A stretch of DNA of 64,000 nucleotides from Prauserella marina (lineage in GTDB: Bacteria > Actinomycetota > Actinomycetes > Mycobacteriales > Pseudonocardiaceae). Numbering within the stretch: position 1 is the stretch's first letter; the number at the start of each line of letters is the position of its first letter. Under the pieces are notes generated by a model. It saw nothing but the letters and a program-made list of their open reading frames with translations. It made no database searches and had not been told where the DNA came from. The stretch covers positions 5,743,001 through 5,807,000 of the forward strand of contig NZ_CP016353.1 of assembly GCF_002240355.1 (NCBI RefSeq). Direction: 5' to 3'. Made by a program: the position numbers and the translations under genes. Positions 1 through 64,000 of the stretch are shown here, piece by piece.

Positions 1-212
1 TAACTGTGCGGCCAAAACAACGGCATGACCAGCGCGACGAGCGCGATCAGCACGAGCACGCCGACACTGATCATCGCCAGCTTGTGCCGGAGGAACTTGC
101 GCAGGACGATCGCGCCCTGACTCCGCGGCTCGGGTAGCGCCTCGTTGCCGAGCCCGCCCTCATTGATCGGTGGCTGCTTCCCGGTCTCTGCGCCGGTCAC
201 CAGCGAGTTCAT
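1..212 (-). CDS. ABC transporter permease, OppC/DppC type (N-terminus only)
   Basis: This is the first 70 residues of the second inner-membrane permease of a peptide-type ABC importer; the rest lies left of the window. The ATG at 212 follows the stop of the OppB-type permease after one base, so the two are translationally coupled. About 40 hydrophilic residues are followed by RKFLRHKLAMIS and a hydrophobic helix rich in V, L and A, the usual start of OppC proteins, where the loop after the first helix faces the binding protein. The assignment rests on this N-terminus and on position after an OppB gene. Confidence 0.8.
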   Translation of the reverse strand, partial: MNSLVTGAETGKQPPINEGGLGNEALPEPRSQGAIVLRKFLRHKLAMISVGVLVLIALVALVMPLFWPHS

Positions 213-213
213 G

Positions 214-1230
214 TCAGCCAACGCGAATCCTCGGGTCCAGTACGCCGTACACCAAATCTGCCAGCAGGTTCGCGAGGACCACCGAGATGGCGATCACCAC
301 GACCCAGCCCATCATGACGTTCGGATCGTTCTTGTTCACGGCTTCCACGAGCACACTGCCCATACCGTTCCAGTTGAACACCCGCTCCGTGATGATCGCA
401 CCGGTCACGACCGTCGCGAAGTTCACCGAGAACAACGTCGTGACCGGGATCAGCGCGTTCCGGAAGGCATGCCGGAAGATCACCCTGCCGGAGGAAAGGC
501 CCTTCGCCCTCGCCGTCCGCACGTAGTCCATGTTCAGCGTCTCCAGCATCGATGCCCGCTGGAACCGGCTGTAGGCCGCGAAGCTGATGAACATGATCGA
601 CAAGGTCGGGAGAAGGAAGGCACCGACATAATTGGCGACGAATTCACCCGCGCTGTCGGCACTCAACGTCTCGGGACTCGTCGTCTTCAAGAACGGCGTA
701 CCGAGCCATTTACCGAGACCGAGATCGTCGACGACGACATTCAGGTCGATGGCGTACTGCTTGAGCACGATGGCGACACAGAAGATCGGCATCGAGAAGA
801 ACAGGAATGCGAGCGTCGTCGCGATGTAGTCCCAGGCCGAGTACTGCTTGACCGCGGCGAGAACACCGACGGCGACACCGAGCACGAGCGCGATCAGCTC
901 GGCGCCGAGCACCAGCCGGATGGTCACCCAGAAGGCACTCATGATCTTCGGGTATACCGGCTCCATCGCGGAGCCCTGAGCGATCGAGATACCCCAGTCA
1001 CCTGTGACGAATCCACGGAGCCAGTCCCAGTACCTGGGTATCAACGGCTTGTCGAGCCCGAGTTGGTGGGCGATGGCCGCGACCGACTCCGGGTTGATGT
1101 TCGGCTGGTTCCTGATCTCGGCGAGCGGGTCGCCCGCACCGGCGACCATGAGGAACACCAGGAAGCTTCCGATGATCAGGATCGGAACCGAGATCGCCAA
1201 CCGGCGAAGGATGTAGAAAACCAGGTTCAA
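214..1230 (-). CDS. ABC transporter permease, OppB/DppB type
   Basis: Inner-membrane permease of an oligopeptide/dipeptide ABC importer, about 338 residues with six expected membrane helices. It starts LNLVFYILRRLAISVPILI, the typical first helix, and holds the EAA-type loop near DYVRTARAKGLSSGRVIFRHA that contacts the ATPase. The open frame runs up to 1371, but I chose the TTG at 1230 because AGGAG sits 7 bases upstream and it gives the family's usual N-terminus. It lies downstream of a binding protein gene with a hairpin between, and one base before the OppC-type gene. Substrate cannot be told from sequence. Confidence 0.85.
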   Translation of the reverse strand: MNLVFYILRRLAISVPILIIGSFLVFLMVAGAGDPLAEIRNQPNINPESVAAIAHQLGLDKPLIPRYWDWLRGFVTGDWGISIAQGSAMEPVYPKIMSAFWVTIRLVLGAELIALVLGVAVGVLAAVKQYSAWDYIATTLAFLFFSMPIFCVAIVLKQYAIDLNVVVDDLGLGKWLGTPFLKTTSPETLSADSAGEFVANYVGAFLLPTLSIMFISFAAYSRFQRASMLETLNMDYVRTARAKGLSSGRVIFRHAFRNALIPVTTLFSVNFATVVTGAIITERVFNWNGMGSVLVEAVNKNDPNVMMGWVVVIAISVVLANLLADLVYGVLDPRIRVG

Positions 1231-1330
1231 CGACTTGCTCCTAGTCCGGGCTTGGCCCGGAATTATTTCGCCACTGCCCGGAACCACGGTAGTGGGGGTC
1301 GGGAAAGCGTGAACAGATACTTCCGTTGGT

Positions 1331-1365
1331 GATCGGGGGCCGGGCTCGTGGCCCGACCCCCGATC
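1331..1365 (-). terminator. Intercistronic hairpin between binding protein and permeases
   Basis: Two 15-base arms (1331-1345 and 1351-1365) pair with a single mismatch around a 5-base loop. There is no clear T-run. It lies downstream of the solute-binding protein gene and upstream of the permease gene on the same strand. Such hairpins often stabilise the binding-protein message or partly terminate, giving more binding protein than permease; that role is inferred. Confidence 0.65.
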
Positions 1366-1404
1366 ATTCACAGAGTCAGTCGATGACTCGGCACGCTCCG
1401 GTTA

Positions 1405-3168
1405 TCAGCCGGTGCGCTCCCATTCGCCGACATTCCACAGGACACCGTTGTACGACTGCATGTAAACGCGGTCGATGTTACGGAAGGCCCACATGGACGG
1501 GGTGGCGAAGATCGGAAGCGTCGCGTACTGCTCGGCGAGCGCCTTGTCGGCTTCCTGGTATGCCTTGGTCGCCGCGGCCTCGTCGGTCGCGGAGGTGGCG
1601 GTGTCGAAGGCCTGGTCGATCTTCGGATCGCTCAGTCCCTGCCAGTTCTGGCCGCCGCCGGTGATGTAGATGGCCTTCTGCTCGGCCTTGAACGGAGCAG
1701 CCGACCAGCCGAAGAGGGCGATGTCGTAGTCACCCTTGTCGACCCTGCCCTTGAGGAAGTTGGGGTCGGTCTCGTCCTTGATCTCGATGCCGGCGGCGCG
1801 CGCCTGCGACTGCACGATCTCGACCGTGCGGCTGCGCCGCTCGTTCTCGTTGTGCGAGATCGTGACGGAGAACCGCTCGCCGTCCTTCTGGTAGATGCCG
1901 TCCTGACCCTTGGTCCAGCCGCCTTCCTGGAGCGTCTTTTCCGCGGCTTCGGCACCCTGGCCGGCCCGTTCGCCATAGTTGTCGACGAAGCCGTCCTCGC
2001 CCTCGAAGAACACGATGCTGTTCAGCGGCTTCGCGTCGGACAGGACGCCCTTGAGCAGCTTGTCGGTGATCTCCTGGCGGTCGACGACCTCGAAGAACGC
2101 CTTGCGAGCCGCCTCGTCCTTGAAGAGCCGGTTGTAGTTGAGGTCGAAGTGCTCGAAGGTCAACTGAGCGGCCGAACCATAGGTCACGCCCTGCGAGGAG
2201 AGCCCCTTCATGGTGTCGGCCGCGGTGTCGTCGGGCTGGGTGGAAGCCGCGACGTCGATCTCGCCGTTCTGCAGCGCGGTGGCCATCGCCTTGGTGTCGG
2301 GGATGGCGCGGACCGTGATTTCCCTCGGTCCGCCCTTGGCGCCGATCCACTCGGGGTTCTTGTCGAGGACGACGGTTCCCGAGTTCGGGTCGAACGACTT
2401 GATCTTGTAGGGGCCGGAGCCCGGCATGGTGGCGGCGTCGAAGCCCTTCCACTCGCCTGCCCAGAAATCGGCGACCTTCTTGACGTTCTCCGTGTCGGTC
2501 GGCTTGACCTCACGGATGTCCGAGATGCCGGTCTTCTGCTCGATGATGTGAGCAGGCATCAGCGACTGGTCGGCGAAGAGGCCCTTGTAGTCGAGGTAGG
2601 GCTCGGTGAACGTGGCTTCGAAGGTGAGGTCATCCGTGCACTTCGGGTCGTCCATAAGCTCGTAACCCGTCGAGGAGGAGGAGTTGAATCCCTCGGCCTT
2701 TCCGGAGTGCGAGAGCCAGTTCAGGTAGAAGTCCTTGCAGTTCCACGGCGCACCGTCGGACCACTTGACCCCGTCCTTCATCTTCCATTCGACGACCTGA
2801 GGGTCTTGCGACTTGACCGTGACGGACTCCATCACGTCTTCGTTCAAGAGCACCTTGTTGTTGCCGTCGAGAGTGAAGGGACCGATGATCGTCGCGGTCA
2901 GAATGTAGTTGTTGTACGAACTGTTCGCGTCCGCGGTCTTGTTGTTGTACGCGGAAAATGCTTCATCGATCGCGACAGTGACCGGGTCACTTTCGGGCAC
3001 CTCGGCGATCTTGTAGGTATCGCCCTGCTGAGCCTTGCCCTCCGCCATGCTTTTGACATCTGCGGTCGAGCCGTCGTTCGAGTCGCCGTCGCCGCCGCCG
3101 CAAGCGCTCAATACGAGCGCGGATGCGGCCACCAGCGAAATAGCGGAGACTACCTTCGATCTCCTCAT
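1405..3168 (-). CDS. Family 5 extracellular solute-binding lipoprotein (peptide ABC importer)
   Basis: Substrate-capture lipoprotein of the adjoining OppBC-type importer, 587 residues. The signal peptide ends in a lipobox (LSAC, residues 20-23) followed by GGGDGDSNDGS, so the mature protein should be anchored outside the membrane by a lipidated cysteine. The body has SBP_bac_5 features: WKMKDGVKWSDGAPW near residue 130, SGPYKIKSFDPNSGTVVL near 260 and a C-terminal WNVGEWERTG. AGGAGGG lies 8 bases before the ATG. It is the first gene of an operon running to the left edge. The ligand (oligopeptide, dipeptide or other) is not evident. Confidence 0.88.
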   Translation of the reverse strand: MRRSKVVSAISLVAASALVLSACGGGDGDSNDGSTADVKSMAEGKAQQGDTYKIAEVPESDPVTVAIDEAFSAYNNKTADANSSYNNYILTATIIGPFTLDGNNKVLLNEDVMESVTVKSQDPQVVEWKMKDGVKWSDGAPWNCKDFYLNWLSHSGKAEGFNSSSSTGYELMDDPKCTDDLTFEATFTEPYLDYKGLFADQSLMPAHIIEQKTGISDIREVKPTDTENVKKVADFWAGEWKGFDAATMPGSGPYKIKSFDPNSGTVVLDKNPEWIGAKGGPREITVRAIPDTKAMATALQNGEIDVAASTQPDDTAADTMKGLSSQGVTYGSAAQLTFEHFDLNYNRLFKDEAARKAFFEVVDRQEITDKLLKGVLSDAKPLNSIVFFEGEDGFVDNYGERAGQGAEAAEKTLQEGGWTKGQDGIYQKDGERFSVTISHNENERRSRTVEIVQSQARAAGIEIKDETDPNFLKGRVDKGDYDIALFGWSAAPFKAEQKAIYITGGGQNWQGLSDPKIDQAFDTATSATDEAAATKAYQEADKALAEQYATLPIFATPSMWAFRNIDRVYMQSYNGVLWNVGEWERTG

Positions 3169-3515
3169 TACGTGTGCCCTCCTAGCACTGAGCCCCTGGA
3201 TGTCCGGACCACGGGACCCACTCGCCCCGGTTCACAGCGCCGGGACTTACGACGCGCCAAGCCACACTCGTTTGGCGCACTGCGGGGGAACGCTAAGAAG
3301 GATGACCACCCGCAGTCACCACTTCCCGAGCGATCGTGACCAAAGGGTGACATCCGACTTACTTCCAGCTTGACAACGGTTACTTGGTGCAGCCATTCGA
3401 TGGCAAACCGATCGTCCGTTCGGTCAGCCACGGGAGCAATGTAAACGTTGTACGAGCCGTGCACAGAGTTGTGGGCCGAAATCCCCCACATTGAGGCACA
3501 GCTGGTGTGGAAGCG
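3169..3515. other. Intergenic region upstream of the peptide-binding protein
   Basis: About 350 bases separate two lipoprotein genes on the minus strand, so the promoter of the oligopeptide operon should lie here. A TTGACA at 3371-3376 is on the plus strand, where no gene follows. I see no convincing minus-strand promoter, terminator or small ORF with a ribosome site. Confidence 0.5.
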
Positions 3516-5336
3516 TTACCGCTGAGCCCTCGTCCAGTTGACGGCGGAGGAGAAAGGTCCGGTCATCGGGGGACCGGACGACACACCGGCGACACTCGAA
3601 CCGATGGCCAGCGTGTCGGCGAGCTGGAAGAGCGGGATCGCGATGTTGGCCTGCCACAACGCGGGCTCCACCGTCGAAAGGGTCTCGTCGAGCGGTTCGT
3701 CCCCGGTGAGCGCGGACTCGATGGTCGGCTGAAGCACCTCGTCACAGAACGCGGCGGGGTTGGCGGGGGTCACCGTGGTGTCCGATGCGTCCTCTTCGCT
3801 GTCCCAGCCTGGCCCGCAACCGAAGGCAGAGGCCAGCGTCGAAGCCGGATCCGCGCTGATGGGCTGGGGAACGACCGCGATGTCGACGACGACGGTGCCG
3901 CTCTGGGTTGTCGACTGGTCCTCGGGATCCGTGCTGACCGGCGAGGCGAGCAGGCTGGAGAACAGTTCCCTCGACGGCGGATTGACCGTGGTGACCTCGA
4001 TGCCGGCGGAGGTCAGCTGCCTGCTCAGTTCCGTAGCGATGCTCGCGTAGGGCTCCTGCTGACCTGGCGAGGCGACGACGACCGAAAGGGTCTTGCCCTC
4101 CCTCGCCCAGGTACCGGCCTCCTTCTCGTAGCCGGCCGCGGTCAGCAATTGCTGCGCCCGCTTGGGTGTCACGTCTCGCGGCGATCCGGAAGGCGGCAGG
4201 GTCGGTTCGTAACCGGAATCCGAGGGCGGCATCACGTGAGCACCGGCACGCAGTTCCCGCATGGGACTGCCCTTCGTGCCCTCGGCGATGAGCTTGTCCC
4301 TGTCGATCAACGCGGCGACACCCGCCCTGACCTGGTCGTCGGCCAGTGTTCCCACCGGCCGCAGCAGGGTCTCCGCGAAGTACGGCCTTGCGACCGTGTG
4401 CGTCTCGACCTCCTTGCCGAGGCCCGCGAGCAGATCGAGTCCCGTCCCGTCGAAGTTGCCGAGCGCGAACTGGTCGTTGCCGGTGCGCAACGCGTTGACC
4501 ATGCCGGACTGGTCGGAACTGCGCAGTACGACGCGGTCGACGGCCGCCGGTTTCTCCCAGTACCGCTCGTTGCGTTCGAGGACGATCTCGCCGCGCTCCT
4601 TGTCGAGCGTCTTGACGGCGAACGGGCCGCCATAGGCGGGGAAGCTGTCGGCGAGCGCGCCCTGCCAGCCTCCCGGGGCGTCCTTGAGCAGGTGAGACGG
4701 CAACAGGTTGTCGAAAAGCGACTTCCAGCCCGGATAGCGCTCCGAGAAAGTGACCTCGACGCGCTTGCCGCCCTCACCTGGCTGGATGGCCGAGATCAAT
4801 CGGTAGCCCGCCTTGTCGACGACGCCGGGCTGGTTCTTCATCGCGTCGGCGAGATAGGCGAAGTCCTCGACGGCGATGGGTGCGCCGTCCGACCACGAGG
4901 CGTCGGGACGGATCTCGTAACGAACCGTGAAGGGATCCTCCGAGATGACCTCGGCCGAGGTCATCAGGTTCTTGTCGAGCGTCGGTTCTCCCTCCTCGTC
5001 CGGCCGGAAAACCGAGGGCAACAGCATCGCCGACAGCGCGGACGTGACCGTCGAGAGATCAGCGTTGTGGTGCGGGTTGTAGCCGCCCGCGATGTCGTCG
5101 AGGCTGACCGTGATCTGCGATGGCGTGTTCGCGGGCGGGGTCGAGGTCTGCGCGATGGGGCTGCTCACCACGGGAGGCGGTGGAGTGTTGGTACATCCGG
5201 CCAGCACGACGACGAGTGTGAAAAGCAGGGCCAGCGCGCCACGCCCGCTTCGCCTGCCACGCCCGAAGGACGTACGGTGACCCGGCCCGACCGGGTCCCT
5301 CCGGCGTGTGCGCACCCCGCGGCCCCTCCTGCTCAT
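3516..5336 (-). CDS. lpqW: LpqW-like family 5 substrate-binding lipoprotein
   Basis: A 606-residue lipoprotein of the peptide-binding superfamily. After an Arg-rich N-region there is a hydrophobic stretch and lipobox (LAGC, near residue 48), then a TPPPP linker. The block around SAMLLPSVFRPDEEGEPTLD and the YEIRPDASWSDGAPIAVEDF region match mycobacterial LpqW as I remember it. The typA-lpqW order here also matches Rv1165-Rv1166. LpqW helps steer phosphatidylinositol mannoside and lipoarabinomannan synthesis in mycobacteria, rather than importing peptides. Whether that holds here is inference. The Arg-rich leader is long, so a start inside the frame is possible. Confidence 0.75.
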   Translation of the reverse strand: MSRRGRGVRTRRRDPVGPGHRTSFGRGRRSGRGALALLFTLVVVLAGCTNTPPPPVVSSPIAQTSTPPANTPSQITVSLDDIAGGYNPHHNADLSTVTSALSAMLLPSVFRPDEEGEPTLDKNLMTSAEVISEDPFTVRYEIRPDASWSDGAPIAVEDFAYLADAMKNQPGVVDKAGYRLISAIQPGEGGKRVEVTFSERYPGWKSLFDNLLPSHLLKDAPGGWQGALADSFPAYGGPFAVKTLDKERGEIVLERNERYWEKPAAVDRVVLRSSDQSGMVNALRTGNDQFALGNFDGTGLDLLAGLGKEVETHTVARPYFAETLLRPVGTLADDQVRAGVAALIDRDKLIAEGTKGSPMRELRAGAHVMPPSDSGYEPTLPPSGSPRDVTPKRAQQLLTAAGYEKEAGTWAREGKTLSVVVASPGQQEPYASIATELSRQLTSAGIEVTTVNPPSRELFSSLLASPVSTDPEDQSTTQSGTVVVDIAVVPQPISADPASTLASAFGCGPGWDSEEDASDTTVTPANPAAFCDEVLQPTIESALTGDEPLDETLSTVEPALWQANIAIPLFQLADTLAIGSSVAGVSSGPPMTGPFSSAVNWTRAQR

Positions 5337-5492
5337 TCGAAACCGACATCGCTGACTCGACGAACTTCACAATCCGGCTCTCGTCCGTTGGGCACAGAGC
5401 GTGCCAGACCTGACGTCAAGCCCGGATACCGGATCAGGATCCGCTACTTGGGTGACGCGCCAGCTCGTTTTCCGGTTCCACCAGGCAGGCGA

Positions 5493-7406
<1,914 letters not shown>

Positions 7407-7517
7407 GCGTCGGCTCCTGTGCGGGAAGAGAACGGGGGTGACCAGCGGCTCGATTAGCCGGGCACGGTCATATCCAGAATACTCGCGGGAGCATTGTGCT
7501 CAGCACCACACCTCGAT

Positions 7518-7536
7518 CAAGGGTAGGCACACCTAA
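7518..7536. promoter_or_regulatory. Candidate IdeR/DmdR iron box
   Basis: The 19 bases match the well-known IdeR/DmdR1 consensus (TTAGGTTAGGCTAACCTAA) at 14 positions, with the core GTAGGC and ACACCTAA well kept. It lies 38 bases before the GTG of the small Lys/Cys-rich gene and about 110 bases upstream of divergent typA, so it could regulate either. The match is partial and single. Confidence 0.35.
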
Positions 7537-7573
7537 CCTGAGGCGGTAGAACGGCCGCTACCGGAGGACGCGA

Positions 7574-7750
7574 GTGGGCAAGAAAAAGCACAAGGCCGGC
7601 AAGGATCCGAAGGATCCGAAGGCCACCGTCCGCAAGCTCATGAAGGCCGGCAAGGTCAAGAAGAAGTGCTGCAAGTCGAGCCCGCGCTGCAAGAAATGTC
7701 CGGTGCTCGCGTTGAAGAAGGCAAAGGCCAAGCTCGAAAAGGCGGCCTGA
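7574..7750 (+). CDS. Small Lys/Cys-rich protein, 58 residues
   Basis: A 58-residue ORF with a GTG start and GGAGG 6 bases upstream. It begins VGKKKHKAGKDPKDPKATV and has a cluster of four cysteines, KKKCCKSSPRCKKCP (residues 29-43), then a Lys/Ala-rich tail. It is strongly basic. The four cysteines could bind a metal, and the charge suggests nucleic-acid contact; both are inferences. It is divergent from typA. I do not know a characterised family. The good ribosome site and clean, biased composition argue that it is real. Confidence 0.7.
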   Translation: MGKKKHKAGKDPKDPKATVRKLMKAGKVKKKCCKSSPRCKKCPVLALKKAKAKLEKAA

Positions 7751-7807
7751 GCCGGCACGACGGTTACCCGCACCGGCCGAGTCGACCGGCGCCCTGCGGC
7801 CTGCGGC

Positions 7808-8107
7808 CTAATGCACGACGGCTTCGTTCAGCAGCCGCAATTCGGGACAGGTACGGGTTGCCGAGAACTCGACGACCTCGTAGTGCGCGTAATGCCCGAG
7901 CACGAGCGGGTCGGTCGCGAGCATGGCGTCGAGTTTGCCCCGCGTCATCGGCCTGGTGATCATCACCTCCCCGAGATGCGGCTCTCTCCTGCCCGAGGCG
8001 AGGAAGTAGGAGTGGTCGTATTGCCTGGCCACCCATTCCACGTGATCGGGAAGGACGTAGTCGAGTTCCTGCCGGGGCGCGGTGTAGGTCAGCAGCACGA
8101 CATACAT
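7808..8107 (-). CDS. YciI-like protein
   Basis: A 99-residue protein resembling the YCII/dimeric alpha-beta barrel family: it starts MYVVLLTYTAPRQELD, has HVEWVARQ, a GEVMITRPMTRGKLDAML segment and ends with FSATRTCPEL. YciI-type domains carry a His-Asp pair of uncertain catalytic role; H22 in DHVEW is a candidate. No Shine-Dalgarno is visible, so it may be leaderless. It stands alone between a plus-strand small gene and a Nudix gene. Function unknown. Confidence 0.7.
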   Translation of the reverse strand: MYVVLLTYTAPRQELDYVLPDHVEWVARQYDHSYFLASGRREPHLGEVMITRPMTRGKLDAMLATDPLVLGHYAHYEVVEFSATRTCPELRLLNEAVVH

Positions 8108-8182
8108 GAATCAACGGTAAATCCGCGGCGACCGGAAAGCACCTTCCACCACCCGGCCGTTATCGCCGCTCACCGCATACGG

Positions 8183-8578
8183 TCACAACAGGGCGGCGAG
8201 CGAGGGAAGCAGCACCCTGTCGGCAGGCAGCCATTCGACGTCGGCGAGTTCTCCCCCTGCAATCCAGCGCACCGCGCTGTGCTCGACGGCTCGCGGCTCG
8301 GAGCCGGCGTGGCGCAGCGTCGCCGCGAACACCCGCAACAGCTTGGTGCCCGACAACGGAACGTCCGGCCCCACCCGCTCGCCGACGATCACGTCGACAC
8401 CCAGTTCCTCGGCACACTCCCGGATCACGGCGTCCACATCGGACTCACCGGACTCGACTCTTCCTCCAGGCAGTTCCCATTTTCCGGCTGTGTCGGCCGG
8501 AAAGGCGCGTTGCTGAGCCAGCAGAAGGCCGTCCCGCACGATGGCGGTACCCACGATGACGGTCGGGATCACGAGCAC
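8183..8578 (-). CDS. Nudix hydrolase, MutT type
   Basis: A 131-residue Nudix hydrolase with the full Nudix box GRVESGESDVDAVIRECAEELG starting near residue 39; the REcaEE core binds the catalytic divalent metals. MutT-type members clear 8-oxo-dGTP or related nucleotides. In M. tuberculosis mutT2 (Rv1160) lies close to typA/lpqW and phhB, as here, so a MutT2 role is plausible. It ends near the histidine kinase start of the next operon but faces the same way with a 7-base gap after that gene's stop, so it may be co-transcribed with the two-component system. Confidence 0.85.
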   Translation of the reverse strand: MLVIPTVIVGTAIVRDGLLLAQQRAFPADTAGKWELPGGRVESGESDVDAVIRECAEELGVDVIVGERVGPDVPLSGTKLLRVFAATLRHAGSEPRAVEHSAVRWIAGGELADVEWLPADRVLLPSLAALL

Positions 8579-8584
8579 GAGACG

Positions 8585-9934
8585 TTACCCCGTGCCGGCG
8601 TCGTACCTGCGCCAGCTGACCTGGAAGCGAGCGCCGCCGTCGGGCGAATCGCCGACGGTGACGCTGCCTCCCCGCCTGCGCACCGCCTCGGCGACCATCG
8701 CCAGCCCGAGTCCCGTCCCTCCCGAAGAGCGCGCCCTGTCGTCGCCGACGCGATAAAACCGGTCGAACACCCTTTCCCTGTGCTCCGGCGCGATTCCCGG
8801 CCCGTCGTCGTCGATGACGACCCGTACGCGCGACCGCGAGGCCAGCACCGAAACCACGATCCTGCTCTCGGCGTATCTCGCGGCGTTGCGCAGGAGATTG
8901 TTCAGCACCAGCTCGACCTCGGCGTGGGTCGCCAGCGCCCACGCTGTCGGCACCACGGCACTCACCCTGGCCTCGGGTGCCCCTGAGGGCAGCCTCGCCA
9001 CCGCGGCTCGTGCCTCGCTGACCAACTCGACCGGCTCGGTGGGCGGCACCTCGCCCGCGTCGGCCCTCGCGAGCGCGAGCAGCCCGTCGAGCAGGGCCGA
9101 CAGTCGTTCGGACTCGGCGAGCACGTCGGCAAGGGTCTCCTGCGCGAATTCCGGATCGGGGTTCGCGACGGCGACCTCCGACTGCACCCTGATCGAGGCG
9201 ACCGGCGACCGCAGTTCGTGCGCGGCGTCGCCGGTGAACCTGCGCAGCCGTTCGCTGACCTCCTCCTGCCTCGCCAGCAGCGCGTTGAAATCCGAGGCGA
9301 GCGCCCTCAGTTCGTCGTGAGCACTCGGCAACGGCAACCTGCGCCCCGGCGGCAGCGCCCTCACCGAGCGGCGCATCCTGCCGACCGGCCGCAGCGCGGC
9401 CCTCACGCCCAGCCAGGTCGCGAGCGCGGCCACGATCGACCCGATCAGCGCCACGACCAGCAACCATCGGGAGCCGTCCGCCACGGCGGTCGTCGACCCG
9501 ACCATCGGCGCCCCGACGGCGACCAGCCGCTGCATCCCGTCCGGCGCGGTGACGACGGAGCCGAGCCAGCGCCACTTCAGCGCCTCGTCGCCACTCGACT
9601 CGTACCGCACCCTGAGACCGGCCTTGAGGTCGCTGACATCGCTCGCCGTGAGCTCGGGCCGCTGTCCCCCGTCGACCGGATTGCCCGCGATGTCGAGCAC
9701 CCTGATGTCGATACCGTGCGGTCCCGACGGCGATGTCCCCCTCGCCACGTCGGCACTCGCCTCGGTGAGCTGTGTCTGCAACTCGTCGTCGACGGAACTG
9801 GTGAGCAGCGGGCCGAGCGCCTTTCCCGCCAGCGCGGCGAGCCCGAACAGCAGCACGAGGGTCACCGTCGTCGCGAGCAGGGTGATCCTCGACTGGAGGC
9901 TTCGCCGGATCCACCAGTTCCGTGGCGAGATCAC
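8585..9934 (-). CDS. Two-component sensor histidine kinase
   Basis: A membrane sensor kinase of 449 residues. Helix 1 is about residues 17-40, the extracytoplasmic domain about 41-155, helix 2 about 157-180, then a HAMP linker. The HisKA motif is FTGDAAHELRSPVA with H239 the likely phosphorylation site. The ATPase domain has LNNLLRNAARYAE (N box), DDDGPGIAP (G1) and GGTGLGLAM (G2). Its ATG overlaps the response regulator stop (ATGA), so the pair is coupled. It resembles MprB/CseC-type kinases by architecture. The signal is unknown; the divergent LolA-like/ABC operon hints at envelope stress. Confidence 0.9.
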   Translation of the reverse strand: MISPRNWWIRRSLQSRITLLATTVTLVLLFGLAALAGKALGPLLTSSVDDELQTQLTEASADVARGTSPSGPHGIDIRVLDIAGNPVDGGQRPELTASDVSDLKAGLRVRYESSGDEALKWRWLGSVVTAPDGMQRLVAVGAPMVGSTTAVADGSRWLLVVALIGSIVAALATWLGVRAALRPVGRMRRSVRALPPGRRLPLPSAHDELRALASDFNALLARQEEVSERLRRFTGDAAHELRSPVASIRVQSEVAVANPDPEFAQETLADVLAESERLSALLDGLLALARADAGEVPPTEPVELVSEARAAVARLPSGAPEARVSAVVPTAWALATHAEVELVLNNLLRNAARYAESRIVVSVLASRSRVRVVIDDDGPGIAPEHRERVFDRFYRVGDDRARSSGGTGLGLAMVAEAVRRRGGSVTVGDSPDGGARFQVSWRRYDAGTG

Positions 9935-10635
9935 CCTGTCGTCGCCTGGTCGAGCTCGGGATCGGAAGCCACGTAACCATGTCCTCGCACGGTGCGGACG
10001 AACGCACCAGCCCCTACCGCGTCGAGCTTGCGGCGCACGTACCCGACATAGACCTCGACGACGTTGCGAGTCGCCGCCTGTTCGTCACCCCACACGGCGC
10101 GCAGCAACTCGTCCTTCGTGACCACGGTTCCCGCCCTCCCCACGAGAACCTCCAGCAACGCGAACTCACGTGGGCTCAGCGCGACCGGTTCCTCCCGCCA
10201 GCGCACCTCCCTCGCCGCCCTGTCCACGACGAGGCCGCCGATGCGCAGCGCGCCACGAGTGCCCTGGGTCGCCGCCCTCCGCAGTACCGCCCTCACCTGC
10301 GCGACCAGCACGACGAACGAGAACGGCTTCACGAGGTAGCCGTCCGCGCCGAGGTCGAGCCCGTCGGCCTGATCGACCTCGCCGTCCTTGGCCGAGATCA
10401 TCAGCACCGGCGTGTGCACCTCCTGCGCGCGAAGATGCTGCAACACCCGGTAGCCGGAGAGGCCGGGCAGCATGATGTCGAGCAACAGCAGGTCGAAGGC
10501 ACCCGTCTGCGCCAGTCGCAGCCCGCTCGGGCCGTCGGCGGCCGTCACGACGTCCATGCCCTCCGAAGTGAGGCCCCGCTGTAGTGCCTTGCGCACCCCG
10601 GGCTCGTCGTCGACGACCAGTACTCGTGGTTTCAC
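9931..10635 (-). CDS. OmpR-family response regulator
   Basis: DNA-binding response regulator, about 234 residues from the GTG at 10635 (VKPRVLVVDDEPGVRKAL). The open frame extends to 10674, but the receiver would then carry an odd 13-residue tail. The receiver has DDE at its start, phospho-acceptor Asp in FDLLLLDIMLPG, ISAKDG and VKPF. The C-terminal winged helix has LSPREFALLEVLVGR and VVEVYVGYVRRKLD. It sits upstream of its kinase, and four TCTCAG repeats stand 41-76 bases before the start, so autoregulation is likely. Confidence 0.9.
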   Translation of the reverse strand: MKPRVLVVDDEPGVRKALQRGLTSEGMDVVTAADGPSGLRLAQTGAFDLLLLDIMLPGLSGYRVLQHLRAQEVHTPVLMISAKDGEVDQADGLDLGADGYLVKPFSFVVLVAQVRAVLRRAATQGTRGALRIGGLVVDRAAREVRWREEPVALSPREFALLEVLVGRAGTVVTKDELLRAVWGDEQAATRNVVEVYVGYVRRKLDAVGAGAFVRTVRGHGYVASDPELDQATTG

Positions 10636-10675
10636 GACTCTCAGGATGCCGGTTTCCCGTCGCTCGCGCGCCACC

Positions 10676-10711
10676 TCTCAGCGCGTTCTCAGCATCTCAG
10701 GACCATCTCAG
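10676..10711. promoter_or_regulatory. Four TCTCAG direct repeats, probable response-regulator box
   Basis: TCTCAG occurs at 10676, 10687, 10695 and 10706, giving two direct-repeat pairs each spaced 11 bases. Tandem direct repeats about one helical turn apart are the standard binding layout for OmpR-family dimers. The block lies between the response regulator gene and the divergent LolA-like/ABC operon. Confidence 0.6.
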
Positions 10712-10774
10712 CGGTCGTGGAGCACTCTCGATCGCACAGCAAGGGGCACACTGGAACACGACATTGGAGGGGCA

Positions 10775-11863
10775 GTGACCACGAAGAAACGAGCGGCGGC
10801 CGTCGCCGTGACAGGCACGGCGCTGGGGGCGGTCGGACTCGGTTTCCTCGCCATGCCGGCGGGGGCGGGGGAAGCTCCCCAATTGCCACCGATCGGCGCG
10901 GAGGAACTCGTCCAGTCCGTTCTAGACCAGAGCCCGTCCGCGCTCGCCGGAACCGTGCGAATCGACAACAACCTCGGACTGCCCGCGATGCCGGGGACCG
11001 GGATGCTGGACTTCGACGCGGCGCAGATCCACTACGACGGCAAGGGCGACAGCCGCATCTCGATCGCCCAGCGGAGCGCGGAGACCACGATCGTCCGTGA
11101 CGGCGAGACGCTGTGGACCTACGAATCGGGCAGCAACTCGGCGACCAAGTTCACGCTGCCGACCGAACTCACCCACCACGACAAGGGCACGCAACGCCCC
11201 GAGGGCTCGGAGGGCACCGAGGGGCAGTTCGCCGATCCGGCGACCGCCGCCGCCAGTCTCGTCTCGGCCGTGCAGGAAACGAGCACGGTCGCCGTCGACG
11301 GGACGGCCAGGGTCGCCGACCGGCCCGCCTACGAACTCGTGCTGACACCGAAGCCGGGCGAACGCACGCTGCTGCGGGAGGTGCGGGTCGCCGTCGACTC
11401 CGAGACCAGGCTGCCGTTGCGGCTCTCCGTGCTGACCAACGGCACGACCGACCCCGCGCTGGAGATCGGGTTCTCCGACATCAGCTTCGGCGATCAGCCT
11501 GCCGACCTGTTCCGGTTCACCCCGCCTCAGGGGGCGAAGGTGACCGAACGGCAGCCCGACGTCGGTCACTCGGCTCCGGCCGAAGAGCCCGATGGCAGGT
11601 TCGTCGGCGAGGGCTGGGACACCGTCTACGTCGGCAAGGCACCGGCCGAGGTACTGAACAACGAGCGGCAGCAGGACTCCGAGAACCCCGAGGCCGACCT
11701 CGGTTCGCTGCTCGACCGGATCGGCACCCCGGTGAACGGTGAGTTCGGCTCTGGACACGTCGTCAGCACCAAGGTCGGCACGGCGTTGATCACCGACGAC
11801 GGTCGCTTCGCGATCGGCGCCGTTCCCCAGCAGGTGCTCATCGAGGCGCTGGAGAACAAGTGA
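10775..11863 (+). CDS. LolA-like/RseB-like envelope protein
   Basis: A 362-residue exported protein. The GTG at 10775 is preceded by TGGAGGGG. The N-terminus has two Lys-Arg residues, a hydrophobic stretch AVTGTALGAVGLGFLAM and an AGA cleavage site. The body has repeated beta-strand patterns with ETTIVRDGETLWTYESGSN and FRFTPPQGAKVTE, as in actinobacterial LolA/DUF2092 proteins (the LolA-RseB fold that binds lipids or lipoproteins). Its stop overlaps the ABC ATPase start (GTGA). Its divergence from a two-component system suggests an envelope sensor or lipid-handling partner of the exporter; that is inference. Confidence 0.7.
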   Translation: MTTKKRAAAVAVTGTALGAVGLGFLAMPAGAGEAPQLPPIGAEELVQSVLDQSPSALAGTVRIDNNLGLPAMPGTGMLDFDAAQIHYDGKGDSRISIAQRSAETTIVRDGETLWTYESGSNSATKFTLPTELTHHDKGTQRPEGSEGTEGQFADPATAAASLVSAVQETSTVAVDGTARVADRPAYELVLTPKPGERTLLREVRVAVDSETRLPLRLSVLTNGTTDPALEIGFSDISFGDQPADLFRFTPPQGAKVTERQPDVGHSAPAEEPDGRFVGEGWDTVYVGKAPAEVLNNERQQDSENPEADLGSLLDRIGTPVNGEFGSGHVVSTKVGTALITDDGRFAIGAVPQQVLIEALENK

Positions 11864-12846
11864 CCAGCACGGCATTGACCGGCGTGGACGTCCCCTCGGG
11901 GGCGTCCACGCCCGCCGCGCTCGCCGCGAGCACAAGGGGGCTCAGAAAGACTTACGGCCACACGGTCGCGGTCGACCACGTCGATCTCGACGTGCCGGAA
12001 GGGTCCGTACTCGGCATGCTCGGTCCCAACGGTTCCGGCAAGACCACCACCATCAGGATGCTGCTCGGGCTCGTCAGGCCGACGGCCGGGAAAGTCGAAC
12101 TGCTAGGGCAGCCGATGCCCGACGGTGCGGGACACGCGTTGCCCGACGTCGGCGCGCTCGTCGAGTCACCCGGTTTCCATCCCTTCCTCTCCGGAAGGGA
12201 CAACCTGCTCCGGATGGCGGCAGCCGAGCCACGACTTGCCACATCGGACATCCCGGGTGCCGTCGACACCTCACTGGAGAGGGTGGGGCTCTCCGGCGCG
12301 GCACGCAGGCGTTATCGCGGCTACTCGCTCGGCATGAAGCAACGACTCGGCCTGGCCGGCGCGCTGCTCGTCCCGCGCAGGATGGTCGTGCTCGACGAAC
12401 CGACCAACGGGCTCGACCCCGCCGGAACCCGCGAGGTGCGCACGATCATCGGCGAGCTGAACGCGTCCGGCGTGACCGTGCTCGTGTCGTCGCATCTGCT
12501 CGCCGAGGTCGAGGCGACCTGTACCCACGTCGCCGTCCTGCACTCGGGCAGCGTCGTCGCACAGGGGGAACTCGCCGAACTGCTCGAATCCGGCTCGCCC
12601 GCGCTCATGGTGTCCACTCCGGACGGTCCGGACGCGGTCGATGCGCTGCGGCAAGGGCGGATCCCCGCACGGTTGACCCCGGAGGGGGTCAGGGTCGACC
12701 TCACCGCGACGACACCGCCCGACGCGATCGCCGCGCTCGTGCACGCCGGTGTGCGAATCCAGGAGGCACGCAGGGCCAGAACGGGGCTCGAAGACCTGTT
12801 CGCCCGGTTGACCCAGCAGGAGCCGGAGGGGGAGGTCGGGTCATGA
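11860..12846 (+). CDS. ABC transporter ATP-binding protein (ABC-2 exporter type)
   Basis: Cytoplasmic ATPase of an exporter, 328 residues. Walker A is LGPNGSGKTTTIRMLLG near residue 50, the signature is YSLGMKQRLGLAGALL near 155, Walker B is MVVLDEPTNGLDP and the switch is SSHLLAEVEATCTHV. The C-terminal hundred residues resemble the DrrA/CcmA-like extension. The GTG start overlaps the stop of the LolA-like gene, and its own stop overlaps the permease start. Substrate not evident: drug, lipid or peptide are all possible. Confidence 0.9.
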   Translation: MTSTALTGVDVPSGASTPAALAASTRGLRKTYGHTVAVDHVDLDVPEGSVLGMLGPNGSGKTTTIRMLLGLVRPTAGKVELLGQPMPDGAGHALPDVGALVESPGFHPFLSGRDNLLRMAAAEPRLATSDIPGAVDTSLERVGLSGAARRRYRGYSLGMKQRLGLAGALLVPRRMVVLDEPTNGLDPAGTREVRTIIGELNASGVTVLVSSHLLAEVEATCTHVAVLHSGSVVAQGELAELLESGSPALMVSTPDGPDAVDALRQGRIPARLTPEGVRVDLTATTPPDAIAALVHAGVRIQEARRARTGLEDLFARLTQQEPEGEVGS

Positions 12847-13724
12847 CAAAGGCGCTCGACAGGACAGGCCAGGGACCCGTGGGGACGCCGGTGAACCGCT
12901 CACGGGCGAACCTCGCGCGGCTGTTGCGCGCGGAACTGCGCTGGATCTACCGGAGGCCACGCACCCTCGTCGTACTCGGGGTACTCGCCGTCATTCCCGT
13001 CATACTCGGAGTCGCGCTGACGCTGGTCGACTCGCCGGGGCCGCCTGACGGCGGCGACGGAGCGGGACTCGTCACCGCCGCGGCAGGCAACGCGCTCGTG
13101 CTGCCGATCGCCGCGCTCGCCATGGCGATGAGCCTGCTGCTGCCGATGACGACCGCGATGTCGGGAGCGGACGCGATCGCGGGCGAACAGGCGCACGGGA
13201 CGCTGCGAAGCTGGCTGCTCGCACCCGTGAGCAGGGGGAGGCTGCTGTTCGTCAAGGCGTTCGGGGTCGCGACGTTCGCGCTGAGCGCGACCGCGCTCAT
13301 GGCGTTCACCGGGGTACTCACCGGGCTGGTGATCAACGGCAGTGGCTCCATGTTCACGCTGTCCGGAACCACGCTGGGCCTGCCCGCCGCGCTGCTGAAG
13401 GTGGCGATCGCGGTCGGCTGGGTCGCACTGCAACTGTGGGCCGTCGGAGCCGTGGCGCTGGCGATCTCCTCGTGGACCGAACACCCGATGGTGGTGCTCG
13501 CCTCCGTCCTCGGCGGGATCATCGTGTTCTCGGTGCTGAGCCTGCTCGACGCGTTGAGCTGGCTGCATCCCTTCCTGCTGAACAGTTCCTGGACCTCGAT
13601 CGCGGACGTGTTGCGCGATCCGATGCCAACCGGGGCGCTCGCGGAGGGAGCGTTACGAGCGGGCTGCTACATCGCCATCGGGCTCTCGCTCGCCTACGCG
13701 AGACTAAGCACAAAGGACGGCTAA
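12843..13724 (+). CDS. ABC-2 type transporter permease
   Basis: Integral membrane partner of the preceding ATPase, 293 residues with about six hydrophobic helices. The first follows RRPRTLVVLGVLAVIPV. EQAHGTLRSWLLAPVSRGR is the conserved ABC-2 loop after the second helix. Start codon ATG overlaps the ATPase stop (ATGA). Last gene of the LolA-like/ABC operon; it converges on the thiamine ATPase gene after 41 bases. Confidence 0.85.
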   Translation: MTKALDRTGQGPVGTPVNRSRANLARLLRAELRWIYRRPRTLVVLGVLAVIPVILGVALTLVDSPGPPDGGDGAGLVTAAAGNALVLPIAALAMAMSLLLPMTTAMSGADAIAGEQAHGTLRSWLLAPVSRGRLLFVKAFGVATFALSATALMAFTGVLTGLVINGSGSMFTLSGTTLGLPAALLKVAIAVGWVALQLWAVGAVALAISSWTEHPMVVLASVLGGIIVFSVLSLLDALSWLHPFLLNSSWTSIADVLRDPMPTGALAEGALRAGCYIAIGLSLAYARLSTKDG

Positions 13725-13738
13725 GTTCCGATTTCTTC

Positions 13739-13753
13739 AGCGGCGGAGCCGCT
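13739..13753. terminator. Short hairpin between convergent operons
   Basis: AGCGGC and GCCGCT pair around GGA, a 6-bp stem in the 41-base gap between the exporter permease and the thiamine ATPase gene, which converge here. No T-run follows on either strand, so any termination is a weak inference. Confidence 0.35.
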
Positions 13754-13765
13754 TGGAGTCGGCCG

Positions 13766-14821
13766 TCAACCGGCACCAGCGCCGCCACGCAAATCTCTTG
13801 AACGGTCATTGGTTCCGATGATGGCGATGCCGTCGGGGGCGAGGTGAAGCCGTACGGTGTCGCCTGCCCGGCAGGTCGCCATCATCGGAGCGACGGCGTC
13901 CACCGTGGACGGAACGGCCGTCGTGCTGACGGAGAGCCGGACGTGGTCGCGGCGGTGCACCCTCGACATCACCTCGGCTTCGACCCCTTCGCGCGCGACC
14001 CTGACCGCGTTGGGCCGTAGCCCCAGCAGCACCGGCCCTTCCCCGGCATCCGGCAGCTCGACCTCGCCGAGCGCCGTGCGCACGATCCCTCCGGCCGCGT
14101 CACCCTCCAGCACCGTGGTCACGCCGAGGAACCGCGCGATGCGCTCGTCGACGGGCCGCCGCCACACCGTGAGCACGTCGCCGAGCTGACGAATCTCACC
14201 CGCTTCGAGCACGGCGACCCTGTCGGCGAGTGTGAACGCCTCCTCCTGGTCGTGCGTCACCAGCAACGTCGTGGTCTTCGCCCTGCGAAGCAGTTCGGCG
14301 AGGTCGATGGCGAGCTGTTCCCGCAGCTCGGCATCGAGTCCCGAAAGCGGCTCGTCCAGCAACAGCAGCCTCGGCCTTGGCGCGAGTGCCCTCGCCAGGG
14401 CTACCCGCTGCGCCTCCCCACCAGAGAGCGCGGTGACCTTGCGCCGCTCGTATCCGGTCAGCCCGACCAATTCGAGCAAGTCAGCCACTCGCCGCGCCCG
14501 CTCCGCCTTGTCGGTCCCGTGCATCCTCAGTCCGAACGCGACATTGCCAGCGACATCCCTGTGCGGGAAGAGCTGACCGTCCTGGAAGACGAGACCGAAG
14601 CCGCGCCGGTGCACGGGTACGGCGGCGAGGTCGTCGCCATCCCAGCGCACCGATCCGGTCGCGGCCGGTTCGAGGCCCGTGATGCCCCTCAACAGCGTCG
14701 ACTTGCCCGAACCGGACGGCCCGAGCAGCGCGAGGACCTCGCCGTCGGCGATCTCAAGCCGGGCTTGCCGCACCGCCGTGAACGAGCCGTACTTCACCGT
14801 CAGCCCATCGACCGTCAACAT
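13766..14821 (-). CDS. thiQ: Thiamine ABC transporter ATP-binding protein
   Basis: ATPase of the thiamine importer, 351 residues. Walker A is LGPSGSGKSTLLRGI near residue 34, signature LSGGEAQRVALARALA near 130, Walker B LLLLDEPLSGLD. After the nucleotide domain a TOBE-like domain (about 240-330) contains LLGLRPNAVRV and HRRDHVRLSV, longer than E. coli ThiQ, which lacks TOBE, and closer to iron/spermidine ATPases. The upstream TPP riboswitch and thiamine-type binding protein set the substrate as thiamine or TPP. Third gene of the operon, 6 bases after the permease stop. Confidence 0.8.
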   Translation of the reverse strand: MLTVDGLTVKYGSFTAVRQARLEIADGEVLALLGPSGSGKSTLLRGITGLEPAATGSVRWDGDDLAAVPVHRRGFGLVFQDGQLFPHRDVAGNVAFGLRMHGTDKAERARRVADLLELVGLTGYERRKVTALSGGEAQRVALARALAPRPRLLLLDEPLSGLDAELREQLAIDLAELLRRAKTTTLLVTHDQEEAFTLADRVAVLEAGEIRQLGDVLTVWRRPVDERIARFLGVTTVLEGDAAGGIVRTALGEVELPDAGEGPVLLGLRPNAVRVAREGVEAEVMSRVHRRDHVRLSVSTTAVPSTVDAVAPMMATCRAGDTVRLHLAPDGIAIIGTNDRSRDLRGGAGAG

Positions 14822-14827
14822 GAGAAA

Positions 14828-16486
14828 TCAGAACTCCCCTACCTGGGCGTTGGCCGCCCTGAGCCGGTCGACCACCGCCGCGACGAGCATCGTGACGAGC
14901 ATCAGCAGCGCACACGCCGCGTAGGCCATCTGGTTGTTCAGTTCCCCGGGTCTGCTCACCAGCGAGCCGATCGCGACGGGCAGCGTCGGCGCGTCGGGAC
15001 GCGCGAGAAAGCTCGTCGCGCCGAACTCGCCGAGCGCGACCACGTAACCGAAGGCGGCGGCAGCCGCGAGCGAGCGCGCGGCGAGCGGAAGATCGACTTC
15101 TCGCCACACCCTCGCCGGGCTCGCGCCGAGCGTCGCCGCTGCCTGCCGCAACCGTTCGTCGATCGAGCGCAGGACCGGCAACACCATCCTGATGATGAGC
15201 GGGACGATCACCAGCGCCTGCGCGAAAGGGACGAGCAGCGGTGACGTACGCAGGTCACCCGGCAACTGGCCGAGCGTGACCAGGTAGCCGAAACCGATGG
15301 TGACCGCCGAGACACCGAGCGGCAGCATCATGGCGGCGTCCATGACCTCGCCCGTCACCCTGGCTCCGCGTTGCGGCGAGCGGCGCAGCGACACCAGCAC
15401 GACCGCGGCGAGAATTCCGATGATCAGCGCCAGCATCGTGGCGTCGGTCGCGGTGCGCAGTGAGTTCACCGCGGCGTCCCAGCCGCTCACGTTGAGCGTG
15501 CCGTCAGCGCCTTGGCCCGCGAGCGCGCGGTATCCGTCGAGGCTCCAGCCCTCCCTGGTCGAGACCGACCTGACGAGCAGCGCGACGATCGGGGTCAGCA
15601 GCAGACCGAGCACCCCGGCCGCGGCGGCGACGACCCACCACTCGCCTCCCTCGGGCCTTCGCGCGGTCTCCGTTCGCGCCCGCAGCCTCGCCGCCGTCTC
15701 CTTCCTCCTCCTGGCACCCGCGCCGACCAGCAGGGCGGCCACCACCGCCGCAAGCTGCACGAGCGACAACGCGGCGGCACCCGAGAGGTCGAGCAGGTTC
15801 ACCGTCCGCAGGTAGATCTCGGTTTCCAGGGTGCGAAGCCGCGACCCACCCAGCATCAGCACGACACCGAAACTCGTCGCACAGAACAGGAAGACTACGG
15901 CGGCGGCCGAGGCGATGGCAGGCAGCAGCGCGGGCAGGGTCACCGACGTGAACGCCCTGCCCCGCGAGGCACCGAGCGCTCTCGCCGCGTCCTCCGCCCT
16001 TCGATCGAGGTGTGCCCACAGGCCGCCTACCGTCCTCGCGACGACGGCGACGTTGAAGAACGCGTTGGCCAGCACGATCGTGAACACACCGCCGCCGGGC
16101 CACAGCGCCTTGAACGCGAGACCGACCACGACCGTCGGCAGTACGAACGGGACGAGTACGAGCGTTCGGACCACTCCGACCCCGCGCAGCTTCACCCTGG
16201 CGAGCAAGTACGCCACCGGCAGCCCCGCGAGCACCGCGACCGCCGTCGACGCCGCTGCCTGCGCGACAGTGAAGGCGGCGAGCCGCCACGTCTGCGATTC
16301 GAATAGCGCGGTGTCGACCCCGCCCTCGGAGAAGCCGAGCCGGATGATCGCAACGACCGGCCACGCGAAGAACAGCGTCAGAAAGCCGACGGGCAACACC
16401 GCGAGAGCGAGACCGCCCGCGGTGCTCGCCCTCCCGCGTCTCGGGCTCGCTAGTTCTCCACGAGCGCGCGCCACTGCTTGATCCAT
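14828..16486 (-). CDS. thiP: Thiamine ABC transporter permease (two-domain)
   Basis: A 552-residue fused permease with two binding-protein-dependent transport domains, as in ThiP/FbpB. Each half carries an EAA loop contacting the ATPase: EDAARALGASRGRAFTSVTL in the first and RQAAATLGASPARVWREVDL in the second. About twelve membrane helices. The ATG at 16486 overlaps the 3' end of the binding protein gene by 37 bases; a later start is possible but none has a better ribosome site. It forms the membrane pore of the riboswitch-controlled thiamine importer. Confidence 0.85.
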   Translation of the reverse strand: MDQAVARARGELASPRRGRASTAGGLALAVLPVGFLTLFFAWPVVAIIRLGFSEGGVDTALFESQTWRLAAFTVAQAAASTAVAVLAGLPVAYLLARVKLRGVGVVRTLVLVPFVLPTVVVGLAFKALWPGGGVFTIVLANAFFNVAVVARTVGGLWAHLDRRAEDAARALGASRGRAFTSVTLPALLPAIASAAAVVFLFCATSFGVVLMLGGSRLRTLETEIYLRTVNLLDLSGAAALSLVQLAAVVAALLVGAGARRRKETAARLRARTETARRPEGGEWWVVAAAAGVLGLLLTPIVALLVRSVSTREGWSLDGYRALAGQGADGTLNVSGWDAAVNSLRTATDATMLALIIGILAAVVLVSLRRSPQRGARVTGEVMDAAMMLPLGVSAVTIGFGYLVTLGQLPGDLRTSPLLVPFAQALVIVPLIIRMVLPVLRSIDERLRQAAATLGASPARVWREVDLPLAARSLAAAAAFGYVVALGEFGATSFLARPDAPTLPVAIGSLVSRPGELNNQMAYAACALLMLVTMLVAAVVDRLRAANAQVGEF

Positions 16487-17499
16487 TCTTCGCGGCCGGA
16501 CTCGACCCGCTCACCCGGCAGGGTCGCCGGTTCCTCCGGCTGCGGCGCGACGCGCTCCCAATGGGCTGGCAGAGCGACGCCCGCCCGCGCGGGATAGACG
16601 AACATGTTCTCGGCGACCGTCGACTGGAACTGCTGGGAGAGCAGGAAGTCGACCACCTTGCCCGCTTCACTGGTCTGCGAGCCGCCCGCCAGCACACCCG
16701 CGTACTCGACCTGGCGGTAGCAGGTGTCGAGCAGCGCCTTGGTACGCGGCTGACCGTCGTCGCCGAGTTCCGCCGCGGGAGACGAGGCATAGGAGACGAC
16801 GATCGGCCGGTCGCCCTGCCCCGAAGAGCCGGAGAACTCCTGCGTGTATGCCTCGGTCCAGCCGCTCACCACGAGCACGCCGTTGTCCTTGAGCTTGGAC
16901 CAGTAGTCCTGCCAGCCGTCCTCGCCGTAGCTCGCGATGGTCCCGAGCAGGAACGCGAGGCCGGGCGACGACGTCGCCGCGTTCTCCACCACGAGCAGAT
17001 CGCGGTAGCGGGAGTCGGTCAGGTCGTCCAGGCTCGTGGGTTCCGCGAGCTCCCGCTCCGCGAACCATTCGGTGTCGATGTTGACGCAGACATCGCCGAC
17101 GTCCACCGCCGAAAGCCGGTTCTGCGGGTCGATCGAGTACCGCTGGGGGCCTCGATCGCCTTCCGGGCTGGTGTAGGGCTCGAAAACCCCTTCGGCCAGC
17201 GCCCGCGAAGCGAAGGTCGAGTCGACGCCGAAGGCGACGTCCGCGATGGGATCGTCCTTCGTCAGCACGAGCTTGTTGGTCAGCTCGCCCGCGTCGCCCT
17301 CCTTGTGGACATTGATCCGGATTCCGGTCTGATCACGGAACGCGTCGAGCACCTGCTGCGGAACCGACCAGGATTCGTGCGTCGCGATGGTCACCGTGAC
17401 CGGCCCGCTCTCCTCCTGATCTCCGGCGCTGAACAGCGTGCAGCCCGCTGTCAGGGTGCCGGCGAGTGTCAGAGCAGCCACCGCACGAAGGGACCTCAT
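16450..17499 (-). CDS. thiB: Thiamine-binding lipoprotein (TbpA/ThiB type)
   Basis: Extracytoplasmic thiamine/TPP-binding protein, 349 residues. The signal peptide ends in lipobox TAGC. TbpA-like features include THESWSVPQQVLDAFRDQTG, FGVDSTFASRALAEGVFEPY and VVSYASSPAAEL. I chose the ATG at 17499; the TTG one codon earlier is too near the ribosome site. AGGAGG stands only 4 bases from this ATG and is also one arm of a perfect inverted repeat. First gene of the thiB-thiP-thiQ operon, directly downstream of a TPP riboswitch, so expression should fall when TPP is plentiful. Confidence 0.87.
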   Translation of the reverse strand: MRSLRAVAALTLAGTLTAGCTLFSAGDQEESGPVTVTIATHESWSVPQQVLDAFRDQTGIRINVHKEGDAGELTNKLVLTKDDPIADVAFGVDSTFASRALAEGVFEPYTSPEGDRGPQRYSIDPQNRLSAVDVGDVCVNIDTEWFAERELAEPTSLDDLTDSRYRDLLVVENAATSSPGLAFLLGTIASYGEDGWQDYWSKLKDNGVLVVSGWTEAYTQEFSGSSGQGDRPIVVSYASSPAAELGDDGQPRTKALLDTCYRQVEYAGVLAGGSQTSEAGKVVDFLLSQQFQSTVAENMFVYPARAGVALPAHWERVAPQPEEPATLPGERVESGREEWIKQWRALVEN

Positions 17500-17502
17500 C
17501 AA

Positions 17503-17530
17503 GCCTCCTTGTCGTTACCGGCAAGGAGGC
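17503..17530 (-). promoter_or_regulatory. Shine-Dalgarno-sequestering hairpin, riboswitch expression platform
   Basis: Nine bases at 17503-17511 are perfectly complementary to 17522-17530 with a 10-base loop. On the minus strand the downstream arm is CAAGGAGGC, the ribosome binding site of the thiamine-binding protein. The hairpin starts about ten bases after the aptamer ends, so TPP binding would favour the hairpin and block translation. No T-run follows, which points to translational control. Confidence 0.8.
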
Positions 17531-17537
17531 AGGCACG

Positions 17538-17628
17538 GCCCTCCCTGGCGCCGGCATGATCCGGATCAGGTGCGAACGGTCGTGGGGGGTAACCCACCTC
17601 TCAGCCCGGCCGCGCCGGACTCCCGTGG
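17538..17628 (-). ncRNA. TPP riboswitch (THI element) aptamer
   Basis: On the minus strand this leader reads GGGAGTCC, then GCTGAGAGG, then CACCTGATCCGGATCATGCC and GGCGCCAGGGAGG. These are the conserved blocks of the THI-box aptamer: CTGAGA in J3/2, the pyrophosphate-sensing arm ACCTGATC-GGATCATGCC, and outer helix P1 from GGGAG and its partner. It lies about 40 bases before the thiamine-binding protein start, which independently supports a thiamine role. Confidence 0.93.
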
Positions 17629-17668
17629 CAGAGGTGCAGCGTACTCGAACGGGTACCACCATGGACGC

Positions 17669-17959
17669 ATGGCAGATGTACTCAGTGACGAACGCATCGA
17701 AGAAGCTCTCGGCCACCTCCCGGATTGGCAGCGGGAAGGCGACGCCATCCTGCGCACCGCGGAGCTCGCGCACTTCCCGCAAGCCATCCAGGTGGTGAAC
17801 AGGGTGGCCGAGATCGCGGAGAGCGCGGGCCATCACCCCGACATCGATATCCGTTGGCGCACACTGACTTTCCGGCTCAGCACGCATTCGGAAGGAGGCA
17901 TCACCGAGAAGGACGTCTCGCTCGCGGGCGAAATCGACGAGGTGATCAGCTCGGTGTGA
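17669..17959 (+). CDS. phhB: 4a-hydroxytetrahydrobiopterin dehydratase (pterin carbinolamine dehydratase)
   Basis: A 96-residue PCD/DCoH-family enzyme that dehydrates 4a-carbinolamine pterins. The key block is ESAGHHPDIDIRW (residues 51-63), the [E/D]-xx-HHP-x-(I/V) motif holding the catalytic histidines, followed by LTFRLSTHSEGGITEKDVSLA, typical of the family. Length is normal. No Shine-Dalgarno precedes the ATG at 17669, so it may be leaderless. M. tuberculosis has the same gene (Rv1159A) near mutT2 and typA. The physiological pterin substrate in bacteria without phenylalanine hydroxylase is unsettled. Confidence 0.9.
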   Translation: MADVLSDERIEEALGHLPDWQREGDAILRTAELAHFPQAIQVVNRVAEIAESAGHHPDIDIRWRTLTFRLSTHSEGGITEKDVSLAGEIDEVISSV

Positions 17960-18062
17960 GCACGTTCCCCACGTGATGTGTGATCTGCCCCGCCGTCGGC
18001 AACCTTATGGGTGTGAGTGTGCGTTGTCCGGGTAACCACACATCGGTGGAGGGGAGTGCGCG

Positions 18063-18362
18063 ATGAGCCGATTGAGCTTTGGTGGCAACGATTTCGGAAC
18101 TCGGAATCAGGCGGGGATGACCCGCGGCCGAAGTCGACGACGGATCGCGCCGGTGGCCACCCTCGGCATGTTGATCTTGACGGTGCTCGGGGCGAGCGCG
18201 GTGCCCGCGTTCGCGGCCGACGACGCCACGGCGGCGACATCGTCAGGCGACATCACACAGGCGTTGATCGTCGGCGGACTCGCCTTCGCCATGATCATCG
18301 CCCTCGCCGGCGCGGTGCTGTATCACACCGCGAAAGGCCGCAGGCGCAACCCCGTCGAGTGA
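18063..18362 (+). CDS. Small secreted/membrane protein, unknown
   Basis: A 99-residue ORF with GGAGGGGAG upstream of its ATG. An Arg-rich N-region is followed by a hydrophobic stretch ending in PAFA, a signal peptidase I site near residue 51, then ADDATAATSS and a second hydrophobic helix (about 66-88), ending with basic GRRRNPVE. So it is predicted as an exported or two-helix membrane protein with a cytoplasmic basic tail. I recognise no family. A strong hairpin follows at once, so it is a monocistronic unit. Confidence 0.65.
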   Translation: MSRLSFGGNDFGTRNQAGMTRGRSRRRIAPVATLGMLILTVLGASAVPAFAADDATAATSSGDITQALIVGGLAFAMIIALAGAVLYHTAKGRRRNPVE

Positions 18363-18370
18363 TATCCGAC

Positions 18371-18415
18371 ACAGTTGCCCGGCGACGCTAACGATGCTTC
18401 GTCGCCGGGCGCTGT
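18371..18415 (+). terminator. Strong hairpin terminator after the 99-residue membrane protein
   Basis: GCCCGGCGACG (18377-18387) pairs perfectly with CGTCGCCGGGC (18400-18410), and flanking ACAG/CTGT extends the stem with a gap. It starts 9 bases after the stop codon. The following bases are GTTGG rather than a T-run. Confidence 0.7.
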
Positions 18416-18455
18416 GTTGGGTGACAAGGCTCTTACCAGCTATTGGGGACAACAA

Positions 18456-18572
18456 ATGGATGTTACGACCCGAGCCCCACAGACCCTGACCTCGACTCAG
18501 CAAGCATGGGTCGCGGTGCTCGCGACGACGGTGACCCTGCTGCTCGTCGTACTGCTCGCGGCGGCGGGCTGA
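18456..18572 (+). CDS. Possible 38-residue single-TM peptide
   Basis: An ATG ORF encoding MDVTTRAPQTLTSTQQAW followed by a clean hydrophobic helix VAVLATTVTLLLVVLLAAAG that ends the protein. There is no strong ribosome site; GGGGAC lies 9 bases upstream. The pattern of a soluble N-terminus with one C-terminal helix suits a tail-anchored small membrane protein. It follows the hairpin after the 99-residue membrane protein. No known family. Confidence 0.4.
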   Translation: MDVTTRAPQTLTSTQQAWVAVLATTVTLLLVVLLAAAG

Positions 18573-18638
18573 GTCAACCGCAGTCCACATGGCGCCCTGG
18601 CCGGGTGAGCGAGGCATCGCTGACCCGGCACCAGGCCG

Positions 18639-19181
18639 CTATCCGGTGTTCAGTGATCGACCCGTGCGCGCCAGTTCCTCAGCCAGAACGCGGACGGCTT
18701 TCGGGCCGACACCGTGCAGGGCAAGCAACTCGGACTCCGTGCGCGTCGACACCTGTTCGAGCGTGCCGAGCCCTTCCAGCAGAAGCGCGCGCGTCGCGGG
18801 CTTGCCGACAGCGACGGGCAGATCGCAATCCGGTGGTACGACCCCGGTCGCGACATCACCGAGGCTCGACGCGAGACGCTTGGGCGCGCGAGCCACCCAC
18901 GCCTGCCACACCAGCGCGTTGAGGTCCTTGCCGTTGACGTCGGCAAGGGGTACCCGGATGCCGATGGGCTTGCCCATCCGGACCAGCCGCTCGCCGGAGG
19001 GGTGGGCCGACACCGCGGCCTCGGCTTCGGCGTCGGGCAGGTGTAGCTGGACGTGCCCCTCCTTCGTCACCGAGGCGAACCCCTTGCCCCTGACCGCGAA
19101 CGAGACCATGCCGAAGTGGGTGCCCTCCTCCACCTCCGGAAGGGCGAGGGCAGCCTTGCGGAGCTGGGACAGCGTCGTCAT
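18639..19181 (-). CDS. YjbR/MmcQ-like protein with C-terminal helix-hairpin-helix
   Basis: A 180-residue two-part protein. Residues 1-115 match the MmcQ/YjbR fold (ALPEVEEGTHFGMVSFAVRG, then GKGFASVTKEGHVQLHLPDAEA), a CyaY-like fold of unknown role. Residues 140-178 form a helix-hairpin-helix: LEQVSTRTESELLALHGVG then GPKAVRVLAEELA, which usually binds DNA without sequence preference. The fusion suggests a DNA-associated function, which is inference. It stands between unrelated genes. Confidence 0.7.
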   Translation of the reverse strand: MTTLSQLRKAALALPEVEEGTHFGMVSFAVRGKGFASVTKEGHVQLHLPDAEAEAAVSAHPSGERLVRMGKPIGIRVPLADVNGKDLNALVWQAWVARAPKRLASSLGDVATGVVPPDCDLPVAVGKPATRALLLEGLGTLEQVSTRTESELLALHGVGPKAVRVLAEELARTGRSLNTG

Positions 19182-19220
19182 GGGCCGATCATAAGCAGCC
19201 GTACCGACGATTTCCGGTCA

Positions 19221-19568
19221 TCAGCCGTTGAAGCCGAACTCGGCCGGATTCCGTGGCGGCGTGGCGTCGGGGCGAGCCCAGGCCAAAAGACTCCCGGCGA
19301 CCTCCGGGTAGGCAACCGCACCGGTCGTCGTCGCGATCACGAGGCCGTATGCGTCGTCCTCGGGCGTCAAGATCAACGCCGTTGAGGCCATAGAACACAT
19401 AGACTGCCATCCAGCCCAGTCGTTTGTTTTCGTCAACCAGCGGATGGTTACGAACGATCGATTCGAGCCGTGCAAGCTCGGATCAGCATCCGCCGCATCG
19501 AGCAGCTCCAAGCCCCGGCCCTCGTTGGAGGCAAGCAAGTCTTCCTACCTCAGATACTCGATTCTCAC
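19221..19568 (-). pseudogene. Remnant of Doc/Fic-type toxin, death-on-curing family
   Basis: Recognisable Doc pieces are spread over frames. From the GTG that overlaps the antitoxin stop, VRIEYLR is followed by an in-frame TAG, then EDLLA and LELLDAA. Another frame gives LESIVRNHPLVDENKRLGW and MAVYVFYGLNGVDLDA, which contains the Fic active-site motif HPLVDENKR. A further shift gives PEDDAYGLVIATTTGAVAYPEVAGSLLAWAR. The segment between LLDAA and LESIV is far shorter than in intact Doc proteins, so there is also an internal deletion. No active toxin can be made. The partner antitoxin frame is intact. Confidence 0.8.
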
Positions 19569-19768
19569 TGCGCCAAACGATCAAGCAGGGACGCGTAACG
19601 CGTGCGCCCTTCCCGCGACAGCGCGCGCACCCGCTCGTCGCGAACGGACCGTGCGGCGGCCTCCGTGATCGCCCGGACAGCCGCTTCATGCTTGCTCACC
19701 CCGTCTGCCTTGGCGAGCATCGTCAACGCGCGCTCCTGCTCTTCGGTCAACCTCAACGTCATAGCCAC
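19565..19768 (-). CDS. Antitoxin of a Doc-type TA pair, ribbon-helix-helix type
   Basis: A 67-residue protein starting at GTG with AGGAG upstream. MTLRLTEEQERALTMLAKADGVSKHEAAVRAI is a short beta strand plus two helices, as in CopG/Arc-like antitoxins, with a variable charged C-terminus that would wrap the toxin. Its TGA overlaps the toxin GTG (GTGA), the usual coupling. Since the toxin is destroyed, this is an orphan antitoxin, kept perhaps as an autorepressor or to neutralise a related toxin elsewhere. Confidence 0.75.
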   Translation of the reverse strand: MAMTLRLTEEQERALTMLAKADGVSKHEAAVRAITEAAARSVRDERVRALSREGRTRYASLLDRLAQ

Positions 19769-19780
19769 CCGTTCACGCTC

Positions 19781-20230
19781 CTACCGCGCCAGCACCATCC
19801 GCAACAGCGGGTAGGGCCTGCCCTCGTCGTCCACTTCACTCCGGCCGACGACCTCGAAACCGCACCGGAAATAGAACCCCGTCGCCTGCGGATTCTGCTC
19901 GTTGACGTCGACAACGGTCACGTCGTGAGCCTTGATCACGTACCCAAGCAGGGCTGTACCGATACCCTCACCTCGGCGCTCGGCGTCGACGAACAGCATC
20001 TCCAGTTTTCCCGACGCCGTGGCTGCGAAACCGAACGGACAACCATCACGTTCAGCGACGATCACACGCAGATGCGGGAGATATTCCGCCGCGAGGCGCC
20101 GCTCGATATCTGCCTTGTGATCATCATCGAGGAAGTCGTGGGTGGCATCGACGGCGCTGCGCCAGATACTCACCAGCCGCGGATACTCCGCCGGTCCCAG
20201 CGTCTCCCTGATCGACACGTCGTCACGCAT
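19781..20230 (-). CDS. GNAT-family N-acetyltransferase
   Basis: About 149 residues from the ATG at 20230 (MRDDVSIRETL). The frame is open further upstream, but that region overlaps the next acetyltransferase. GNAT features: LEMLFVDAERRGEGIGTALLGYVI (acetyl-CoA loop near residue 90) and NEQNPQATGFYFRCGFEVVGRSEVDDEGRPYPLLRM at the C-terminus, close to E. coli YjaB-type enzymes. VDATHDFLDDDH near residue 25 is also typical of that subgroup. Substrate unknown. It lies 10 bases after the end of another GNAT gene on the same strand. Confidence 0.85.
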   Translation of the reverse strand: MRDDVSIRETLGPAEYPRLVSIWRSAVDATHDFLDDDHKADIERRLAAEYLPHLRVIVAERDGCPFGFAATASGKLEMLFVDAERRGEGIGTALLGYVIKAHDVTVVDVNEQNPQATGFYFRCGFEVVGRSEVDDEGRPYPLLRMVLAR

Positions 20231-20240
20231 GCGCTCAAGC

Positions 20241-20801
20241 CTATGCGGCCCCGAGTCGGTTCCAGTCGCGCCGCAACAGCCCGTACACCCAGGTGTCGGA
20301 CACGTCGCCGTTGACGATGCAGTCCTCGCGCAACGTGCCTTCACGTACGAAGCCGAGCTTTTCGAGCACGCGGGCCGAAGCCGTGTTGCGGGTGTCGGTC
20401 TCGGCCTGGACGCGGTTGAGGTCGAGCGCATCGAAGGCCCATCCCAACAGGGCGCGTGCCGCCTCCGTCGCGTAGCCGTGACCCCAGGATTCCTCGTTGA
20501 GGCAGTACCCAAGGGAGGCGCTGCGGAAGTCGGGGTTCCAGCTGTTGAAGGTGCACCAGCCGGCAAACGCCTGGTCGGAGTTGCGCTCGATGGCTACGCG
20601 CACGCCGGTGCCTTCGTCCGCCATCTGCCTGCACCCGTTCATGAAGCGGGCGATCCGCGACCGGTCCTTCCACGCCGGAGAGTCCCAGTAGCGCAGCACG
20701 TGGGCGTTGCTCTGGAGGGCGAACAGGTCGTCGGCGTCGTCATCGGCGAACGGGCGAAGCCGCAGCCGCGCGGTGTGCAGGGTCGGAGTCGGCAACGGCA
20801 T
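20241..20801 (-). CDS. GNAT-family acetyltransferase, RimJ/RimL type
   Basis: About 186 residues from the ATG at 20801 (MPLPTPTLHTARLRLRPF), the standard RimJ/RimL beginning; the frame extends 14 codons upstream without family likeness. Later blocks are SLGYCLNEESWGHGYATEAARALLGWAF (acetyl-CoA pyrophosphate loop) and DTRNTASARVLEKLGFVREGTLRED. The family acetylates N-termini of ribosomal proteins or small amines; the target here is unknown. Likely co-transcribed with the second GNAT gene. Confidence 0.88.
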   Translation of the reverse strand: MPLPTPTLHTARLRLRPFADDDADDLFALQSNAHVLRYWDSPAWKDRSRIARFMNGCRQMADEGTGVRVAIERNSDQAFAGWCTFNSWNPDFRSASLGYCLNEESWGHGYATEAARALLGWAFDALDLNRVQAETDTRNTASARVLEKLGFVREGTLREDCIVNGDVSDTWVYGLLRRDWNRLGAA

Positions 20802-20808
20802 GGTGGCA

Positions 20809-21682
20809 TTATGCCGATCTCGTCCCGCACCTGGAGGACGCAAGCACCCTCACTACCCAGCCGCTTACTACACGCCCCACAAAGCCGTTGGCCCACACGA
20901 TGGCATCGTCGATGGATTGCACCACATCCAGACCGTCTGCCGCTGTCGTGTAGAGGGTGTCCCATCGTTCACCCGCGACGACGCTGGGCGGCCATGTCTG
21001 CTGCTGCCGGTACTCGAATAAACGGACGCACGTCGCGGCGACCTGACTGAGATCCAATCCCTCGGCCCGATCAAGCAATTGCAGATCGACAAGGTCACGC
21101 GCACGTTCACTTCCCGCCTCAGTGACGGCGTGGATCTTCTGCGCGATCTGATGCTCCTTACGCATCATCCGCACCGGTTTCGGCGCTTCGAGGCCCACCT
21201 CGGAGAAGAGTTCCGCAAGGTCTGGGGCGAGGTGGTATTCGGGCTCATCGGCGTCACCGATCTCGTTGTGGCCGAGCTCGAGCTTCACCGTGCACCACGG
21301 CCGACCGCGATAGTCGAGCTTCACCTCAAAGGGCTGCATTGACGTACGCTCGCGGCACTGTCGGCGGCCGTGGCGCGGCCTTCTCGACAAGTCGGCCTGA
21401 GAACCCGGCCCAGCCTTTTCCCAGGGCTTCCTCGAAATCACTGCGAAACTGGGCGAGCGACTGCACGCGGGCGGCATCCAGATCCTGTGTGAATCGCGTT
21501 CCTCGCCCGTACCTCAGAGCCATCGCACTGCCGCCCTTGATCGCACCTTCTGGGAGCATCTGGCCAACGACCACAAGCGCCATACTCACTTTGCGACGCT
21601 GAGCAAGACCCTCGTCACCTTCGAGGTTGCGGATCCGCTGCTCCAATGAACGCACGCCCGTTGGCGCGCCGGTGTAGGTCAC
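20809..21682 (-). pseudogene. AbiEii-type nucleotidyltransferase toxin, frameshifted
   Basis: The toxin starts at GTG 21682, overlapping the AbiEi antitoxin stop. The first part carries IKGGSAMALRYG and FTQDLDAAR, the nucleotidyltransferase motif of AbiEii proteins, then runs PTVPRAYVNAAL and stops at 21326. The next frame resumes at once with MQPFEVKLDYRGRPWCTVKLEL and the C-terminal helical domain to 20809. One extra A in GTCAATG explains the break: without it YV-MQPFEV reads through. It may be a real mutation, a sequencing error, or two chains from restart at that ATG. Confidence 0.8.
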
Positions 21683-22221
21683 GATCGAAACTCTTTCCGC
21701 AGCATGCGCCACTCGGGGGTCGTGACCAGCCCTTCCTGGCGTGCCGTCTTGGCAGCCACCCACAAGCGCCCGTCCTCGACTCGCCCACGGCAATCGAGGA
21801 GCGCGTCGGCAACCGACTGAGACTCAAGGCGCTCGTAGTACGTCGTCCGCGCTCCGGGCTTCACCAGAGTCAAGTCGATGAAGGGCGGCAGGGTCGGGCG
21901 GGCACGTCGGCCGACCGCCACCTTGATCTGTTGCGGGTTCACGTCCGCCAGGCCGAAGAGCGCCAGCACCGATTCACCATGAAGGTAGGCTCCTTCACCT
22001 ACTCTCAGCAGTGCCTCCGCGAACTGGTCGAACCGCGTCGGAGGCACATCCGGCACGCGATACAACCCATAGGCGACGTTCTCCAGGCCGCCACGGCCGG
22101 CCAGCTTCGGAAGCTCGCCGGTCGGGACACCAGCTTCGGCCGCATCTCGCGTCGTGACATACCCGTACTGGTCGAACGCGATGTCGCGCACGATATCTCG
22201 GTACTTGATCCCAGCGGCCAT
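21679..22221 (-). CDS. AbiEi-type antitoxin of a type IV TA system
   Basis: A 180-residue AbiEi-like protein. The N-terminal winged helix begins YRDIVRDIAFDQYGYVTTRDAAEAG, followed by LPKLAGRGGLENVAYGLYRVPDVP, the usual AbiEi_4 pattern. The C-terminal domain holds HGESVLALFGLADVNPQQIKV. AbiEi proteins repress their own promoter through the winged helix, and counter the toxin without binding it directly. Here an inverted repeat overlaps the start codon, fitting autoregulation. Its stop overlaps the toxin GTG. The partner toxin is frameshifted. Confidence 0.85.
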   Translation of the reverse strand: MAAGIKYRDIVRDIAFDQYGYVTTRDAAEAGVPTGELPKLAGRGGLENVAYGLYRVPDVPPTRFDQFAEALLRVGEGAYLHGESVLALFGLADVNPQQIKVAVGRRARPTLPPFIDLTLVKPGARTTYYERLESQSVADALLDCRGRVEDGRLWVAAKTARQEGLVTTPEWRMLRKEFRS

Positions 22222-22256
22222 GTCACGACAATACGGAAAACAGTAGTGTTGTGACA
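22221..22256. promoter_or_regulatory. Inverted-repeat operator of the AbiE locus
   Basis: TGTCACGACAAT (22221-22232) and AGTGTTGTGACA (22245-22256) are inverted copies that agree at 10 of 12 positions, spaced by 12 bases, and overlap the antitoxin start codon. This is the expected place for AbiEi autorepression. Confidence 0.6.
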
Positions 22257-22690
22257 GGCAACTTCTGGCGGCTCAAAGATCGCTTGGCAAATTACGAACC
22301 TGACGAAATCGTCTTGCGGTCGCTTTCCGCGCCCGATTCAGCAGTTCGTCGACAACAGAGCCAGCGCAGCGGTCTCCCTCCACCCTGCCGTTATCAGCAC
22401 GGTCGGCCGCATCTCCAGGTGGTCGGTCAGTCGAGGCAGCGCTGTACCACGCAACTCAACCGACCCGAATCGATCGATTCGGAACCTGCCTCCCGGATCT
22501 TCGGCGAAGCTGCCGCATCACCCTGCATGAGCGACAGCGCTTGTCCGATACACCGACCCAGGAGAAAGATGCCGCGCTGCCGAGACCTCGTGCGCGACAT
22601 GTCGCCCTCAACCGAAATTCGGTGTTCGGTCAATACGGCACACCGTTCGACGGCCCGGATGGGCCTCGGCTACTCACAGGAGCGCATCAG
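22257..22690. other. Non-coding chromosomal stretch before the element
   Basis: About 430 bases between the AbiE locus and the left end of the integrated element. Before integration this was the sequence just downstream of ychF. The plus-strand ORF across it shows no family likeness or ribosome site. I see no other feature. Confidence 0.5.
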
Positions 22691-22705
22691 ACGTTGAAGC
22701 GGAAC
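22691..22705. repeat. attL core, 15-bp direct repeat
   Basis: ACGTTGAAGCGGAAC is identical to 36423-36437. Read on the minus strand with its left flank it gives TTC CGC TTC AAC GTC TGA, that is F-R-F-N-V-stop, the end of YchF. So the left chromosomal flank still holds the original last codon and stop of ychF. Confidence 0.88.
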
Positions 22706-22794
22706 AAGTGGCGACCTGCGGGAACGCCCGGGTTTGCGGCCTGACCTGGGCGTTTCCCGCTCGTCGACGATGGTCGTTTGCCATGCTGGATGGG

Positions 22795-22818
22795 TGTCCT
22801 GACGAACGATTGACGAAC
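22795..22818. repeat. Left arm-type repeats, two TGACGAAC copies
   Basis: TGTCC is followed by TGACGAAC at 22800 and again at 22811, an 11-base period. The 24-base block matches 36352-36375 near the right end at 21 positions, same orientation. Position about 90 bases inside attL and the helical phasing suggest integrase or Xis arm binding. Confidence 0.65.
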
Positions 22819-23486
22819 AGCCTCAACGGCGACCATTACGAAGGGGCCTGCTTGACCAACGTCGCCGACCACGGATCGTTCTGATGCCGTTTCCGTGATC
22901 ATCGGTGTCTACCGTCGTCTGCCGACACCGGCTCTCACCTGCATCGACGCGACCGAACCATCCGTCGTCTTCCGGGACTGGCACGGGTCGTCTGCCATCG
23001 ATTATTGGCCATTCGCTGGCAAACTAGGTCGGCTTCGCGGCCGCGAAGTGCTCGCGGTGATAGCGGAGATCTGCCGGATCCAACCTCGTGGCCCGTCACC
23101 GTGCGGACAGACCGACAGCTCCCGGGCTGCGCCAAGTGGACTGAACCCCGGGCCACTTGAAACCGAAGATTCTCCGGCCACAGTTGACGATGCTTGATCA
23201 CATCTGCCGATATGCCTCATGAGCTGCAGGGATCGCGAACGCAAACGTCCACTAGGACCCGTCTTTTCCGGTCGTCTGGCGTCGTTCTTCGTGGGTAAAC
23301 TGTGGATTGATCTTGAAGGGAGCCACGGGCATTACTTCTGTTCTCCGCCTAGGAATAGCCTGATCTCCCTCCCATACCACATGATGGTCGCGGCCACACG
23401 AGTGCAATTCGCTCGACAACATGGCCACAATGTCACAATACTAAACAATTGCCACCGCGACGTACGCCCGCCGGTACGCTCTACCG
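22819..23486. other. Left-end non-coding region of the element
   Basis: About 670 bases between the left arm repeats and the first cargo gene. Short ORFs in several frames have no ribosome site, no family likeness and inconsistent codon use. It may be decayed cargo. Base use becomes AT-richer towards its right end, where the promoter of the three-TM gene should lie. Confidence 0.4.
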
Positions 23487-24416
23487 GTGCTTCTCATATC
23501 CCAGCTCCAGAAATATCACAGGGAGCGTAGGCAGCGAACCGGGGACGAGGCATGGACCGATGCCGCTACAAAGGAAGGCCCTCTCGACCACCTGTTACGA
23601 CACATAGGAGATCTCCTCATATTCATAACCCGAAGAATCTTTCAAAGGAAGTTTGTCTATCCAGAAATTGAAGTCCTACTACATTACAAAACCAGTCAAG
23701 CAGAAGTTGAACGCATCCACACTATGCTGGTCCAGCGAATAGCGGCCCCAAAAGCCCTGCTCCCCATCTTCGTTTTCACGATTGTCGCCGTAATGGCAAT
23801 TGTAGAACAAATCTTCGAAGAGACCGATATCACCGTCGTAGTCATGAGAGTTTTATTTTTCTCTCTTCTTATCATAGCTACCGTGGGATGGTCCATAACC
23901 TTATTCTCCACAACCCGTCTCCTCGTCGAAATCAAGTCATCGCTAAATTCACTCAACACACTGCGCCGGTCGCTATATCTGATGACGAACATACCGCACA
24001 GTAAAGCTCTCGGCATTCGATCTGAACGCGTGACAGCACGAACATTGCTACGACATTCAGCGCCGAAAATTATTAAATTCACAGCACGTTCAGCCAATCG
24101 TAAGCCAGGAGAACCCGGATTTGAGCAATGCACTCGGCTCGGAATTTGGATCTACTGGACAGCAGACGACGTTGACGACGTGTCGCGTATCCACTGCGCA
24201 ATCCGAGTAGCAAAACGAATGCTCTTTCATCTGATGGATTCGAATATTTGGGAAGTCCCCGAGATTCCCAAGCCTCCGAATGGCGCGAGGGTTCCCCCGC
24301 CCACAAAAATCCAGCGAATTAGAAACGGCTTGCGTCAGACCATCTACGCCGGCTTCGCCACGGCTCTCTTCGGTTTGGTCGCTGCCGTCTTCGCTTTTGC
24401 CACCAGACTGATCTAA
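23487..24416 (+). CDS. Three-TM cargo protein, unknown
   Basis: A 309-residue protein starting at GTG, with no clear ribosome site. A charged N-terminus (about 90 residues) leads to two adjacent helices, LLPIFVFTIVAVMAIV (near 92-110) and LFFSLLIIATVGWSITLF (near 124-142). A cytoplasmic part of about 140 residues follows, then a C-terminal helix ATALFGLVAAVFAFATRLI. Codon use is far more AT-rich than the host genes, so it came from another source. I recognise no family. Cargo position in a conjugative element allows a defence or entry-exclusion role, but nothing in the sequence proves one. Confidence 0.65.
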   Translation: MLLISQLQKYHRERRQRTGDEAWTDAATKEGPLDHLLRHIGDLLIFITRRIFQRKFVYPEIEVLLHYKTSQAEVERIHTMLVQRIAAPKALLPIFVFTIVAVMAIVEQIFEETDITVVVMRVLFFSLLIIATVGWSITLFSTTRLLVEIKSSLNSLNTLRRSLYLMTNIPHSKALGIRSERVTARTLLRHSAPKIIKFTARSANRKPGEPGFEQCTRLGIWIYWTADDVDDVSRIHCAIRVAKRMLFHLMDSNIWEVPEIPKPPNGARVPPPTKIQRIRNGLRQTIYAGFATALFGLVAAVFAFATRLI

Positions 24417-24680
24417 CGGAAGGAATTAGCCATCAAGGGGCCGTCGCGCTTTTGTTCATGATACTGCTTGCCGCCTCGAATACCGCTGGCTAACCATACT
24501 TCTGCTCTGTCGTGCAGGAATCTTGTCTCCAACAGCCAATACCGAAACTAGTGACGACTCCGCCAACCGGCCAACCGCACAATCCTCAAGGCTGCCGCGA
24601 CGGGTACTCCATGAATCGGACCTGTTTTTGCCGCATCAATCGATCTAGAACCGCCGACCATCGCTCCTTGAGGCTAGGAG

Positions 24681-24854
24681 CTACGACCTCTCCGAACGAG
24701 GGTTGTCTTTACGAGGCTCTACTTCGTCGTGAAGCTTCTCCAAAGCCATGAGCACCACGGCCGACAACGAACGCCGGGTCTGCTTGGCGTAGTCGGAAGC
24801 CCAGGTCCACAACCACTCGTCCGCCTGGCGCACGTAGACCACCTTGTCAACCAT
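24681..24854 (-). CDS. Small ribbon-helix-helix-like regulator, 57 residues
   Basis: A 57-residue ORF with AGGA upstream of its ATG. MVDKVVYVRQADEWLWTWASDYAKQ continues into TRRSLSAVVLMALEKLHDEV: a short N-terminal strand followed by two helices, the layout of CopG/ParG-like ribbon-helix-helix proteins. The tail is charged. It is divergent from a 146-residue ORF, and the gap between holds two palindromes, one overlapping its start, so it likely represses both genes. A plasmid-partition or antitoxin role is possible. Confidence 0.6.
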   Translation of the reverse strand: MVDKVVYVRQADEWLWTWASDYAKQTRRSLSAVVLMALEKLHDEVEPRKDNPRSERS

Positions 24855-24892
24855 AGGTCTATCCTGGTTTTACCTATGGAATACCTAGGTAT
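24852..24892. promoter_or_regulatory. Palindromic operator between the small regulator and the 146-residue ORF
   Basis: CCATAGGT (24852-24859) and ACCTATGG (24872-24879) form an inverted repeat, and ATACCTAGGTAT (24881-24892) is a perfect 12-base palindrome holding the same ACCTA element. All share the half-site ACCTA-GGT. The block overlaps the regulator start and precedes the divergent gene by about 46 bases. Confidence 0.6.
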
Positions 24893-24938
24893 GCCGGGGG
24901 TATGGTCGGATGAGCCAAACCGAACGGGGAGCACGTAA

Positions 24939-25379
24939 ATGCCCAGGCACGACACAGCCTTATACGAACTCGGCGGCCCGTCCTACGCGCCGCTCACAAG
25001 CTGGCAGTGGTGGACCATCTGGCAAGCACTCAGCAATCCAGACGACCACGCCAAGAACACCGAAGCCCTCGACCAACTCGGTGGACTAGTACAAGAAGAC
25101 TGGCTCGACTCCCTACCACCCGAACCCGGCGAAGGCCGAAGCCCGGAAGTCCTCGCCGCCATGTTCGCCGTCTACGACCAACACGAGGACACCTGGATCG
25201 ACCGACGATGCCGACTCACCATCGACGGCCTCCTACGCCTGCACTCCTCCGGCCGCCCATACCAACACCAAGAGCTCGACACCGCAGCCCGCATGCTGAT
25301 CACCACCGCCGGAGAACTCTTCCGCGTCTCCCAAGACCGCGCGAACCAGACAGAACGCGGCGACCGCCCAGAACCTTAA
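24939..25379 (+). CDS. Unknown element protein, 146 residues
   Basis: A 146-residue ORF with GGGGAG 8 bases before its ATG. It is acidic and helical in look, with a Trp-rich patch LTSWQWWTIWQALSNPDD (about 19-36) and ITTAGELFRVSQDRANQ near the end. Codon use is high-GC with C endings, like the transfer genes and unlike the flanking cargo. No membrane helix or signal peptide. It shares a palindromic control region with the divergent small regulator; a TA-like pair is one reading but untested. Confidence 0.6.
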   Translation: MPRHDTALYELGGPSYAPLTSWQWWTIWQALSNPDDHAKNTEALDQLGGLVQEDWLDSLPPEPGEGRSPEVLAAMFAVYDQHEDTWIDRRCRLTIDGLLRLHSSGRPYQHQELDTAARMLITTAGELFRVSQDRANQTERGDRPEP

Positions 25380-25539
25380 CGCCTGGTCGCGTGGCCTATT
25401 GCCGACAGCGAGACTGGGACTCATGGGGTCACACAAGGGTTCACCGGCGACCACCTAGAGCGAACCCGCAACGAGCTTTAAAGCAACCCCCGAGCACCTC
25501 TCCACCCCCTGAGCTGCGCAAACGTGCCGCGAGATGCTC

Positions 25540-25580
25540 GACTCTCATCCCCACTCTTAAGAACTGAGAGTCAAAGAGTG
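25540..25580. repeat. Interleaved inverted repeats upstream of the AlbA_2 gene
   Basis: GACTCTCA (25540-25547) pairs with TGAGAGTC (25565-25572), and CACTCTT (25552-25558) pairs with AAGAGTG (25574-25580). The two pairs interlock, so in RNA they could form a pseudoknot or exclude each other; in DNA they could be operator half-sites. They lie about 60 bases before the AlbA_2 ATPase start. Confidence 0.5.
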
Positions 25581-25640
25581 ACGCATATCACATCAGAACC
25601 TTCGCGCGTGAACTGATGGCACTTGCAATAGTTTAGAGTA

Positions 25641-27077
25641 ATGTCCATGACGGCGAACGAGGTTGAGGCTGCGCTATCGGCCGACCGTGCCGACGTGGGG
25701 CAGCATCTTCTAGGCGTACGAGAAGACCAGTGGTTCGAGCGCAAGAGTGTCAAGGTTGCGCCGAAAGACCTCGCACCCGCGTTGATAGCACTGGCCAACG
25801 CCGAGGGCGGCGTGATTGTCGTCGGCTTGCACGGCGGCAAGGTCGAAGGAACAAGGAGCCGCCGGGAAGTACTGAATGCATACCGACAAGCTCCGATAGA
25901 CTTTACCGCTCCACCTGTGAGAGCCGAATTCTCTGAAGTAGAATGTGTTAATGAAAAAGGCGAAGAAGACACGCTACTTTTAATTCGCGTCGACCCCGGC
26001 GAACGAGTACACGAAGCTAAAAATGGCGACTGCTTCCTGCGGATCGGCGATGAATCTCGTAAGCTAAACTTTACGCAACGACAAGAACTGGAATTCGACA
26101 AAGGGCAGAGCCAATATGATGGCTTTCCGGTGAGTGGCGTAACCCTTTCAAACCTGGATTCCGAACTCATATCGACGTACGTTCGATCAACTGGCGCAAA
26201 AGCGGATGTTCAAAATGTCCTAGCAGCTCGGAGTCTTCTGACAAGAACTGGAGAACTGACAAACGCTTGCTACCTTCTTTTTGGGAAGCAACCACAAGAC
26301 ATTTTTCCACAAGCCCACGTCAGAATCTTAAGATTCCTTACAGCCGAGCGTGGAACCGGATCCAGGCTCAACCTGGAAGAGGGTTCGGATATTCGCATGG
26401 AAGGCCCCATACCGGCCATCATTCAAAAAGCAAATAAAACAATTGAAAACCTTGTGCCCATGCGACGCACATTGACCGAGCAGGGCACCTTCGAAGGTCG
26501 GCCGATCGTACCTCGTGATGCGTGGCTTGAGGGATTGGTCAACGCGGTGATACACAGGTCCTACAGCCTTGCAGGTGACCACGTCCGGGTGGAAATATAC
26601 CCAAACAGGATAGAAATTGAAAGCCCCGGTCGATTTCCCGGCCTGGCAAACCCGCAGAAACCAATGGAGATTAGTCGCTTTGCGCGCAATCCCCGGATTG
26701 CGCGCGTTTGCGCCGACCTTCGCATTGGGCAAGAACTAGGCGAAGGAATAAAAAGGATCTTCGACGAAATGCGAAGGGTGGGACTCACTGATCCTGTCTA
26801 TAAACAAACAGCTGGAAGTGTGCGACTCACACTAACATCTGCCGCACGACTGGACCCGAGAATAGCCGCTCGCCTTCCTAGTGGTAGTCAACGAGTACTC
26901 GACGTTATGCGTGCGGCAGGCGCACCACTCGGAACAGGTGATATCGAGAGCGCTCTATCGCTTAGCAGGCCTGCGACCCTGACGCGACTGCGAGCGCTCG
27001 AAAAAGAAGGATTCTTACGCTGGGTGGGAAAGTCTCCACAAGATCCACGTGCGGTGTGGGAGCTACGTGACCACTAA
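25641..27077 (+). CDS. AlbA_2 (Schlafen-like) domain ATP-binding protein
   Basis: A 478-residue protein of the RNA-binding/RecG-like COG2865 group. Residues 25-140 form an AlbA_2 (AAA_4/Schlafen) domain: WFERKSVKVAPKDLAPALI, ALANAEGGVIVVGLHGG and FLRIGDESRKL. Residues 285-345 resemble the HATPase_c_4 domain: DAWLEGLVNAVIHRSYS and NRIEIESPGRFPG. The C-terminus looks like a winged helix (LSRPATLTRLRALEKEGFLRWVG). Codon use is mixed and AT-richer than the host, marking it as cargo. Such proteins act as regulators or, in some systems, in anti-phage defence. The start lacks a good ribosome site. Confidence 0.8.
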   Translation: MSMTANEVEAALSADRADVGQHLLGVREDQWFERKSVKVAPKDLAPALIALANAEGGVIVVGLHGGKVEGTRSRREVLNAYRQAPIDFTAPPVRAEFSEVECVNEKGEEDTLLLIRVDPGERVHEAKNGDCFLRIGDESRKLNFTQRQELEFDKGQSQYDGFPVSGVTLSNLDSELISTYVRSTGAKADVQNVLAARSLLTRTGELTNACYLLFGKQPQDIFPQAHVRILRFLTAERGTGSRLNLEEGSDIRMEGPIPAIIQKANKTIENLVPMRRTLTEQGTFEGRPIVPRDAWLEGLVNAVIHRSYSLAGDHVRVEIYPNRIEIESPGRFPGLANPQKPMEISRFARNPRIARVCADLRIGQELGEGIKRIFDEMRRVGLTDPVYKQTAGSVRLTLTSAARLDPRIAARLPSGSQRVLDVMRAAGAPLGTGDIESALSLSRPATLTRLRALEKEGFLRWVGKSPQDPRAVWELRDH

Positions 27078-27094
27078 ATCAACGCCCAAACGCC

Positions 27095-27248
27095 CGCTTG
27101 GTGGTCATCCCGTCGCCTGATGGCGTCTCGATCACGCCGTGTCGGGGCCGCGACCTCTGCTCGCCCACTGCCGGCCGAATTCGCCAAGCTCGCGGTCCCG
27201 GCTCGGTGTGATTGCCATCAGGTCAGGCGACGGGATGGCCACCAAGCG
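27095..27248. repeat. 26-bp inverted repeat with 102-base spacer
   Basis: The arms 27095-27120 and 27223-27248 are inverted copies differing at one base. The left arm begins CGCTTGGTGG and ends CCGTCGCCTGA. They lie in the gap between two convergent genes. This could be an origin, a recombination or transfer site, or the scar of a small insertion element; no transposase is present. Confidence 0.7.
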
Positions 27249-27329
27249 CCCACCCTGCCAACCGCACCGCGGCTACGTTCCCCGGCCATCCCGGAGCCTG
27301 CCCGTCCGGCGAGGACATGTTCTTTTCTT

Positions 27330-27477
27330 CTTGTTCAGCGCTCCCCTGCTGTCTTCGGCCTGCCTCGGCTCCGGCCGATGCGCGGGGACCGGCGTCAGCC
27401 GCACGCCCCGCGCAGGCTCGGCCGGAGCAAGAGAGGCTGAGGCCGAGCGGGCGCCGCAGGCGCCCGCCTTGAACAAG
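27330..27477. repeat. Nested stem-loops in non-coding DNA
   Basis: Three nested or adjacent stems occur: an outer CTTGTTCA (27330-27337) with TGAACAAG (27470-27477); GCTCCGGCCGA plus TGCGCGGGG (27368-27387) with its complement (27406-27428) and a 2-base bulge; and a 9-bp perfect stem with loop GCA (27447-27467). There is no T-run, so a plain terminator is not the best fit. Candidate transfer or single-strand replication origin of the element. Confidence 0.6.
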
Positions 27478-27518
27478 TAAAGAAACTCTGAACACAACGG
27501 CCATCGCGGCCAGGCTGG

Positions 27519-28193
27519 CTACTGGCGTTCGGGGATGAGACGGCTGGTGTATCCGGCTGCGATGAGGCGTTCGTAGGCGGCCTGGACGTCGGCGGGGATG
27601 TGTTGAGGTTCAATCTCGCCGGACCGGCCTTGGAGTTCGAGACGCTGAGTGTCACCAACGAGCATGTTCACCACGCGCTCTGGTTCACCGATGCTGTCGA
27701 CGTAGGTATCGAGGTCCTGTTGTGCGCCCGTACACAGGATTTCCACGTCTGGCCAGAGCTTGGCAGCGATCGCCTGTGCCCGTCGCTGTTGGTATGGGCG
27801 CGAGATCAGCAACACCGACTGCGGCGCAATGCCTTCCCCGGCAAGGAGTTCCCGGGTGAGGCTGATGTTCTCGACCGTGGTTTTCGCCTTGGGCTCGACG
27901 CGGATTGCTGAGTCGGGGACACCGTTGTCCATGGCGATTTCCCGAAAGTGGACAGCCTCCCCGCGAGGGAACCGCTCGACGGTTGTCGGCGCGTTGGCTC
28001 CGGTGAACACCACCAGCGGGAAGAGCCCCCGCCGGTACAGCTCTGCGGTATAGACCGCCACGCCTCCATCGTGACTGCCGAGACCTACCGCCACGTCGAC
28101 CTGCCGCAACTCGTCATCGAGCCGGTGAAACCGCCACAGGGTTTCAACATCGGCCCGCACGGCAGGCGGCCATGCCTCGACCTGGTCTGTCAC
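27519..28193 (-). CDS. YdcF/DUF218-like protein
   Basis: A 224-residue protein with the ElyC/SanA/YdcF fold: VAVGLGSHDGGVAVYTAELYRRG, VVFTGANAPTT, VEPKAKTTVENISLTRELL and SVLLISRPYQQRRAQAIA. There is no membrane anchor, unlike SanA. Start GTG with GAGGT upstream. It lies 12 bases after the GntR-type repressor on the same strand, so both form one operon. YdcF-like genes beside GntR repressors occur in actinobacterial elements, as I recall. Enzymatic function is unknown. Confidence 0.75.
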   Translation of the reverse strand: MTDQVEAWPPAVRADVETLWRFHRLDDELRQVDVAVGLGSHDGGVAVYTAELYRRGLFPLVVFTGANAPTTVERFPRGEAVHFREIAMDNGVPDSAIRVEPKAKTTVENISLTRELLAGEGIAPQSVLLISRPYQQRRAQAIAAKLWPDVEILCTGAQQDLDTYVDSIGEPERVVNMLVGDTQRLELQGRSGEIEPQHIPADVQAAYERLIAAGYTSRLIPERQ

Positions 28194-28205
28194 GTCGACC
28201 TCTAA

Positions 28206-28970
28206 CTAGTCCGGGATCGTAAAGTTGTACGTCCACGCAAAGCGCGATGCGGCATGAATCCCCACCGCGAACTCCACGGGCTCGTCCTGAGCCGTGAACG
28301 TGGTTCGGTGGAGCACCACGACGGGCTCCCCCGCCGGAAGCTCCAACACCTCGATTTCTTCCGGCGTCGGCATCCGCGCGTGGAAGGTCTCCGTCATGTG
28401 GTCAGGCTCTAGGCCCTGCAAGGTCAGCACGGCGAAACCTCCGCCCGGCGTCGCGGTTCCGGGTCTGGGGTCGACGATCGGGGTTCCCTCGACATGCTCG
28501 GGCCGGTAATAGCTCGTGAGCGTGTGCGTGGGTTGTCCGCCCTGCTTGACCAGACGTGCTCGCTCGTAAACCTCGGATCCCGACTCGACCCCCAAGGCCG
28601 TCGCGATGTCGTTGTCAGCGACCGCCTTGCGCACGGTGTTGGTCTGGTCGTCGCGTTTCCACGACTGCCCGGACGCCTCACGGTCGGCGGCGAACGCGAC
28701 GAGTCCGAACTTCCACTTGCTCTTTGCGTAGCGATCGGTGCCCAGCCGTTTCATCGGCGGTCGTGAGCGGACAACGGTGCCCCTCCGGCGAACCGCCGTC
28801 ACCAACCCCTCAGCCTCCAGGACACCTACGGCCTTGCGGACGGTGTTCACGTTGATGTCGTACTGGGCGGCAAGCTCGTCCTGCTTGGGTAGCGTGTCGC
28901 CGGGCTGGTACTTCCCAGCATGGATCTCGTCCCGCAGTACGGCGGCAAGTTCGCGGTAGCCGATGGCCAT
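28206..28970 (-). CDS. GntR-family repressor, KorSA-like
   Basis: A 254-residue transcription factor. The N-terminal winged helix is MAIGYRELAAVLRDEIHAG to VRRRGTVVRS (residues 1-70) with PKQDELAAQYDINVNTVRKAV as recognition region. A UTRA-type ligand domain fills 90-245 (ETFHARMPTPEEIEVLELPAG, VLHRTTFT). AGGAGG lies 6 bases before the ATG. In pSAM2, KorSA of this class represses pra and keeps the element integrated. Here it is divergent from a Pra-like gene with a perfect palindrome between, which supports the same job. Confidence 0.83.
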   Translation of the reverse strand: MAIGYRELAAVLRDEIHAGKYQPGDTLPKQDELAAQYDINVNTVRKAVGVLEAEGLVTAVRRRGTVVRSRPPMKRLGTDRYAKSKWKFGLVAFAADREASGQSWKRDDQTNTVRKAVADNDIATALGVESGSEVYERARLVKQGGQPTHTLTSYYRPEHVEGTPIVDPRPGTATPGGGFAVLTLQGLEPDHMTETFHARMPTPEEIEVLELPAGEPVVVLHRTTFTAQDEPVEFAVGIHAASRFAWTYNFTIPD

Positions 28971-29032
28971 GCCCCACCTCCTCTCTGGCGATTAAGCCTA
29001 TCTCTACCTGCGTAAACGTGTCATCTGAGTCT

Positions 29033-29090
29033 TTAGAACTATCTCTATTGACAGACTGTGGCACGCAGTGTTCAATAGAGATAGTTCTAA
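29033..29090. promoter_or_regulatory. 19-bp perfect inverted repeat, KorSA-like operator with divergent promoters
   Basis: TTAGAACTATCTCTATTGA (29033-29051) is exactly inverted at 29072-29090, spacer 20 bases. Another CTATCTCTA half-site lies at 28998-29006. TTGACA at 29048-29053 with TCAATA 18 bases on could be the plus promoter, and the mirror image TTGAAC/TCAATA serves the minus strand. The repressor would therefore cover both promoters. Confidence 0.75.
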
Positions 29091-29114
29091 ACGGGCAGAT
29101 ATGCGGAGGTTGAT

Positions 29115-29495
29115 ATGCGGAACATCCCGGTGAACCTGGGTGGCTTCAAGCTGATGGTGACGGAAGCCCCGGTGATGAAGATGCGCGAGGACGAGGGCGG
29201 GGAGCTCGTCCCGGCGACGGACTTCAACGGTGCGCAGCAGTTTGTGGTGGTGCTGTTCGCGAAGCGTCGGCCTCGTCCGGATGGTGGCCCGGTCGGCAAG
29301 GGTGAAGAGATCAAGGTGACGTTGTCGGCCGACCCAGGGGACGGGTTCGACGAAGGCACGTATGTGGAGCTGATCGACGCGACCACCTCGCCGTGGGCCA
29401 TGAAGGACAAGCAGGGCAACGTCAACTCCGGGATGTCGTTCCGGGCGGCCGGTTTGAAGCCTGCCGGGCTTGGCGCGACGACGGTTGCCGCCTAG
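29115..29495 (+). CDS. Pra-like activator of element replication, integration and excision
   Basis: A 126-residue protein with GGAGG 5 bases before ATG. It begins MRNIPVNLGGFKLMVTEAP and has FVVVLFAKRRPRPD, then VELIDATTSPWAMKDKQG and SGMSFRAAGLKP. The closing SPWAM-x-SG-x-SFRAAGL pattern matches small plasmid/AICE proteins annotated as replication, integration and excision activators (Pra), from memory. The divergent KorSA-like repressor and the operator agree. It should switch on rep, xis and int after repression is lifted. Confidence 0.65.
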   Translation: MRNIPVNLGGFKLMVTEAPVMKMREDEGGELVPATDFNGAQQFVVVLFAKRRPRPDGGPVGKGEEIKVTLSADPGDGFDEGTYVELIDATTSPWAMKDKQGNVNSGMSFRAAGLKPAGLGATTVAA

Positions 29496-29629
29496 TACCG
29501 GTTGATGGCCGGTGGGTGTCCGGCTCGCGCTAGTTCCCCCGCGTGGCGCGGAATCACCACCCTGGAGCGCTGCCCTAGTCGGTAGGCCGCCTGCGTTCGA
29601 GTCGGGCCAGCGCACTTCTCTTTTGTTCT

Positions 29630-29658
29630 TTGACAATTACAGAGTGGGCCGATCTATG
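29630..29658 (+). promoter_or_regulatory. Candidate promoter of the micro-ORF operon
   Basis: TTGACA (29630-29635) is followed after 17 bases by TCTATG (29653-29658). It lies in the 262-base gap after the Pra-like gene and about 100 bases before the first coupled micro-ORF. The -35 is perfect; the -10 is weak. Nothing else stands out in that gap. Confidence 0.45.
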
Positions 29659-29757
29659 TCAAAAATCGTGCCTGTTTGTGGTGGCACGCCTTGATTCCCG
29701 AGTATTTATGCGCGGGGGTCTTGGGGTTTTACCACCAACACTCAAGGAGGGACGCGT

Positions 29758-29805
29758 ATGTCTCGTGAACTTGTTCTGGAAATGGACGATGAGGATTCGG
29801 AATGA
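29758..29805 (+). CDS. 15-residue leader peptide
   Basis: MSRELVLEMDDEDSE, with a near-perfect AAGGAGGG 6 bases before the ATG and a TGA that overlaps the next ATG (ATGA). The strong ribosome site on so short an ORF, and no ribosome site of its own on the next gene, suggest that it loads ribosomes for coupled translation. The peptide is acidic. Confidence 0.5.
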   Translation: MSRELVLEMDDEDSE

Positions 29806-30023
29806 TCAGTAAGCGTTATTACCTAGCGGTTCTTGAGGACTTGTCGATGTCCTCGACGGTGGCACGTCGGGCGGCGTACTGGATGACGGAGGCGTCGGTG
29901 TTGTCGCGACCGGCTGGGGGGTCTGTGTCCGAACGGATGGCGCAGGTGGCCAAGACACTGTCGGAGGCCGACCGGGAGATCCGGGAACTTCGCCGCGAAA
30001 TGAACGAGGTGAGGCCGGAATGA
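29802..30023 (+). CDS. Small element protein, 73 residues
   Basis: A 73-residue ORF coupled to the leader peptide. MISKRYYLAVLEDLSMSSTVARRAAYWMTEAS looks helical and basic, and the C-terminal AKTLSEADREIRELRREMNEV has a heptad-like charge pattern that may form a coiled coil. No known family. Stop overlaps the following 12-codon ORF. Confidence 0.55.
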   Translation: MISKRYYLAVLEDLSMSSTVARRAAYWMTEASVLSRPAGGSVSERMAQVAKTLSEADREIRELRREMNEVRPE

Positions 30024-30058
30024 ATGTGTTCGACCCGCATGGTCCGACACGGCACTAG
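30020..30058 (+). CDS. 12-residue micro-ORF
   Basis: MNVFDPHGPTRH, its ATG overlapping the stop of the 73-residue gene (ATGA). It has no ribosome site of its own. It may only release or re-position ribosomes; expression is uncertain. Confidence 0.3.
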   Translation: MNVFDPHGPTRH

Positions 30059-30093
30059 TCAGGGGTTCGGTGAATTTCTTTGAGGAGGACGAA

Positions 30094-30213
30094 ATGGTGA
30101 CGTATGTGATGTGTTTTGTGTTGGCGGTGTGCCTCGCGCTGGCGATTCCGGTGCTGGGTGCGTTGACATTCGTGGCGGGTGCGGCGGTCGCGGCGAAGGC
30201 AGGGCGAGCGTGA
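30094..30213 (+). CDS. Small membrane protein, 39 residues (Spd-like)
   Basis: MVTYVMCFVLAVCLALAIPV continues into VLGALTFVAGAAVAAKAGRA: nearly all hydrophobic with a basic end, one membrane helix or hairpin. GAGGAGG lies 5-6 bases before the ATG. Small hydrophobic proteins in AICEs are usually spread (Spd) functions for transfer within the mycelium. TGA overlaps the next GTG. Confidence 0.6.
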   Translation: MVTYVMCFVLAVCLALAIPVLGALTFVAGAAVAAKAGRA

Positions 30214-30377
30214 AGGCCCGGCCGGTGCAGGTGGCTCGGGTGATGCGCCGGTGGACGGCGTTGTTGGAACGGCACCGCCAAGCCGCACTCGCCGACACCA
30301 CCACCGACAGTGAGTGGCAAGCGGGCTTTTGTGAGGGCTTGCGTCATGCCCAGCACGTGATCCGCAAGGGGGACTGA
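30210..30377 (+). CDS. Small basic element protein, 55 residues
   Basis: GTG start overlaps the previous stop (GTGA). The sequence VKARPVQVARVMRRWTALLE leads into RHRQAALADTTTDSEWQAG and FCEGLRHAQHVIRKGD. Basic and probably helical. No family known. The stop overlaps the next ATG (TGATG). Confidence 0.5.
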   Translation: MKARPVQVARVMRRWTALLERHRQAALADTTTDSEWQAGFCEGLRHAQHVIRKGD

Positions 30378-30550
30378 TGGTGCACGAGATCCAGGCGATT
30401 ATCACCGCCGCACAAGCGGAGTACCAGCGGTTCGCCGCTACCGCTCCGGATGGGGAGATCCGCGCCGTGGTGAGTAACGCGGTCACGTTCCTGGCCGCTG
30501 ATCTGACCTCGGCCGCGCAATGGGCGGCCTCGACGGAGAAACGGAACTAG
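30377..30550 (+). CDS. Small element protein, 57 residues
   Basis: ATG in a TGATG overlap with the previous gene. MVHEIQAIITAAQAEYQRF and AVVSNAVTFLAADLTSAAQW suggest two amphipathic helices. No family recognised. It is the sixth ORF of the coupled series and precedes the 87-residue gene by 3 bases. Confidence 0.5.
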   Translation: MVHEIQAIITAAQAEYQRFAATAPDGEIRAVVSNAVTFLAADLTSAAQWAASTEKRN

Positions 30551-30553
30551 AGC

Positions 30554-30817
30554 ATGCAGATTTCGGTGTTGAATCGCCGCGCGCAGCAGAACTACGCCTC
30601 GTTCGTGGCGGCCATGGATCAGGTCGCGGAGCTGTTCGACGAGGTCGACAAGCTCATCGACGCACTCGATGAGAAAACCGCTCCGGGTGGGTTCACGGTG
30701 GCCACGCCGGAGGAGTTGCAGGCGTTGAAAGGTAAAGCGTTCGACGAGCTGGACCGGATGCGGGTAGTGGCCCGCAAGTACGAGGGAGAGCTGATCTCCC
30801 GGGACTGGAGGCTCTGA
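30554..30817 (+). CDS. Small acidic helical protein, 87 residues
   Basis: MQISVLNRRAQQNYASFVAA is followed by an acidic helical run, QVAELFDEVDKLIDALDEK, and ELQALKGKAFDELDRMRVVARK. Heptad-like spacing of hydrophobic residues suggests coiled coil. No membrane segment or known domain. One base separates it from the next gene. Confidence 0.55.
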   Translation: MQISVLNRRAQQNYASFVAAMDQVAELFDEVDKLIDALDEKTAPGGFTVATPEELQALKGKAFDELDRMRVVARKYEGELISRDWRL

Positions 30818-30818
30818 C

Positions 30819-31001
30819 ATGGCACACCAAGTGGACCGCGTCCTCAACGATCTCGACGCGGCAATGCTGCAACTCAAGAAGACCATGCACGGCATCCCGG
30901 TGCGCAAAGAAGGGTTCAAGTCCCATCACGACCGGGCCGCCCGCGCCATCGGCCGTCTCACGGCCGAACTCCAGGACGCCAGTGCCGCCATCAACACCTA
31001 A
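30819..31001 (+). CDS. Small helical protein, 60 residues
   Basis: MAHQVDRVLNDLDAAMLQLKK and DRAARAIGRLTAELQDASAAI read as two helices; the gene follows the 87-residue gene after one base. The two may be related partners. It is the last small ORF before a terminator-like hairpin and traB. No known family. Confidence 0.5.
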   Translation: MAHQVDRVLNDLDAAMLQLKKTMHGIPVRKEGFKSHHDRAARAIGRLTAELQDASAAINT

Positions 31002-31032
31002 CCCACACCTTCACCCTCAACGTTCTTCTTCG

Positions 31033-31081
31033 CGAGACCGGCTCCGCTTGCCCCTTCACCCGGGCATCGGGGCCGGTCTCG
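31033..31081 (+). terminator. Hairpin between the micro-ORF operon and traB
   Basis: CGAGACCGGCTCCG (31033-31046) pairs with CGGGGCCGGTCTCG (31068-31081), one mismatch, followed by TTCTGTCT. It lies 32 bases after the last small ORF and 25 before traB, so it would terminate or attenuate transcription into the transfer gene. Confidence 0.6.
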
Positions 31082-31105
31082 TTCTGTCTGAAAGGGACAC
31101 CATCC

Positions 31106-32473
31106 ATGAACACCCCTGATTCGAAACGCCGCACTGGCCGCGAAGTCAAAGCGCTCGCCTGGACCGTCCGGCACCCGGCCTCGGTCGGCACCCCTGCGGC
31201 GACCGTCGCGGCTGGGCTGGAGATCGGCTGGGCCACCACCGGCGGCATCCTCGGCGGCACCGCCATTGGCCTGTGCGCCTGGTACCGCGCTCACCCGGGC
31301 ACGTTCGATGCCTACGCGGCCCCGAGGATGCGGGCGTGGCGGCGTCGCTGGACGGTCTACCTCGGGCCTCGCTGGCACGCCGCCCTACGGGCCTGTGACC
31401 TGTACACGGTGCACCGCAAAACGGGGGAGGAACGCTTCCCTCGCATCATCCGCACCCGCTCCTACAGCCCCACCGTCGACACCCTGTGGCTCAAGATCCC
31501 GGCGGGGCAGCACGCCCGCCAGTTCGAAGCCCGCCTGCCCGAACTCACCGAAGCACTACGAGTGCAACGCATCGCCGTCGAACGCGTGAAACCCGGTGTG
31601 GTCGGGCTGGTCATCGAACGCAAGGAACCGTTCACCGAGGTCATCGAGGCCCCCGACATGCCCGCCGAGTCCGACGCGGTGAATCTCAAAGACCTCTACG
31701 TCGGCGAGACCGAATTCGGCGCCGACTGGCGCCTGGCGCTGCTGGGACAACACGTGTTCGTCACGGGCGCGACCGGCTCAGGCAAGAACTCGATCCCCAT
31801 GTCGTTACTGCGGGCACTGGCACCGATGATCCGGGACGGGCTGGTGCGGTTGTGGCTGTGTGACCCCAAACAGATGGAGTTCCGCACCCTCGCCCCGATC
31901 GCCTATCGCTACGCCGACACCGAAGCCGACTGCAACACCCTCATCGACGACTATGTCGACGACCTGCGCGCCACTCAACGCGCCTTCGCCGACAACGGCG
32001 CACGCAAAATCACTGTGTCCCAACAGACGCCGTTGAACCTGCTCATCCTCGACGAAATCGGCGCCCTGCTCGCCTACGGCGACAGCTCCATCTCACGCAA
32101 CCTGCGCAAACAACTGGCCATCGTCGGCTCGCAGGGCCGCGCCACCGGGCACGCCATGGTCGCCCTCGTGCAGGAACCCACCAAGGACACCGTCCCCATC
32201 CGGGAACTGTTCACCATCCGCATCTGCCTGCGTGTCACCTCTGCCGCTCACGTGGACATGGTGCTCGGCGAGAACGCCCGCCTACGCGGCGCCATCGCCG
32301 ACGAAATCCCCAACACCGACACCACCGCCGGAATCGGCTACGTCATCCGCCAACACACCCGCACACCCCTACGCATCCGCGCCGCCTACGTCAACGACAC
32401 CGAGATACAACACCTCGTCACCTTCGTCCACACCGGACAACCCGGCGGACACCTCACGACGGTGGCCTCGTGA
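31106..32473 (+). CDS. traB: TraB-type FtsK/SpoIIIE DNA translocase
   Basis: Main transfer protein of AICEs, 455 residues, moving double-stranded DNA between hyphae. Residues 30-60 hold two short hydrophobic stretches. The motor domain has Walker A at 221-229, GATGSGKNS, and Walker B LNLLILDEIGALL near 312-324, then RATGHAMVALVQEPTKD. The position after the catalytic Lys is Asn instead of Ser/Thr; streptomycete TraB proteins also deviate there (GKGS, from memory). C-terminal residues should read short direct repeats at the clt locus. Coupled by GTGA to the next gene. Confidence 0.85.
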   Translation: MNTPDSKRRTGREVKALAWTVRHPASVGTPAATVAAGLEIGWATTGGILGGTAIGLCAWYRAHPGTFDAYAAPRMRAWRRRWTVYLGPRWHAALRACDLYTVHRKTGEERFPRIIRTRSYSPTVDTLWLKIPAGQHARQFEARLPELTEALRVQRIAVERVKPGVVGLVIERKEPFTEVIEAPDMPAESDAVNLKDLYVGETEFGADWRLALLGQHVFVTGATGSGKNSIPMSLLRALAPMIRDGLVRLWLCDPKQMEFRTLAPIAYRYADTEADCNTLIDDYVDDLRATQRAFADNGARKITVSQQTPLNLLILDEIGALLAYGDSSISRNLRKQLAIVGSQGRATGHAMVALVQEPTKDTVPIRELFTIRICLRVTSAAHVDMVLGENARLRGAIADEIPNTDTTAGIGYVIRQHTRTPLRIRAAYVNDTEIQHLVTFVHTGQPGGHLTTVAS

Positions 32474-32694
32474 GCCGCCGTGAGGACGCCTACGCCGAAG
32501 TGATCCGGCTACTGGAAGCCGCAGAGTTCGAAGCTGGGGCGAACTGGTGCGATCTCGTCTGCCAGGACGCCGCACGCCGCCTGAACTGGACCGGTGACAT
32601 CGGCCCGGTCGACGACCCCGAATACGGGGCCGCGCTCCTGGCCTACAGCGCGATCACCGACGCCCTCACCATCGTGCGCCGGACCGGCGCCTAG
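32470..32694 (+). CDS. Small protein coupled to traB, 74 residues
   Basis: GTG start overlaps the traB stop. MSRREDAYAEVIRLLEAAEFE, NWCDLVCQDAARRLNW and ALLAYSAITDALTIVRRTGA are helical and neutral to acidic. No membrane helix. No known family; tight coupling suggests an accessory transfer role. Confidence 0.55.
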   Translation: MSRREDAYAEVIRLLEAAEFEAGANWCDLVCQDAARRLNWTGDIGPVDDPEYGAALLAYSAITDALTIVRRTGA

Positions 32695-32713
32695 ACCAGA
32701 AAGGAGCCCACCA

Positions 32714-32941
32714 ATGTTGACCCTGACCTTCTTGTGGACCTGGACCAAAATGACCGTGGCCACCGTGCTCGTGGTCGTGGTCGAACGCGCCGTGCTCACC
32801 GAGTTCTGGGTGGTCACCCCGGTTGTTGCCGTCACCGTGCTGGTGTGGGCGGCGCTGTGTGTCGGACTGTTCCGGGAATGGCGCACCCACGCCACCGGCC
32901 ACCGCCACCAGGTCACCGAATTCCGGCGGGAACACCTCTGA
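32714..32941 (+). CDS. Small two-helix membrane protein (Spd-like), 75 residues
   Basis: AAGGAG lies 7 bases before the ATG. LTLTFLWTWTKMTVATVLVVV and FWVVTPVVAVTVLVWAALCVG are two membrane helices, followed by a charged tail REWRTHATGHRHQ. Such proteins next to traB in AICEs are usually called Spd and widen transfer zones (pocks). Assignment is by position and topology only. Confidence 0.6.
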   Translation: MLTLTFLWTWTKMTVATVLVVVVERAVLTEFWVVTPVVAVTVLVWAALCVGLFREWRTHATGHRHQVTEFRREHL

Positions 32942-32975
32942 CGCCTGTGACAACAGCACACTAAGGAGCAACCAC

Positions 32976-33638
32976 GTGTCCACCCCGGACAGTCCGCCAC
33001 GGGCGTCACGCCTGGTGGACACCATCCGCGTCACCGTCGCCGTCATCCTCGGCGGCATCGGCGCAGCCGCCGGATTCACCCACACCCACGAATGGGCCAG
33101 CCACCACGGACAAACCGGCTGGCTCGCCTGGGCCACCGCCATCGTGATCGAAGGCATGGTCGTCGTCGCCGGATTCGAAGTCCAACGCGACCACCGCACC
33201 GGGACCACCCGAAAACTCACCTTCCCCATGGCCGTCCTCGTCGCCGGATTCGGCGTCCAAATGGCCGCCCAAGTAGCACTGGCCGAACCCAGCCCCGCCG
33301 GATGGCTCGTCGCCGCCATGCCCGCACTCGGCTTCCTCGTCGTCGTCAAACTCCTCATGCGCCGCACCCCACAACCAACCCCTGCTCCGGATTTGCCGGC
33401 CGAATCCCCGACCACGCCATCCGCGCAGGTCAGTACACCGGTATCGGGCACGTCCCCGCGGCTTCGCCTCCCAGCCCCGCTCACTGCCCGCTTGGACACC
33501 CTCACGACCGAAGCCCAGCAGACCGGGCGCGTCCTGACCACCGACGACATCCGGCAAGCCCTCAAAGTCCCCGAAGACATGGCCGCGCGCATCCTCGCCG
33601 ACCTCGCTCCCCGCAACGGACACCCCATCGCCACCTGA
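32976..33638 (+). CDS. SpdB-type membrane protein, DUF2637-like
   Basis: About 220 residues from the GTG at 32976, which has AAGGAG 7 bases upstream. The first 130 residues hold four hydrophobic helices, with THTHEWASHHGQTGWLAWA and IEGMVVVAGFEVQRDHR, the pattern of DUF2637/SpdB proteins. A Pro/Thr-rich linker (about 132-160) leads to a soluble C-terminal region with VLTTDDIRQALKVPEDMAARIL, like a small winged helix. It should act in intramycelial spread together with TraB. Confidence 0.78.
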   Translation: MSTPDSPPRASRLVDTIRVTVAVILGGIGAAAGFTHTHEWASHHGQTGWLAWATAIVIEGMVVVAGFEVQRDHRTGTTRKLTFPMAVLVAGFGVQMAAQVALAEPSPAGWLVAAMPALGFLVVVKLLMRRTPQPTPAPDLPAESPTTPSAQVSTPVSGTSPRLRLPAPLTARLDTLTTEAQQTGRVLTTDDIRQALKVPEDMAARILADLAPRNGHPIAT

Positions 33639-33654
33639 ACCGCTGACCGCGCCC

Positions 33655-33695
33655 AGCGGGACACGGCCAACCCACCTGGCTGTGTCCCGCTTTTT
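33655..33695 (+). terminator. Rho-independent terminator before rep
   Basis: AGCGGGACACGGCCA (33655-33669) pairs with TGGCTGTGTCCCGCT (33677-33691), one mismatch, 7-base loop, directly followed by a run of five T. It separates the transfer operon from the replication-recombination operon. Confidence 0.88.
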
Positions 33696-33725
33696 GTTGC
33701 GCCACAACGAAAGGGCTCCCTGTTC

Positions 33726-35081
33726 ATGACGTTGGAACAACGCCTCGCCCATCGAGTCCGCTCAACCGGCTACCTCGACTGGCGCGCCAAAGTCCACGCC
33801 GTCAACGGCTGCGCTCGCCCTGTCCGCCTCACCGGAGCGCACCAACTCCAAGACACCCGCACCGGAACCGTGTTGCATCACCACGGCGGGGACATCTTCG
33901 CCCCCTGCGGCAACCGCCGCTCCGCCGTCTGCCCCACCTGCTCCGACCGCTACGCCGCCGACGCGTTCCACCTCGTCCGCGCCGGACTCGTCGGCGGCAC
34001 CAAAGGTGTCCCCACCACTGTCACCGACCGGCCCCGGGCATTCGTCACCCTCACCGCCCCCTCATTCGGCCCCGTCCACCACGCCCGGACCAGTGCCCGA
34101 GGCAAGCGCATCCCCTGCGGCTGCGGCGAACACCACCACGACGCCGACACCCGCGTCGGCACACCCCTCGACCCCGAGGGCTACGACTATGTGGGGGCGG
34201 TGCTGTGGCAAGCCCACGCCGGAGTGCTCTGGCAGCGCTTCACCATGCGCCTACGCCGCGAGATCGCCAAACGCGCCGGAATCCGGGTGAGGGACTTCGT
34301 CACCGAAGCTCGCCTGTCCTACGGCAAAGTCGCCGAATACCAACGCCGGGGCCTCATCCACTTCCACGCCATCATCCGCCTCGACGGCCCCGAAGGCGCC
34401 ACCACACCCCCACCCACCTGGGCACACCCCGATCTTCTAGACGACGCCATCCACGCCGCCGCTGGCGCGGTGGTCTTGAACGTGTCTCGCCCGGACGGCA
34501 CCACGGACACGCTCACCTGGGGCACACAGGTCGACGTCCGCGCGATCCAGCCCAGTGGTTCCGCGGAGTTCGAGACCCGCGACGGGCAGATCAGCGAAGA
34601 ACGACTCGCCGCCTACATCGCCAAGTACGCCACCAAAGGCACAGGTAAGACCGAGGCCGCCGACCGTCCCATCCGATCGCAACTCGACATCGACTTCCTC
34701 AAGGTCTCCGAGCATCACCGGCGGATCATCCAAACCGCTTGGGACCTCGGCGACCTGCCCATGTATGAGGAGCTGAACCTGCGGCGCTGGGCACACATGC
34801 TCGCCTTCCGAGGCCACTTCCTCACCAAATCCACCCGCTACTCCACCACCTTCAAAACCATCCGAGGCGACCGCAAAACCTTCCGGCTGACCGAAACCCT
34901 CGCCCGCCTCGGACTCACCGACCAGGCCGACACCATCGCCGTAATCAACGACTGGACCTTCCACGGCGCCGGATACCGCGACGACGCCGAACGCGAACTC
35001 GCCACAGGCATCGCCACACGCATCCAAGACGACCGCAAGACCAAATACGCCAACGAATACGCAAAGGAACAACACCCATGA
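33726..35081 (+). CDS. repSA: Replication initiator, RepSA type (HUH endonuclease)
   Basis: A 451-residue rolling-circle initiator as in pSAM2. CPTC near residue 70 and CGCGEHHHD near 131 are Cys/His sites for zinc. HFH at 212-214 (RGLIHFHAII) is the HUH metal site, and LAAYIAKYATKGTGK carries Y297 and Y301, candidates for the nicking tyrosine. It nicks the double-strand origin so the excised element can replicate. ATG with AAAGGG 9 bases upstream; the stop overlaps the excisionase start. Confidence 0.85.
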   Translation: MTLEQRLAHRVRSTGYLDWRAKVHAVNGCARPVRLTGAHQLQDTRTGTVLHHHGGDIFAPCGNRRSAVCPTCSDRYAADAFHLVRAGLVGGTKGVPTTVTDRPRAFVTLTAPSFGPVHHARTSARGKRIPCGCGEHHHDADTRVGTPLDPEGYDYVGAVLWQAHAGVLWQRFTMRLRREIAKRAGIRVRDFVTEARLSYGKVAEYQRRGLIHFHAIIRLDGPEGATTPPPTWAHPDLLDDAIHAAAGAVVLNVSRPDGTTDTLTWGTQVDVRAIQPSGSAEFETRDGQISEERLAAYIAKYATKGTGKTEAADRPIRSQLDIDFLKVSEHHRRIIQTAWDLGDLPMYEELNLRRWAHMLAFRGHFLTKSTRYSTTFKTIRGDRKTFRLTETLARLGLTDQADTIAVINDWTFHGAGYRDDAERELATGIATRIQDDRKTKYANEYAKEQHP

Positions 35082-35251
35082 ACAAACTACTCACCGTCGA
35101 CGAACTCGCCGACTACCTCAACATCCCCAAAAACACCCTCTACCAATGGCGCACCAAAGGCTACGGACCCACCGGCGTCCGCATCGGCAAACACGTCCGC
35201 TACCGCGCCGACGACGTCGACACCTGGATCGAACGACAAGGAGCCATCTGA
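35078..35251 (+). CDS. xis: Excisionase, MerR-like helix-turn-helix
   Basis: A 57-residue DNA-binding protein: MNKLLTVDELADYLNIPKN, TLYQWRTKGYGPTGVRIG, HVRYRADDVDTWIERQ. This is the Xis/HTH_17 fold, recognised by LTVDELADYL and the YGP-G-IGK turn. ATG overlaps the rep stop (ATGA), and its TGA overlaps the integrase ATG. With integrase it directs excision; it likely binds near attL or attR. Confidence 0.88.
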   Translation: MNKLLTVDELADYLNIPKNTLYQWRTKGYGPTGVRIGKHVRYRADDVDTWIERQGAI

Positions 35252-36390
35252 TGGCCAGCATCCGGAAGCTTCGGGATGGCCGATACCAAGCCCAGTACCG
35301 TCCTGTTCCTGGCGGCAAACAGATAACCAAGACCACGAAGAAGAAGGTGGATGCCCAGCGTTGGCTGGACGAACAGCTTGCGTCGGTCGTCACAGGTAAC
35401 TTCGTGGACCCGAAGGCTGGGAAGGTTTCGTTCCAGACCTACTTCGGGAGGTGGGCAGAGCGGCAACTGTGGACGACCGGCACTCAACGAGCGATGACAT
35501 TGGCTGTCTCCTGCACAACGTTCAAACACCTGCCGCTGAACCGCATTCAGCGCTCGCACATTGAGTCATGGGTCAAGCACCTTCAGACTCTCGACCGTGG
35601 AGAGAGCCGTAAGCACGGTCTGGCGCCAGGGACCATCCGGACACGCTTCAACAACGTGCGCTCGGTTTTTCAGGGCGCAGTGCGGGATCGGCTGATCGCC
35701 GCTGACCCCTCGAAAGACGTACGGCTTCCGCGCACGCGCCGGGCCGACGTCGCAATGACACTTCCGACACCTCGTCAGGTGGCGCGGCTGCTTGCCACAG
35801 CAAGCCCGCGTTTCGGGCCATTCGTGGCGCTGTGCGCCTTCGCAGGGCTGAGGCTGGGTGAAGCTGCGGCACTGAAGGTCTCAGACCTCGACTTCGAGAG
35901 CGGCAGTATCACCGTCGCTCGGCAGGTCCAACGAGAGAACGGGGGCGGAGTGGAGATCCGATCACCCAAGTACGGCTCCGAGAGAACGGTGTACGTGTCA
36001 GATGAGCTGCTCTCGCTCGTGCAGGTTTATCTGGAGACATACCGGCCAGCCGGAAAGCCGGACCGCTGGGTGTTCGAGGGGTCAGCCGGTGACCCGCCCC
36101 ACCAGAACACCGTGGGTTACTGGTGGCGACGCACGCGCGCAGCGGCTGCCTGTGACGACCTTCGTCTTCATGATCTTCGTCATTTCTTTGCGTCTGGTCT
36201 AATCGCGGCCGGTTGCGATGTGGTCACCGTCCAACGAGCCCTAGGCCACTCCAGCGCAACGGTGACGCTTAACACATACGCGCACCTATGGCCGAGTGCG
36301 GAGGACCGCACCCGGCTGGCGTCTGCCCGGTTGTTTGTCGACGTTGTCGGTTGTCCTGACGAACAGGTGACGAACGAGCGGGCAGCTTAG
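35251..36390 (+). CDS. int: Tyrosine integrase of the element
   Basis: A 379-residue site-specific recombinase. The N-terminus (MASIRKLRDGRYQAQYRPV) is the AP2-like arm-binding domain, 60-150 the core-binding domain. Catalytic residues: R201 (AGLRLGEAAAL), H307 and R310 (LHDLRHFF), H333 (LGHSS) and Y343 (NTYAHLW). AAGGAG lies 7 bases before ATG. Its stop lies 32 bases from the attR core, the usual neighbourhood. The last codons contain the right-hand arm repeats, so coding and binding sites overlap. Confidence 0.93.
   Translation: MASIRKLRDGRYQAQYRPVPGGKQITKTTKKKVDAQRWLDEQLASVVTGNFVDPKAGKVSFQTYFGRWAERQLWTTGTQRAMTLAVSCTTFKHLPLNRIQRSHIESWVKHLQTLDRGESRKHGLAPGTIRTRFNNVRSVFQGAVRDRLIAADPSKDVRLPRTRRADVAMTLPTPRQVARLLATASPRFGPFVALCAFAGLRLGEAAALKVSDLDFESGSITVARQVQRENGGGVEIRSPKYGSERTVYVSDELLSLVQVYLETYRPAGKPDRWVFEGSAGDPPHQNTVGYWWRRTRAAAACDDLRLHDLRHFFASGLIAAGCDVVTVQRALGHSSATVTLNTYAHLWPSAEDRTRLASARLFVDVVGCPDEQVTNERAA
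36352..36375. repeat. Right arm-type repeats, two TGACGAAC copies
   Basis: TGACGAAC at 36357 and 36368, 11 bases apart, after TGTCC; 21 of 24 bases match the left block at 22795-22818 in the same orientation. They lie within the 3' end of int, about 50 bases from the attR core. Confidence 0.65.
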
Positions 36391-36418
36391 GGCTCAGAGC
36401 TGGTAAGACAGGTCTTAT

Positions 36419-37501
36419 TCACACGTTGAAGCGGAACTCCACCACGTCGCCGTCGGCCATGATGTAGTCCTTGCCTTCCATCCTGACCTTGCCTGCCGAC
36501 CTCGCGGCGGCCATCGAACCCGCCTCGACGAGATCATCGAACGACACGACCTCGGCCTTGATGAACCCGCGTTCGAAGTCGGTGTGGATCACGCCAGCGG
36601 CCTGCGGCGCGGTGGCGCCCTGCGGGACGGTCCACGCCCTCGCTTCCTTCGGCCCCGCGGTCAAATAGGTCTGCAAGCCCAGCGTGTGGAACCCCGCCCT
36701 GGCGAGCGCATGCAGCCCCGGCTCCTGTTGACCGACGGACTCCAGCAGCTCACGCACCGACTCCTCGTCGTCGAGTTCGAGCAGTTCGGCCTCGACCTTC
36801 GCGTCGAGGAAGACGGCGTCGGCCGGTGCGACCAGCTTGGCCAGTTCGGCTCGTTTGGTCTCGTCGGTCAACACGCCCTCGTCGGCGTTGAACACATAGA
36901 GGAACGGCTTCGCGGTCAGCAGACTCAGCTCGCGCAATCCTTCGAGGTCGACCTCTCGCTGCGCGGAGAACAGCGTCCGCCCCTCGTCGAGGATGTCCTT
37001 CGCGCGCTGCGCGTTCTCGAAAGCAGGCCGCAGATCCTTCTTCGTCCGGGCCTCCTTCTCCATCCTCGGCAGCGCCTTGTCCAAGGTCTGGATGTCGGCG
37101 AGGATCAGCTCGGTGTTGATCGTCTCCACGTCGCCGAGCGGATCGATCTTGCCGTCGACGTGGATCACATCCGGATCGTCGAACACCCTGATGACCTGGC
37201 AGATCGCGTTCGCTTCCCGGATGTTGGCGAGAAACTTGTTGCCAAGTCCCGCCCCCTCCGAAGCGCCTTTCACGATGCCCGCGATATCCACAAAGGACAC
37301 CGTCGCGGGAACGGTCTTGACGGAGGAGAAGAGCTCCGCGAGCTTGTCCAGTCGCGGATCGGGCAGCGGGACGACACCGACGTTCGGCTCGATCGTCGCG
37401 AACGGGTAGTTCGCCGCGAGTACGTCGTTGCGCGTCAGCGCGTTGAACAGGGTGGACTTGCCGACGTTGGGCAGGCCGACGATTCCGAGGGTCAGACTCA
37501 C
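36419..37501 (-). CDS. ychF: Redox-regulated ATPase YchF (OLA1 family)
   Basis: A 360-residue Obg-like P-loop protein that prefers ATP and binds ribosomes. G1 GLPNVGKSTLFNAL near residue 8, switch DIAGIVKGASEGAGLG near 70, NADEGV in place of NKxD near 205, and a C-terminal TGS domain (TYLTAGPKEARAWTVPQGATAPQAAGVIH, split here by my reading) ending VVEFRFNV. Length is normal although the final codon and stop come from the integrated element. It converges on int with 28 bases between the stops. Confidence 0.95.
   Translation of the reverse strand: MSLTLGIVGLPNVGKSTLFNALTRNDVLAANYPFATIEPNVGVVPLPDPRLDKLAELFSSVKTVPATVSFVDIAGIVKGASEGAGLGNKFLANIREANAICQVIRVFDDPDVIHVDGKIDPLGDVETINTELILADIQTLDKALPRMEKEARTKKDLRPAFENAQRAKDILDEGRTLFSAQREVDLEGLRELSLLTAKPFLYVFNADEGVLTDETKRAELAKLVAPADAVFLDAKVEAELLELDDEESVRELLESVGQQEPGLHALARAGFHTLGLQTYLTAGPKEARAWTVPQGATAPQAAGVIHTDFERGFIKAEVVSFDDLVEAGSMAAARSAGKVRMEGKDYIMADGDVVEFRFNV
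36423..36437. repeat. attR core, 15-bp direct repeat in ychF
   Basis: ACGTTGAAGCGGAAC forms the last codons of ychF on the minus strand (F-R-F-N-V). The valine codon is finished, and the stop provided, by element DNA: GTG TGA here against GTC TGA at attL. A dyad TAAGAC-AG-GTCTTA at 36404-36417 stands just inside. Confidence 0.88.
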
Positions 37502-37616
37502 GGGCTTCGAGTCTACGGGGCGCGTTCGCGCCGCCGTCCCCGCCGTTCACCAGGCACGGACCGTCATGTCCGATTCTCGCTAGTCGACGCCCTGACCTGG
37601 TGGCACCATCAACGGC

Positions 37617-39512
37617 ATGACCTCGCCGATCGCGACATCCAGGACCACGGAACACAGCATGTGGCGGGACACCGAGCGGTGCTACCGCGCGGTGATGTCC
37701 CGGGACGCGCGCTTCGACGGGCAGTTCATCCTCGCCGTGCGCACCACCGGCATCTACTGCCGCCCCTCGTGCCCCGCGATGACCCCCAAGGAACGTAACG
37801 TCCAGTTCTTCCCCACGTCGGCCGCCGCACAGGCCAACGGATACCGGGCCTGCCGCCGCTGTCTCCCCGACGCCGTACCCGGATCTCCCGACTGGAACGT
37901 CAGGGCCGACCTGGCGGCGAGGGCCATGCGGTTGATAGCCGAAGGCGTCGTCGAACGTGAAGGCGTCACCGGTCTGGCGAACCGGCTCGGCTATTCCGAA
38001 CGGCAGCTCGGCAGGGTGCTCTCCGCCGAACTCGGCGCCGGACCGCTCGCATTGGCCAGGGCGCACCGTGCCCATTCGGCTCGGTTGTTGATCGAGTTGT
38101 CCGAACTGCCCCTCACCGACGTCGCCTTCGCGGCAGGTTTCGCGAGCGTCCGGCAGTTCAACAACACCATCCGCGAGGTTTTCGGCACCACTCCTTCACA
38201 GCTCCGGGTCACCGCCGCGGGCAAACGCGGCCGCCCGGCACCGGCACCACGCGCGGACGGCGCCGGTGTCCAGTCCCACGCGAACGACACCGCTCTCATC
38301 TCCGAAGGCTCCGCTCCCACCGCTGCGGAAGACACCACTTCCGCCTCGCCCGCGAGCTCAATTGCCGCCTCCCCCGCCCGGGCCTCTAGCGCCGTTTCCT
38401 CCGACGGCACCTCCTCTCGGTCTGTTTCGTCCGGTGCCTCCGCCGACGCCTCGTACTTCGGCACCGCATCTTCCGCCGCCGCTTCTTCCCGCACCGGCGC
38501 CACTGCTGCGCCCGCTGCCGTCGTTCCCGCTGGCGTTTCCCCTGTGGCACCTGCATCCGCCGGGACGCTGCTCGATCTGCGGCTTCCGGTCCGGGAACCA
38601 TTCGACGCCGATGGGCTGTTCTCGTTTCTCGCCGCGCGCGCGGTACCAGGTGTCGAGGTCGCCGACCACGAACTCGGTACCTTCTGGCGCACCCTCCGGT
38701 TGCCCCACGGCAGCGGCGTTGTCCGGCTGACTCCTTCCAACGGACACGTGCGGTGCGAACTACGCCTGACCGACGTCCGCGACCTCGGCACCGCCGTGGC
38801 CAGGGTCCGCAGGATGCTCGACCTCGATGCCGATCCGGCCGCGGTCAGGAGTGTGCTCGAAACCGACCCCGCAGTGGCACCGCTCGTCGCGGCGACGCCG
38901 GGTATCCGTGTCCCCGGGGCCATCGACGGCCCCGAGCTCCTGATCCGCGCCATGCTCGGCCAGCAGGTGTCCGTCGCCGCCGCGCGAACGGCTGCCGGTG
39001 CGCTCGCGGCTGCCATCGGCGAGCGCACACTCGCGGCCGTCGACGGCGAGCCGGATGTCCTCTTCCCTACACCCGCCGCCATCGCGGAGCACGGCCCACG
39101 GCTGCTGCGCGGGCCACGACGTCGGATGGCGGCGATCGTCGGCGCCGCCGAGGCCATGGCGACGGGCACACTCGACGTGCACGTCGGACGCGATGCCGAC
39201 GACCTGCGAGCCGAACTGCTCGACACCCCCGGCATCGGTCCGTGGACAGCCGACTACGTGTTGATGCGGCTCCTCGGCAATCCCGATGTGCTCATGGCCG
39301 ACGACCTTGTCGTCCGCAAGGGCGCGGTGGCGCTCGGCGTCGACGGCAGCGATCTCGCCGGGCACGCCGAGCGCTGGCGACCATGGCGTTCCTACGCAAG
39401 CATGTACCTCTGGCGGGCAGGCGGCACGAGCCCCGCCCCGCCCCAGCGGACAGCCACAGTCACCGCACGCGGCGAGAGCAAAGCAGCAACCACCTCATCG
39501 GATCGCCACTGA
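37617..39512 (+). CDS. Ada-AlkA fusion: methyl-sensing regulator and 3-methyladenine glycosylase
   Basis: A 631-residue repair protein. Residues 16-85 are the zinc/methyl-acceptor Ada domain ([12 protein letters not shown] and [11 protein letters not shown]; four Cys). Residues 95-190 are an AraC-type helix-turn-helix ([21 protein letters not shown]). A linker rich in Ala, Ser, Thr (about 200-315) follows. The C-terminal part is Alk[21 protein letters not shown], then [16 protein letters not shown] and helix-hairpin-helix [21 protein letters not shown] with the catalytic Asp likely in [10 protein letters not shown]. There is no O6-methylguanine domain. Such fusions occur in mycobacteria. Confidence 0.9.
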
Positions 39513-39660
39513 CCGCGGGGCCGCCCGGCATCTCCAACCAGGGCGACGAGGATCCGGTGGCACAGGTTCGGAGTGACGACAAACCCGCCTCCACCGTGAG
39601 GCCGTTCACCTGGATCAGCGCTACTGGGTCACGACGGGAAGAATTCGCGACCGCGAGAGC

Positions 39661-42636
39661 TCAGGCAGCAGGTATCCCCCCTTCCGATTTCAATGTCGAC
39701 CCGGCCCTTGACTTACTCACCCGCAAGCGGGTGGGAATGCGCTGACGCAGTTCCTCGACGTGGGAGACCACACCAACGACACGCCCTCCCGTCCTCAGTT
39801 CGTCGAGGACATCCATGACGACATCCAGCGTCTCGCCGTCGAGGGTGCCGAACCCCTCGTCGACGAACAACGTGTCCAGTAAGGCACCTCCTGTCTCCGC
39901 CGCCACCACATCGGCGAGGCCCAGCGCGAGCGAGAGTGACGCGAGGAACGACTCCCCGCCGGAGAGCGTCTTCGCCGGACGCACCATTCCCGAATAGTCG
40001 TCGAGCACATCAAGACCGAGACCACCACGAGTGCCTCGCGCACCGGCGGCGTCGGAGTGCACGAACGCGTATCTGCCCTGGCTCATCGACCTCAGCCGCG
40101 CCGTCGCCGCGACCGCGACTTCCTCCAACCGCGCCGCCAGCACATAAGAACGCAGTGACATCTTGCGCGCATTCTGACCGCGTCCGTTGACGACGTCGGT
40201 GAGCGCGTCGAGTTCGGCGTAGTTCTCCTCCGCCGGCACCAGCTCAGCCAATGCCGACCCGAACCTGCCGGCCAGCTCGGTCAGTTCCTGTTCTCGCCGC
40301 ACCGCGTCCCGCCACTCGGCCACCGCCGTCTCCGCCGTCACCCGTGCGTGTTCGGCGGCGAGCCTCGCCGACTCCACGTCGACGACCTCGTCAGGTGACA
40401 CATCGGCGAGTTCAGGCTCCGCGAGTGCCTTTTCCGCCGCCACCCTGGCGGCTTCGGCTTCCGCCAATGCCCGTTCCAGCTCGTCGATCCGGCTCACGGT
40501 GCGCGAGGCCGACATCGCCGCGTCAACTGTGCCGAATCCGGCGGCGAACGCGGCTTCTTCGGCCGCCGCCCTGTGTTCCTTGAGCCGCTCGACGGCGGCC
40601 GCACGGGCTGACCTCCGCTCCGCCAGTTCGTCCAGCGCTCCGACCACTCGCCCGAGCTGTGCCTTCCGCTCGGCGACGTCAGCGCAGTCTCCCCGGGCTT
40701 CCTCAAGCCGACGGGCTCGCTCCTCGACACGTTCCGCCAGCGTTTTTCGTTCCGCCTGCGCCGTTGCCGCGCTCTGCTCGGCTTCTGCTCGCTCCGTCGT
40801 AAGTGCCTCGTGTTCGGCTTCGGCCGAGCGCACCGATTCCTCCAGTCGTTCTCGCCGTGCCGCCACATCGGCGAGACCTGCGGACTCGGCCTTGAGCCGA
40901 CCGTGGTGTTCGGCGAGTTCCTCGGCGGTACGCCCACCGAGGCGATCGAGTACCGCGGCGAGGTCCCTTTCCGCGCCGTGGCGCGCAGTGACCAGTTCAG
41001 TTCGCCGGAGTTCCGCGCGGCGCTCACGCTCGGCAGCCACGTCTTCCTCGTCGGCGCTGACGGTTTCCCTCAGCTGAAGCGCAAGGCTGGGGTGTTCAGC
41101 CGAGCCGCAGACGGGGCAAGCGTCACCGGCATCGAGCCCGGCCGCCAACTCGGCCGCCATCCCGGCAAGCCGCAGTTCCCTCAGATCGAGCACGACCGCC
41201 TTCGCGGCGAGGTGCGCTTCGATCGCCTCCTGCTCCGCGCCCTTCGCCTCGTGAAGGGCCTTCTCCAACCTGGGCAGGTCGTTGGCCGCGCTGAGCAGTT
41301 CACCAACTTCGACTTCCCGCTCGCGGACACCGTCCAGCTTGGCTCGTGCCTCGGTCGCGGCATCACGGTCCGTCCTCAGCTCGCGCAGCCGGTCGGGCAG
41401 CCCCTCAAGCTTTTCGCCGATGGCGGTTGCCTGCGCCGAGGCATACGTCGCGAGTTCAGCCAGATCGATCATTCTCTTGCGATCCCGTTGTTGCCGCTCG
41501 GCCTCCGCGACGAGACCGGTCAGCGCTCCGGCCTCCTCCCTGAACGCGCCCGCCCGTTCCCGCAACGTGAGGACATCGGCGTCAGGGTCGGCGAAACCGA
41601 CGGCGACGACCGCATCCCGTGCGAGCACTTCGGTTTCTCTTGCCTCCGTAGCCCGCTGTTCCTGCCGGTCGGCGGCATTGGCGAGCCTGGTCACCGTGTC
41701 CGCCCGACGGGCGCTACCCAGCTCTTCCGTCCATTCCGAACGCTGTTTCGACTGTGCTGCAAGGCGGTCGAGACTGTCCCGCGCGGCCAGAACCCTGCGG
41801 ACACGTTCGGCCCTCACGCGACGGTCATGCCAGGTGGCTTCGGCCTTTTCTCGCTCGACGTTCGCGGCCTTCGAACGCCGCTCGGCCTCCGCCGCGGTCG
41901 TTCTCGCTTGTTCTTCGATGTGTTCGACCCACTCCTTTCCGGCCTGTTCGACCAGTTCGACACCCGCGGTCTGCGCGAACCTGGCCAGCCATTCCCGCAC
42001 CGACTGCCTGTGTTTCTCTATTTCTCTTCCTTTCGCGGTGCGCAGTTCCCTGAACCACCTTTCGACATCCGCGAAACGCCGCGTGTCGAAAAGCCGTTCG
42101 AGGAGTTGCTCACGCTCGACCGTTTCCGCACGGAGAAACCGGGCGAACTCGCCCTGCGGCAGCAGCACCACCTGGAAGAACTGTTCGGCGCTCATGCCGA
42201 GCAGCCGCTGCACGGTGCGAGCGACCTCGTCGATCCTGCTGACCCCTTCGGCGGGCTGCCCGTTCGGAACATCACCGACCCAGTGGAGCGCGGCCTTCGC
42301 CTGCTGGGTCGTGTGCCCTTCGCCGCGGAGCTTCGGCCGCTGGTACTCGGGACTCCGGATGATGCGCATCCGCTGCCTTTGCACCGTAAGTTCGAGTACC
42401 ACCTCCGTCGCCGTCTCGGCACTCGCCAGGTCGCACCGCAGGCGCTTGACCTGACCACGGGCTCCCGGCACCGCCCCGAAAAGAGCGAAGGCCACGGCAT
42501 CGAGAAGCGTCGTCTTACCCGCGCCGGTATCGCCGTGGAGCAGGAAAAGACCATCGGCCCCGAGTTTGTCGAAATCGACCACCTCGCGTCCGGCGTAGGG
42601 ACCGAAAGCAGCGACTTCAAGACGGTGCAGTCTCAC
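39661..42636 (-). CDS. sbcC: SbcC exonuclease subunit (SMC-like ATPase)
   Basis: A 991-residue Rad50-like ATPase of the SbcCD nuclease, which opens hairpins and trims DNA ends. Walker A LLHGDTGAGKTTLLDAVAF near residue 35; a long coiled coil split by the zinc hook CPVC near residue 510 (DACPVCGSAEH); signature LSGGESFLASLSLALGL and Walker B-type LDTLFVDEGFGTLD in the last 100 residues. The start overlaps the sbcD stop (GTGA). The coiled coil is very Ala, Glu, Arg rich, which produces long shadow frames on the other strand. Confidence 0.93.
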   Translation of the reverse strand: MRLHRLEVAAFGPYAGREVVDFDKLGADGLFLLHGDTGAGKTTLLDAVAFALFGAVPGARGQVKRLRCDLASAETATEVVLELTVQRQRMRIIRSPEYQRPKLRGEGHTTQQAKAALHWVGDVPNGQPAEGVSRIDEVARTVQRLLGMSAEQFFQVVLLPQGEFARFLRAETVEREQLLERLFDTRRFADVERWFRELRTAKGREIEKHRQSVREWLARFAQTAGVELVEQAGKEWVEHIEEQARTTAAEAERRSKAANVEREKAEATWHDRRVRAERVRRVLAARDSLDRLAAQSKQRSEWTEELGSARRADTVTRLANAADRQEQRATEARETEVLARDAVVAVGFADPDADVLTLRERAGAFREEAGALTGLVAEAERQQRDRKRMIDLAELATYASAQATAIGEKLEGLPDRLRELRTDRDAATEARAKLDGVREREVEVGELLSAANDLPRLEKALHEAKGAEQEAIEAHLAAKAVVLDLRELRLAGMAAELAAGLDAGDACPVCGSAEHPSLALQLRETVSADEEDVAAERERRAELRRTELVTARHGAERDLAAVLDRLGGRTAEELAEHHGRLKAESAGLADVAARRERLEESVRSAEAEHEALTTERAEAEQSAATAQAERKTLAERVEERARRLEEARGDCADVAERKAQLGRVVGALDELAERRSARAAAVERLKEHRAAAEEAAFAAGFGTVDAAMSASRTVSRIDELERALAEAEAARVAAEKALAEPELADVSPDEVVDVESARLAAEHARVTAETAVAEWRDAVRREQELTELAGRFGSALAELVPAEENYAELDALTDVVNGRGQNARKMSLRSYVLAARLEEVAVAATARLRSMSQGRYAFVHSDAAGARGTRGGLGLDVLDDYSGMVRPAKTLSGGESFLASLSLALGLADVVAAETGGALLDTLFVDEGFGTLDGETLDVVMDVLDELRTGGRVVGVVSHVEELRQRIPTRLRVSKSRAGSTLKSEGGIPAA

Positions 42637-43799
42637 CGGATATCACCGTCCCGGTCGGGGTCGTGCTTGCTCGCGGCTTCCAGCGCACTCGTCAACAACG
42701 CCTGTTCGCGTTCGGTCGGCGGCGCTCCTCGGCAGTCGGCGAGAAAGCTCGCCGCGATTTCGTCAGCTGATCGTCCTCGAACCGCATCCGCGTAACGCAA
42801 TACCGCCGCGAAACCGCCTTCCGGCTCCCAATCGAGGCGCACGGCGTGCGGAAACCGCTCTCGCAGCTTTCGCATCGCCTCGACCGGCCGCACCCTGTCC
42901 GTGAGCGTGACCGAAAGGAACGACTCGGTGAACTCGTCGTACTCGGCCGATTCGAGCAGCTCGCCGAGCGTACCGCTGATCGACGCGAGCGCCCTCGGCA
43001 CGGGCAGCTCCCTCCGCTCGACGCCCGCGAGACCACCGGCGTCAAGATCGACCAACCACACGGATTTCCGTTGTGCTGCCTCGGAAAAGGAGTAGGCGAG
43101 CGGGCTTCCCGAGTACCGCAGGTTGTCTTCGATTCGCTGTGCGCCGTGCAAATGTCCTAAAGCGACATAGTCGATGCCGCCGAAGACGGATGCGGGAACC
43201 TGTTCGACACCACCGACGGCGATCGTGCGCTCCGAGTCGCTCCCGACTCCACCCGTGACAAAGGCATGCGCCAGCACGACCGAACGAGTGCCGGGAGGAC
43301 GACCCGACAGATCACCGGCAATCCTTCTCATCGCCTCGGTGAGCACGCCGGTGTGCCCCTTCGCCGAGGGCACTTCCAACGCGTGCCTGGCGAGGTCCGG
43401 TTCCAGATAAGGAATCCCGTACAACGCTACTTGTCCGTGCTCGTCGTCGAGGACGACCGGCTGATGCAAACCCGCGACCGTGGTGCGCAAATGCAGTCCA
43501 CCGGCAGCCGCGAAATCGGCGAAAGCCCCCAACCTCGCAGCGGAGTCGTGGTTTCCCGGCGTGACGACGAGCCGCGCGCCTGCCTCACTGATTTTTCGCA
43601 GCGCGGAGGTGGCGACCCGAACCGCCTCCGCCGAAGGAACCGCCCTGTCGTAGATGTCACCGGCAACGAGCACGACGTCGACAGCCTCGTCGACCACGAG
43701 ATCGGCGAGGTGACTCAGTACGCCAGCCTGCTCGCGCAGCAGGTCGGTTCCGTGGAAGGTTCGTCCCACGTGCCAGTCGGAGGTATGGAGCATTCGCAC
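42633..43799 (-). CDS. sbcD: SbcD exonuclease subunit (Mre11-like)
   Basis: A 388-residue calcineurin-type phosphoesterase, the nuclease of SbcCD. Metal-binding motifs: LHTSDWHVGRTFHG at the start, VLVAGDIYDRAVPS near 50, VTPGNHDSAARLG near 90, HAFVTGG near 185 and YVALGHLHGAQRI near 215. The start is taken at GTG 43799 (VRMLHTSDW); the frame runs 14 codons further up without likeness. Coupled to sbcC. Confidence 0.93.
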   Translation of the reverse strand: MRMLHTSDWHVGRTFHGTDLLREQAGVLSHLADLVVDEAVDVVLVAGDIYDRAVPSAEAVRVATSALRKISEAGARLVVTPGNHDSAARLGAFADFAAAGGLHLRTTVAGLHQPVVLDDEHGQVALYGIPYLEPDLARHALEVPSAKGHTGVLTEAMRRIAGDLSGRPPGTRSVVLAHAFVTGGVGSDSERTIAVGGVEQVPASVFGGIDYVALGHLHGAQRIEDNLRYSGSPLAYSFSEAAQRKSVWLVDLDAGGLAGVERRELPVPRALASISGTLGELLESAEYDEFTESFLSVTLTDRVRPVEAMRKLRERFPHAVRLDWEPEGGFAAVLRYADAVRGRSADEIAASFLADCRGAPPTEREQALLTSALEAASKHDPDRDGDIR

Positions 43800-43949
43800 G
43801 CGATCAAAGCTAGAACCGCCGACCGACAGAACCGGGTACAAACGACCGGCGTGTCACTCGAACGTGTGTTCGATAAGGACGATGGTCGTTTCTGTCGGTG
43901 CGGTAGGCCATGATGCGAACTAGCGATCACGGGAGAAAGGAGCGAGCCG

Positions 43950-44888
43950 GTGGGTTCGACGGTGCTCGCCACTGCGGCCATTGTGGTCGCGGTGCTGCTG
44001 GCGGCGGCGGTCGCTCTGGTGTGGCGGCTGTACCAGGACGGCATGCGCAGGGCCGACGCGGCGGCGAGGCAGGTGGACGTCGAACGCGCCAGAGTGGACG
44101 AACAGCAAACGGCATTGCGACAACAACAGCTCGCACTGCGCAGGTACGAAGTCGCATTCGCTTCGATCAGCGGCAGAGGCGAACTCGGCGAGCAAGTGCT
44201 GACCGAAACGGCGAGGGCACTGGGACTTCGGGAAGGTCTCCACTTCACCTCGCAAACCGATCTCGCGGGAGGCGGCGCGGCGAAACCGGACATGGTGTTG
44301 CGAGTCGGTGGCGATCGCACCGTTCCCGTCGACGCCAAGGCCAGCATGGCGTGCTGGGCCGAAGCCGTCGAGACGGACGACCCCGACGAACGGCTCGACG
44401 CGCTCCGGGTCCATGTCCGAAATCTCAGGTCACGGGCGGCCGAACTGGCGGGAAAGGGCTATCAGCGCTGGGCGGACGCGATCTACGGCACGGTCATGTT
44501 CGTTCCGTCGGACGCCGCGGTCGTCGCCGCGCTCGACACCGATCCCGAGTTGCTTCGCTGGATGCTCGATCGGCGAGTCTTTCTGTGTGGACCGACCGGG
44601 TTCGCGATCGTCGCATCCGCGGCCATGTTCGCCGCGACGGAACGGACGTTACTCGAAGATGTCGAGCAGGTGCGCGCGACCGCGGCAGCGGCACACCGTG
44701 CGGCAGGCAACGCCGTCGACGCGCTCAACCTGTCGAGCACTCATCTTCAGCGATTCATCTCCGCTCGCCGGAGGGAGCTTGAGGCGCTGGAGAGTTTCCG
44801 CGCGAGCGTCTCGCCGTTGACAGAAGCCGCAGCGAGCCCGACTCCCGTCCCCGCCATCAGGAAGGGAGACGAGCTGACAACAAACTGA
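43950..44888 (+). CDS. rmuC: RmuC-family DNA recombination protein
   Basis: A 312-residue protein with an N-terminal membrane helix (VLATTAAIVV-type, residues 4-25 by position), a coiled coil from about 30 to 75 rich in Q and R, and a nuclease-like core: KPDMVLRVGGDRTVPVDAKASM holds the PD-(D/E)XK pattern (D, then DAK). YGTVMFVPSDAAVVAAL follows. GTG start with AAAGGAG 7 bases upstream. It is divergent from sbcDC, so three DNA-repair genes cluster. The family limits inversions and processes replication forks. Confidence 0.85.
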   Translation: MGSTVLATAAIVVAVLLAAAVALVWRLYQDGMRRADAAARQVDVERARVDEQQTALRQQQLALRRYEVAFASISGRGELGEQVLTETARALGLREGLHFTSQTDLAGGGAAKPDMVLRVGGDRTVPVDAKASMACWAEAVETDDPDERLDALRVHVRNLRSRAAELAGKGYQRWADAIYGTVMFVPSDAAVVAALDTDPELLRWMLDRRVFLCGPTGFAIVASAAMFAATERTLLEDVEQVRATAAAAHRAAGNAVDALNLSSTHLQRFISARRRELEALESFRASVSPLTEAAASPTPVPAIRKGDELTTN

Positions 44889-45038
44889 CTCAAAACGTAT
44901 AAACGGTGCGTCTGGTCCGTACCATTGGCGTGAGGATTCCACTTGGATGTGCTTGATCTCACGCTCTTAGGTATTGGGGATGACAAGGTCGCGGATCGGT
45001 AGCGGGTTTCGACGGATAACCGGATACGGTGTTGCCTC

Positions 45039-46037
45039 GTGACCGCCATACGCGATCGCAGGAGCGATCCTGACGCCGCTGACGACGACCCGTCGATTCC
45101 TTGGGACGAGCGGGCCGCCATCGGGAACCGGCGTGGCTTGCCGTGGTGGGGAGCGGTACTGCTTGCGCTAGGACTCGCAGCAGTGGGTGCCATCGTGGAT
45201 TCTCAGATCTCCGATGAGCTCGGTGTGCTCTTCCAAGGCTGCTACCTGGTCGTTTCGGTTGCTGCCGTGGTGGTTGTGAGACGTAGAAACCTGTTCGGTC
45301 CGATGGTGCAGCCGCCGTTGATTCTGGCGATCATCGTGCCGATCGTGGTTTTGCTCGGAGAGGAACTGCCCGCAGGCAGCGACACCCTGGCGAAGGCTCT
45401 TGCCATCGGTACGCCGCTGATCAACGCCTTTCCGATGATGGCCATCACCACAGGCTTGACGGTGGCCCTCGGGATCCTCCGAATCTATCGCGAGCGCGAT
45501 CCGGAGGCTCCGCAGAAGGTGCGCGGCAAAGGCAAGCCGCCCAGCGATCGTTCGGAGACGGCGGACAAGCCGTCGGGCAAATCGCGGCGGCAGGACGACG
45601 ACGAAGAGCAACCTGGCCGATCCCGCCAGCCTGAAGGGCGGGAGGCGCCACGCCGGGGTTCGGTTCCTGGTGGCCCACCAGCAGGAGCGGCCGGAGCCGC
45701 GGCTGCTGGAGCGGATCGTCGTGCACGACCCGAGGATGCCTCCCGCAGGCCACGTGAACGGGCACCGGAACGTGATCCGGGAGTACCGCCTGCCGGGCCC
45801 CCACCTCGGGGTCAGCAAGGACGTCCACGGCAGCGACCGCCGATGCCTCCGGATGGCAGCGACCGTCGGCGCAGGTCCGAGGATTGGCCGGAAGGCCAGC
45901 CCCCACCTGCGAAACGCCCGCGCAGGCGCCAGGCGCCGGACGACCCACCGCCGCCGCCACGGCGGCCCCGGGGTGGGCGTGACGATCAAGGTCCCGGTGG
46001 TCGGCCGCCTCGGCGTGCCCGTCCCTGGGAGGAGTGA
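45039..46037 (+). CDS. DUF6542-like membrane protein with disordered Pro/Arg tail
   Basis: A 332-residue protein starting at GTG. Residues 35-155 hold four hydrophobic helices: WWGAVLLALGLAAVGAIVD, LYLVVSVAAVVVV-type, LILAIIVPIVVLLG and MMAITTGLTVALGILRIY. The rest (about 160-332) is low complexity, mostly Pro, Arg, Gly, Asp and Gln, probably disordered and cytoplasmic. The membrane part resembles the actinobacterial DUF6542 family seen between ychF and ispH in related genomes; function unknown. Confidence 0.7.
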   Translation: MTAIRDRRSDPDAADDDPSIPWDERAAIGNRRGLPWWGAVLLALGLAAVGAIVDSQISDELGVLFQGCYLVVSVAAVVVVRRRNLFGPMVQPPLILAIIVPIVVLLGEELPAGSDTLAKALAIGTPLINAFPMMAITTGLTVALGILRIYRERDPEAPQKVRGKGKPPSDRSETADKPSGKSRRQDDDEEQPGRSRQPEGREAPRRGSVPGGPPAGAAGAAAAGADRRARPEDASRRPRERAPERDPGVPPAGPPPRGQQGRPRQRPPMPPDGSDRRRRSEDWPEGQPPPAKRPRRRQAPDDPPPPPRRPRGGRDDQGPGGRPPRRARPWEE

Positions 46038-46819
46038 AGCGGTCAGTGCCGCCTGGGTTTCCCGGGCTCGACTATCGCTGATCACAGCGGTAACGGTTCC
46101 GTCCAGCGCTGCTGATCGGATCGCCACCTTGCCGACAGGTCACGCCTCGTTGCACAGGTCGTCATCGCGCTAGTGGAGCCGTCGCCCTGACGGTCACGAG
46201 ATCGTCGTGCGGCTCAAGTCATCGTCGTGCGGCTCAAGTCATTGCTGTGCCGCGCGGTCCGCCGCGATGCTGGTTGCCGGGTTGTTCCATCGCGGGAGGC
46301 ACTGCGGCCGCGTGGCAAGGCTGGGCCAGCCGGACACGACTCGGTCGGCACTGTGCGGCAGTTGACCGCCGCGGTCTCTGGCCGCGGCTGCGCTTGCGCC
46401 TGCGGCATGAATACGGCGTTTCCGTAACCAGCGCGTGAATGCGGCACTGCGCTGACCTGCGCACGGCAACGCGGCGTTGGATTGACACGGGCCGCACTTG
46501 AGCTGTGGCTTGGCTGGTGCGCGCGGCAACGGATCGCGTACGCCCGGTAGCGGGCGGCACGTCGAGCCACCGGGGCGCGGTGATGGCAACCTGCCAGACC
46601 ACCGGCCAACGACGCCACTAGCCAGCGACGCCGATCAGCAAAAGCACCGGCCAACAGCGCCGCCGGTTCGGCAATACCCCGGCGCCAACCGGAGTGCCCC
46701 GGACAGCGACGCCTCAGTGGCAACCGCCCAGGAGGCACCCCGGTCAACGGTGCCTCGGCACCGACCGTCCAGGGGCGCACCCCTGTTTGCGGCGCGGCAA
46801 CCGTCAGGCAAAACCCCGG
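46038..46819. other. Non-coding region with degenerate palindromic repeats
   Basis: About 780 bases without a supported gene. A 20-base unit is repeated in tandem at 46201-46240 and then fades. Short imperfect palindromes recur: GAATACGGCGTTTC near 46408, GAATGCGGCAC near 46436, and the perfect odd palindrome CAACGCGGCGTTG at 46467-46479. The remainder is rich in CGGCAAC and CCGGCCAAC words. ORFs crossing it lack ribosome sites or family likeness. Confidence 0.5.
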
Positions 46820-47857
46820 TCAGCGAACGCGGCTGTGACCCGCGTTCGAGCCGGACCGCAGCTCACGCGGCAGCGCGAACGAGATCTTCTCGTTGGCGGT
46901 GGTCACTTCCTGGACATCGATCCAGCCACGGTCGGCCAGCCATTCCAGCAGTTCCATGACGAGCACGTCCGGCACCGAAGCACCACTCGTGACGCCAACG
47001 GTCTCGACTCCGGACAGCCACGATTCGTCGACCTCGTGCGCGAAGTCCACGAGGTGGGAATCCCGCGCGCCCGCCTGGAGCGCGACCTCGACGAGTCGCT
47101 GCGAGTTCGACGAGTTGGCCGAACCGACGACGAGCACGAGGTCACACTCCGCTGCCATGGCCTTGACCGCGACCTGACGGTTCGACGTGGCGTAGCAGAT
47201 GTCGTCACTCGGCGGGTCGGAGATCTCCGGGAACCGTTCCCTGAGCTGGTCGACACGTTCCATCGTCTCGTCGACACTCAGCGTGGTCTGCGACAACCAC
47301 ACCACCTTGGAAGGGTCGCGGATCGCGACCTTGTCGACGTCCTCCTCGGTGTCGACGAGCTGCACGTGCTCGGGTGCCTCGCCCGACGTGCCCTCGACCT
47401 CCTCGTGACCGGCGTGCCCGATCAGCATGATGTCGTAGTCGTCGCGCGCGAAGCGGTTGACTTCCTTGTGCACCTTGGTCACCAACGGGCAGGTCGCGTC
47501 GATGGTCCGCAGGTTGCGATCCTCCGCCTCCGCGCGAACCGCGGGCGAAACACCGTGTGCCGAGAACACGACCAAGCCGCCCTCTGGCACCTCTGAGGTC
47601 TCGTCGACGAAAATGACCCCGCGTTCACGGAGAGTGTCGACAACATGCCGGTTGTGCACGATCTCCTTACGTACGTAAACCGGCGGGCCGTGGATTTCGA
47701 GGGCCTTCTCGACGGTGATGACAGCACGATCGACACCGGCACAGTAACCGCGCGGCTTGGCCAGCAGAACGCGCTTACCACCTACGACGGATTCCTCGGC
47801 TCCGTCACCGATCGATACGCTGGTGGCAGACTCGATTCCGGGACTCGCTGCACTCAT
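46820..47857 (-). CDS. ispH: 4-hydroxy-3-methylbut-2-enyl diphosphate reductase
   Basis: Last enzyme of the non-mevalonate isoprenoid pathway: it reduces HMBPP to IPP and DMAPP. Three cysteines ligate the 4Fe-4S cluster: [25 protein letters not shown] and [12 protein letters not shown]. Other blocks are [33 protein letters not shown] and [11 protein letters not shown] chose ATG 47857 (345 residues); upstream codons lack likeness. It is divergent from the Rv1109c-like gene. M. tuberculosis lytB2 has the same neighbours. Confidence 0.95.
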
Positions 47858-47974
47858 GCCACCAGGGTACGGGTGTGGCCCGATCGGCAAGGAACGAGAC
47901 GACCTCATGGGACGCACGACACGCGTCCCCCATTCGGCTGGGCAGGAAGACCCATGTGCGGCAGGCTTAGAGAT

Positions 47975-48793
47975 ATGAAGCAACTCCCGTTTCCCCTCCG
48001 GTTAGCCGCCGGCATCGCCGTCACGACCGCTGAGCGGGTGCGGGAGTTGCCGAAGCAGCTCACCGAGCTACCGGTGACGGTTGCCAGTCAGGTCATGCAG
48101 ACCTCGATGCGGGTTCAGCAGCACGTCACCGAACTCGCGATCCGCGGCGACGACGCGCTGTCCTCGCTCAGGACCGCAGAGGAAGCACCGAGCTGGGCGA
48201 CATTCGACGAGGACCTACCGAGTCCCACTTCCGGCGCGAGATCTCCGTTCGACTCCGAATACGGAGACGGCGCGCCCTCGGCAGCGACCGCCGGCGCGCG
48301 AGGCAACGGCGGGACGAGAACCAACGGAGACCGCCCGGACGAGCTGGACGCCGAGGTGGACGAAGACCCATGGGCCGCCGAGGAGCATGCACTCGCCGAC
48401 GAGCACCACGACGGTGAGTTCGACAGCCCCGCCGCACCGAGCACGGCTCCCGCTGGCCTCACCGACTACGACGAGTTGACGCTGCCCCAGATCCGAGCCC
48501 GCCTCAGGCGGTTCTCGTTGCCCGAACTGGAGGAGCTTCTCGACTACGAGAAGACCCACGCGAACCGTTCTTCGTTCACCGGCATGCTGACCAGGCGCAT
48601 CGGCAACGTTCGCCAGTCCGCCACCGCGCCCCCGGGTGCCACGACGGACGCGGCCGACAACGGCGACGGCGGTCCCGGCACTGACAGCACCGACAGCTCC
48701 AACACCCCCGGCGCCGCCACGATCGCGGTCACCGACACCACGAACACCGGTCACGGCGAGGCCGGAGAACGAACGGATCCGGCCGGGCAGTGA
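47975..48793 (+). CDS. Rv1109c-like lipid droplet-associated protein
   Basis: A 272-residue protein. The first 60 residues, [20 protein letters not shown] and [18 protein letters not shown], form an amphipathic helical region. A disordered acidic middle follows, then a conserved C-terminal helix pair [26 protein letters not shown] with [15 protein letters not shown], and a Thr/Gly-rich tail. Position between ispH and xseA matches Rv1109c, a family annotated as lipid droplet-associated. Its stop overlaps the xseA start. Function is inferred from annotation of relatives. Confidence 0.7.
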
Positions 48794-50055
48794 GCAGCGG
48801 TACCGAACAGCAGCCCACCAGGGCGGCGAACCAGCCCTCCAGCGCCGACAACCCGTGGCCGGTCAGAACGGTCGCGCGCAAGATCGCCGACTGGATCCAC
48901 CGGCTGGGCGCGGTGTGGGTCGAAGGCCAGGTCACCCAGATTACCGCGCGCCAAGGTACGCAGACCGCGTTCCTCACCTTGCGCGACCCCGCCGCCGACG
49001 TGTCAATGACTGTCACCTGCCCTTCCCGGCTACTGAGGACGATCGATCCGCCCCTGCGCGAAGGCGCGAGCGTCGTCGTGCACGCGAAGCCGACGTTCTT
49101 TCTCGGCAGGGGAACCCTGAGCCTGCGGGCGAACGAGATCCGCGCCGTCGGCATCGGCGAGTTGCTCGCCAGAATCGAACGGTTGCGCAAGCTGCTCGCC
49201 GCGGAGGGCATGTTCTCGGCACAACGGAAGCGAAAGCTGCCGTTCCTGCCGAAAGGGGTCGGTCTCATCACGGGGCGCGCTTCGGCCGCCGAACACGACG
49301 TTTTGGTGAATGCGCAGGCCAGATGGCCCGCCGTCGCGTTCAGGATCGTGAACACGGCCGTCCAGGGAGTGCACGCCGTCCCGCAGATCATGCATGCTCT
49401 GTCCACTTTGGACGCCGATCCGAACATCGACGTGATCGTGATCGCGAGGGGTGGTGGCAGCGTCGAAGACCTGCTCCCGTTCTCCGACGAGACCCTGTGC
49501 AGGGCCGTCGCGGCGGCGGGGACGCCGGTGGTCAGCGCGATCGGCCACGAACCCGACTCCCCTCTGCTCGACTACGTCGCCGACCTTCGCTGCTCGACTC
49601 CGACCGACGCGGGCAAACGGGTCGTGCCCGACGTCAAGGAGGAAACCGCCCGCGTTCACCAGCTCAGGGACAGGGCTCGCAGGGCGTTGCACGGCTGGGT
49701 CGACACCCAGTGCAGGCTGCTCGACCAGCTGCGGAGCAGGCCGTCGCTCGCCGACCCGCTCGGCCCCATCGAACGAAGGCATACCGAGATCGAGGTGCAC
49801 AGGGAACGCGGAAGGAGGGCAATCCTGACGAGGCTCAGCAGCGAGCAGGCGGCGATCGCCTCCGCGCGAGCCCGGCTCACCGCGCTCGGCCCCTCCGCGA
49901 CGTTGGAGCGCGGTTACTCGGTCGTGCAGTTCTTCGACTCGGCAGGCAACCTCAAGGTACTTCGGTCGGTCTCTGAGATAGCCGAGGGAACCCCGCTTCG
50001 CGTGCGGGTGGCCGACGGCGCGATCCGAGCGACAACCCTGCCGCAAGAGGAGTGA
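48790..50055 (+). CDS. xseA: Exodeoxyribonuclease VII large subunit
   Basis: A 421-residue XseA, catalytic subunit of ExoVII, which degrades single-stranded DNA. The N-terminal OB-fold includes [23 protein letters not shown]. The catalytic core has [40 protein letters not shown] and [20 protein letters not shown] coiled coil follows, then the C-terminal RGYSVVQ strand. The GTG start overlaps the previous stop. It is separated from xseB by one unknown ORF. Confidence 0.95.
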
Positions 50056-50059
50056 CGAG

Positions 50060-50530
50060 GTGCCCCGAGCCCGAGCCATCGAAACCGCGATCACAGCTCG
50101 CACGGGGCCGCTGCCCACCGGACGACATTGCTCATTCCTTCCGTTGACGCGGGACGCCGCGGCGAGGGTCTGCCGGGGAGAACGAGCCGAGCGAGCTTCC
50201 GCCGTGCTCCGGCTGGCGACGGAAGTGGAATCGGCGGCAGGCGACTGCTGGACAGTGCTGCTGGCCGGCTGCGACGCGCCGGCCAGGTGGGCACTGAGCC
50301 CGCGACTTCGCCGCCTCTCCGAGGCGACGTCGCTCTACGCGGGAACGAGCTGGTGGTTCGCCGCAGGCTCGGTACACCGGCGCAAGGTCGCGAGCACGCA
50401 GTCACACGTCGAGGACGCCGTTGCCGACGGTGACGGCCAGGAGTTCGCGAAGGCGTTCATCGGCTACGACAACGCGATGGCGTGCGCGGTAGTGTGCGCG
50501 CAGGCCGCAAGGCGAGGGCACCGGCAGTGA
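50060..50530 (+). CDS. Unknown protein between xseA and xseB, 156 residues
   Basis: A GTG ORF ([19 protein letters not shown]) with GAGGAG upstream, 4 bases after xseA. It contains [42 protein letters not shown] and [20 protein letters not shown]. Three or more Cys and a helical look; no membrane helix is clear. I know no family. Tight spacing in the xse operon supports that it is real and co-expressed. Confidence 0.6.
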
Positions 50531-50561
50531 AGGCACGGACGAGACGAGGACAGAGCACAGC

Positions 50562-50834
50562 GTGAGCGACACGAAAAGCGGCAACGCGGAGCTCGGATAC
50601 GAGCAGGCCCGCGACGAGCTGATCGAAGTGGTCAAGGGGCTTGAGGCCGGAGGTCTCTCGCTTGAGGAATCACTCGCGCTGTGGGAGAAGGGCGAACGGC
50701 TCGCGAAATTGTGCGAGCAACATCTCGAAGGCGCACGTGAGCGAATCGAGGCCGCGCTGGCTACGGTGGAGGACGCGCCGGACGCCGAGAACACCGAGGA
50801 TGCTGACGGCCCCGCCGGTGAGCCTTCGAGGTGA
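50562..50834 (+). CDS. xseB: Exodeoxyribonuclease VII small subunit
   Basis: A 90-residue Xse[40 protein letters not shown] and [15 protein letters not shown] are the conserved helices that bind the XseA coiled coil. GTG start. The C-terminal tail is acidic. Length fits the family. Downstream of xseA and one unknown ORF. Confidence 0.93.
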
Positions 50835-50892
50835 CGTCCACGGGTGCAGTGCGAGCTTCGGGCTCGCGCGAACCGCAATGCAAGGTGACGCC

Positions 50893-51981
50893 ATGTCGCA
50901 CGACGCCGCCCAGGAGGCACCCATGACCGCCGCCAGCCAGCCAGCCGACTCCACGGCGCACGGGGAAACCCCCGATCGCAACCTCGCGATGGAGTTGGTC
51001 AGGGTCACCGAGGCGGCGGCGATGGCCGCCGGCCGCTGGGTCGGCAGGGGAGAGAAGATCGGCGGCGACGGCGCGGCCGTCGACGCGATGCGCCAGCTCA
51101 TCGGCACGGTGAGCATGCGGGGCGTCGTCGTGATCGGTGAGGGCGAGAAGGACGAGGCGCCCATGCTGTTCAACGGCGAGGAGGTCGGCAACGGCGACGG
51201 TCCCGAGTGCGACGTCGCGGTCGATCCCATCGACGGTACGACGCTCATGTCGAAGGGCATGCCCAACGCGCTCGCGGTGCTCGCCGTCGCTGAACGCGGC
51301 GCGATGTTCGACCCCTCCGCCGTGTTCTACATGGAAAAGCTCGCTGTCGGCCCCGAGGCGGCAGGCAGCGTCGATCTTTCGGCGCCGATCGCCGAGAACA
51401 TCCGCAGGGTCGCGAAGGCAAAGCACAGCGGTGTTTCCGACGTGACGGTCTGCATTCTCGACCGGCCCCGGCACGAGAGTCTTGTCCGCGAGGTGAGAGA
51501 GGCCGGGGCGAGGATCAGGTTCATCAGCGACGGTGACGTCGCCGGTGCGATCGCCGCCGCCCGGCCGACGACGGGTGTCGACATGCTGCTCGGCATCGGT
51601 GGTACGCCCGAAGGCATCATCGCCGCGTGCGCGATGAAGTGCCTCGGCGGCGAACTGCAAGGCCGGTTGTGGCCGAAGGACGACGCGGAGCGGCGGAAGG
51701 CGCTCGACGCGGGCCATGACCTCGACCGCGTACTGAACACCGACGACCTCGTGCGCGGGGACAACGTCTTCTTCTGCGCCACCGGGGTCACCGACGGCGA
51801 CCTGCTTCGCGGTGTGCACTACCGGGCCGGTGGCGCGACGACCCAGTCGATCGTGATGCGCTCGAAGTCGGGAACCGTGCGGATGATCGACGGCTATCAC
51901 CGGCTCACCAAGCTGCGTTCCTATTCCTCGGTGGACTTCGGAAGCGACTCCGCCGACAACGCCGTTCCACCGCTGCCCTGA
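50893..51981 (+). CDS. glpX: Fructose-1,6-bisphosphatase class II
   Basis: Gluconeogenic phosphatase converting fructose-1,6-bisphosphate to fructose-6-phosphate, 362 residues from ATG 50893 (AAGGTGA upstream); a second ATG ten codons on is possible. Motifs: [33 protein letters not shown] (metal site), [16 protein letters not shown] and [17 protein letters not shown]. In mycobacteria GlpX is the main FBPase. It overlaps the start of a secreted protease gene (TGATG). Confidence 0.95.
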
Positions 51982-52751
51982 TGCGATCTGTTTCCACAAG
52001 GGCCCGCCTTGCGGGGGTCTTGGCCGCCGTCCTGACCATGCTCGGTATCACCGCCGGTCAGGCAGCGGGGACGCAGCCGTTCATCGTCGGCGGCGGCGAC
52101 GCCGGGGAGCCCTACCCTTTCGTCGTCTCGCTCCAATTGGCCTCCGGTGAGCATTTCTGCGGCGGCGCGCTCGTCTCCGCCACCTGGGTCGTGACGGCGG
52201 CGCACTGTGTGCGGGGAAGGGTTCCCGACAAGGTTTCGGCCAGGATCGGCAGCAACGACAGAACCACGGGCGGCGAGCAGGCCAAGGTCGCGGAAATCGT
52301 GACGCATCCGGATTACGACCCTGACGGCGCCGGTGGCGACATCGCGCTCGTCCGGCTCGCCTCCCCCGCGAAGGCCGCGCCCATCGCGCTCGGCTCGGAC
52401 GCCCCTGTCGGTACAGCGACCAGGTTGCTCGGCTGGGGACAGACCTGCCCCGAGCGGGGTTGCGGCGAGAGTCCCGCCCGGTTGCGGCAACTCGACACGA
52501 GCATCGTCGACCCGGCAGGCTGCACGGGTACGTTCTCCGCCGCCGTCGAATTGTGCACAGGGAACCCTGAGGGCTCGAAGGGCGCGTGCTACGGCGATTC
52601 CGGCGGCCCGCAGATCACCAAGGCAGGCGAGCGGTGGCGGCTGCTCGGCGTGTCGAGCAGGCCGGGCAACGACGACTCCACGTGCGCGACCTCACCCTCG
52701 ATCTACACGTCGGCCTTCGCCTACGCGGACTGGATCGACCAGTACGTTTAG
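51981..52751 (+). CDS. Secreted trypsin-like serine protease (S1)
   Basis: A 256-residue S1 protease. Signal peptide 1-30 (RARLAGVLAAVLTMLGITAG, then QAAG). Activation-type start IVGGGDAGEPYPF with no long propeptide. Catalytic triad: H75 (VTAAHCV), D120 (GGDIALVRL), S207 (CYGDSGGPQ). Cysteines 60/76, and others near 156-161, 181-192 and 203, suggest disulfides. The ATG overlaps the glpX stop, an odd pairing for an exported protease. Residue 201 region (GSKGACYGDSGG) has no Asp at the trypsin S1 pocket position that I can assign with confidence. Confidence 0.88.
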   Translation: MRSVSTRARLAGVLAAVLTMLGITAGQAAGTQPFIVGGGDAGEPYPFVVSLQLASGEHFCGGALVSATWVVTAAHCVRGRVPDKVSARIGSNDRTTGGEQAKVAEIVTHPDYDPDGAGGDIALVRLASPAKAAPIALGSDAPVGTATRLLGWGQTCPERGCGESPARLRQLDTSIVDPAGCTGTFSAAVELCTGNPEGSKGACYGDSGGPQITKAGERWRLLGVSSRPGNDDSTCATSPSIYTSAFAYADWIDQYV

Positions 52752-52764
52752 CGCTTTGCCTCTC

Positions 52765-53763
52765 CTATTCGGCGTTGCTTGAGTGGCCGGGGAAGAGGTG
52801 TGCGTCGGGGTTGAGAGCGACGGCGATGTTGTTGATCGCCGTCGCCGCCTCGCCGAACCCGGTGGCGATGAGCTTGACCTTGCCGGGATAGGAGACGACG
52901 TCGCCTGCCGCGTAGACGCGGTGCCTCGCGGTGGCCATGGTGGAGTCGACGTCGATGGCCCTTCGCTCGATCTTGAGACCCCAGTTCTCGATCGGACCGA
53001 GGTCGGCGGTGAATCCGAGCGCCGCGACGACGGCCTGTGCGGGAAGCACCAGCGAATCGCCGCCCTTGACGTCGAGCGCGATTTCGGCGAGCCCACCTTC
53101 GGCGTCTTCCCTGAGCGCGGTGACCTCGGCGTCGGTGATGATCCGCACCCCTGCCTCACGGGCCTCCTTCACGATGGATTCGGCGGCCCTGAACCGCGAT
53201 CTGCGGTGCACGAGTGCCACGCTCGCCGCGATCGGCTTGAGCGCGAGTACCCAGTCGAACGCGGAATCGCCGCCTCCGACGACGACCACGTGCTGATCCC
53301 TGTGCACGTCGAGCGCGGGAACGAAGTGCACGAGTCCCTTGCCGAGCCAGCCGTCGCCTGCCGGAAGCGGGCGCGGGGTGAACTCACCGATGCCTGCCGT
53401 GATGAGGACGGCGCCCGCTCGCACGACGTCTCCGCCGTCGAGGGTCATCCGCAACGGCCGGTCCTCGTCGGCCACTTCCTCAAGCGAGACGGCCTTGCGG
53501 CCAAGCAGATAGACCGGGTTCCACGGAGCGGCCTGCTCGACAAGCCCCTTGATCAGGTCGCGGCCTCGCACGGCGGGGAAACCACCGACGTCGTAGATCA
53601 TCTTCTCCGGATACATGGCGGTGACCTGACCGCCGGTTTCGGGTAACGAGTCGACGATGGCCATGGAGAGGCCACGGAATCCCGCGTAGTACGCGGCGAA
53701 CAACCCGGTCGGTCCCGCGCCGACGACGAGTACGTCGACCGACATTTCCTCGGGCGAGCCCAT
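52765..53763 (-). CDS. Ferredoxin/thioredoxin reductase-like NAD(P)H oxidoreductase
   Basis: A 332-residue flavoprotein of the YumC type (ferredoxin-NADP reductase type 2). FAD site [18 protein letters not shown] near residue 10, NADPH site [18 protein letters not shown] near 160 and [31 protein letters not shown] near 280. The redox-active CxxC of thioredoxin reductases is absent, which favours FNR type 2. Start ATG 53763; a much longer frame upstream is the antisense of fumC. It converges on the protease gene. Confidence 0.88.
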
Positions 53764-53868
53764 TGGCTCACCGCCCTTCCGCCAGTGGTGGGTGGTGGCA
53801 GTCTCGGTGCCGATCTTAGTGCCGAAGGACACTCGGCGGGCGGCGTCGCGCTGCGCCAAACTGGCGTT

Positions 53869-55266
53869 ATGGCAGAACAGGAATTCCGGATCGAGCACGA
53901 CACGATGGGCGAGGTCAAGGTTCCCGTCGACGCGCTCTACCGGGCGCAGACCCAGCGTGCCGTCGAGAACTTCCCCATCTCTGGCCGTGGCCTCGAACGT
54001 TCCCAGATTCGCGCGCTCGGCCTGCTGAAGGCCGCCACGGCCAGGGTCAACGCCAGGCTGGGAGTGCTCGAAGCCGAGATCGCATCGGCCATCGCGGCGG
54101 CAGCCGACGAGGTCGCCGACGGCGTTCACGACGAACACTTCCCCATCGACGTCTTCCAGACGGGCTCCGGTACCTCGTCGAACATGAACGCCAACGAGGT
54201 GATCGCGACGCTCGCCTCGCGCTCGCTCGGGCGTGACGTGCACCCCAACGATCACGTCAACGCCTCGCAGTCGTCCAACGACACGTTCCCGACCACCATC
54301 CACGTCGCGGCGACGGAAGCGGTGCTCACCGATGTGGTGCCCGCGCTCGACCATCTGGCGAGCACCATCGAGAAGCGGGCCGGCGAGTGGAAGGACGTCG
54401 TGAAATCGGGCCGCACCCACCTCATGGACGCCGTTCCCGTGACGCTCGGCCAGGAGGCCGGCGCCTGGGCTGCTCAGGTGCGGTTCGGCATCGAGCGGCT
54501 GCGCAGCGGACTTCCCAGGCTCGGCGAACTGCCCATCGGCGGCACGGCGGTCGGCTCGGGGCTCAACGCGCCTGCCGGGTTCGGTTCGGCGGTTGCCGGT
54601 GAGCTCGCGAAGGTCACCGGCTTGCCGCTCACCGAGGCCCGCGATCACTTCGAGGCCCAGGCGACACAGGACGGCATCGTCGAGACCTCGGGGCACCTTC
54701 GTACCGTCGCCGTGTCCCTGAACAAGATCGCCAACGACGTGCGCTGGCTCGGCTCCGGCCCGCGTACCGGACTCGCCGAACTGGCTCTTCCCGATCTCCA
54801 GCCGGGGTCGTCGATCATGCCCGGCAAGGTCAACCCCGTGATCCCCGAGGCGACTCTCCAGGTGGTCGCGCAGGTCATCGGCAACGACGCCGCCGTGGCG
54901 TTCGCCGGAGCGCAGGGCAACTTCCAGCTCAACGTCAACCTCCCCGTGATCGCCCGCAACGTGCTGGAGTCGGCACGGTTGCTCGCCGCGGTGTCGCGTC
55001 TGCTCGCCGACAAGGTGTTCGCCGGAGTGACGGTCAACGTGGAGCGGACGAAGGCTTACGCGGAGGGTTCACCTTCGATCGTGACCCCGCTCAACGCCTA
55101 CCTCGGCTACGAGGAGGCGGCCGCCGTCGCCAAGCAGGCGCTCAACGAGCTCAAGACCATTCGCGAGGTCGTCATCGAAAGGGGCCACGTGCGCGATGGC
55201 AAGCTCACCGAGCAGCAGCTCGACGAGGCCCTCGACGTGCTGCGCATGGCGAACGGAGGCAAGTAG
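53869..55266 (+). CDS. fumC: Fumarate hydratase class II
   Basis: TCA-cycle fumarase, 465 residues. [16 protein letters not shown] (near 102), [18 protein letters not shown] (near 126), [18 protein letters not shown] and the superfamily signature [15 protein letters not shown] (near 320) are all present. No Shine-Dalgarno precedes the ATG, so it may be leaderless. Divergent from the FNR-like gene by 105 bases. GlpX and fumarase are neighbours in M. tuberculosis too (Rv1099c/Rv1098c). Confidence 0.95.
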
Positions 55267-55268
55267 GT

Positions 55269-56294
55269 TCATCTCCTCCTGAGCGCCGACTCGGCGATGG
55301 AGGGCGGCAGGTAGTCGGCGTCGAGCGGGTTGAGGTCGGTTCCCGGTGGCACGATTCGGTCGATCCGGTCGAGTACGTCTGCTTCGAGCACCAGATCGCT
55401 GCCCGCCACGAGGTCGGTGAGCTGAGCCATCGTGCGGGGGCCGATGATCGCCGACGTCACGGCGGGATGGGCCCTGACGAAGGCGAGCGCGACGTGTGTC
55501 AGCGGCCTTCCGATGTCAGCGGCCAGCTTCCGCAGCTCGCCGACGGCTTCGAGTTTGCATGCGTTCGCCGGCAGCGCGGGATCGAACTTGTGTCGCTGCA
55601 CGGTGCGCCGCCCCTCGGTCAGGTCGACGTCGGCGGCCCGTTCGTAGCGTCCCGACAACCAGCCGCTCGCGAGCGGGCTCCAGGTCAGCACACCCATGCC
55701 GTAGCGGTGGGCGGTCGGCAGGACGGCGGCTTCGGCTGCCCTGTTGAGAATGGAGTAGGGCGGCTGCTCGGTGCGTAGCCGCACGTGTCCCCAGCGCTGC
55801 GCCGTCCACTGTGCCTCGACGATGTGCTCGGCCGGAAAAACCGAGGAGCCGATTGCCCTCACCTTTCCGGCTCTGACCAGATCGGACAGTACGGAAAGCG
55901 ACTCCTCGACGTCGGTCGCCGGATCGGGCCGGTGCAGTTGGTACAGGTCGAGATAATCGGTGTCCAGCCTGCGAAGGCTGTCCTCGACGGCGCGCGTGAT
56001 CCAGCGCCGGGAGTTGCCGCGCCGATTGTCGTCCTCGCCCATCGGGAAGTGCACTTTGGACGCGAGCACGATGTCGTCGCGGCGTCCCTTGAGCGCCTTG
56101 CCGACGATGATCTCGCTCTCGCCGTCCGAGTACATGTCGGCGGTGTCGACGAAGTTGATGCCCGCGTCGAGGGCGGCGTGCACGATGCGTACCGCCTCGT
56201 CGTGATCGGCCGTTCCCCACGCGCCGAGCATCATCGTGCCGAAGCAGTACTCGCTGACCGAGATGCCGGTGCCGCCCAGAATCCGCCTGCGCAT
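55269..56294 (-). CDS. Aldo/keto reductase
   Basis: A 341-residue AKR of the YghZ/Tas-like group, reducing carbonyls with NADPH in a TIM barrel. Active-site residues appear in NFVDTADMYSDGESE (Asp, Tyr), VLASKVHF (Lys) and LYQLHRPD (His). Cofactor segment SAIIGPRTMAQLTDLV. I start at ATG 56294 (MRRRILGGTGISVSEYCFGT); the 48 codons upstream have no likeness. Divergent from the XRE regulator, whose operator may control both. Confidence 0.88.
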   Translation of the reverse strand: MRRRILGGTGISVSEYCFGTMMLGAWGTADHDEAVRIVHAALDAGINFVDTADMYSDGESEIIVGKALKGRRDDIVLASKVHFPMGEDDNRRGNSRRWITRAVEDSLRRLDTDYLDLYQLHRPDPATDVEESLSVLSDLVRAGKVRAIGSSVFPAEHIVEAQWTAQRWGHVRLRTEQPPYSILNRAAEAAVLPTAHRYGMGVLTWSPLASGWLSGRYERAADVDLTEGRRTVQRHKFDPALPANACKLEAVGELRKLAADIGRPLTHVALAFVRAHPAVTSAIIGPRTMAQLTDLVAGSDLVLEADVLDRIDRIVPPGTDLNPLDADYLPPSIAESALRRR

Positions 56295-56372
56295 CGTGTG
56301 CCTCACTTTCGTTGGCCGTTGTCTCCCCCCGACGATCACCGGCCGAAGGGTGCGGCCACCAGGACCCGCGTT

Positions 56373-56395
56373 ACCTGGGTTTGCCAGTACCAGGT
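56373..56395. promoter_or_regulatory. Inverted repeat between aldo/keto reductase and XRE regulator
   Basis: ACCTGG (56373-56378) and CCAGGT (56390-56395) are inverted with 11 bases between, centred 44 bases before the regulator ATG and about 90 before the reductase ATG. Plausible binding site for the helix-turn-helix protein. Confidence 0.45.
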
Positions 56396-56427
56396 TGCGG
56401 CGTCCAGGAGAGGGCAGACTGGTCGAC

Positions 56428-57336
56428 ATGGAAAGCACCTCGGATCCGTGGCGGGACCTCGGTGGGTTCCTGCGGTCACGCAGGGGCGCGCTCGATCCCG
56501 AGACGTTCGGCCTGCCTCGCGGACCTTCCCGGCGCAGGGTTCCCGGCCTGCGCAGGGAAGAACTGGCGCAGCTCGCCGGTGTGAGCGTCGACTACTACAC
56601 GCGGCTGGAGCAGGGGCGCGCGCGCAACGTGTCCGACAGCGTGCTCGACGCGCTGTCGTCGGCGTTGCGGCTCAATGCCGACGAGGACACCTACCTGCGC
56701 AATCTCGCGGCACCGAAGCGGAGGAAGCCACGAGCACGGAAGCCGGACCGCGTCAGCCCACGGCTGCGCTGGCTGCTCGATTCGATGCCCGGTGTACCCG
56801 CGATGGTGCTCAACCGCCGGTGCGACGTGCTCGCGTGGAATCCGCTGTGCGCGGCGATCGCGTTCGACTTCGCGACGATCCCGCCTGCCGAGCGCAACAT
56901 TCCCCGGTTGTTCTTCCTCGACGAGGACGACTCGCGGGCCTTGCATCCCGAGTGGGACAAGGTCGTCAAGGAACTCGTCGGCAACCTGCGCGCCGCGGCT
57001 GGGCACGATCCCACTGATCCCGAGCTGGCGAGCCTCGTCGGCGAACTGTCCCTCCGTAGCGAGACCTTCCGGAAACTGTGGGCGGCCCAGTCGGTTCAGG
57101 AAAAGACCGAGGGCATCAAGCACATCAGAAACCCGGTCGTCGGCGATCTGCTACTGCACTACCAGACCCTGCACGTGGCAGCGGCGTCGTCGGCGTCGTC
57201 AGAAGCAACACAGGGTCTCGTCGTCTACACGGCGGAACCTGGCTCGGAGACGGAACGCAATCTCGGACTGCTGGCGAGCTGGGTGGCCGGAACCGAGAGA
57301 ACGGCGCGACACCTTGACGCTAGTTCAGTTCGATGA
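56428..57336 (+). CDS. XRE-family regulator with MmyB-like ligand domain
   Basis: A 302-residue transcription factor. Helix-turn-helix at 30-85: RRVPGLRREELAQLAGVSVD, YYTRLEQGRARNVSDSVLDAL. The C-terminal MmyB-like domain (about 110-290) has PAMVLNRRCDVLAWNPLCAAI and NIPRLFFLDEDDSRALHPEW, followed by HYQTLHVAAASSASSEATQGLVVYTAEPGSE-type sequence, read here in parts. In streptomycetes such genes usually sit divergent from an oxidoreductase they control, as here with the aldo/keto reductase. The ligand may be a fatty acid-like molecule. Confidence 0.87.
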   Translation: MESTSDPWRDLGGFLRSRRGALDPETFGLPRGPSRRRVPGLRREELAQLAGVSVDYYTRLEQGRARNVSDSVLDALSSALRLNADEDTYLRNLAAPKRRKPRARKPDRVSPRLRWLLDSMPGVPAMVLNRRCDVLAWNPLCAAIAFDFATIPPAERNIPRLFFLDEDDSRALHPEWDKVVKELVGNLRAAAGHDPTDPELASLVGELSLRSETFRKLWAAQSVQEKTEGIKHIRNPVVGDLLLHYQTLHVAAASSASSEATQGLVVYTAEPGSETERNLGLLASWVAGTERTARHLDASSVR

Positions 57337-57895
57337 GCTGTTTCGCCACCTCTTTGGCATTGCCGACGGCACCGGGAACGACACCGAGCGAAGCGGTGAC
57401 CGTCGCGCCTTCGAGTAGCAGCAGCACCGACGTCGCGATCTTGCGCGGATTTCGGATGCCCGCCTCCCTCGCGAGGGTGCGCAGGTAGTCGAGCAGCCAC
57501 TGTTTCTGCTCGCGGATCACCTCGCGTCCGGGATGTCCCGCGTCGGGGAGTTCGGCCTGAGCGTTGACGAAAGCACACCCGCGGGGGTTCTCGGTCGCCA
57601 TCCACTCCTCCAGCGCGTCGAACACGAGCAGCAACCGGCGGGTCGGCGTCATCCGGGTCCGCTGCTCGACCACGCGTACCACGTGTTCCCGCCATCGCTC
57701 GTCCCTGCGCCGAAGGTACTGCGCGATCAGCGCGTCCTTCGAGCCGAACCGGTCGTACAGAGTCTTCTTGGTGACGTTCGCCTCGTTCGCGATCGCCTCG
57801 ACCCCGACAGCGTGAATTCCGTTGTCGTAGAACAGTTTTCCGGCGACTTCGAGCACTCGCTCGGCCGCTGGCGTCAATGTCATCTCCTCCGGCAC
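57320..57895 (-). CDS. TetR-family regulator
   Basis: A 191-residue repressor. Helix-turn-helix: AERVLEVAGKLFYDNGIHAV, GVEAIANEANVTKKTLYDRF, GSKDALIAQYLRRRDERW. A ligand domain fills the rest (FVNAQAELPDAGHPGREVIRE). It is divergent from a DMT-type exporter, with two palindromes between, so it likely represses the exporter until an inducer binds. Its 3' end overlaps the convergent XRE gene by 17 bases. Confidence 0.9.
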   Translation of the reverse strand: MPEEMTLTPAAERVLEVAGKLFYDNGIHAVGVEAIANEANVTKKTLYDRFGSKDALIAQYLRRRDERWREHVVRVVEQRTRMTPTRRLLLVFDALEEWMATENPRGCAFVNAQAELPDAGHPGREVIREQKQWLLDYLRTLAREAGIRNPRKIATSVLLLLEGATVTASLGVVPGAVGNAKEVAKQLIELN

Positions 57896-57905
57896 CCCTT
57901 GACGG

Positions 57906-57951
57906 TATACCGATCGGTTTAGTATGTCTAGTGACTATACCGACCGGTATA
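57906..57951. promoter_or_regulatory. Twin TetR operators TATACCG-N2-CGGTATA
   Basis: TATACCGACCGGTATA (57936-57951) has perfect 7-base arms; TATACCGATCGGTTTA (57906-57921) has one arm mismatch. Centres are 30 bases apart, about three helical turns, on the same face. TTGACG at 57899 may be the exporter's -35 box, placing the operators over the promoter. Confidence 0.8.
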
Positions 57952-57964
57952 CCTAGGAGGTGAG

Positions 57965-58945
57965 ATGAGCAGGGACACCCTCATCGGCACGGGATTCGTG
58001 CTGACCTGGAGTTCGGGTTTCATCGGCTCGACACTCGCGACCGCGCACGCGAGCGCGTTCACACTCCTGCTGTGGCGTTTCCTCGTCGTGGTCGCGCTGC
58101 TCGCGGTGTGGTGGCTCGTGTGGCACCGGCGCAGACTGCCGGTGAGGGCGGTCGGAATCCACGGTCTTGTCGGTCTGCTGTCACAGGGCGTGTTCCTTTT
58201 CGGCGTCGTGTGGTCGGCCCAGCTCGGTGTCCCGGCCGGAATCGCCGCGCTGATCGCCGCCGTGCAGCCCATCGCGACGGCGACGCTGTCGGGCCCGCTG
58301 CTCGGCGAACGAACATCACCGACACAGTGGGCAGGTCTCGCGCTCGGCATCGCCGGAGTCGCGCTCGTCGTCAGCGGGGACCTCGGCGGCGCCGGCGCGG
58401 CACCACCGCTGGCCTACGCGCTGCCCGTACTGGCCATGGCCGGTCTCGTCGCGGGTACCTTCGTCGAGCGCAAGGCTCCCCCACTGCCGATGGCCGACTC
58501 GATGCTGATCCACGCCGCCACCAGCACGGTCGTGTTCGGCGCCATCGCGGTCACCACGTCCACCGTGGCACCTCCCGCCGACGGCGGGTTCTGGGTCGCC
58601 GTCTCGATCGTCGTCGTGCTCGCCCACCTGGGCGGATACGGCTTCTACTGGCTCAACGTGCGCCGGAAGTCGGTCAACCACACGTCGACACTGCTCTACC
58701 TGACCCCGCCGACCACGATGGTGTTCGGCTACCTGCTCTTCGGCGAGCAACTCGGCGCGCTCTCCCTCGCCGGTCTCGTCGTGTGCCTCGTCGCCGTGCT
58801 GCTCGCGATCCGTTCGACACGCGAAATGTCGGTACCTCGCGAGATGATGGCGGCATGCTCCTCACCGACGTCGTCGACGGTTCAGCCGCTGTCGGCGCGA
58901 CCAGGTCACGAAAGGCCAAGGTCGCCGTCCTCGTCGAGCTGCTGA
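57965..58945 (+). CDS. EamA/DMT-family transporter
   Basis: A 326-residue inner-membrane carrier with about ten helices in two EamA repeats: LIGTGFVLTWSSGFIGSTL then FTLLLWRFLVVVALLAVW, and later YLTPPTTMVFGYLLFGEQLG. AGGAGGTGAG directly precedes the ATG. Probably exports a metabolite or drug under control of the divergent TetR. The last 30 residues are hydrophilic and overlap the DNA ligase gene by 91 bases. Confidence 0.88.
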   Translation: MSRDTLIGTGFVLTWSSGFIGSTLATAHASAFTLLLWRFLVVVALLAVWWLVWHRRRLPVRAVGIHGLVGLLSQGVFLFGVVWSAQLGVPAGIAALIAAVQPIATATLSGPLLGERTSPTQWAGLALGIAGVALVVSGDLGGAGAAPPLAYALPVLAMAGLVAGTFVERKAPPLPMADSMLIHAATSTVVFGAIAVTTSTVAPPADGGFWVAVSIVVVLAHLGGYGFYWLNVRRKSVNHTSTLLYLTPPTTMVFGYLLFGEQLGALSLAGLVVCLVAVLLAIRSTREMSVPREMMAACSSPTSSTVQPLSARPGHERPRSPSSSSC

Positions 58946-60366
58946 GAGCGGCGCGAGCCGAAGAGCTCGCGGCGACCGTGGCTTTCCTCACCGGAACGCT
59001 CAGGCAGGGGCGGATCGGCACCGGCTGGCGAACGCTGTCCGAGTTGCGGGTCGAACCGGCGGCGGAACCACGGCTGACCGTCGCGGAGGTCGACACCGCG
59101 CTGGACACCGTTTCCAGGCTTTCCGGGAGCGGTTCGGCAGCGAGGCACGCCGAGGTACTGAGCACGTTGCTGGCCGGTGCGACGAAAGCGGAGCAGGACT
59201 TTCTTTTTCGTTTGCTCACCGGCGAGCTGAGACAGGGCGCGCTCGAAGGCGTCATGGTCGAGGCCATCGCCTCCGCCGCCTCGGTCCCCTCCGAAGCCGT
59301 GCGCAGGGCGTTCATGTTGTCCGGACGGCTGCCCTCCACGGCGAGCGCGGCGCTGCGCGGAGGGGTCGCCGCGCTCGCGGAGTTCCGGCTGGAGCTGGGA
59401 AGGCCGGTCAGGCCGATGCTCGCTTCCCCAGCCGAATCGCTGGCCGGTGCCGTCGCCGAACTGGGCGCCGTACTCGTCGAGTACAAAATGGACGGCGCGC
59501 GGATACAGGTGCACAAATCCGGCGACGAGGTACGCGTGTTCACGAGGACGTTGCGGGACATCACCGCGCACGTCGGCGACCTCACCGAACTCGTCCGCGC
59601 GCTGCCGTGCACATCGGCGGTACTCGACGGGGAAACGCTCGCGCTGACCGACGATGGCAGGCCACGCCCTTTTCAGGAAACGATGTCCCGCTTCGGCAGC
59701 ACTCGTGAGGAACAGGTCAAAGCCTTGCTGCTGCGTCCTTATTTCTTCGACTGCTTGCACCTCGACGGCGCCGATCTGCTCGACGCGCCGCTTCGGGAAC
59801 GCAACGCGGCGCTGCGCGGTGTCGCCGGCGAGTACCTGATGCCGGGAACGCTGGAACCCGAAGACCCGGAACCCATCCTCGCGGCCTCGCTGGAAACCGG
59901 GCACGAGGGAGTCGTGGTGAAAGCGCTCGATTCCCCTTACGCCGCGGGCAGAAGAGGCAAGGCGTGGCTCAAGGTCAAACCGGTCCATACGCTCGATCTG
60001 GTCGTGCTGGCGGCGGAATGGGGACACGGAAGGCGTACCGGCTACCTCTCGAACCTGCATCTCGGCGCCCGTGACCCCGATGGCGGGCCGCCGATCATGG
60101 TCGGCAAGACCTTCAAGGGACTCACCGACGAACTACTCGCGTGGCAAACCCGCGAGTTTCCGCTCATCGAAAGCCACAGGGACGACTGGACCGTCCACCT
60201 TCGACCCGAACTGGTCGTCGAAATCGAACTGGACGGTGTGCAGACCAGCACTCGCTACCAGGGAGGGGTCGCCTTGCGGTTCGCCCGCGTACTGCGGTAC
60301 CGCCCTGACAAGGACGCGGCCGAAGCCGACACCATCGACGCGGTACGTGCCATGCTCCGCGGCTGA
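58855..60366 (+). CDS. ligB: ATP-dependent DNA ligase, LigB type
   Basis: A 503-residue ligase. N-terminal DNA-binding domain 1-190 (LLTGELRQGALEGVMVEAIA); adenylation domain with motif I EYKMDGARIQVH, K211 being the AMP-accepting lysine; motif III-like FFDCLHLDG; motif IV HEGVVVKAL; motif V AWLKVKPVHTLDLVVLAAEW; OB-fold with KTFKGLTDELLAWQT. Close to mycobacterial LigB (Rv3062) in memory. It starts inside the exporter gene, 91 bases before its stop, in another frame. Backup ligase beside NAD-dependent LigA. Confidence 0.92.
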   Translation: MLLTDVVDGSAAVGATRSRKAKVAVLVELLRAARAEELAATVAFLTGTLRQGRIGTGWRTLSELRVEPAAEPRLTVAEVDTALDTVSRLSGSGSAARHAEVLSTLLAGATKAEQDFLFRLLTGELRQGALEGVMVEAIASAASVPSEAVRRAFMLSGRLPSTASAALRGGVAALAEFRLELGRPVRPMLASPAESLAGAVAELGAVLVEYKMDGARIQVHKSGDEVRVFTRTLRDITAHVGDLTELVRALPCTSAVLDGETLALTDDGRPRPFQETMSRFGSTREEQVKALLLRPYFFDCLHLDGADLLDAPLRERNAALRGVAGEYLMPGTLEPEDPEPILAASLETGHEGVVVKALDSPYAAGRRGKAWLKVKPVHTLDLVVLAAEWGHGRRTGYLSNLHLGARDPDGGPPIMVGKTFKGLTDELLAWQTREFPLIESHRDDWTVHLRPELVVEIELDGVQTSTRYQGGVALRFARVLRYRPDKDAAEADTIDAVRAMLRG

Positions 60367-60383
60367 CAGTTAGGGTCGGGGGC

Positions 60384-60998
60384 ATGGCAGCGACGGTGCA
60401 GAACGTGGTGACGTCAGGTGTTTTCGAACTCGACGGCGGGTCGTGGGAGGTCGAGAACAACGTGTGGATCGTGGGCGACGACAAGGAGGTCATCGTCATC
60501 GACGCCGCGCACGACGCGAAGCTGATCGCCGACGCCGTCGGCGGCCGAGCGGTCAAGGCGATCGTCAGCACGCACGCGCACAACGACCACGTCAACGCCG
60601 CACCCGAACTGGCCCGGCTCACCGGAGCACCGATCTGGCTGCACCCCGACGACCGCGTGCTGTGGGACCTCACCCACCCCGGAAGGGCTCCCGAAGCGGA
60701 ACTGGCCGAGGGGCAGGTCATCAGCGTCGGCGGTACGGAACTGAAGGTCATTCACACACCGGGACACGCCCCGGGAGCCGTGTGCCTCTACGCGGCCGAT
60801 CTCGGAGCCGTGTTCGCGGGAGACACCCTTTTCCACGGTGGCCCCGGCGCGACGGGCCGGTCCTACTCGGACTATCCGACCATCGTGGCCTCCATCCGCG
60901 AGAAGCTGTTCGCGTTGCCCGACGAGACGACCGTGCACACCGGTCACGGCGAACACACGACGATCGGCGCGGAGAAGCAGGGCTCAGCCGGCTGGTAG
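60384..60998 (+). CDS. MBL-fold metallo-hydrolase
   Basis: A 204-residue metallo-beta-lactamase-fold protein. STHAHNDHVNAAPELA carries HxHxDH near residue 60, TPGHAPGAVCLYAADLGAVFAGDTLFHGG carries the next His and bridging Asp, and VHTGHGEHTTIGAE the last His. This is the glyoxalase II-like subgroup of actinobacterial hydrolases; some act on S-thioesters of low-molecular thiols such as mycothiol. The substrate is unproven. Follows ligB after 17 bases, so co-transcribed. Its end overlaps the next convergent gene by 15 bases. Confidence 0.88.
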   Translation: MAATVQNVVTSGVFELDGGSWEVENNVWIVGDDKEVIVIDAAHDAKLIADAVGGRAVKAIVSTHAHNDHVNAAPELARLTGAPIWLHPDDRVLWDLTHPGRAPEAELAEGQVISVGGTELKVIHTPGHAPGAVCLYAADLGAVFAGDTLFHGGPGATGRSYSDYPTIVASIREKLFALPDETTVHTGHGEHTTIGAEKQGSAGW

Positions 60999-61394
60999 TG
61001 CGCGCTGCGCGATGCCGAAGGGATTGTCGATCACGTATCGCCAGAAGCCGTCGGCTCCGCGTCTGGCGACGTCGGTCGCCGTTCCCTCGACCGGGTCCGG
61101 CTTCGCGGCGATGACCCAGTCGACGATCAGCAACGCCAGTTCACCAGCGACCTCGATCCTTCGTGGCCTGACGGTGATCGACCCGAGCGCCATCAGCCTG
61201 ACGTTGTTCGCGTGCAGCCCTTCGCGAGTGACCGTCACCCCGTCCCCGCGCACCAGCACGGCATCCGGCTCGTAGAGCGCTTCGGGGTTACCGGCGTTGA
61301 ACGCGGCCTCGAACGCGAAGGGGTGGTCATGCGGGTCGGTTGCCAGTCGCGCCGTTGGCACACTGGAGTCGTGGTTGTTGTGATCGATGCTCAT
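60984..61394 (-). CDS. SnoaL/NTF2-like (DUF4440) protein
   Basis: About 136 residues from the ATG at 61394 (MSIDHNNHDSS). FAFEAAFNAGNPEALYEPDAVLV and GLHANNVRLMALGSITVRPRRIEV then LLIVDWVI and FWRYVIDNPFGI give the cone-shaped NTF2 fold pattern of DUF4440 proteins. Function unknown; relatives bind small molecules or act as isomerases. Divergent from a HxlR-type regulator by 39 bases, which may control it. Confidence 0.75.
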   Translation of the reverse strand: MSIDHNNHDSSVPTARLATDPHDHPFAFEAAFNAGNPEALYEPDAVLVRGDGVTVTREGLHANNVRLMALGSITVRPRRIEVAGELALLIVDWVIAAKPDPVEGTATDVARRGADGFWRYVIDNPFGIAQRALPAG

Positions 61395-61433
61395 CAGGCA
61401 AGCCAACACGGCTCCGGCGAAGGTCACCAAACG

Positions 61434-61802
61434 GTGAGTGACGGCTTCGACCCGGAACTGGTTCCCGACGCGAGGGGCGCGACCCGCAGGCCGGAACCGG
61501 AGTGTCCCGTCGAGGTCGCACTCGCCGCGATCTCGGGACGCTGGACGACACTGGTCCTGAGGGAACTGACCGCCGGTCCGCGCTCCTTCGGCGAGCTGCG
61601 AGCGGCGCTACCGACGGTGTCCGCGAAGGTACTCACCGACAGGTTGGCCGAACTGACCCGAAGAGGGCTCGTCGGCAAAGAGGTGCACGCCGGTTTTCCC
61701 ACCAGGACGTCCTACCAGCTCACGACCGCTGGCAAACGTTTGCGTCCGCTGCTCGTCGAACTGTACCGAACAGGTGCGGCACTACTGGCCGAAACCACGT
61801 AG
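61434..61802 (+). CDS. HxlR-family regulator
   Basis: About 122 residues from GTG 61434. CPVEVALAAISGRWTTLVLREL, GPRSFGELRAALPTVSAKVL and TDRLAELTRRGLVGKEVHAG are the HxlR winged helix, with the N-terminal Cys that often senses aldehydes or redox stress. The open frame extends upstream with no likeness. Divergent from the NTF2-like gene. Confidence 0.85.
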   Translation: MSDGFDPELVPDARGATRRPEPECPVEVALAAISGRWTTLVLRELTAGPRSFGELRAALPTVSAKVLTDRLAELTRRGLVGKEVHAGFPTRTSYQLTTAGKRLRPLLVELYRTGAALLAETT

Positions 61803-61807
61803 GCTGA

Positions 61808-63253
<1,446 letters not shown>

Positions 63254-63273
63254 CGGCCCCTCCGCGACGCGCC

Positions 63274-64000
63274 TCAGCCGTGGTGTTCCAGCATCTCGGT
63301 GACCAGTGCCGCGATGGGCGAGCGTTCGGAGCGCGTGAGGGTCACGTGCGCGAACAACGGATGCCCCTTGAGTTTCTCGATCACGGCGGACACCCCGTCG
63401 TGCCTGCCGACGCGGAGGTTGTCGCGCTGGGCGACGTCGTGGGTCAGCACGACCCTCGACGCGGTTCCCAGCCGCGACAACACCGTCAGCAGTACGTTGC
63501 GCTCCAATGACTGTGCCTCGTCGACGATGACGAACGCGTCATGCAGCGAGCGGCCCCTGATGTGGGTCAGCGGGAGAACCTCCAGCATTCCCCTGTCGAA
63601 GACCTCGTCCAGCACCTCCTGGCTCACCAGCGCGCCCAGGGTGTCGAAGACGGCCTGCGCCCACGGCTGCATCTTCTCGCTCTCCGAGCCGGGCAGGTAG
63701 CCGAGGTCCTGCCCTCCCACGGCGTACACCGGCCTGAACACCACCACCTTGCGATGCATCCGGCGTTCCATGACCGATTCGAGACCGGCGCACAGGGCGA
63801 GCGCCGACTTGCCGGTACCCGCCCTGCCACCGAGCGAGACGATGCCGACGTCGGGGTCGAGTAGCAGGTCGAGTGCGATGCGTTGCTCGGCGGAGCGGCC
63901 GTGCAGACCGAATACCTCCTTGTCGCCGCGCACGAGCCTCGCCTGCTTGTCGGGAGTGATCCTGGCCAGCGCGCTCGCCGTCCCCGCGAGCAACCGCAAT
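63274..64000 (-). CDS. phoH2: PhoH2-like ATPase, C-terminal part
   Basis: The PhoH domain of a protein whose N-terminus lies beyond the window. [17 protein letters not shown] is Walker [21 protein letters not shown] and [17 protein letters not shown] (Walker B) are typical PhoH. The stretch before, [24 protein letters not shown], is the usual linker between PIN and PhoH domains in PhoH2 (Rv1095), an RNA helicase/RNase, so a PIN domain is expected upstream. Converges on guaB1. Confidence 0.88.

Follow-up and report, generated by a model that had tools for sequence, protein, structure and literature searches.

Evidence for an AICE in the 3' end of the protein gene ychF of Prauserella marina and for ychF as a recurrent insertion site

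Introduction

Can the end of a conserved protein-coding gene serve as the integration site of an actinomycete integrative and conjugative element (AICE), a kind of element able to spread between cells? The question is raised by a 64-kb stretch of the Prauserella marina genome (the window; all positions refer to it), where a 13.7-kb element at positions 22691-36437 is inserted in the very end of ychF. According to the available text of a 2011 survey of 144 AICEs, the vast majority of those with tyrosine integrases reside in tRNA 3' ends, with the exception of the pSLS integrase subfamily (PMC3218068). In the open-access literature searched, the ychF 3' end was not found described as a site of integration; with this element, the conserved protein gene ychF would join the attB sites of AICEs.

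Gene content and ends of the element

The following features were identified in the element and at its borders:

22691..22705, no strand: attL core, displaced ychF tail (exact 15-bp repeat; GTC TGA on the minus strand)
22800..22818, plus strand: left arm-type repeat pair TGACGAAC-N3-TGACGAAC (repeat search)
25641..27077, plus strand: AlbA_2/Schlafen and RecG-C-like protein, cargo (Pfam)
27519..28193, minus strand: DUF218 protein (Pfam)
28206..28970, minus strand: GntR-UTRA regulator (Pfam), presumably comparable to KorSA of pSAM2
31106..32473, plus strand: FtsK/SpoIIIE-type DNA translocase, Tra (PF01580, 3.7e-10)
32823..33638, plus strand: DUF2637 protein (PF10935, 6.7e-10)
33726..35081, plus strand: RepSA replication initiator (PF20199, 4.5e-149)
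35078..35251, plus strand: Xis, 57 aa, HTH_17/excise (domain matches)
35251..36390, plus strand: tyrosine integrase, Int (PF00589, 7e-25; alignment with homologues)
36357..36375, plus strand: right arm-type repeat pair TGACGAAC-N3-TGACGAAC, within the int 3' end (repeat search)
36423..36437, no strand: attR core, present ychF tail (exact 15-bp repeat; GTG TGA, an ending brought by the element)
36419..37501, minus strand: ychF, 360 aa, open frame with the C-terminus DVVEFRFNV (YchF-GTPase_C, 3.5e-39)

The int open reading frame is listed from 35146; its start at 35251 was chosen by homology, and the Pfam scan was run from 35245. A sequence-only reading had assigned the element to the pSAM2 group of AICEs, and Pfam indeed detected Int, Xis, RepSA and an FtsK-type Tra. 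The sequence features by which an AICE is recognized are present: the tyrosine integrase and the adjacent Xis lie at one end, the RepSA-type initiator is identified by PF20199 (with 468 bits, below the cut-off of 700, for the NCBIfam RepSA equivalog), the FtsK/SpoIIIE-type Tra by PF01580 (40.1 bits, above the gathering score; NCBIfam TraB 1e-5, below its cut-off), and direct att repeats flank the element. No tRNA gene was found in the 64-kb window by ARAGORN; insertion in a tRNA 3' end is usual for AICEs and does not define them. The element thus resembles the pSAM2-type AICEs, as far as these are covered by the available survey text, in its RepSA, FtsK-type Tra and Xis, in an Int located next to one att site, in the direct repeats and in the insertion at a gene 3' end, whereas its target is the protein gene ychF instead of the tRNA 3' ends mostly used by them (PMC3218068).

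The repeat ACGTTGAAGCGGAAC occurs in two exact copies in the window sequence (22691-22705 and 36423-36437). As had been read earlier, both copies continue on the minus strand as TTC CGC TTC AAC GTN TGA, encoding F-R-F-N-V-stop, with GTC TGA on the left and GTG TGA on the right. The int gene adjoins ychF in convergent orientation. The sequence supports the identification as an AICE, its ends, its ychF target and a valine codon ending plus stop supplied by the element; these claims of the sequence-only reading are also backed by independent relatives at the ychF site.

As 15 bp is short, we also considered that the repeat might be fortuitous and that the element ends elsewhere. Allowing up to two mismatches, ACGTTGAAGCGGAAC matches at three positions in the 64 kb, whereas shuffled sequences contained 0.12 matches on average and none of 100 shuffles reached three, which rules out a chance origin of the repeat; moreover, joints of this type are found again in relatives. 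We therefore regard different element ends as extremely improbable.

The window contains the paired motif TGACGAAC-N3-TGACGAAC at two places in all, one close to either end of the element. Repeats of the same type with 11-bp spacing are located near the corresponding end in relatives G028, G135 and G143 for the left arm, and, for the right arm, close to the int side of the elements in G001, G135 and G143 (such repeats have a background frequency of 8 in 245 window stretches).

The variable left flank

The region to the left of the element contains the following features:

19225..22690, no strand: variable left flank, outside the AICE (blastn, domain scans)
21679-22221, minus strand: AbiEi-like (AbiEi_4, 24.5 bits, just below the cut-off of 25)
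20809-21477, minus strand: AbiEii (1e-9)
20241-20843, minus strand: GNAT (5.3e-37)
19565-19762, minus strand: Phd-like (named by position only; no family match)
ending at 19225, no strand given: interrupted Doc-type frame, 105-aa piece (no family match)

An empty site reading ychF, GTC TGA and then the sequence left of 22691 had been proposed as a check, and this exact junction was present in no genome examined. A relative of the same genus (G003) has an empty-looking ychF site ending in GTG TAG, with left-flank similarity by blastn resuming only at 18340 of the window. The sequence from 22690 to about 18400 had no match in three relatives of the same genus, and among the matches listed for 249 genomes of the family, no DNA match to 18400-22690 reached the 22690 end. 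The literal empty junction is absent from the relatives examined because the left flank of 4.3-4.7 kb is itself variable.

The third match to the core, with two mismatches, lies at 19225 and may be an older displaced ychF tail, although it could also have arisen by chance. The mobile unit could accordingly be larger, a composite of the AICE and the left flank to 19225, with this degenerate copy as the true old ychF tail. Such a composite would accommodate the AbiE pair and the Phd/Doc-type genes at 19225-22690, which are like the gene types in tail-bounded inserts of relatives. Downstream of ychF, Doc frames of relatives have an end resembling that at 19225, and in G167 and G134 Doc ends exactly with EFRFNV* at a second ychF tail. 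However, the 19225 copy doubles as the C-terminus of a Doc-type frame, and in G232 a Doc of that type ends with VFRFGA* away from ychF. Furthermore, the left-end block, which is common to the elements of G001 and G028 (90% identity, blastn), stops at the exact core at 22691, and the arm repeats sit just inside this end. We consider the composite unlikely and retain 22691 as the left end. The claim that the original ychF end was retained in the left flank holds for the state just before insertion, while that end may itself stem from an earlier insertion.

Proposed integration mechanism

The anatomy of the element, its repeats, the repaired frame and the recurrence of its integrase family at ychF are direct observations. 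The terminal ~15 bp of ychF (codons F-R-F-N-V) very likely serve as attB for the tyrosine integrase of this RepSA/FtsK-type AICE. Int would recombine attP with the ychF tail, the crossover presumably taking place inside the common 15 bp. The int-side end would carry the remainder of the gene, i.e., the last base of GTG followed by TGA, leaving ychF whole, and the old tail GTC TGA would come to lie at the opposite end. The probable binding sites of Int are the core and the paired TGACGAAC arms close to the two ends. Excision, expected to be driven by Xis, would restore ychF-GTC-TGA, and the excised element would be expected to transfer between cells.

Integrase relatives at ychF

Int matches with E ≤ 1e-60 occurred in 6 of the 249 genomes of the family (own genome included), and all six integrases adjoin a ychF tail. 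Among the best 80 Int relatives in named genomes, ychF lies within 300 bp of int in convergent orientation in 42 and at a distance of 1.5-8.3 kb in 13 further loci; 22 are located elsewhere or at sites not identified, two of them (L117 and L128) keeping a ychF-tail core beside int. Int thus belongs to an Actinomycetota-wide integrase family that uses this site, defined here by the location of int next to a ychF tail in the majority of close relatives. The use of ychF is clustered in the Int tree, requiring 10 changes compared with 27.0 after shuffling (0/500 as low), with users not forming a single clade (at least five changes are forced by starred branches). The sequence-only reading had regarded ychF as an unusual target; for this integrase family, it is the commonest place among the relatives examined.

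Relatives at this site are often decayed. Int lacks part of its N-terminus in G001, where 0/7 other element proteins were found, is broken in G028 and contains two stops in G177. By analogy, the P. marina element could be a dead remnant held in place, with selection keeping nothing but the intact ychF end. Its Int, Xis, RepSA and Tra are nevertheless encoded by open frames whose domain matches exceed the cut-offs, and neither att side is damaged, making a remnant improbable.

Another AICE with RepSA, Tra, Xis and Int (11.1 kb) is located at ychF in G143. Within the up to 10 kb covered upstream of int, none of the 80 loci had a RepSA match and one had a Tra match (1e-6); on this evidence, most of the Int relatives cannot be classed as AICEs. 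For 14 of the 80 loci, the ORFs upstream of int (99 in total) were compared with Pfam and PHROG, and the 25 families listed did not point clearly to one type of element. A phage collection and plasmids yielded no Int match at 1e-40; at 1e-10, 141 plasmid records matched, all below 60% identity (≤30.3% among the 25 records listed).

ychF as a possible docking site

The ychF end is a recurrent hot spot with accretion rather than a one-off, and many other actinobacterial elements, some with phage-defence genes, use it. They include small tail-bounded inserts with defence or toxin-antitoxin type genes and no integrase of this family. No match at 1e-3 to either Int of the P. marina genome was obtained for 14 such inserts, and none has an 11-bp-spaced repeat where an arm would be expected next to ychF (2/14 have one further in). 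Since Int's arm repeats are missing from the usual place in all 14, any integrase moving these inserts would probably belong to another family.

Tentatively, the ychF 3' end might be an Actinomycetota-wide docking site, the protein-gene counterpart of a tRNA site, shared by elements of differing transfer types, namely RepSA AICEs and a TrwC-relaxase element whose defence slot lies between int and att, together with the small tail-bounded inserts, all stacked in arrays. Each insertion would give ychF a new tail, a displaced tail could become the C-terminus of cargo (Doc, EFRFNV*), and ychF-using integrases would mobilize the small inserts in trans. This broad reading is possible, and we hold it with considerable doubt, to which the missing arm repeats of the small inserts add slightly.

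Conservation of the YchF C-terminus in the genomes seen could account for the use of the site in many hosts, much like that of tRNA genes, and suggests that most actinobacterial hosts should contain the target of the integrase family. The ychF end could serve genetic tools as an integration site of broad host range, and mobile phage-defence genes could be sought at this one place.

Protein-coding targets and neighbours of ychF are known from other systems. The available text of a 2022 study counts 14 reported insertions in protein-coding genes, among them rlmN and a glycosyltransferase gene (PMC9513070). Pneumococcal prophages and satellites also insert site-specifically beside ychF, at an attB between the gene of a DUF951 protein and ychF (PMC8637289) and, for a satellite, in the intergenic region upstream of ychF (PMC10383233); unlike here, no repaired 3' end of a coding sequence is described in the available parts of these reports.

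A second AICE in the same genome

The P. marina genome contains a second AICE at tRNA-Pro, whose RepSA is 94% identical to that of the ychF AICE. The two share a common backbone and have different Ints. The xis/int junction is where their similarity ends, so that int together with att appears exchangeable. As described in the available text, AICE03 of Streptomyces RLB3-6, inserted in rlmN, likewise compares with an element at tRNA-Val through related backbones and different integrases, and accretion and decay occur at shared sites (PMC9513070). There, however, integrase and excisionase have both diverged (PMC9513070), whereas the P. marina pair, which resides within one genome and includes ychF as a target, keeps Xis and has int and att changed. 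The closely similar pair, with similarity ending at int, makes an exchange of integration specificity directly testable, as well as whether one Xis serves two distant integrases; 49 of 57 Xis residues, counted from the alignment, are identical between the two AICEs.

An AICE in the 3′ end of ychF

The 15-bp sequence ACGTTGAAGCGGAAC is present in exact copies at 22691–22705 and 36423–36437, a repetition not expected by chance. The right copy lies in the end of ychF:

36419–37501, minus strand: ychF (360 aa, YchF-GTPase_C)

This gene now ends GAG TTC CGC TTC AAC GTG TGA and the distant copy reads TTC CGC TTC AAC GTC TGA, so the repeat at both ends and the difference between GTC TGA (left) and GTG TGA (right), which the sequence-only reading had described, are exact. 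Since the identity spans G TTC CGC TTC AAC GT, a crossover placed inside this stretch would leave the YchF protein the same: the upstream part of ychF would stay intact, and the AICE would supply the last base of the valine codon and the stop. Both the observation and its interpretation as an AICE in the ychF 3′ end were upheld, with corrections concerning an insertion hot spot and the left flank (19225–22690).

Genes between the att copies encode a tyrosine integrase (Int), an excisionase (Xis; 57 aa, its stop codon overlapping the int start), the replication initiator RepSA (domain match 4.5e-149), DUF2637, an FtsK-type translocase (Tra), a GntR-UTRA regulator, DUF218 and AlbA/RecG-like cargo. 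This is the gene content by which an AICE is defined, and transfer is predicted from it. As the NCBIfam RepSA and TraB models matched below cut-off, the element is a divergent member. No earlier description of a divergent AICE at such a protein-gene attB was found in the literature searched; this holds for ychF in open-access work, with subscription papers and supplementary tables outside the scope, and site databases may list it. Pneumococcal insertions adjoining ychF were the only ychF integration case encountered in the partly consulted sources. In the portions consulted, PMC8460829 lists YchF among the products encoded by a Staphylococcus prophage clade, PMC13046425 uses it as a tree marker, and PMC3218068 and PMC9513070 contain no ychF; the main texts of PMC12884075 and PMC10654092 have 0 occurrences.

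The window holds two exact copies of the pair TGACGAAC-N3-TGACGAAC, at 22800 and at 36357, and a third match with 3 mismatches. Related elements in other family genomes also carry repeats of this type with 11-bp spacing, ≤260 bp from the int-side end (G001, G135 and G143) and ≤260 bp from the far end (G028, G135 and G143); the background is 8/245 stretches of the window. None were seen at the far end of the G001 element, and the test in G028 covered the far end, the int-side end being outside it. These pairs are candidate integrase arm sites.

Relatives at ychF within the family

A ychF DNA search gave matches in 60/60 genomes, the window's own included; those in G014 and G046 were short, with ychF itself not seen, and ychF was partial in G030 and G048. 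For 20 of the 60, 19–20 kb (one 12 kb) with ychF and downstream DNA were compared. Int matched at E ≤ 1e-60 in 6 of 249 family genomes, including the window's own (G000), and in 6/6 it adjoins a ychF tail (the last codons, F-R-F-N-V-stop). G000, G001, G135 and G143 have it immediately at ychF. In G028 it sits at a displaced tail, and in G177 it sits at a tail copy, the 19 kb examined there showing no ychF. G143 carries another RepSA/Tra/Xis/Int AICE at ychF (11.1 kb); the G135 element at ychF matched Tra, Xis, Int and GntR, with no match for RepSA.

In G001, of the same genus, an N-terminally truncated copy of the window's Int lies at ychF. The window's left-end block recurs at 90% over 136 bp 4.2–4.4 kb away and, more weakly (75%), at 2.9 kb, and these two copies indicate a composite insert. 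In G028 another insert (10.5 kb) comes first, followed by a broken relative of the window element with a 90% left-end block. Two further genomes of the genus differ again: in G002 the end of ychF is altered and the left-end block (74%) follows 5.1–5.2 kb further on, and in G003 ychF ends GTG TAG and the window element is not seen at this site, similarity to the window beginning again 2059 bp further, at window 18340.

The left flank and a possible older insertion

An empty site had been expected to join ychF to the DNA just left of 22691. This exact junction was absent from the genomes examined, but Phd-like and Doc-type genes directly follow ychF in family members (distance from the ychF stop to the Phd-like gene: 37 bp in G182, 70 bp in G159), which supports the left flank as a ychF-downstream region. 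But the stretch 18.4–22.69 kb, which holds an AbiE pair, was matched by none of the three same-genus genomes; its AbiEi part was matched in 1/249 family genomes (G187). The names Phd-like and Doc-type are partly weak, and neither window product matched a Pfam family; the Doc of G026 matches the Fic/DOC family.

The proposal that the left flank kept the original ychF end applies to the situation immediately preceding this insertion, but that end may have arrived with an older one. The interrupted Doc-type frame in the left flank ends EFGFNG-stop at 19225. Doc ends were compared in 15 relatives in which the Phd-like gene was matched. In G167 and G134 the end of Doc, EFRFNV-stop, coincides exactly with a second tail copy; it reads EFCFNV-stop in G151 and EFGFTV-stop in G026, and is more diverged in G213 and G083. 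All of these lie downstream of ychF; in G232 Doc ends VFRFGA-stop, away from ychF. The remaining 8 of the 15 lack such a Doc end, and in 7 of them ychF is nearby too. We consider the chances roughly balanced that 19225 marks an older displaced ychF tail, the AICE then being the latest of at least two insertions. Possibly, a displaced tail was captured by a Doc cargo gene. Pairs of Phd/Doc-type genes following ychF, with a Doc C-terminus identical or similar to EFRFNV-stop, were observed in the window (19225–19762) and at loci L187, L188, L195 and L199.

The ychF end as an insertion hot spot

Two or more copies of the tail pattern GARTTYCGNTTYAAYGTNTRR are present in 16/249 family genomes (two of the 16 at contig ends). 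In the 14/16 genomes where copies were located, neighbouring copies, counted with one substitution allowed, are mostly 0.7–4.5 kb and in a few cases 5–109 bp apart. Some tails form arrays (four further tails after an altered ychF end in G095, three in G172), with up to five tails in G095. With either integrase of the window's genome as query, 14 tail-bounded inserts gave no match at 1e-3. ORFs were listed for 10 inserts, and six proteins from five of them were scanned; matches were Fic, HipA, Abi_2 and one AbiEii at 1.1e-4, and for a neighbouring gene pair the scan gave just an HTH match for one member and no family for the other. The loci with small inserts flanked by ychF-tail copies are L140–L147, L187–L190, L037 and L038.

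Tails altered in protein were observed at L006 (G002), L009 (G026), L025 (G025), L081 and L190 (G095), with ends such as FRHGGTSSSKK, FRHNTTSASKK and FRHS; in G002 and G026 the old tail or a tail-like sequence lies a few kb downstream of the altered ychF end. Some insertions thus seem to alter the YchF C-terminus. Other ychF ends (L013/L036 in G028, L145 in G172, L187 in G167) are recoded by synonymous codons, e.g. GAATTCAGATTCAATGTATAA, which points to another insertion type with a crossover further upstream.

ychF-using integrases across Actinomycetota

Scanning named-genome contigs with five aligned Ints yielded 251 relatives, of which the best 80 were analysed (2 loci, L061 and L065, duplicate genomes of the family set). 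At 42 of these best 80, ychF is convergent and 27–289 bp from the end of the Int match; at 13 it is 1.5–8.3 kb away; 22 Ints are elsewhere or without assigned site (L117 and L128 among them have the tail core beside int), and 3 loci end at a contig edge. Hosts of the adjacent Ints include Amycolatopsis, Microtetraspora, Actinomadura, Nocardiopsis, Micromonospora, Geodermatophilus, Blastococcus, Nocardioides, Terrabacter, Kocuria, Mycolicibacterium and Rhodococcus. Of the 55 ychF loci among the best 80, 54 retain the encoded tail EFRFNV-stop, the exception being L081 (FRHS-stop). A GCAGGTCA-like motif (≤1 mismatch, ≤45 nt from the stop, position free) occurs at 30/42 adjacent, 12/13 near and 2/30 control loci, the controls being ychF-search loci that include the window and G001, both element carriers without a motif match. 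On the Int tree the ychF-adjacent label was clustered (10 changes versus a shuffled mean of 27.0; 0/500 shuffles), and the ychF-adjacent Ints were not one clade on this tree, which was built by a quick method and has several long branches. Judged by these comparisons, the window's Int is one member of a ychF-using integrase family spread across Actinomycetota.

Elements of Nocardioidaceae and Janibacter have defence slots between int and att at ychF:

L067:14136–17821, defence slot
L079:11370–14910, defence slot
L115:11228–12946, defence slot
L066:4737–6323, defence slot

For the defence scan, 10 proteins encoded between int and ychF were taken from 7 of the 13 near loci (Nocardioidaceae/Intrasporangiaceae/Georgenia group). 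PADLOC matches were GajA and GajB (Janibacter melonis), IetA and IetS (Nocardioides psychrotolerans), AbiU (Aeromicrobium) and a ThiF/E1-E2 protein (Nocardioides MAG); the other four proteins had none. The Janibacter element also carries TrwC relaxase, HsdM/HsdS and GmrSD.

A second AICE at tRNA-Pro

The window's genome holds a second RepSA, 94% identical, whose AICE (L186:12449–13837 and L200; C1, about 2.539–2.552 Mb) lies between 73-bp exact repeats 12.5 kb apart, which start within a tRNA-Pro(GGG) gene and include its 3′ end. The DNA of the two elements is 87.5% identical over the RepSA–Xis block and patchily similar elsewhere, and the similarity stops at window 35255, where xis ends and int starts. 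Their Ints are 29% identical, and Xis differs at 8 of 57 residues. Because int differs, Xis is kept and the similarity breaks at the xis/int junction, int plus att appears to behave as a unit exchangeable between AICEs. The consulted portions of PMC9513070 describe integrase switching between rlmN and tRNA-Val; in those AICEs the excisionase has diverged too, whereas the pair in the window's genome keeps Xis.
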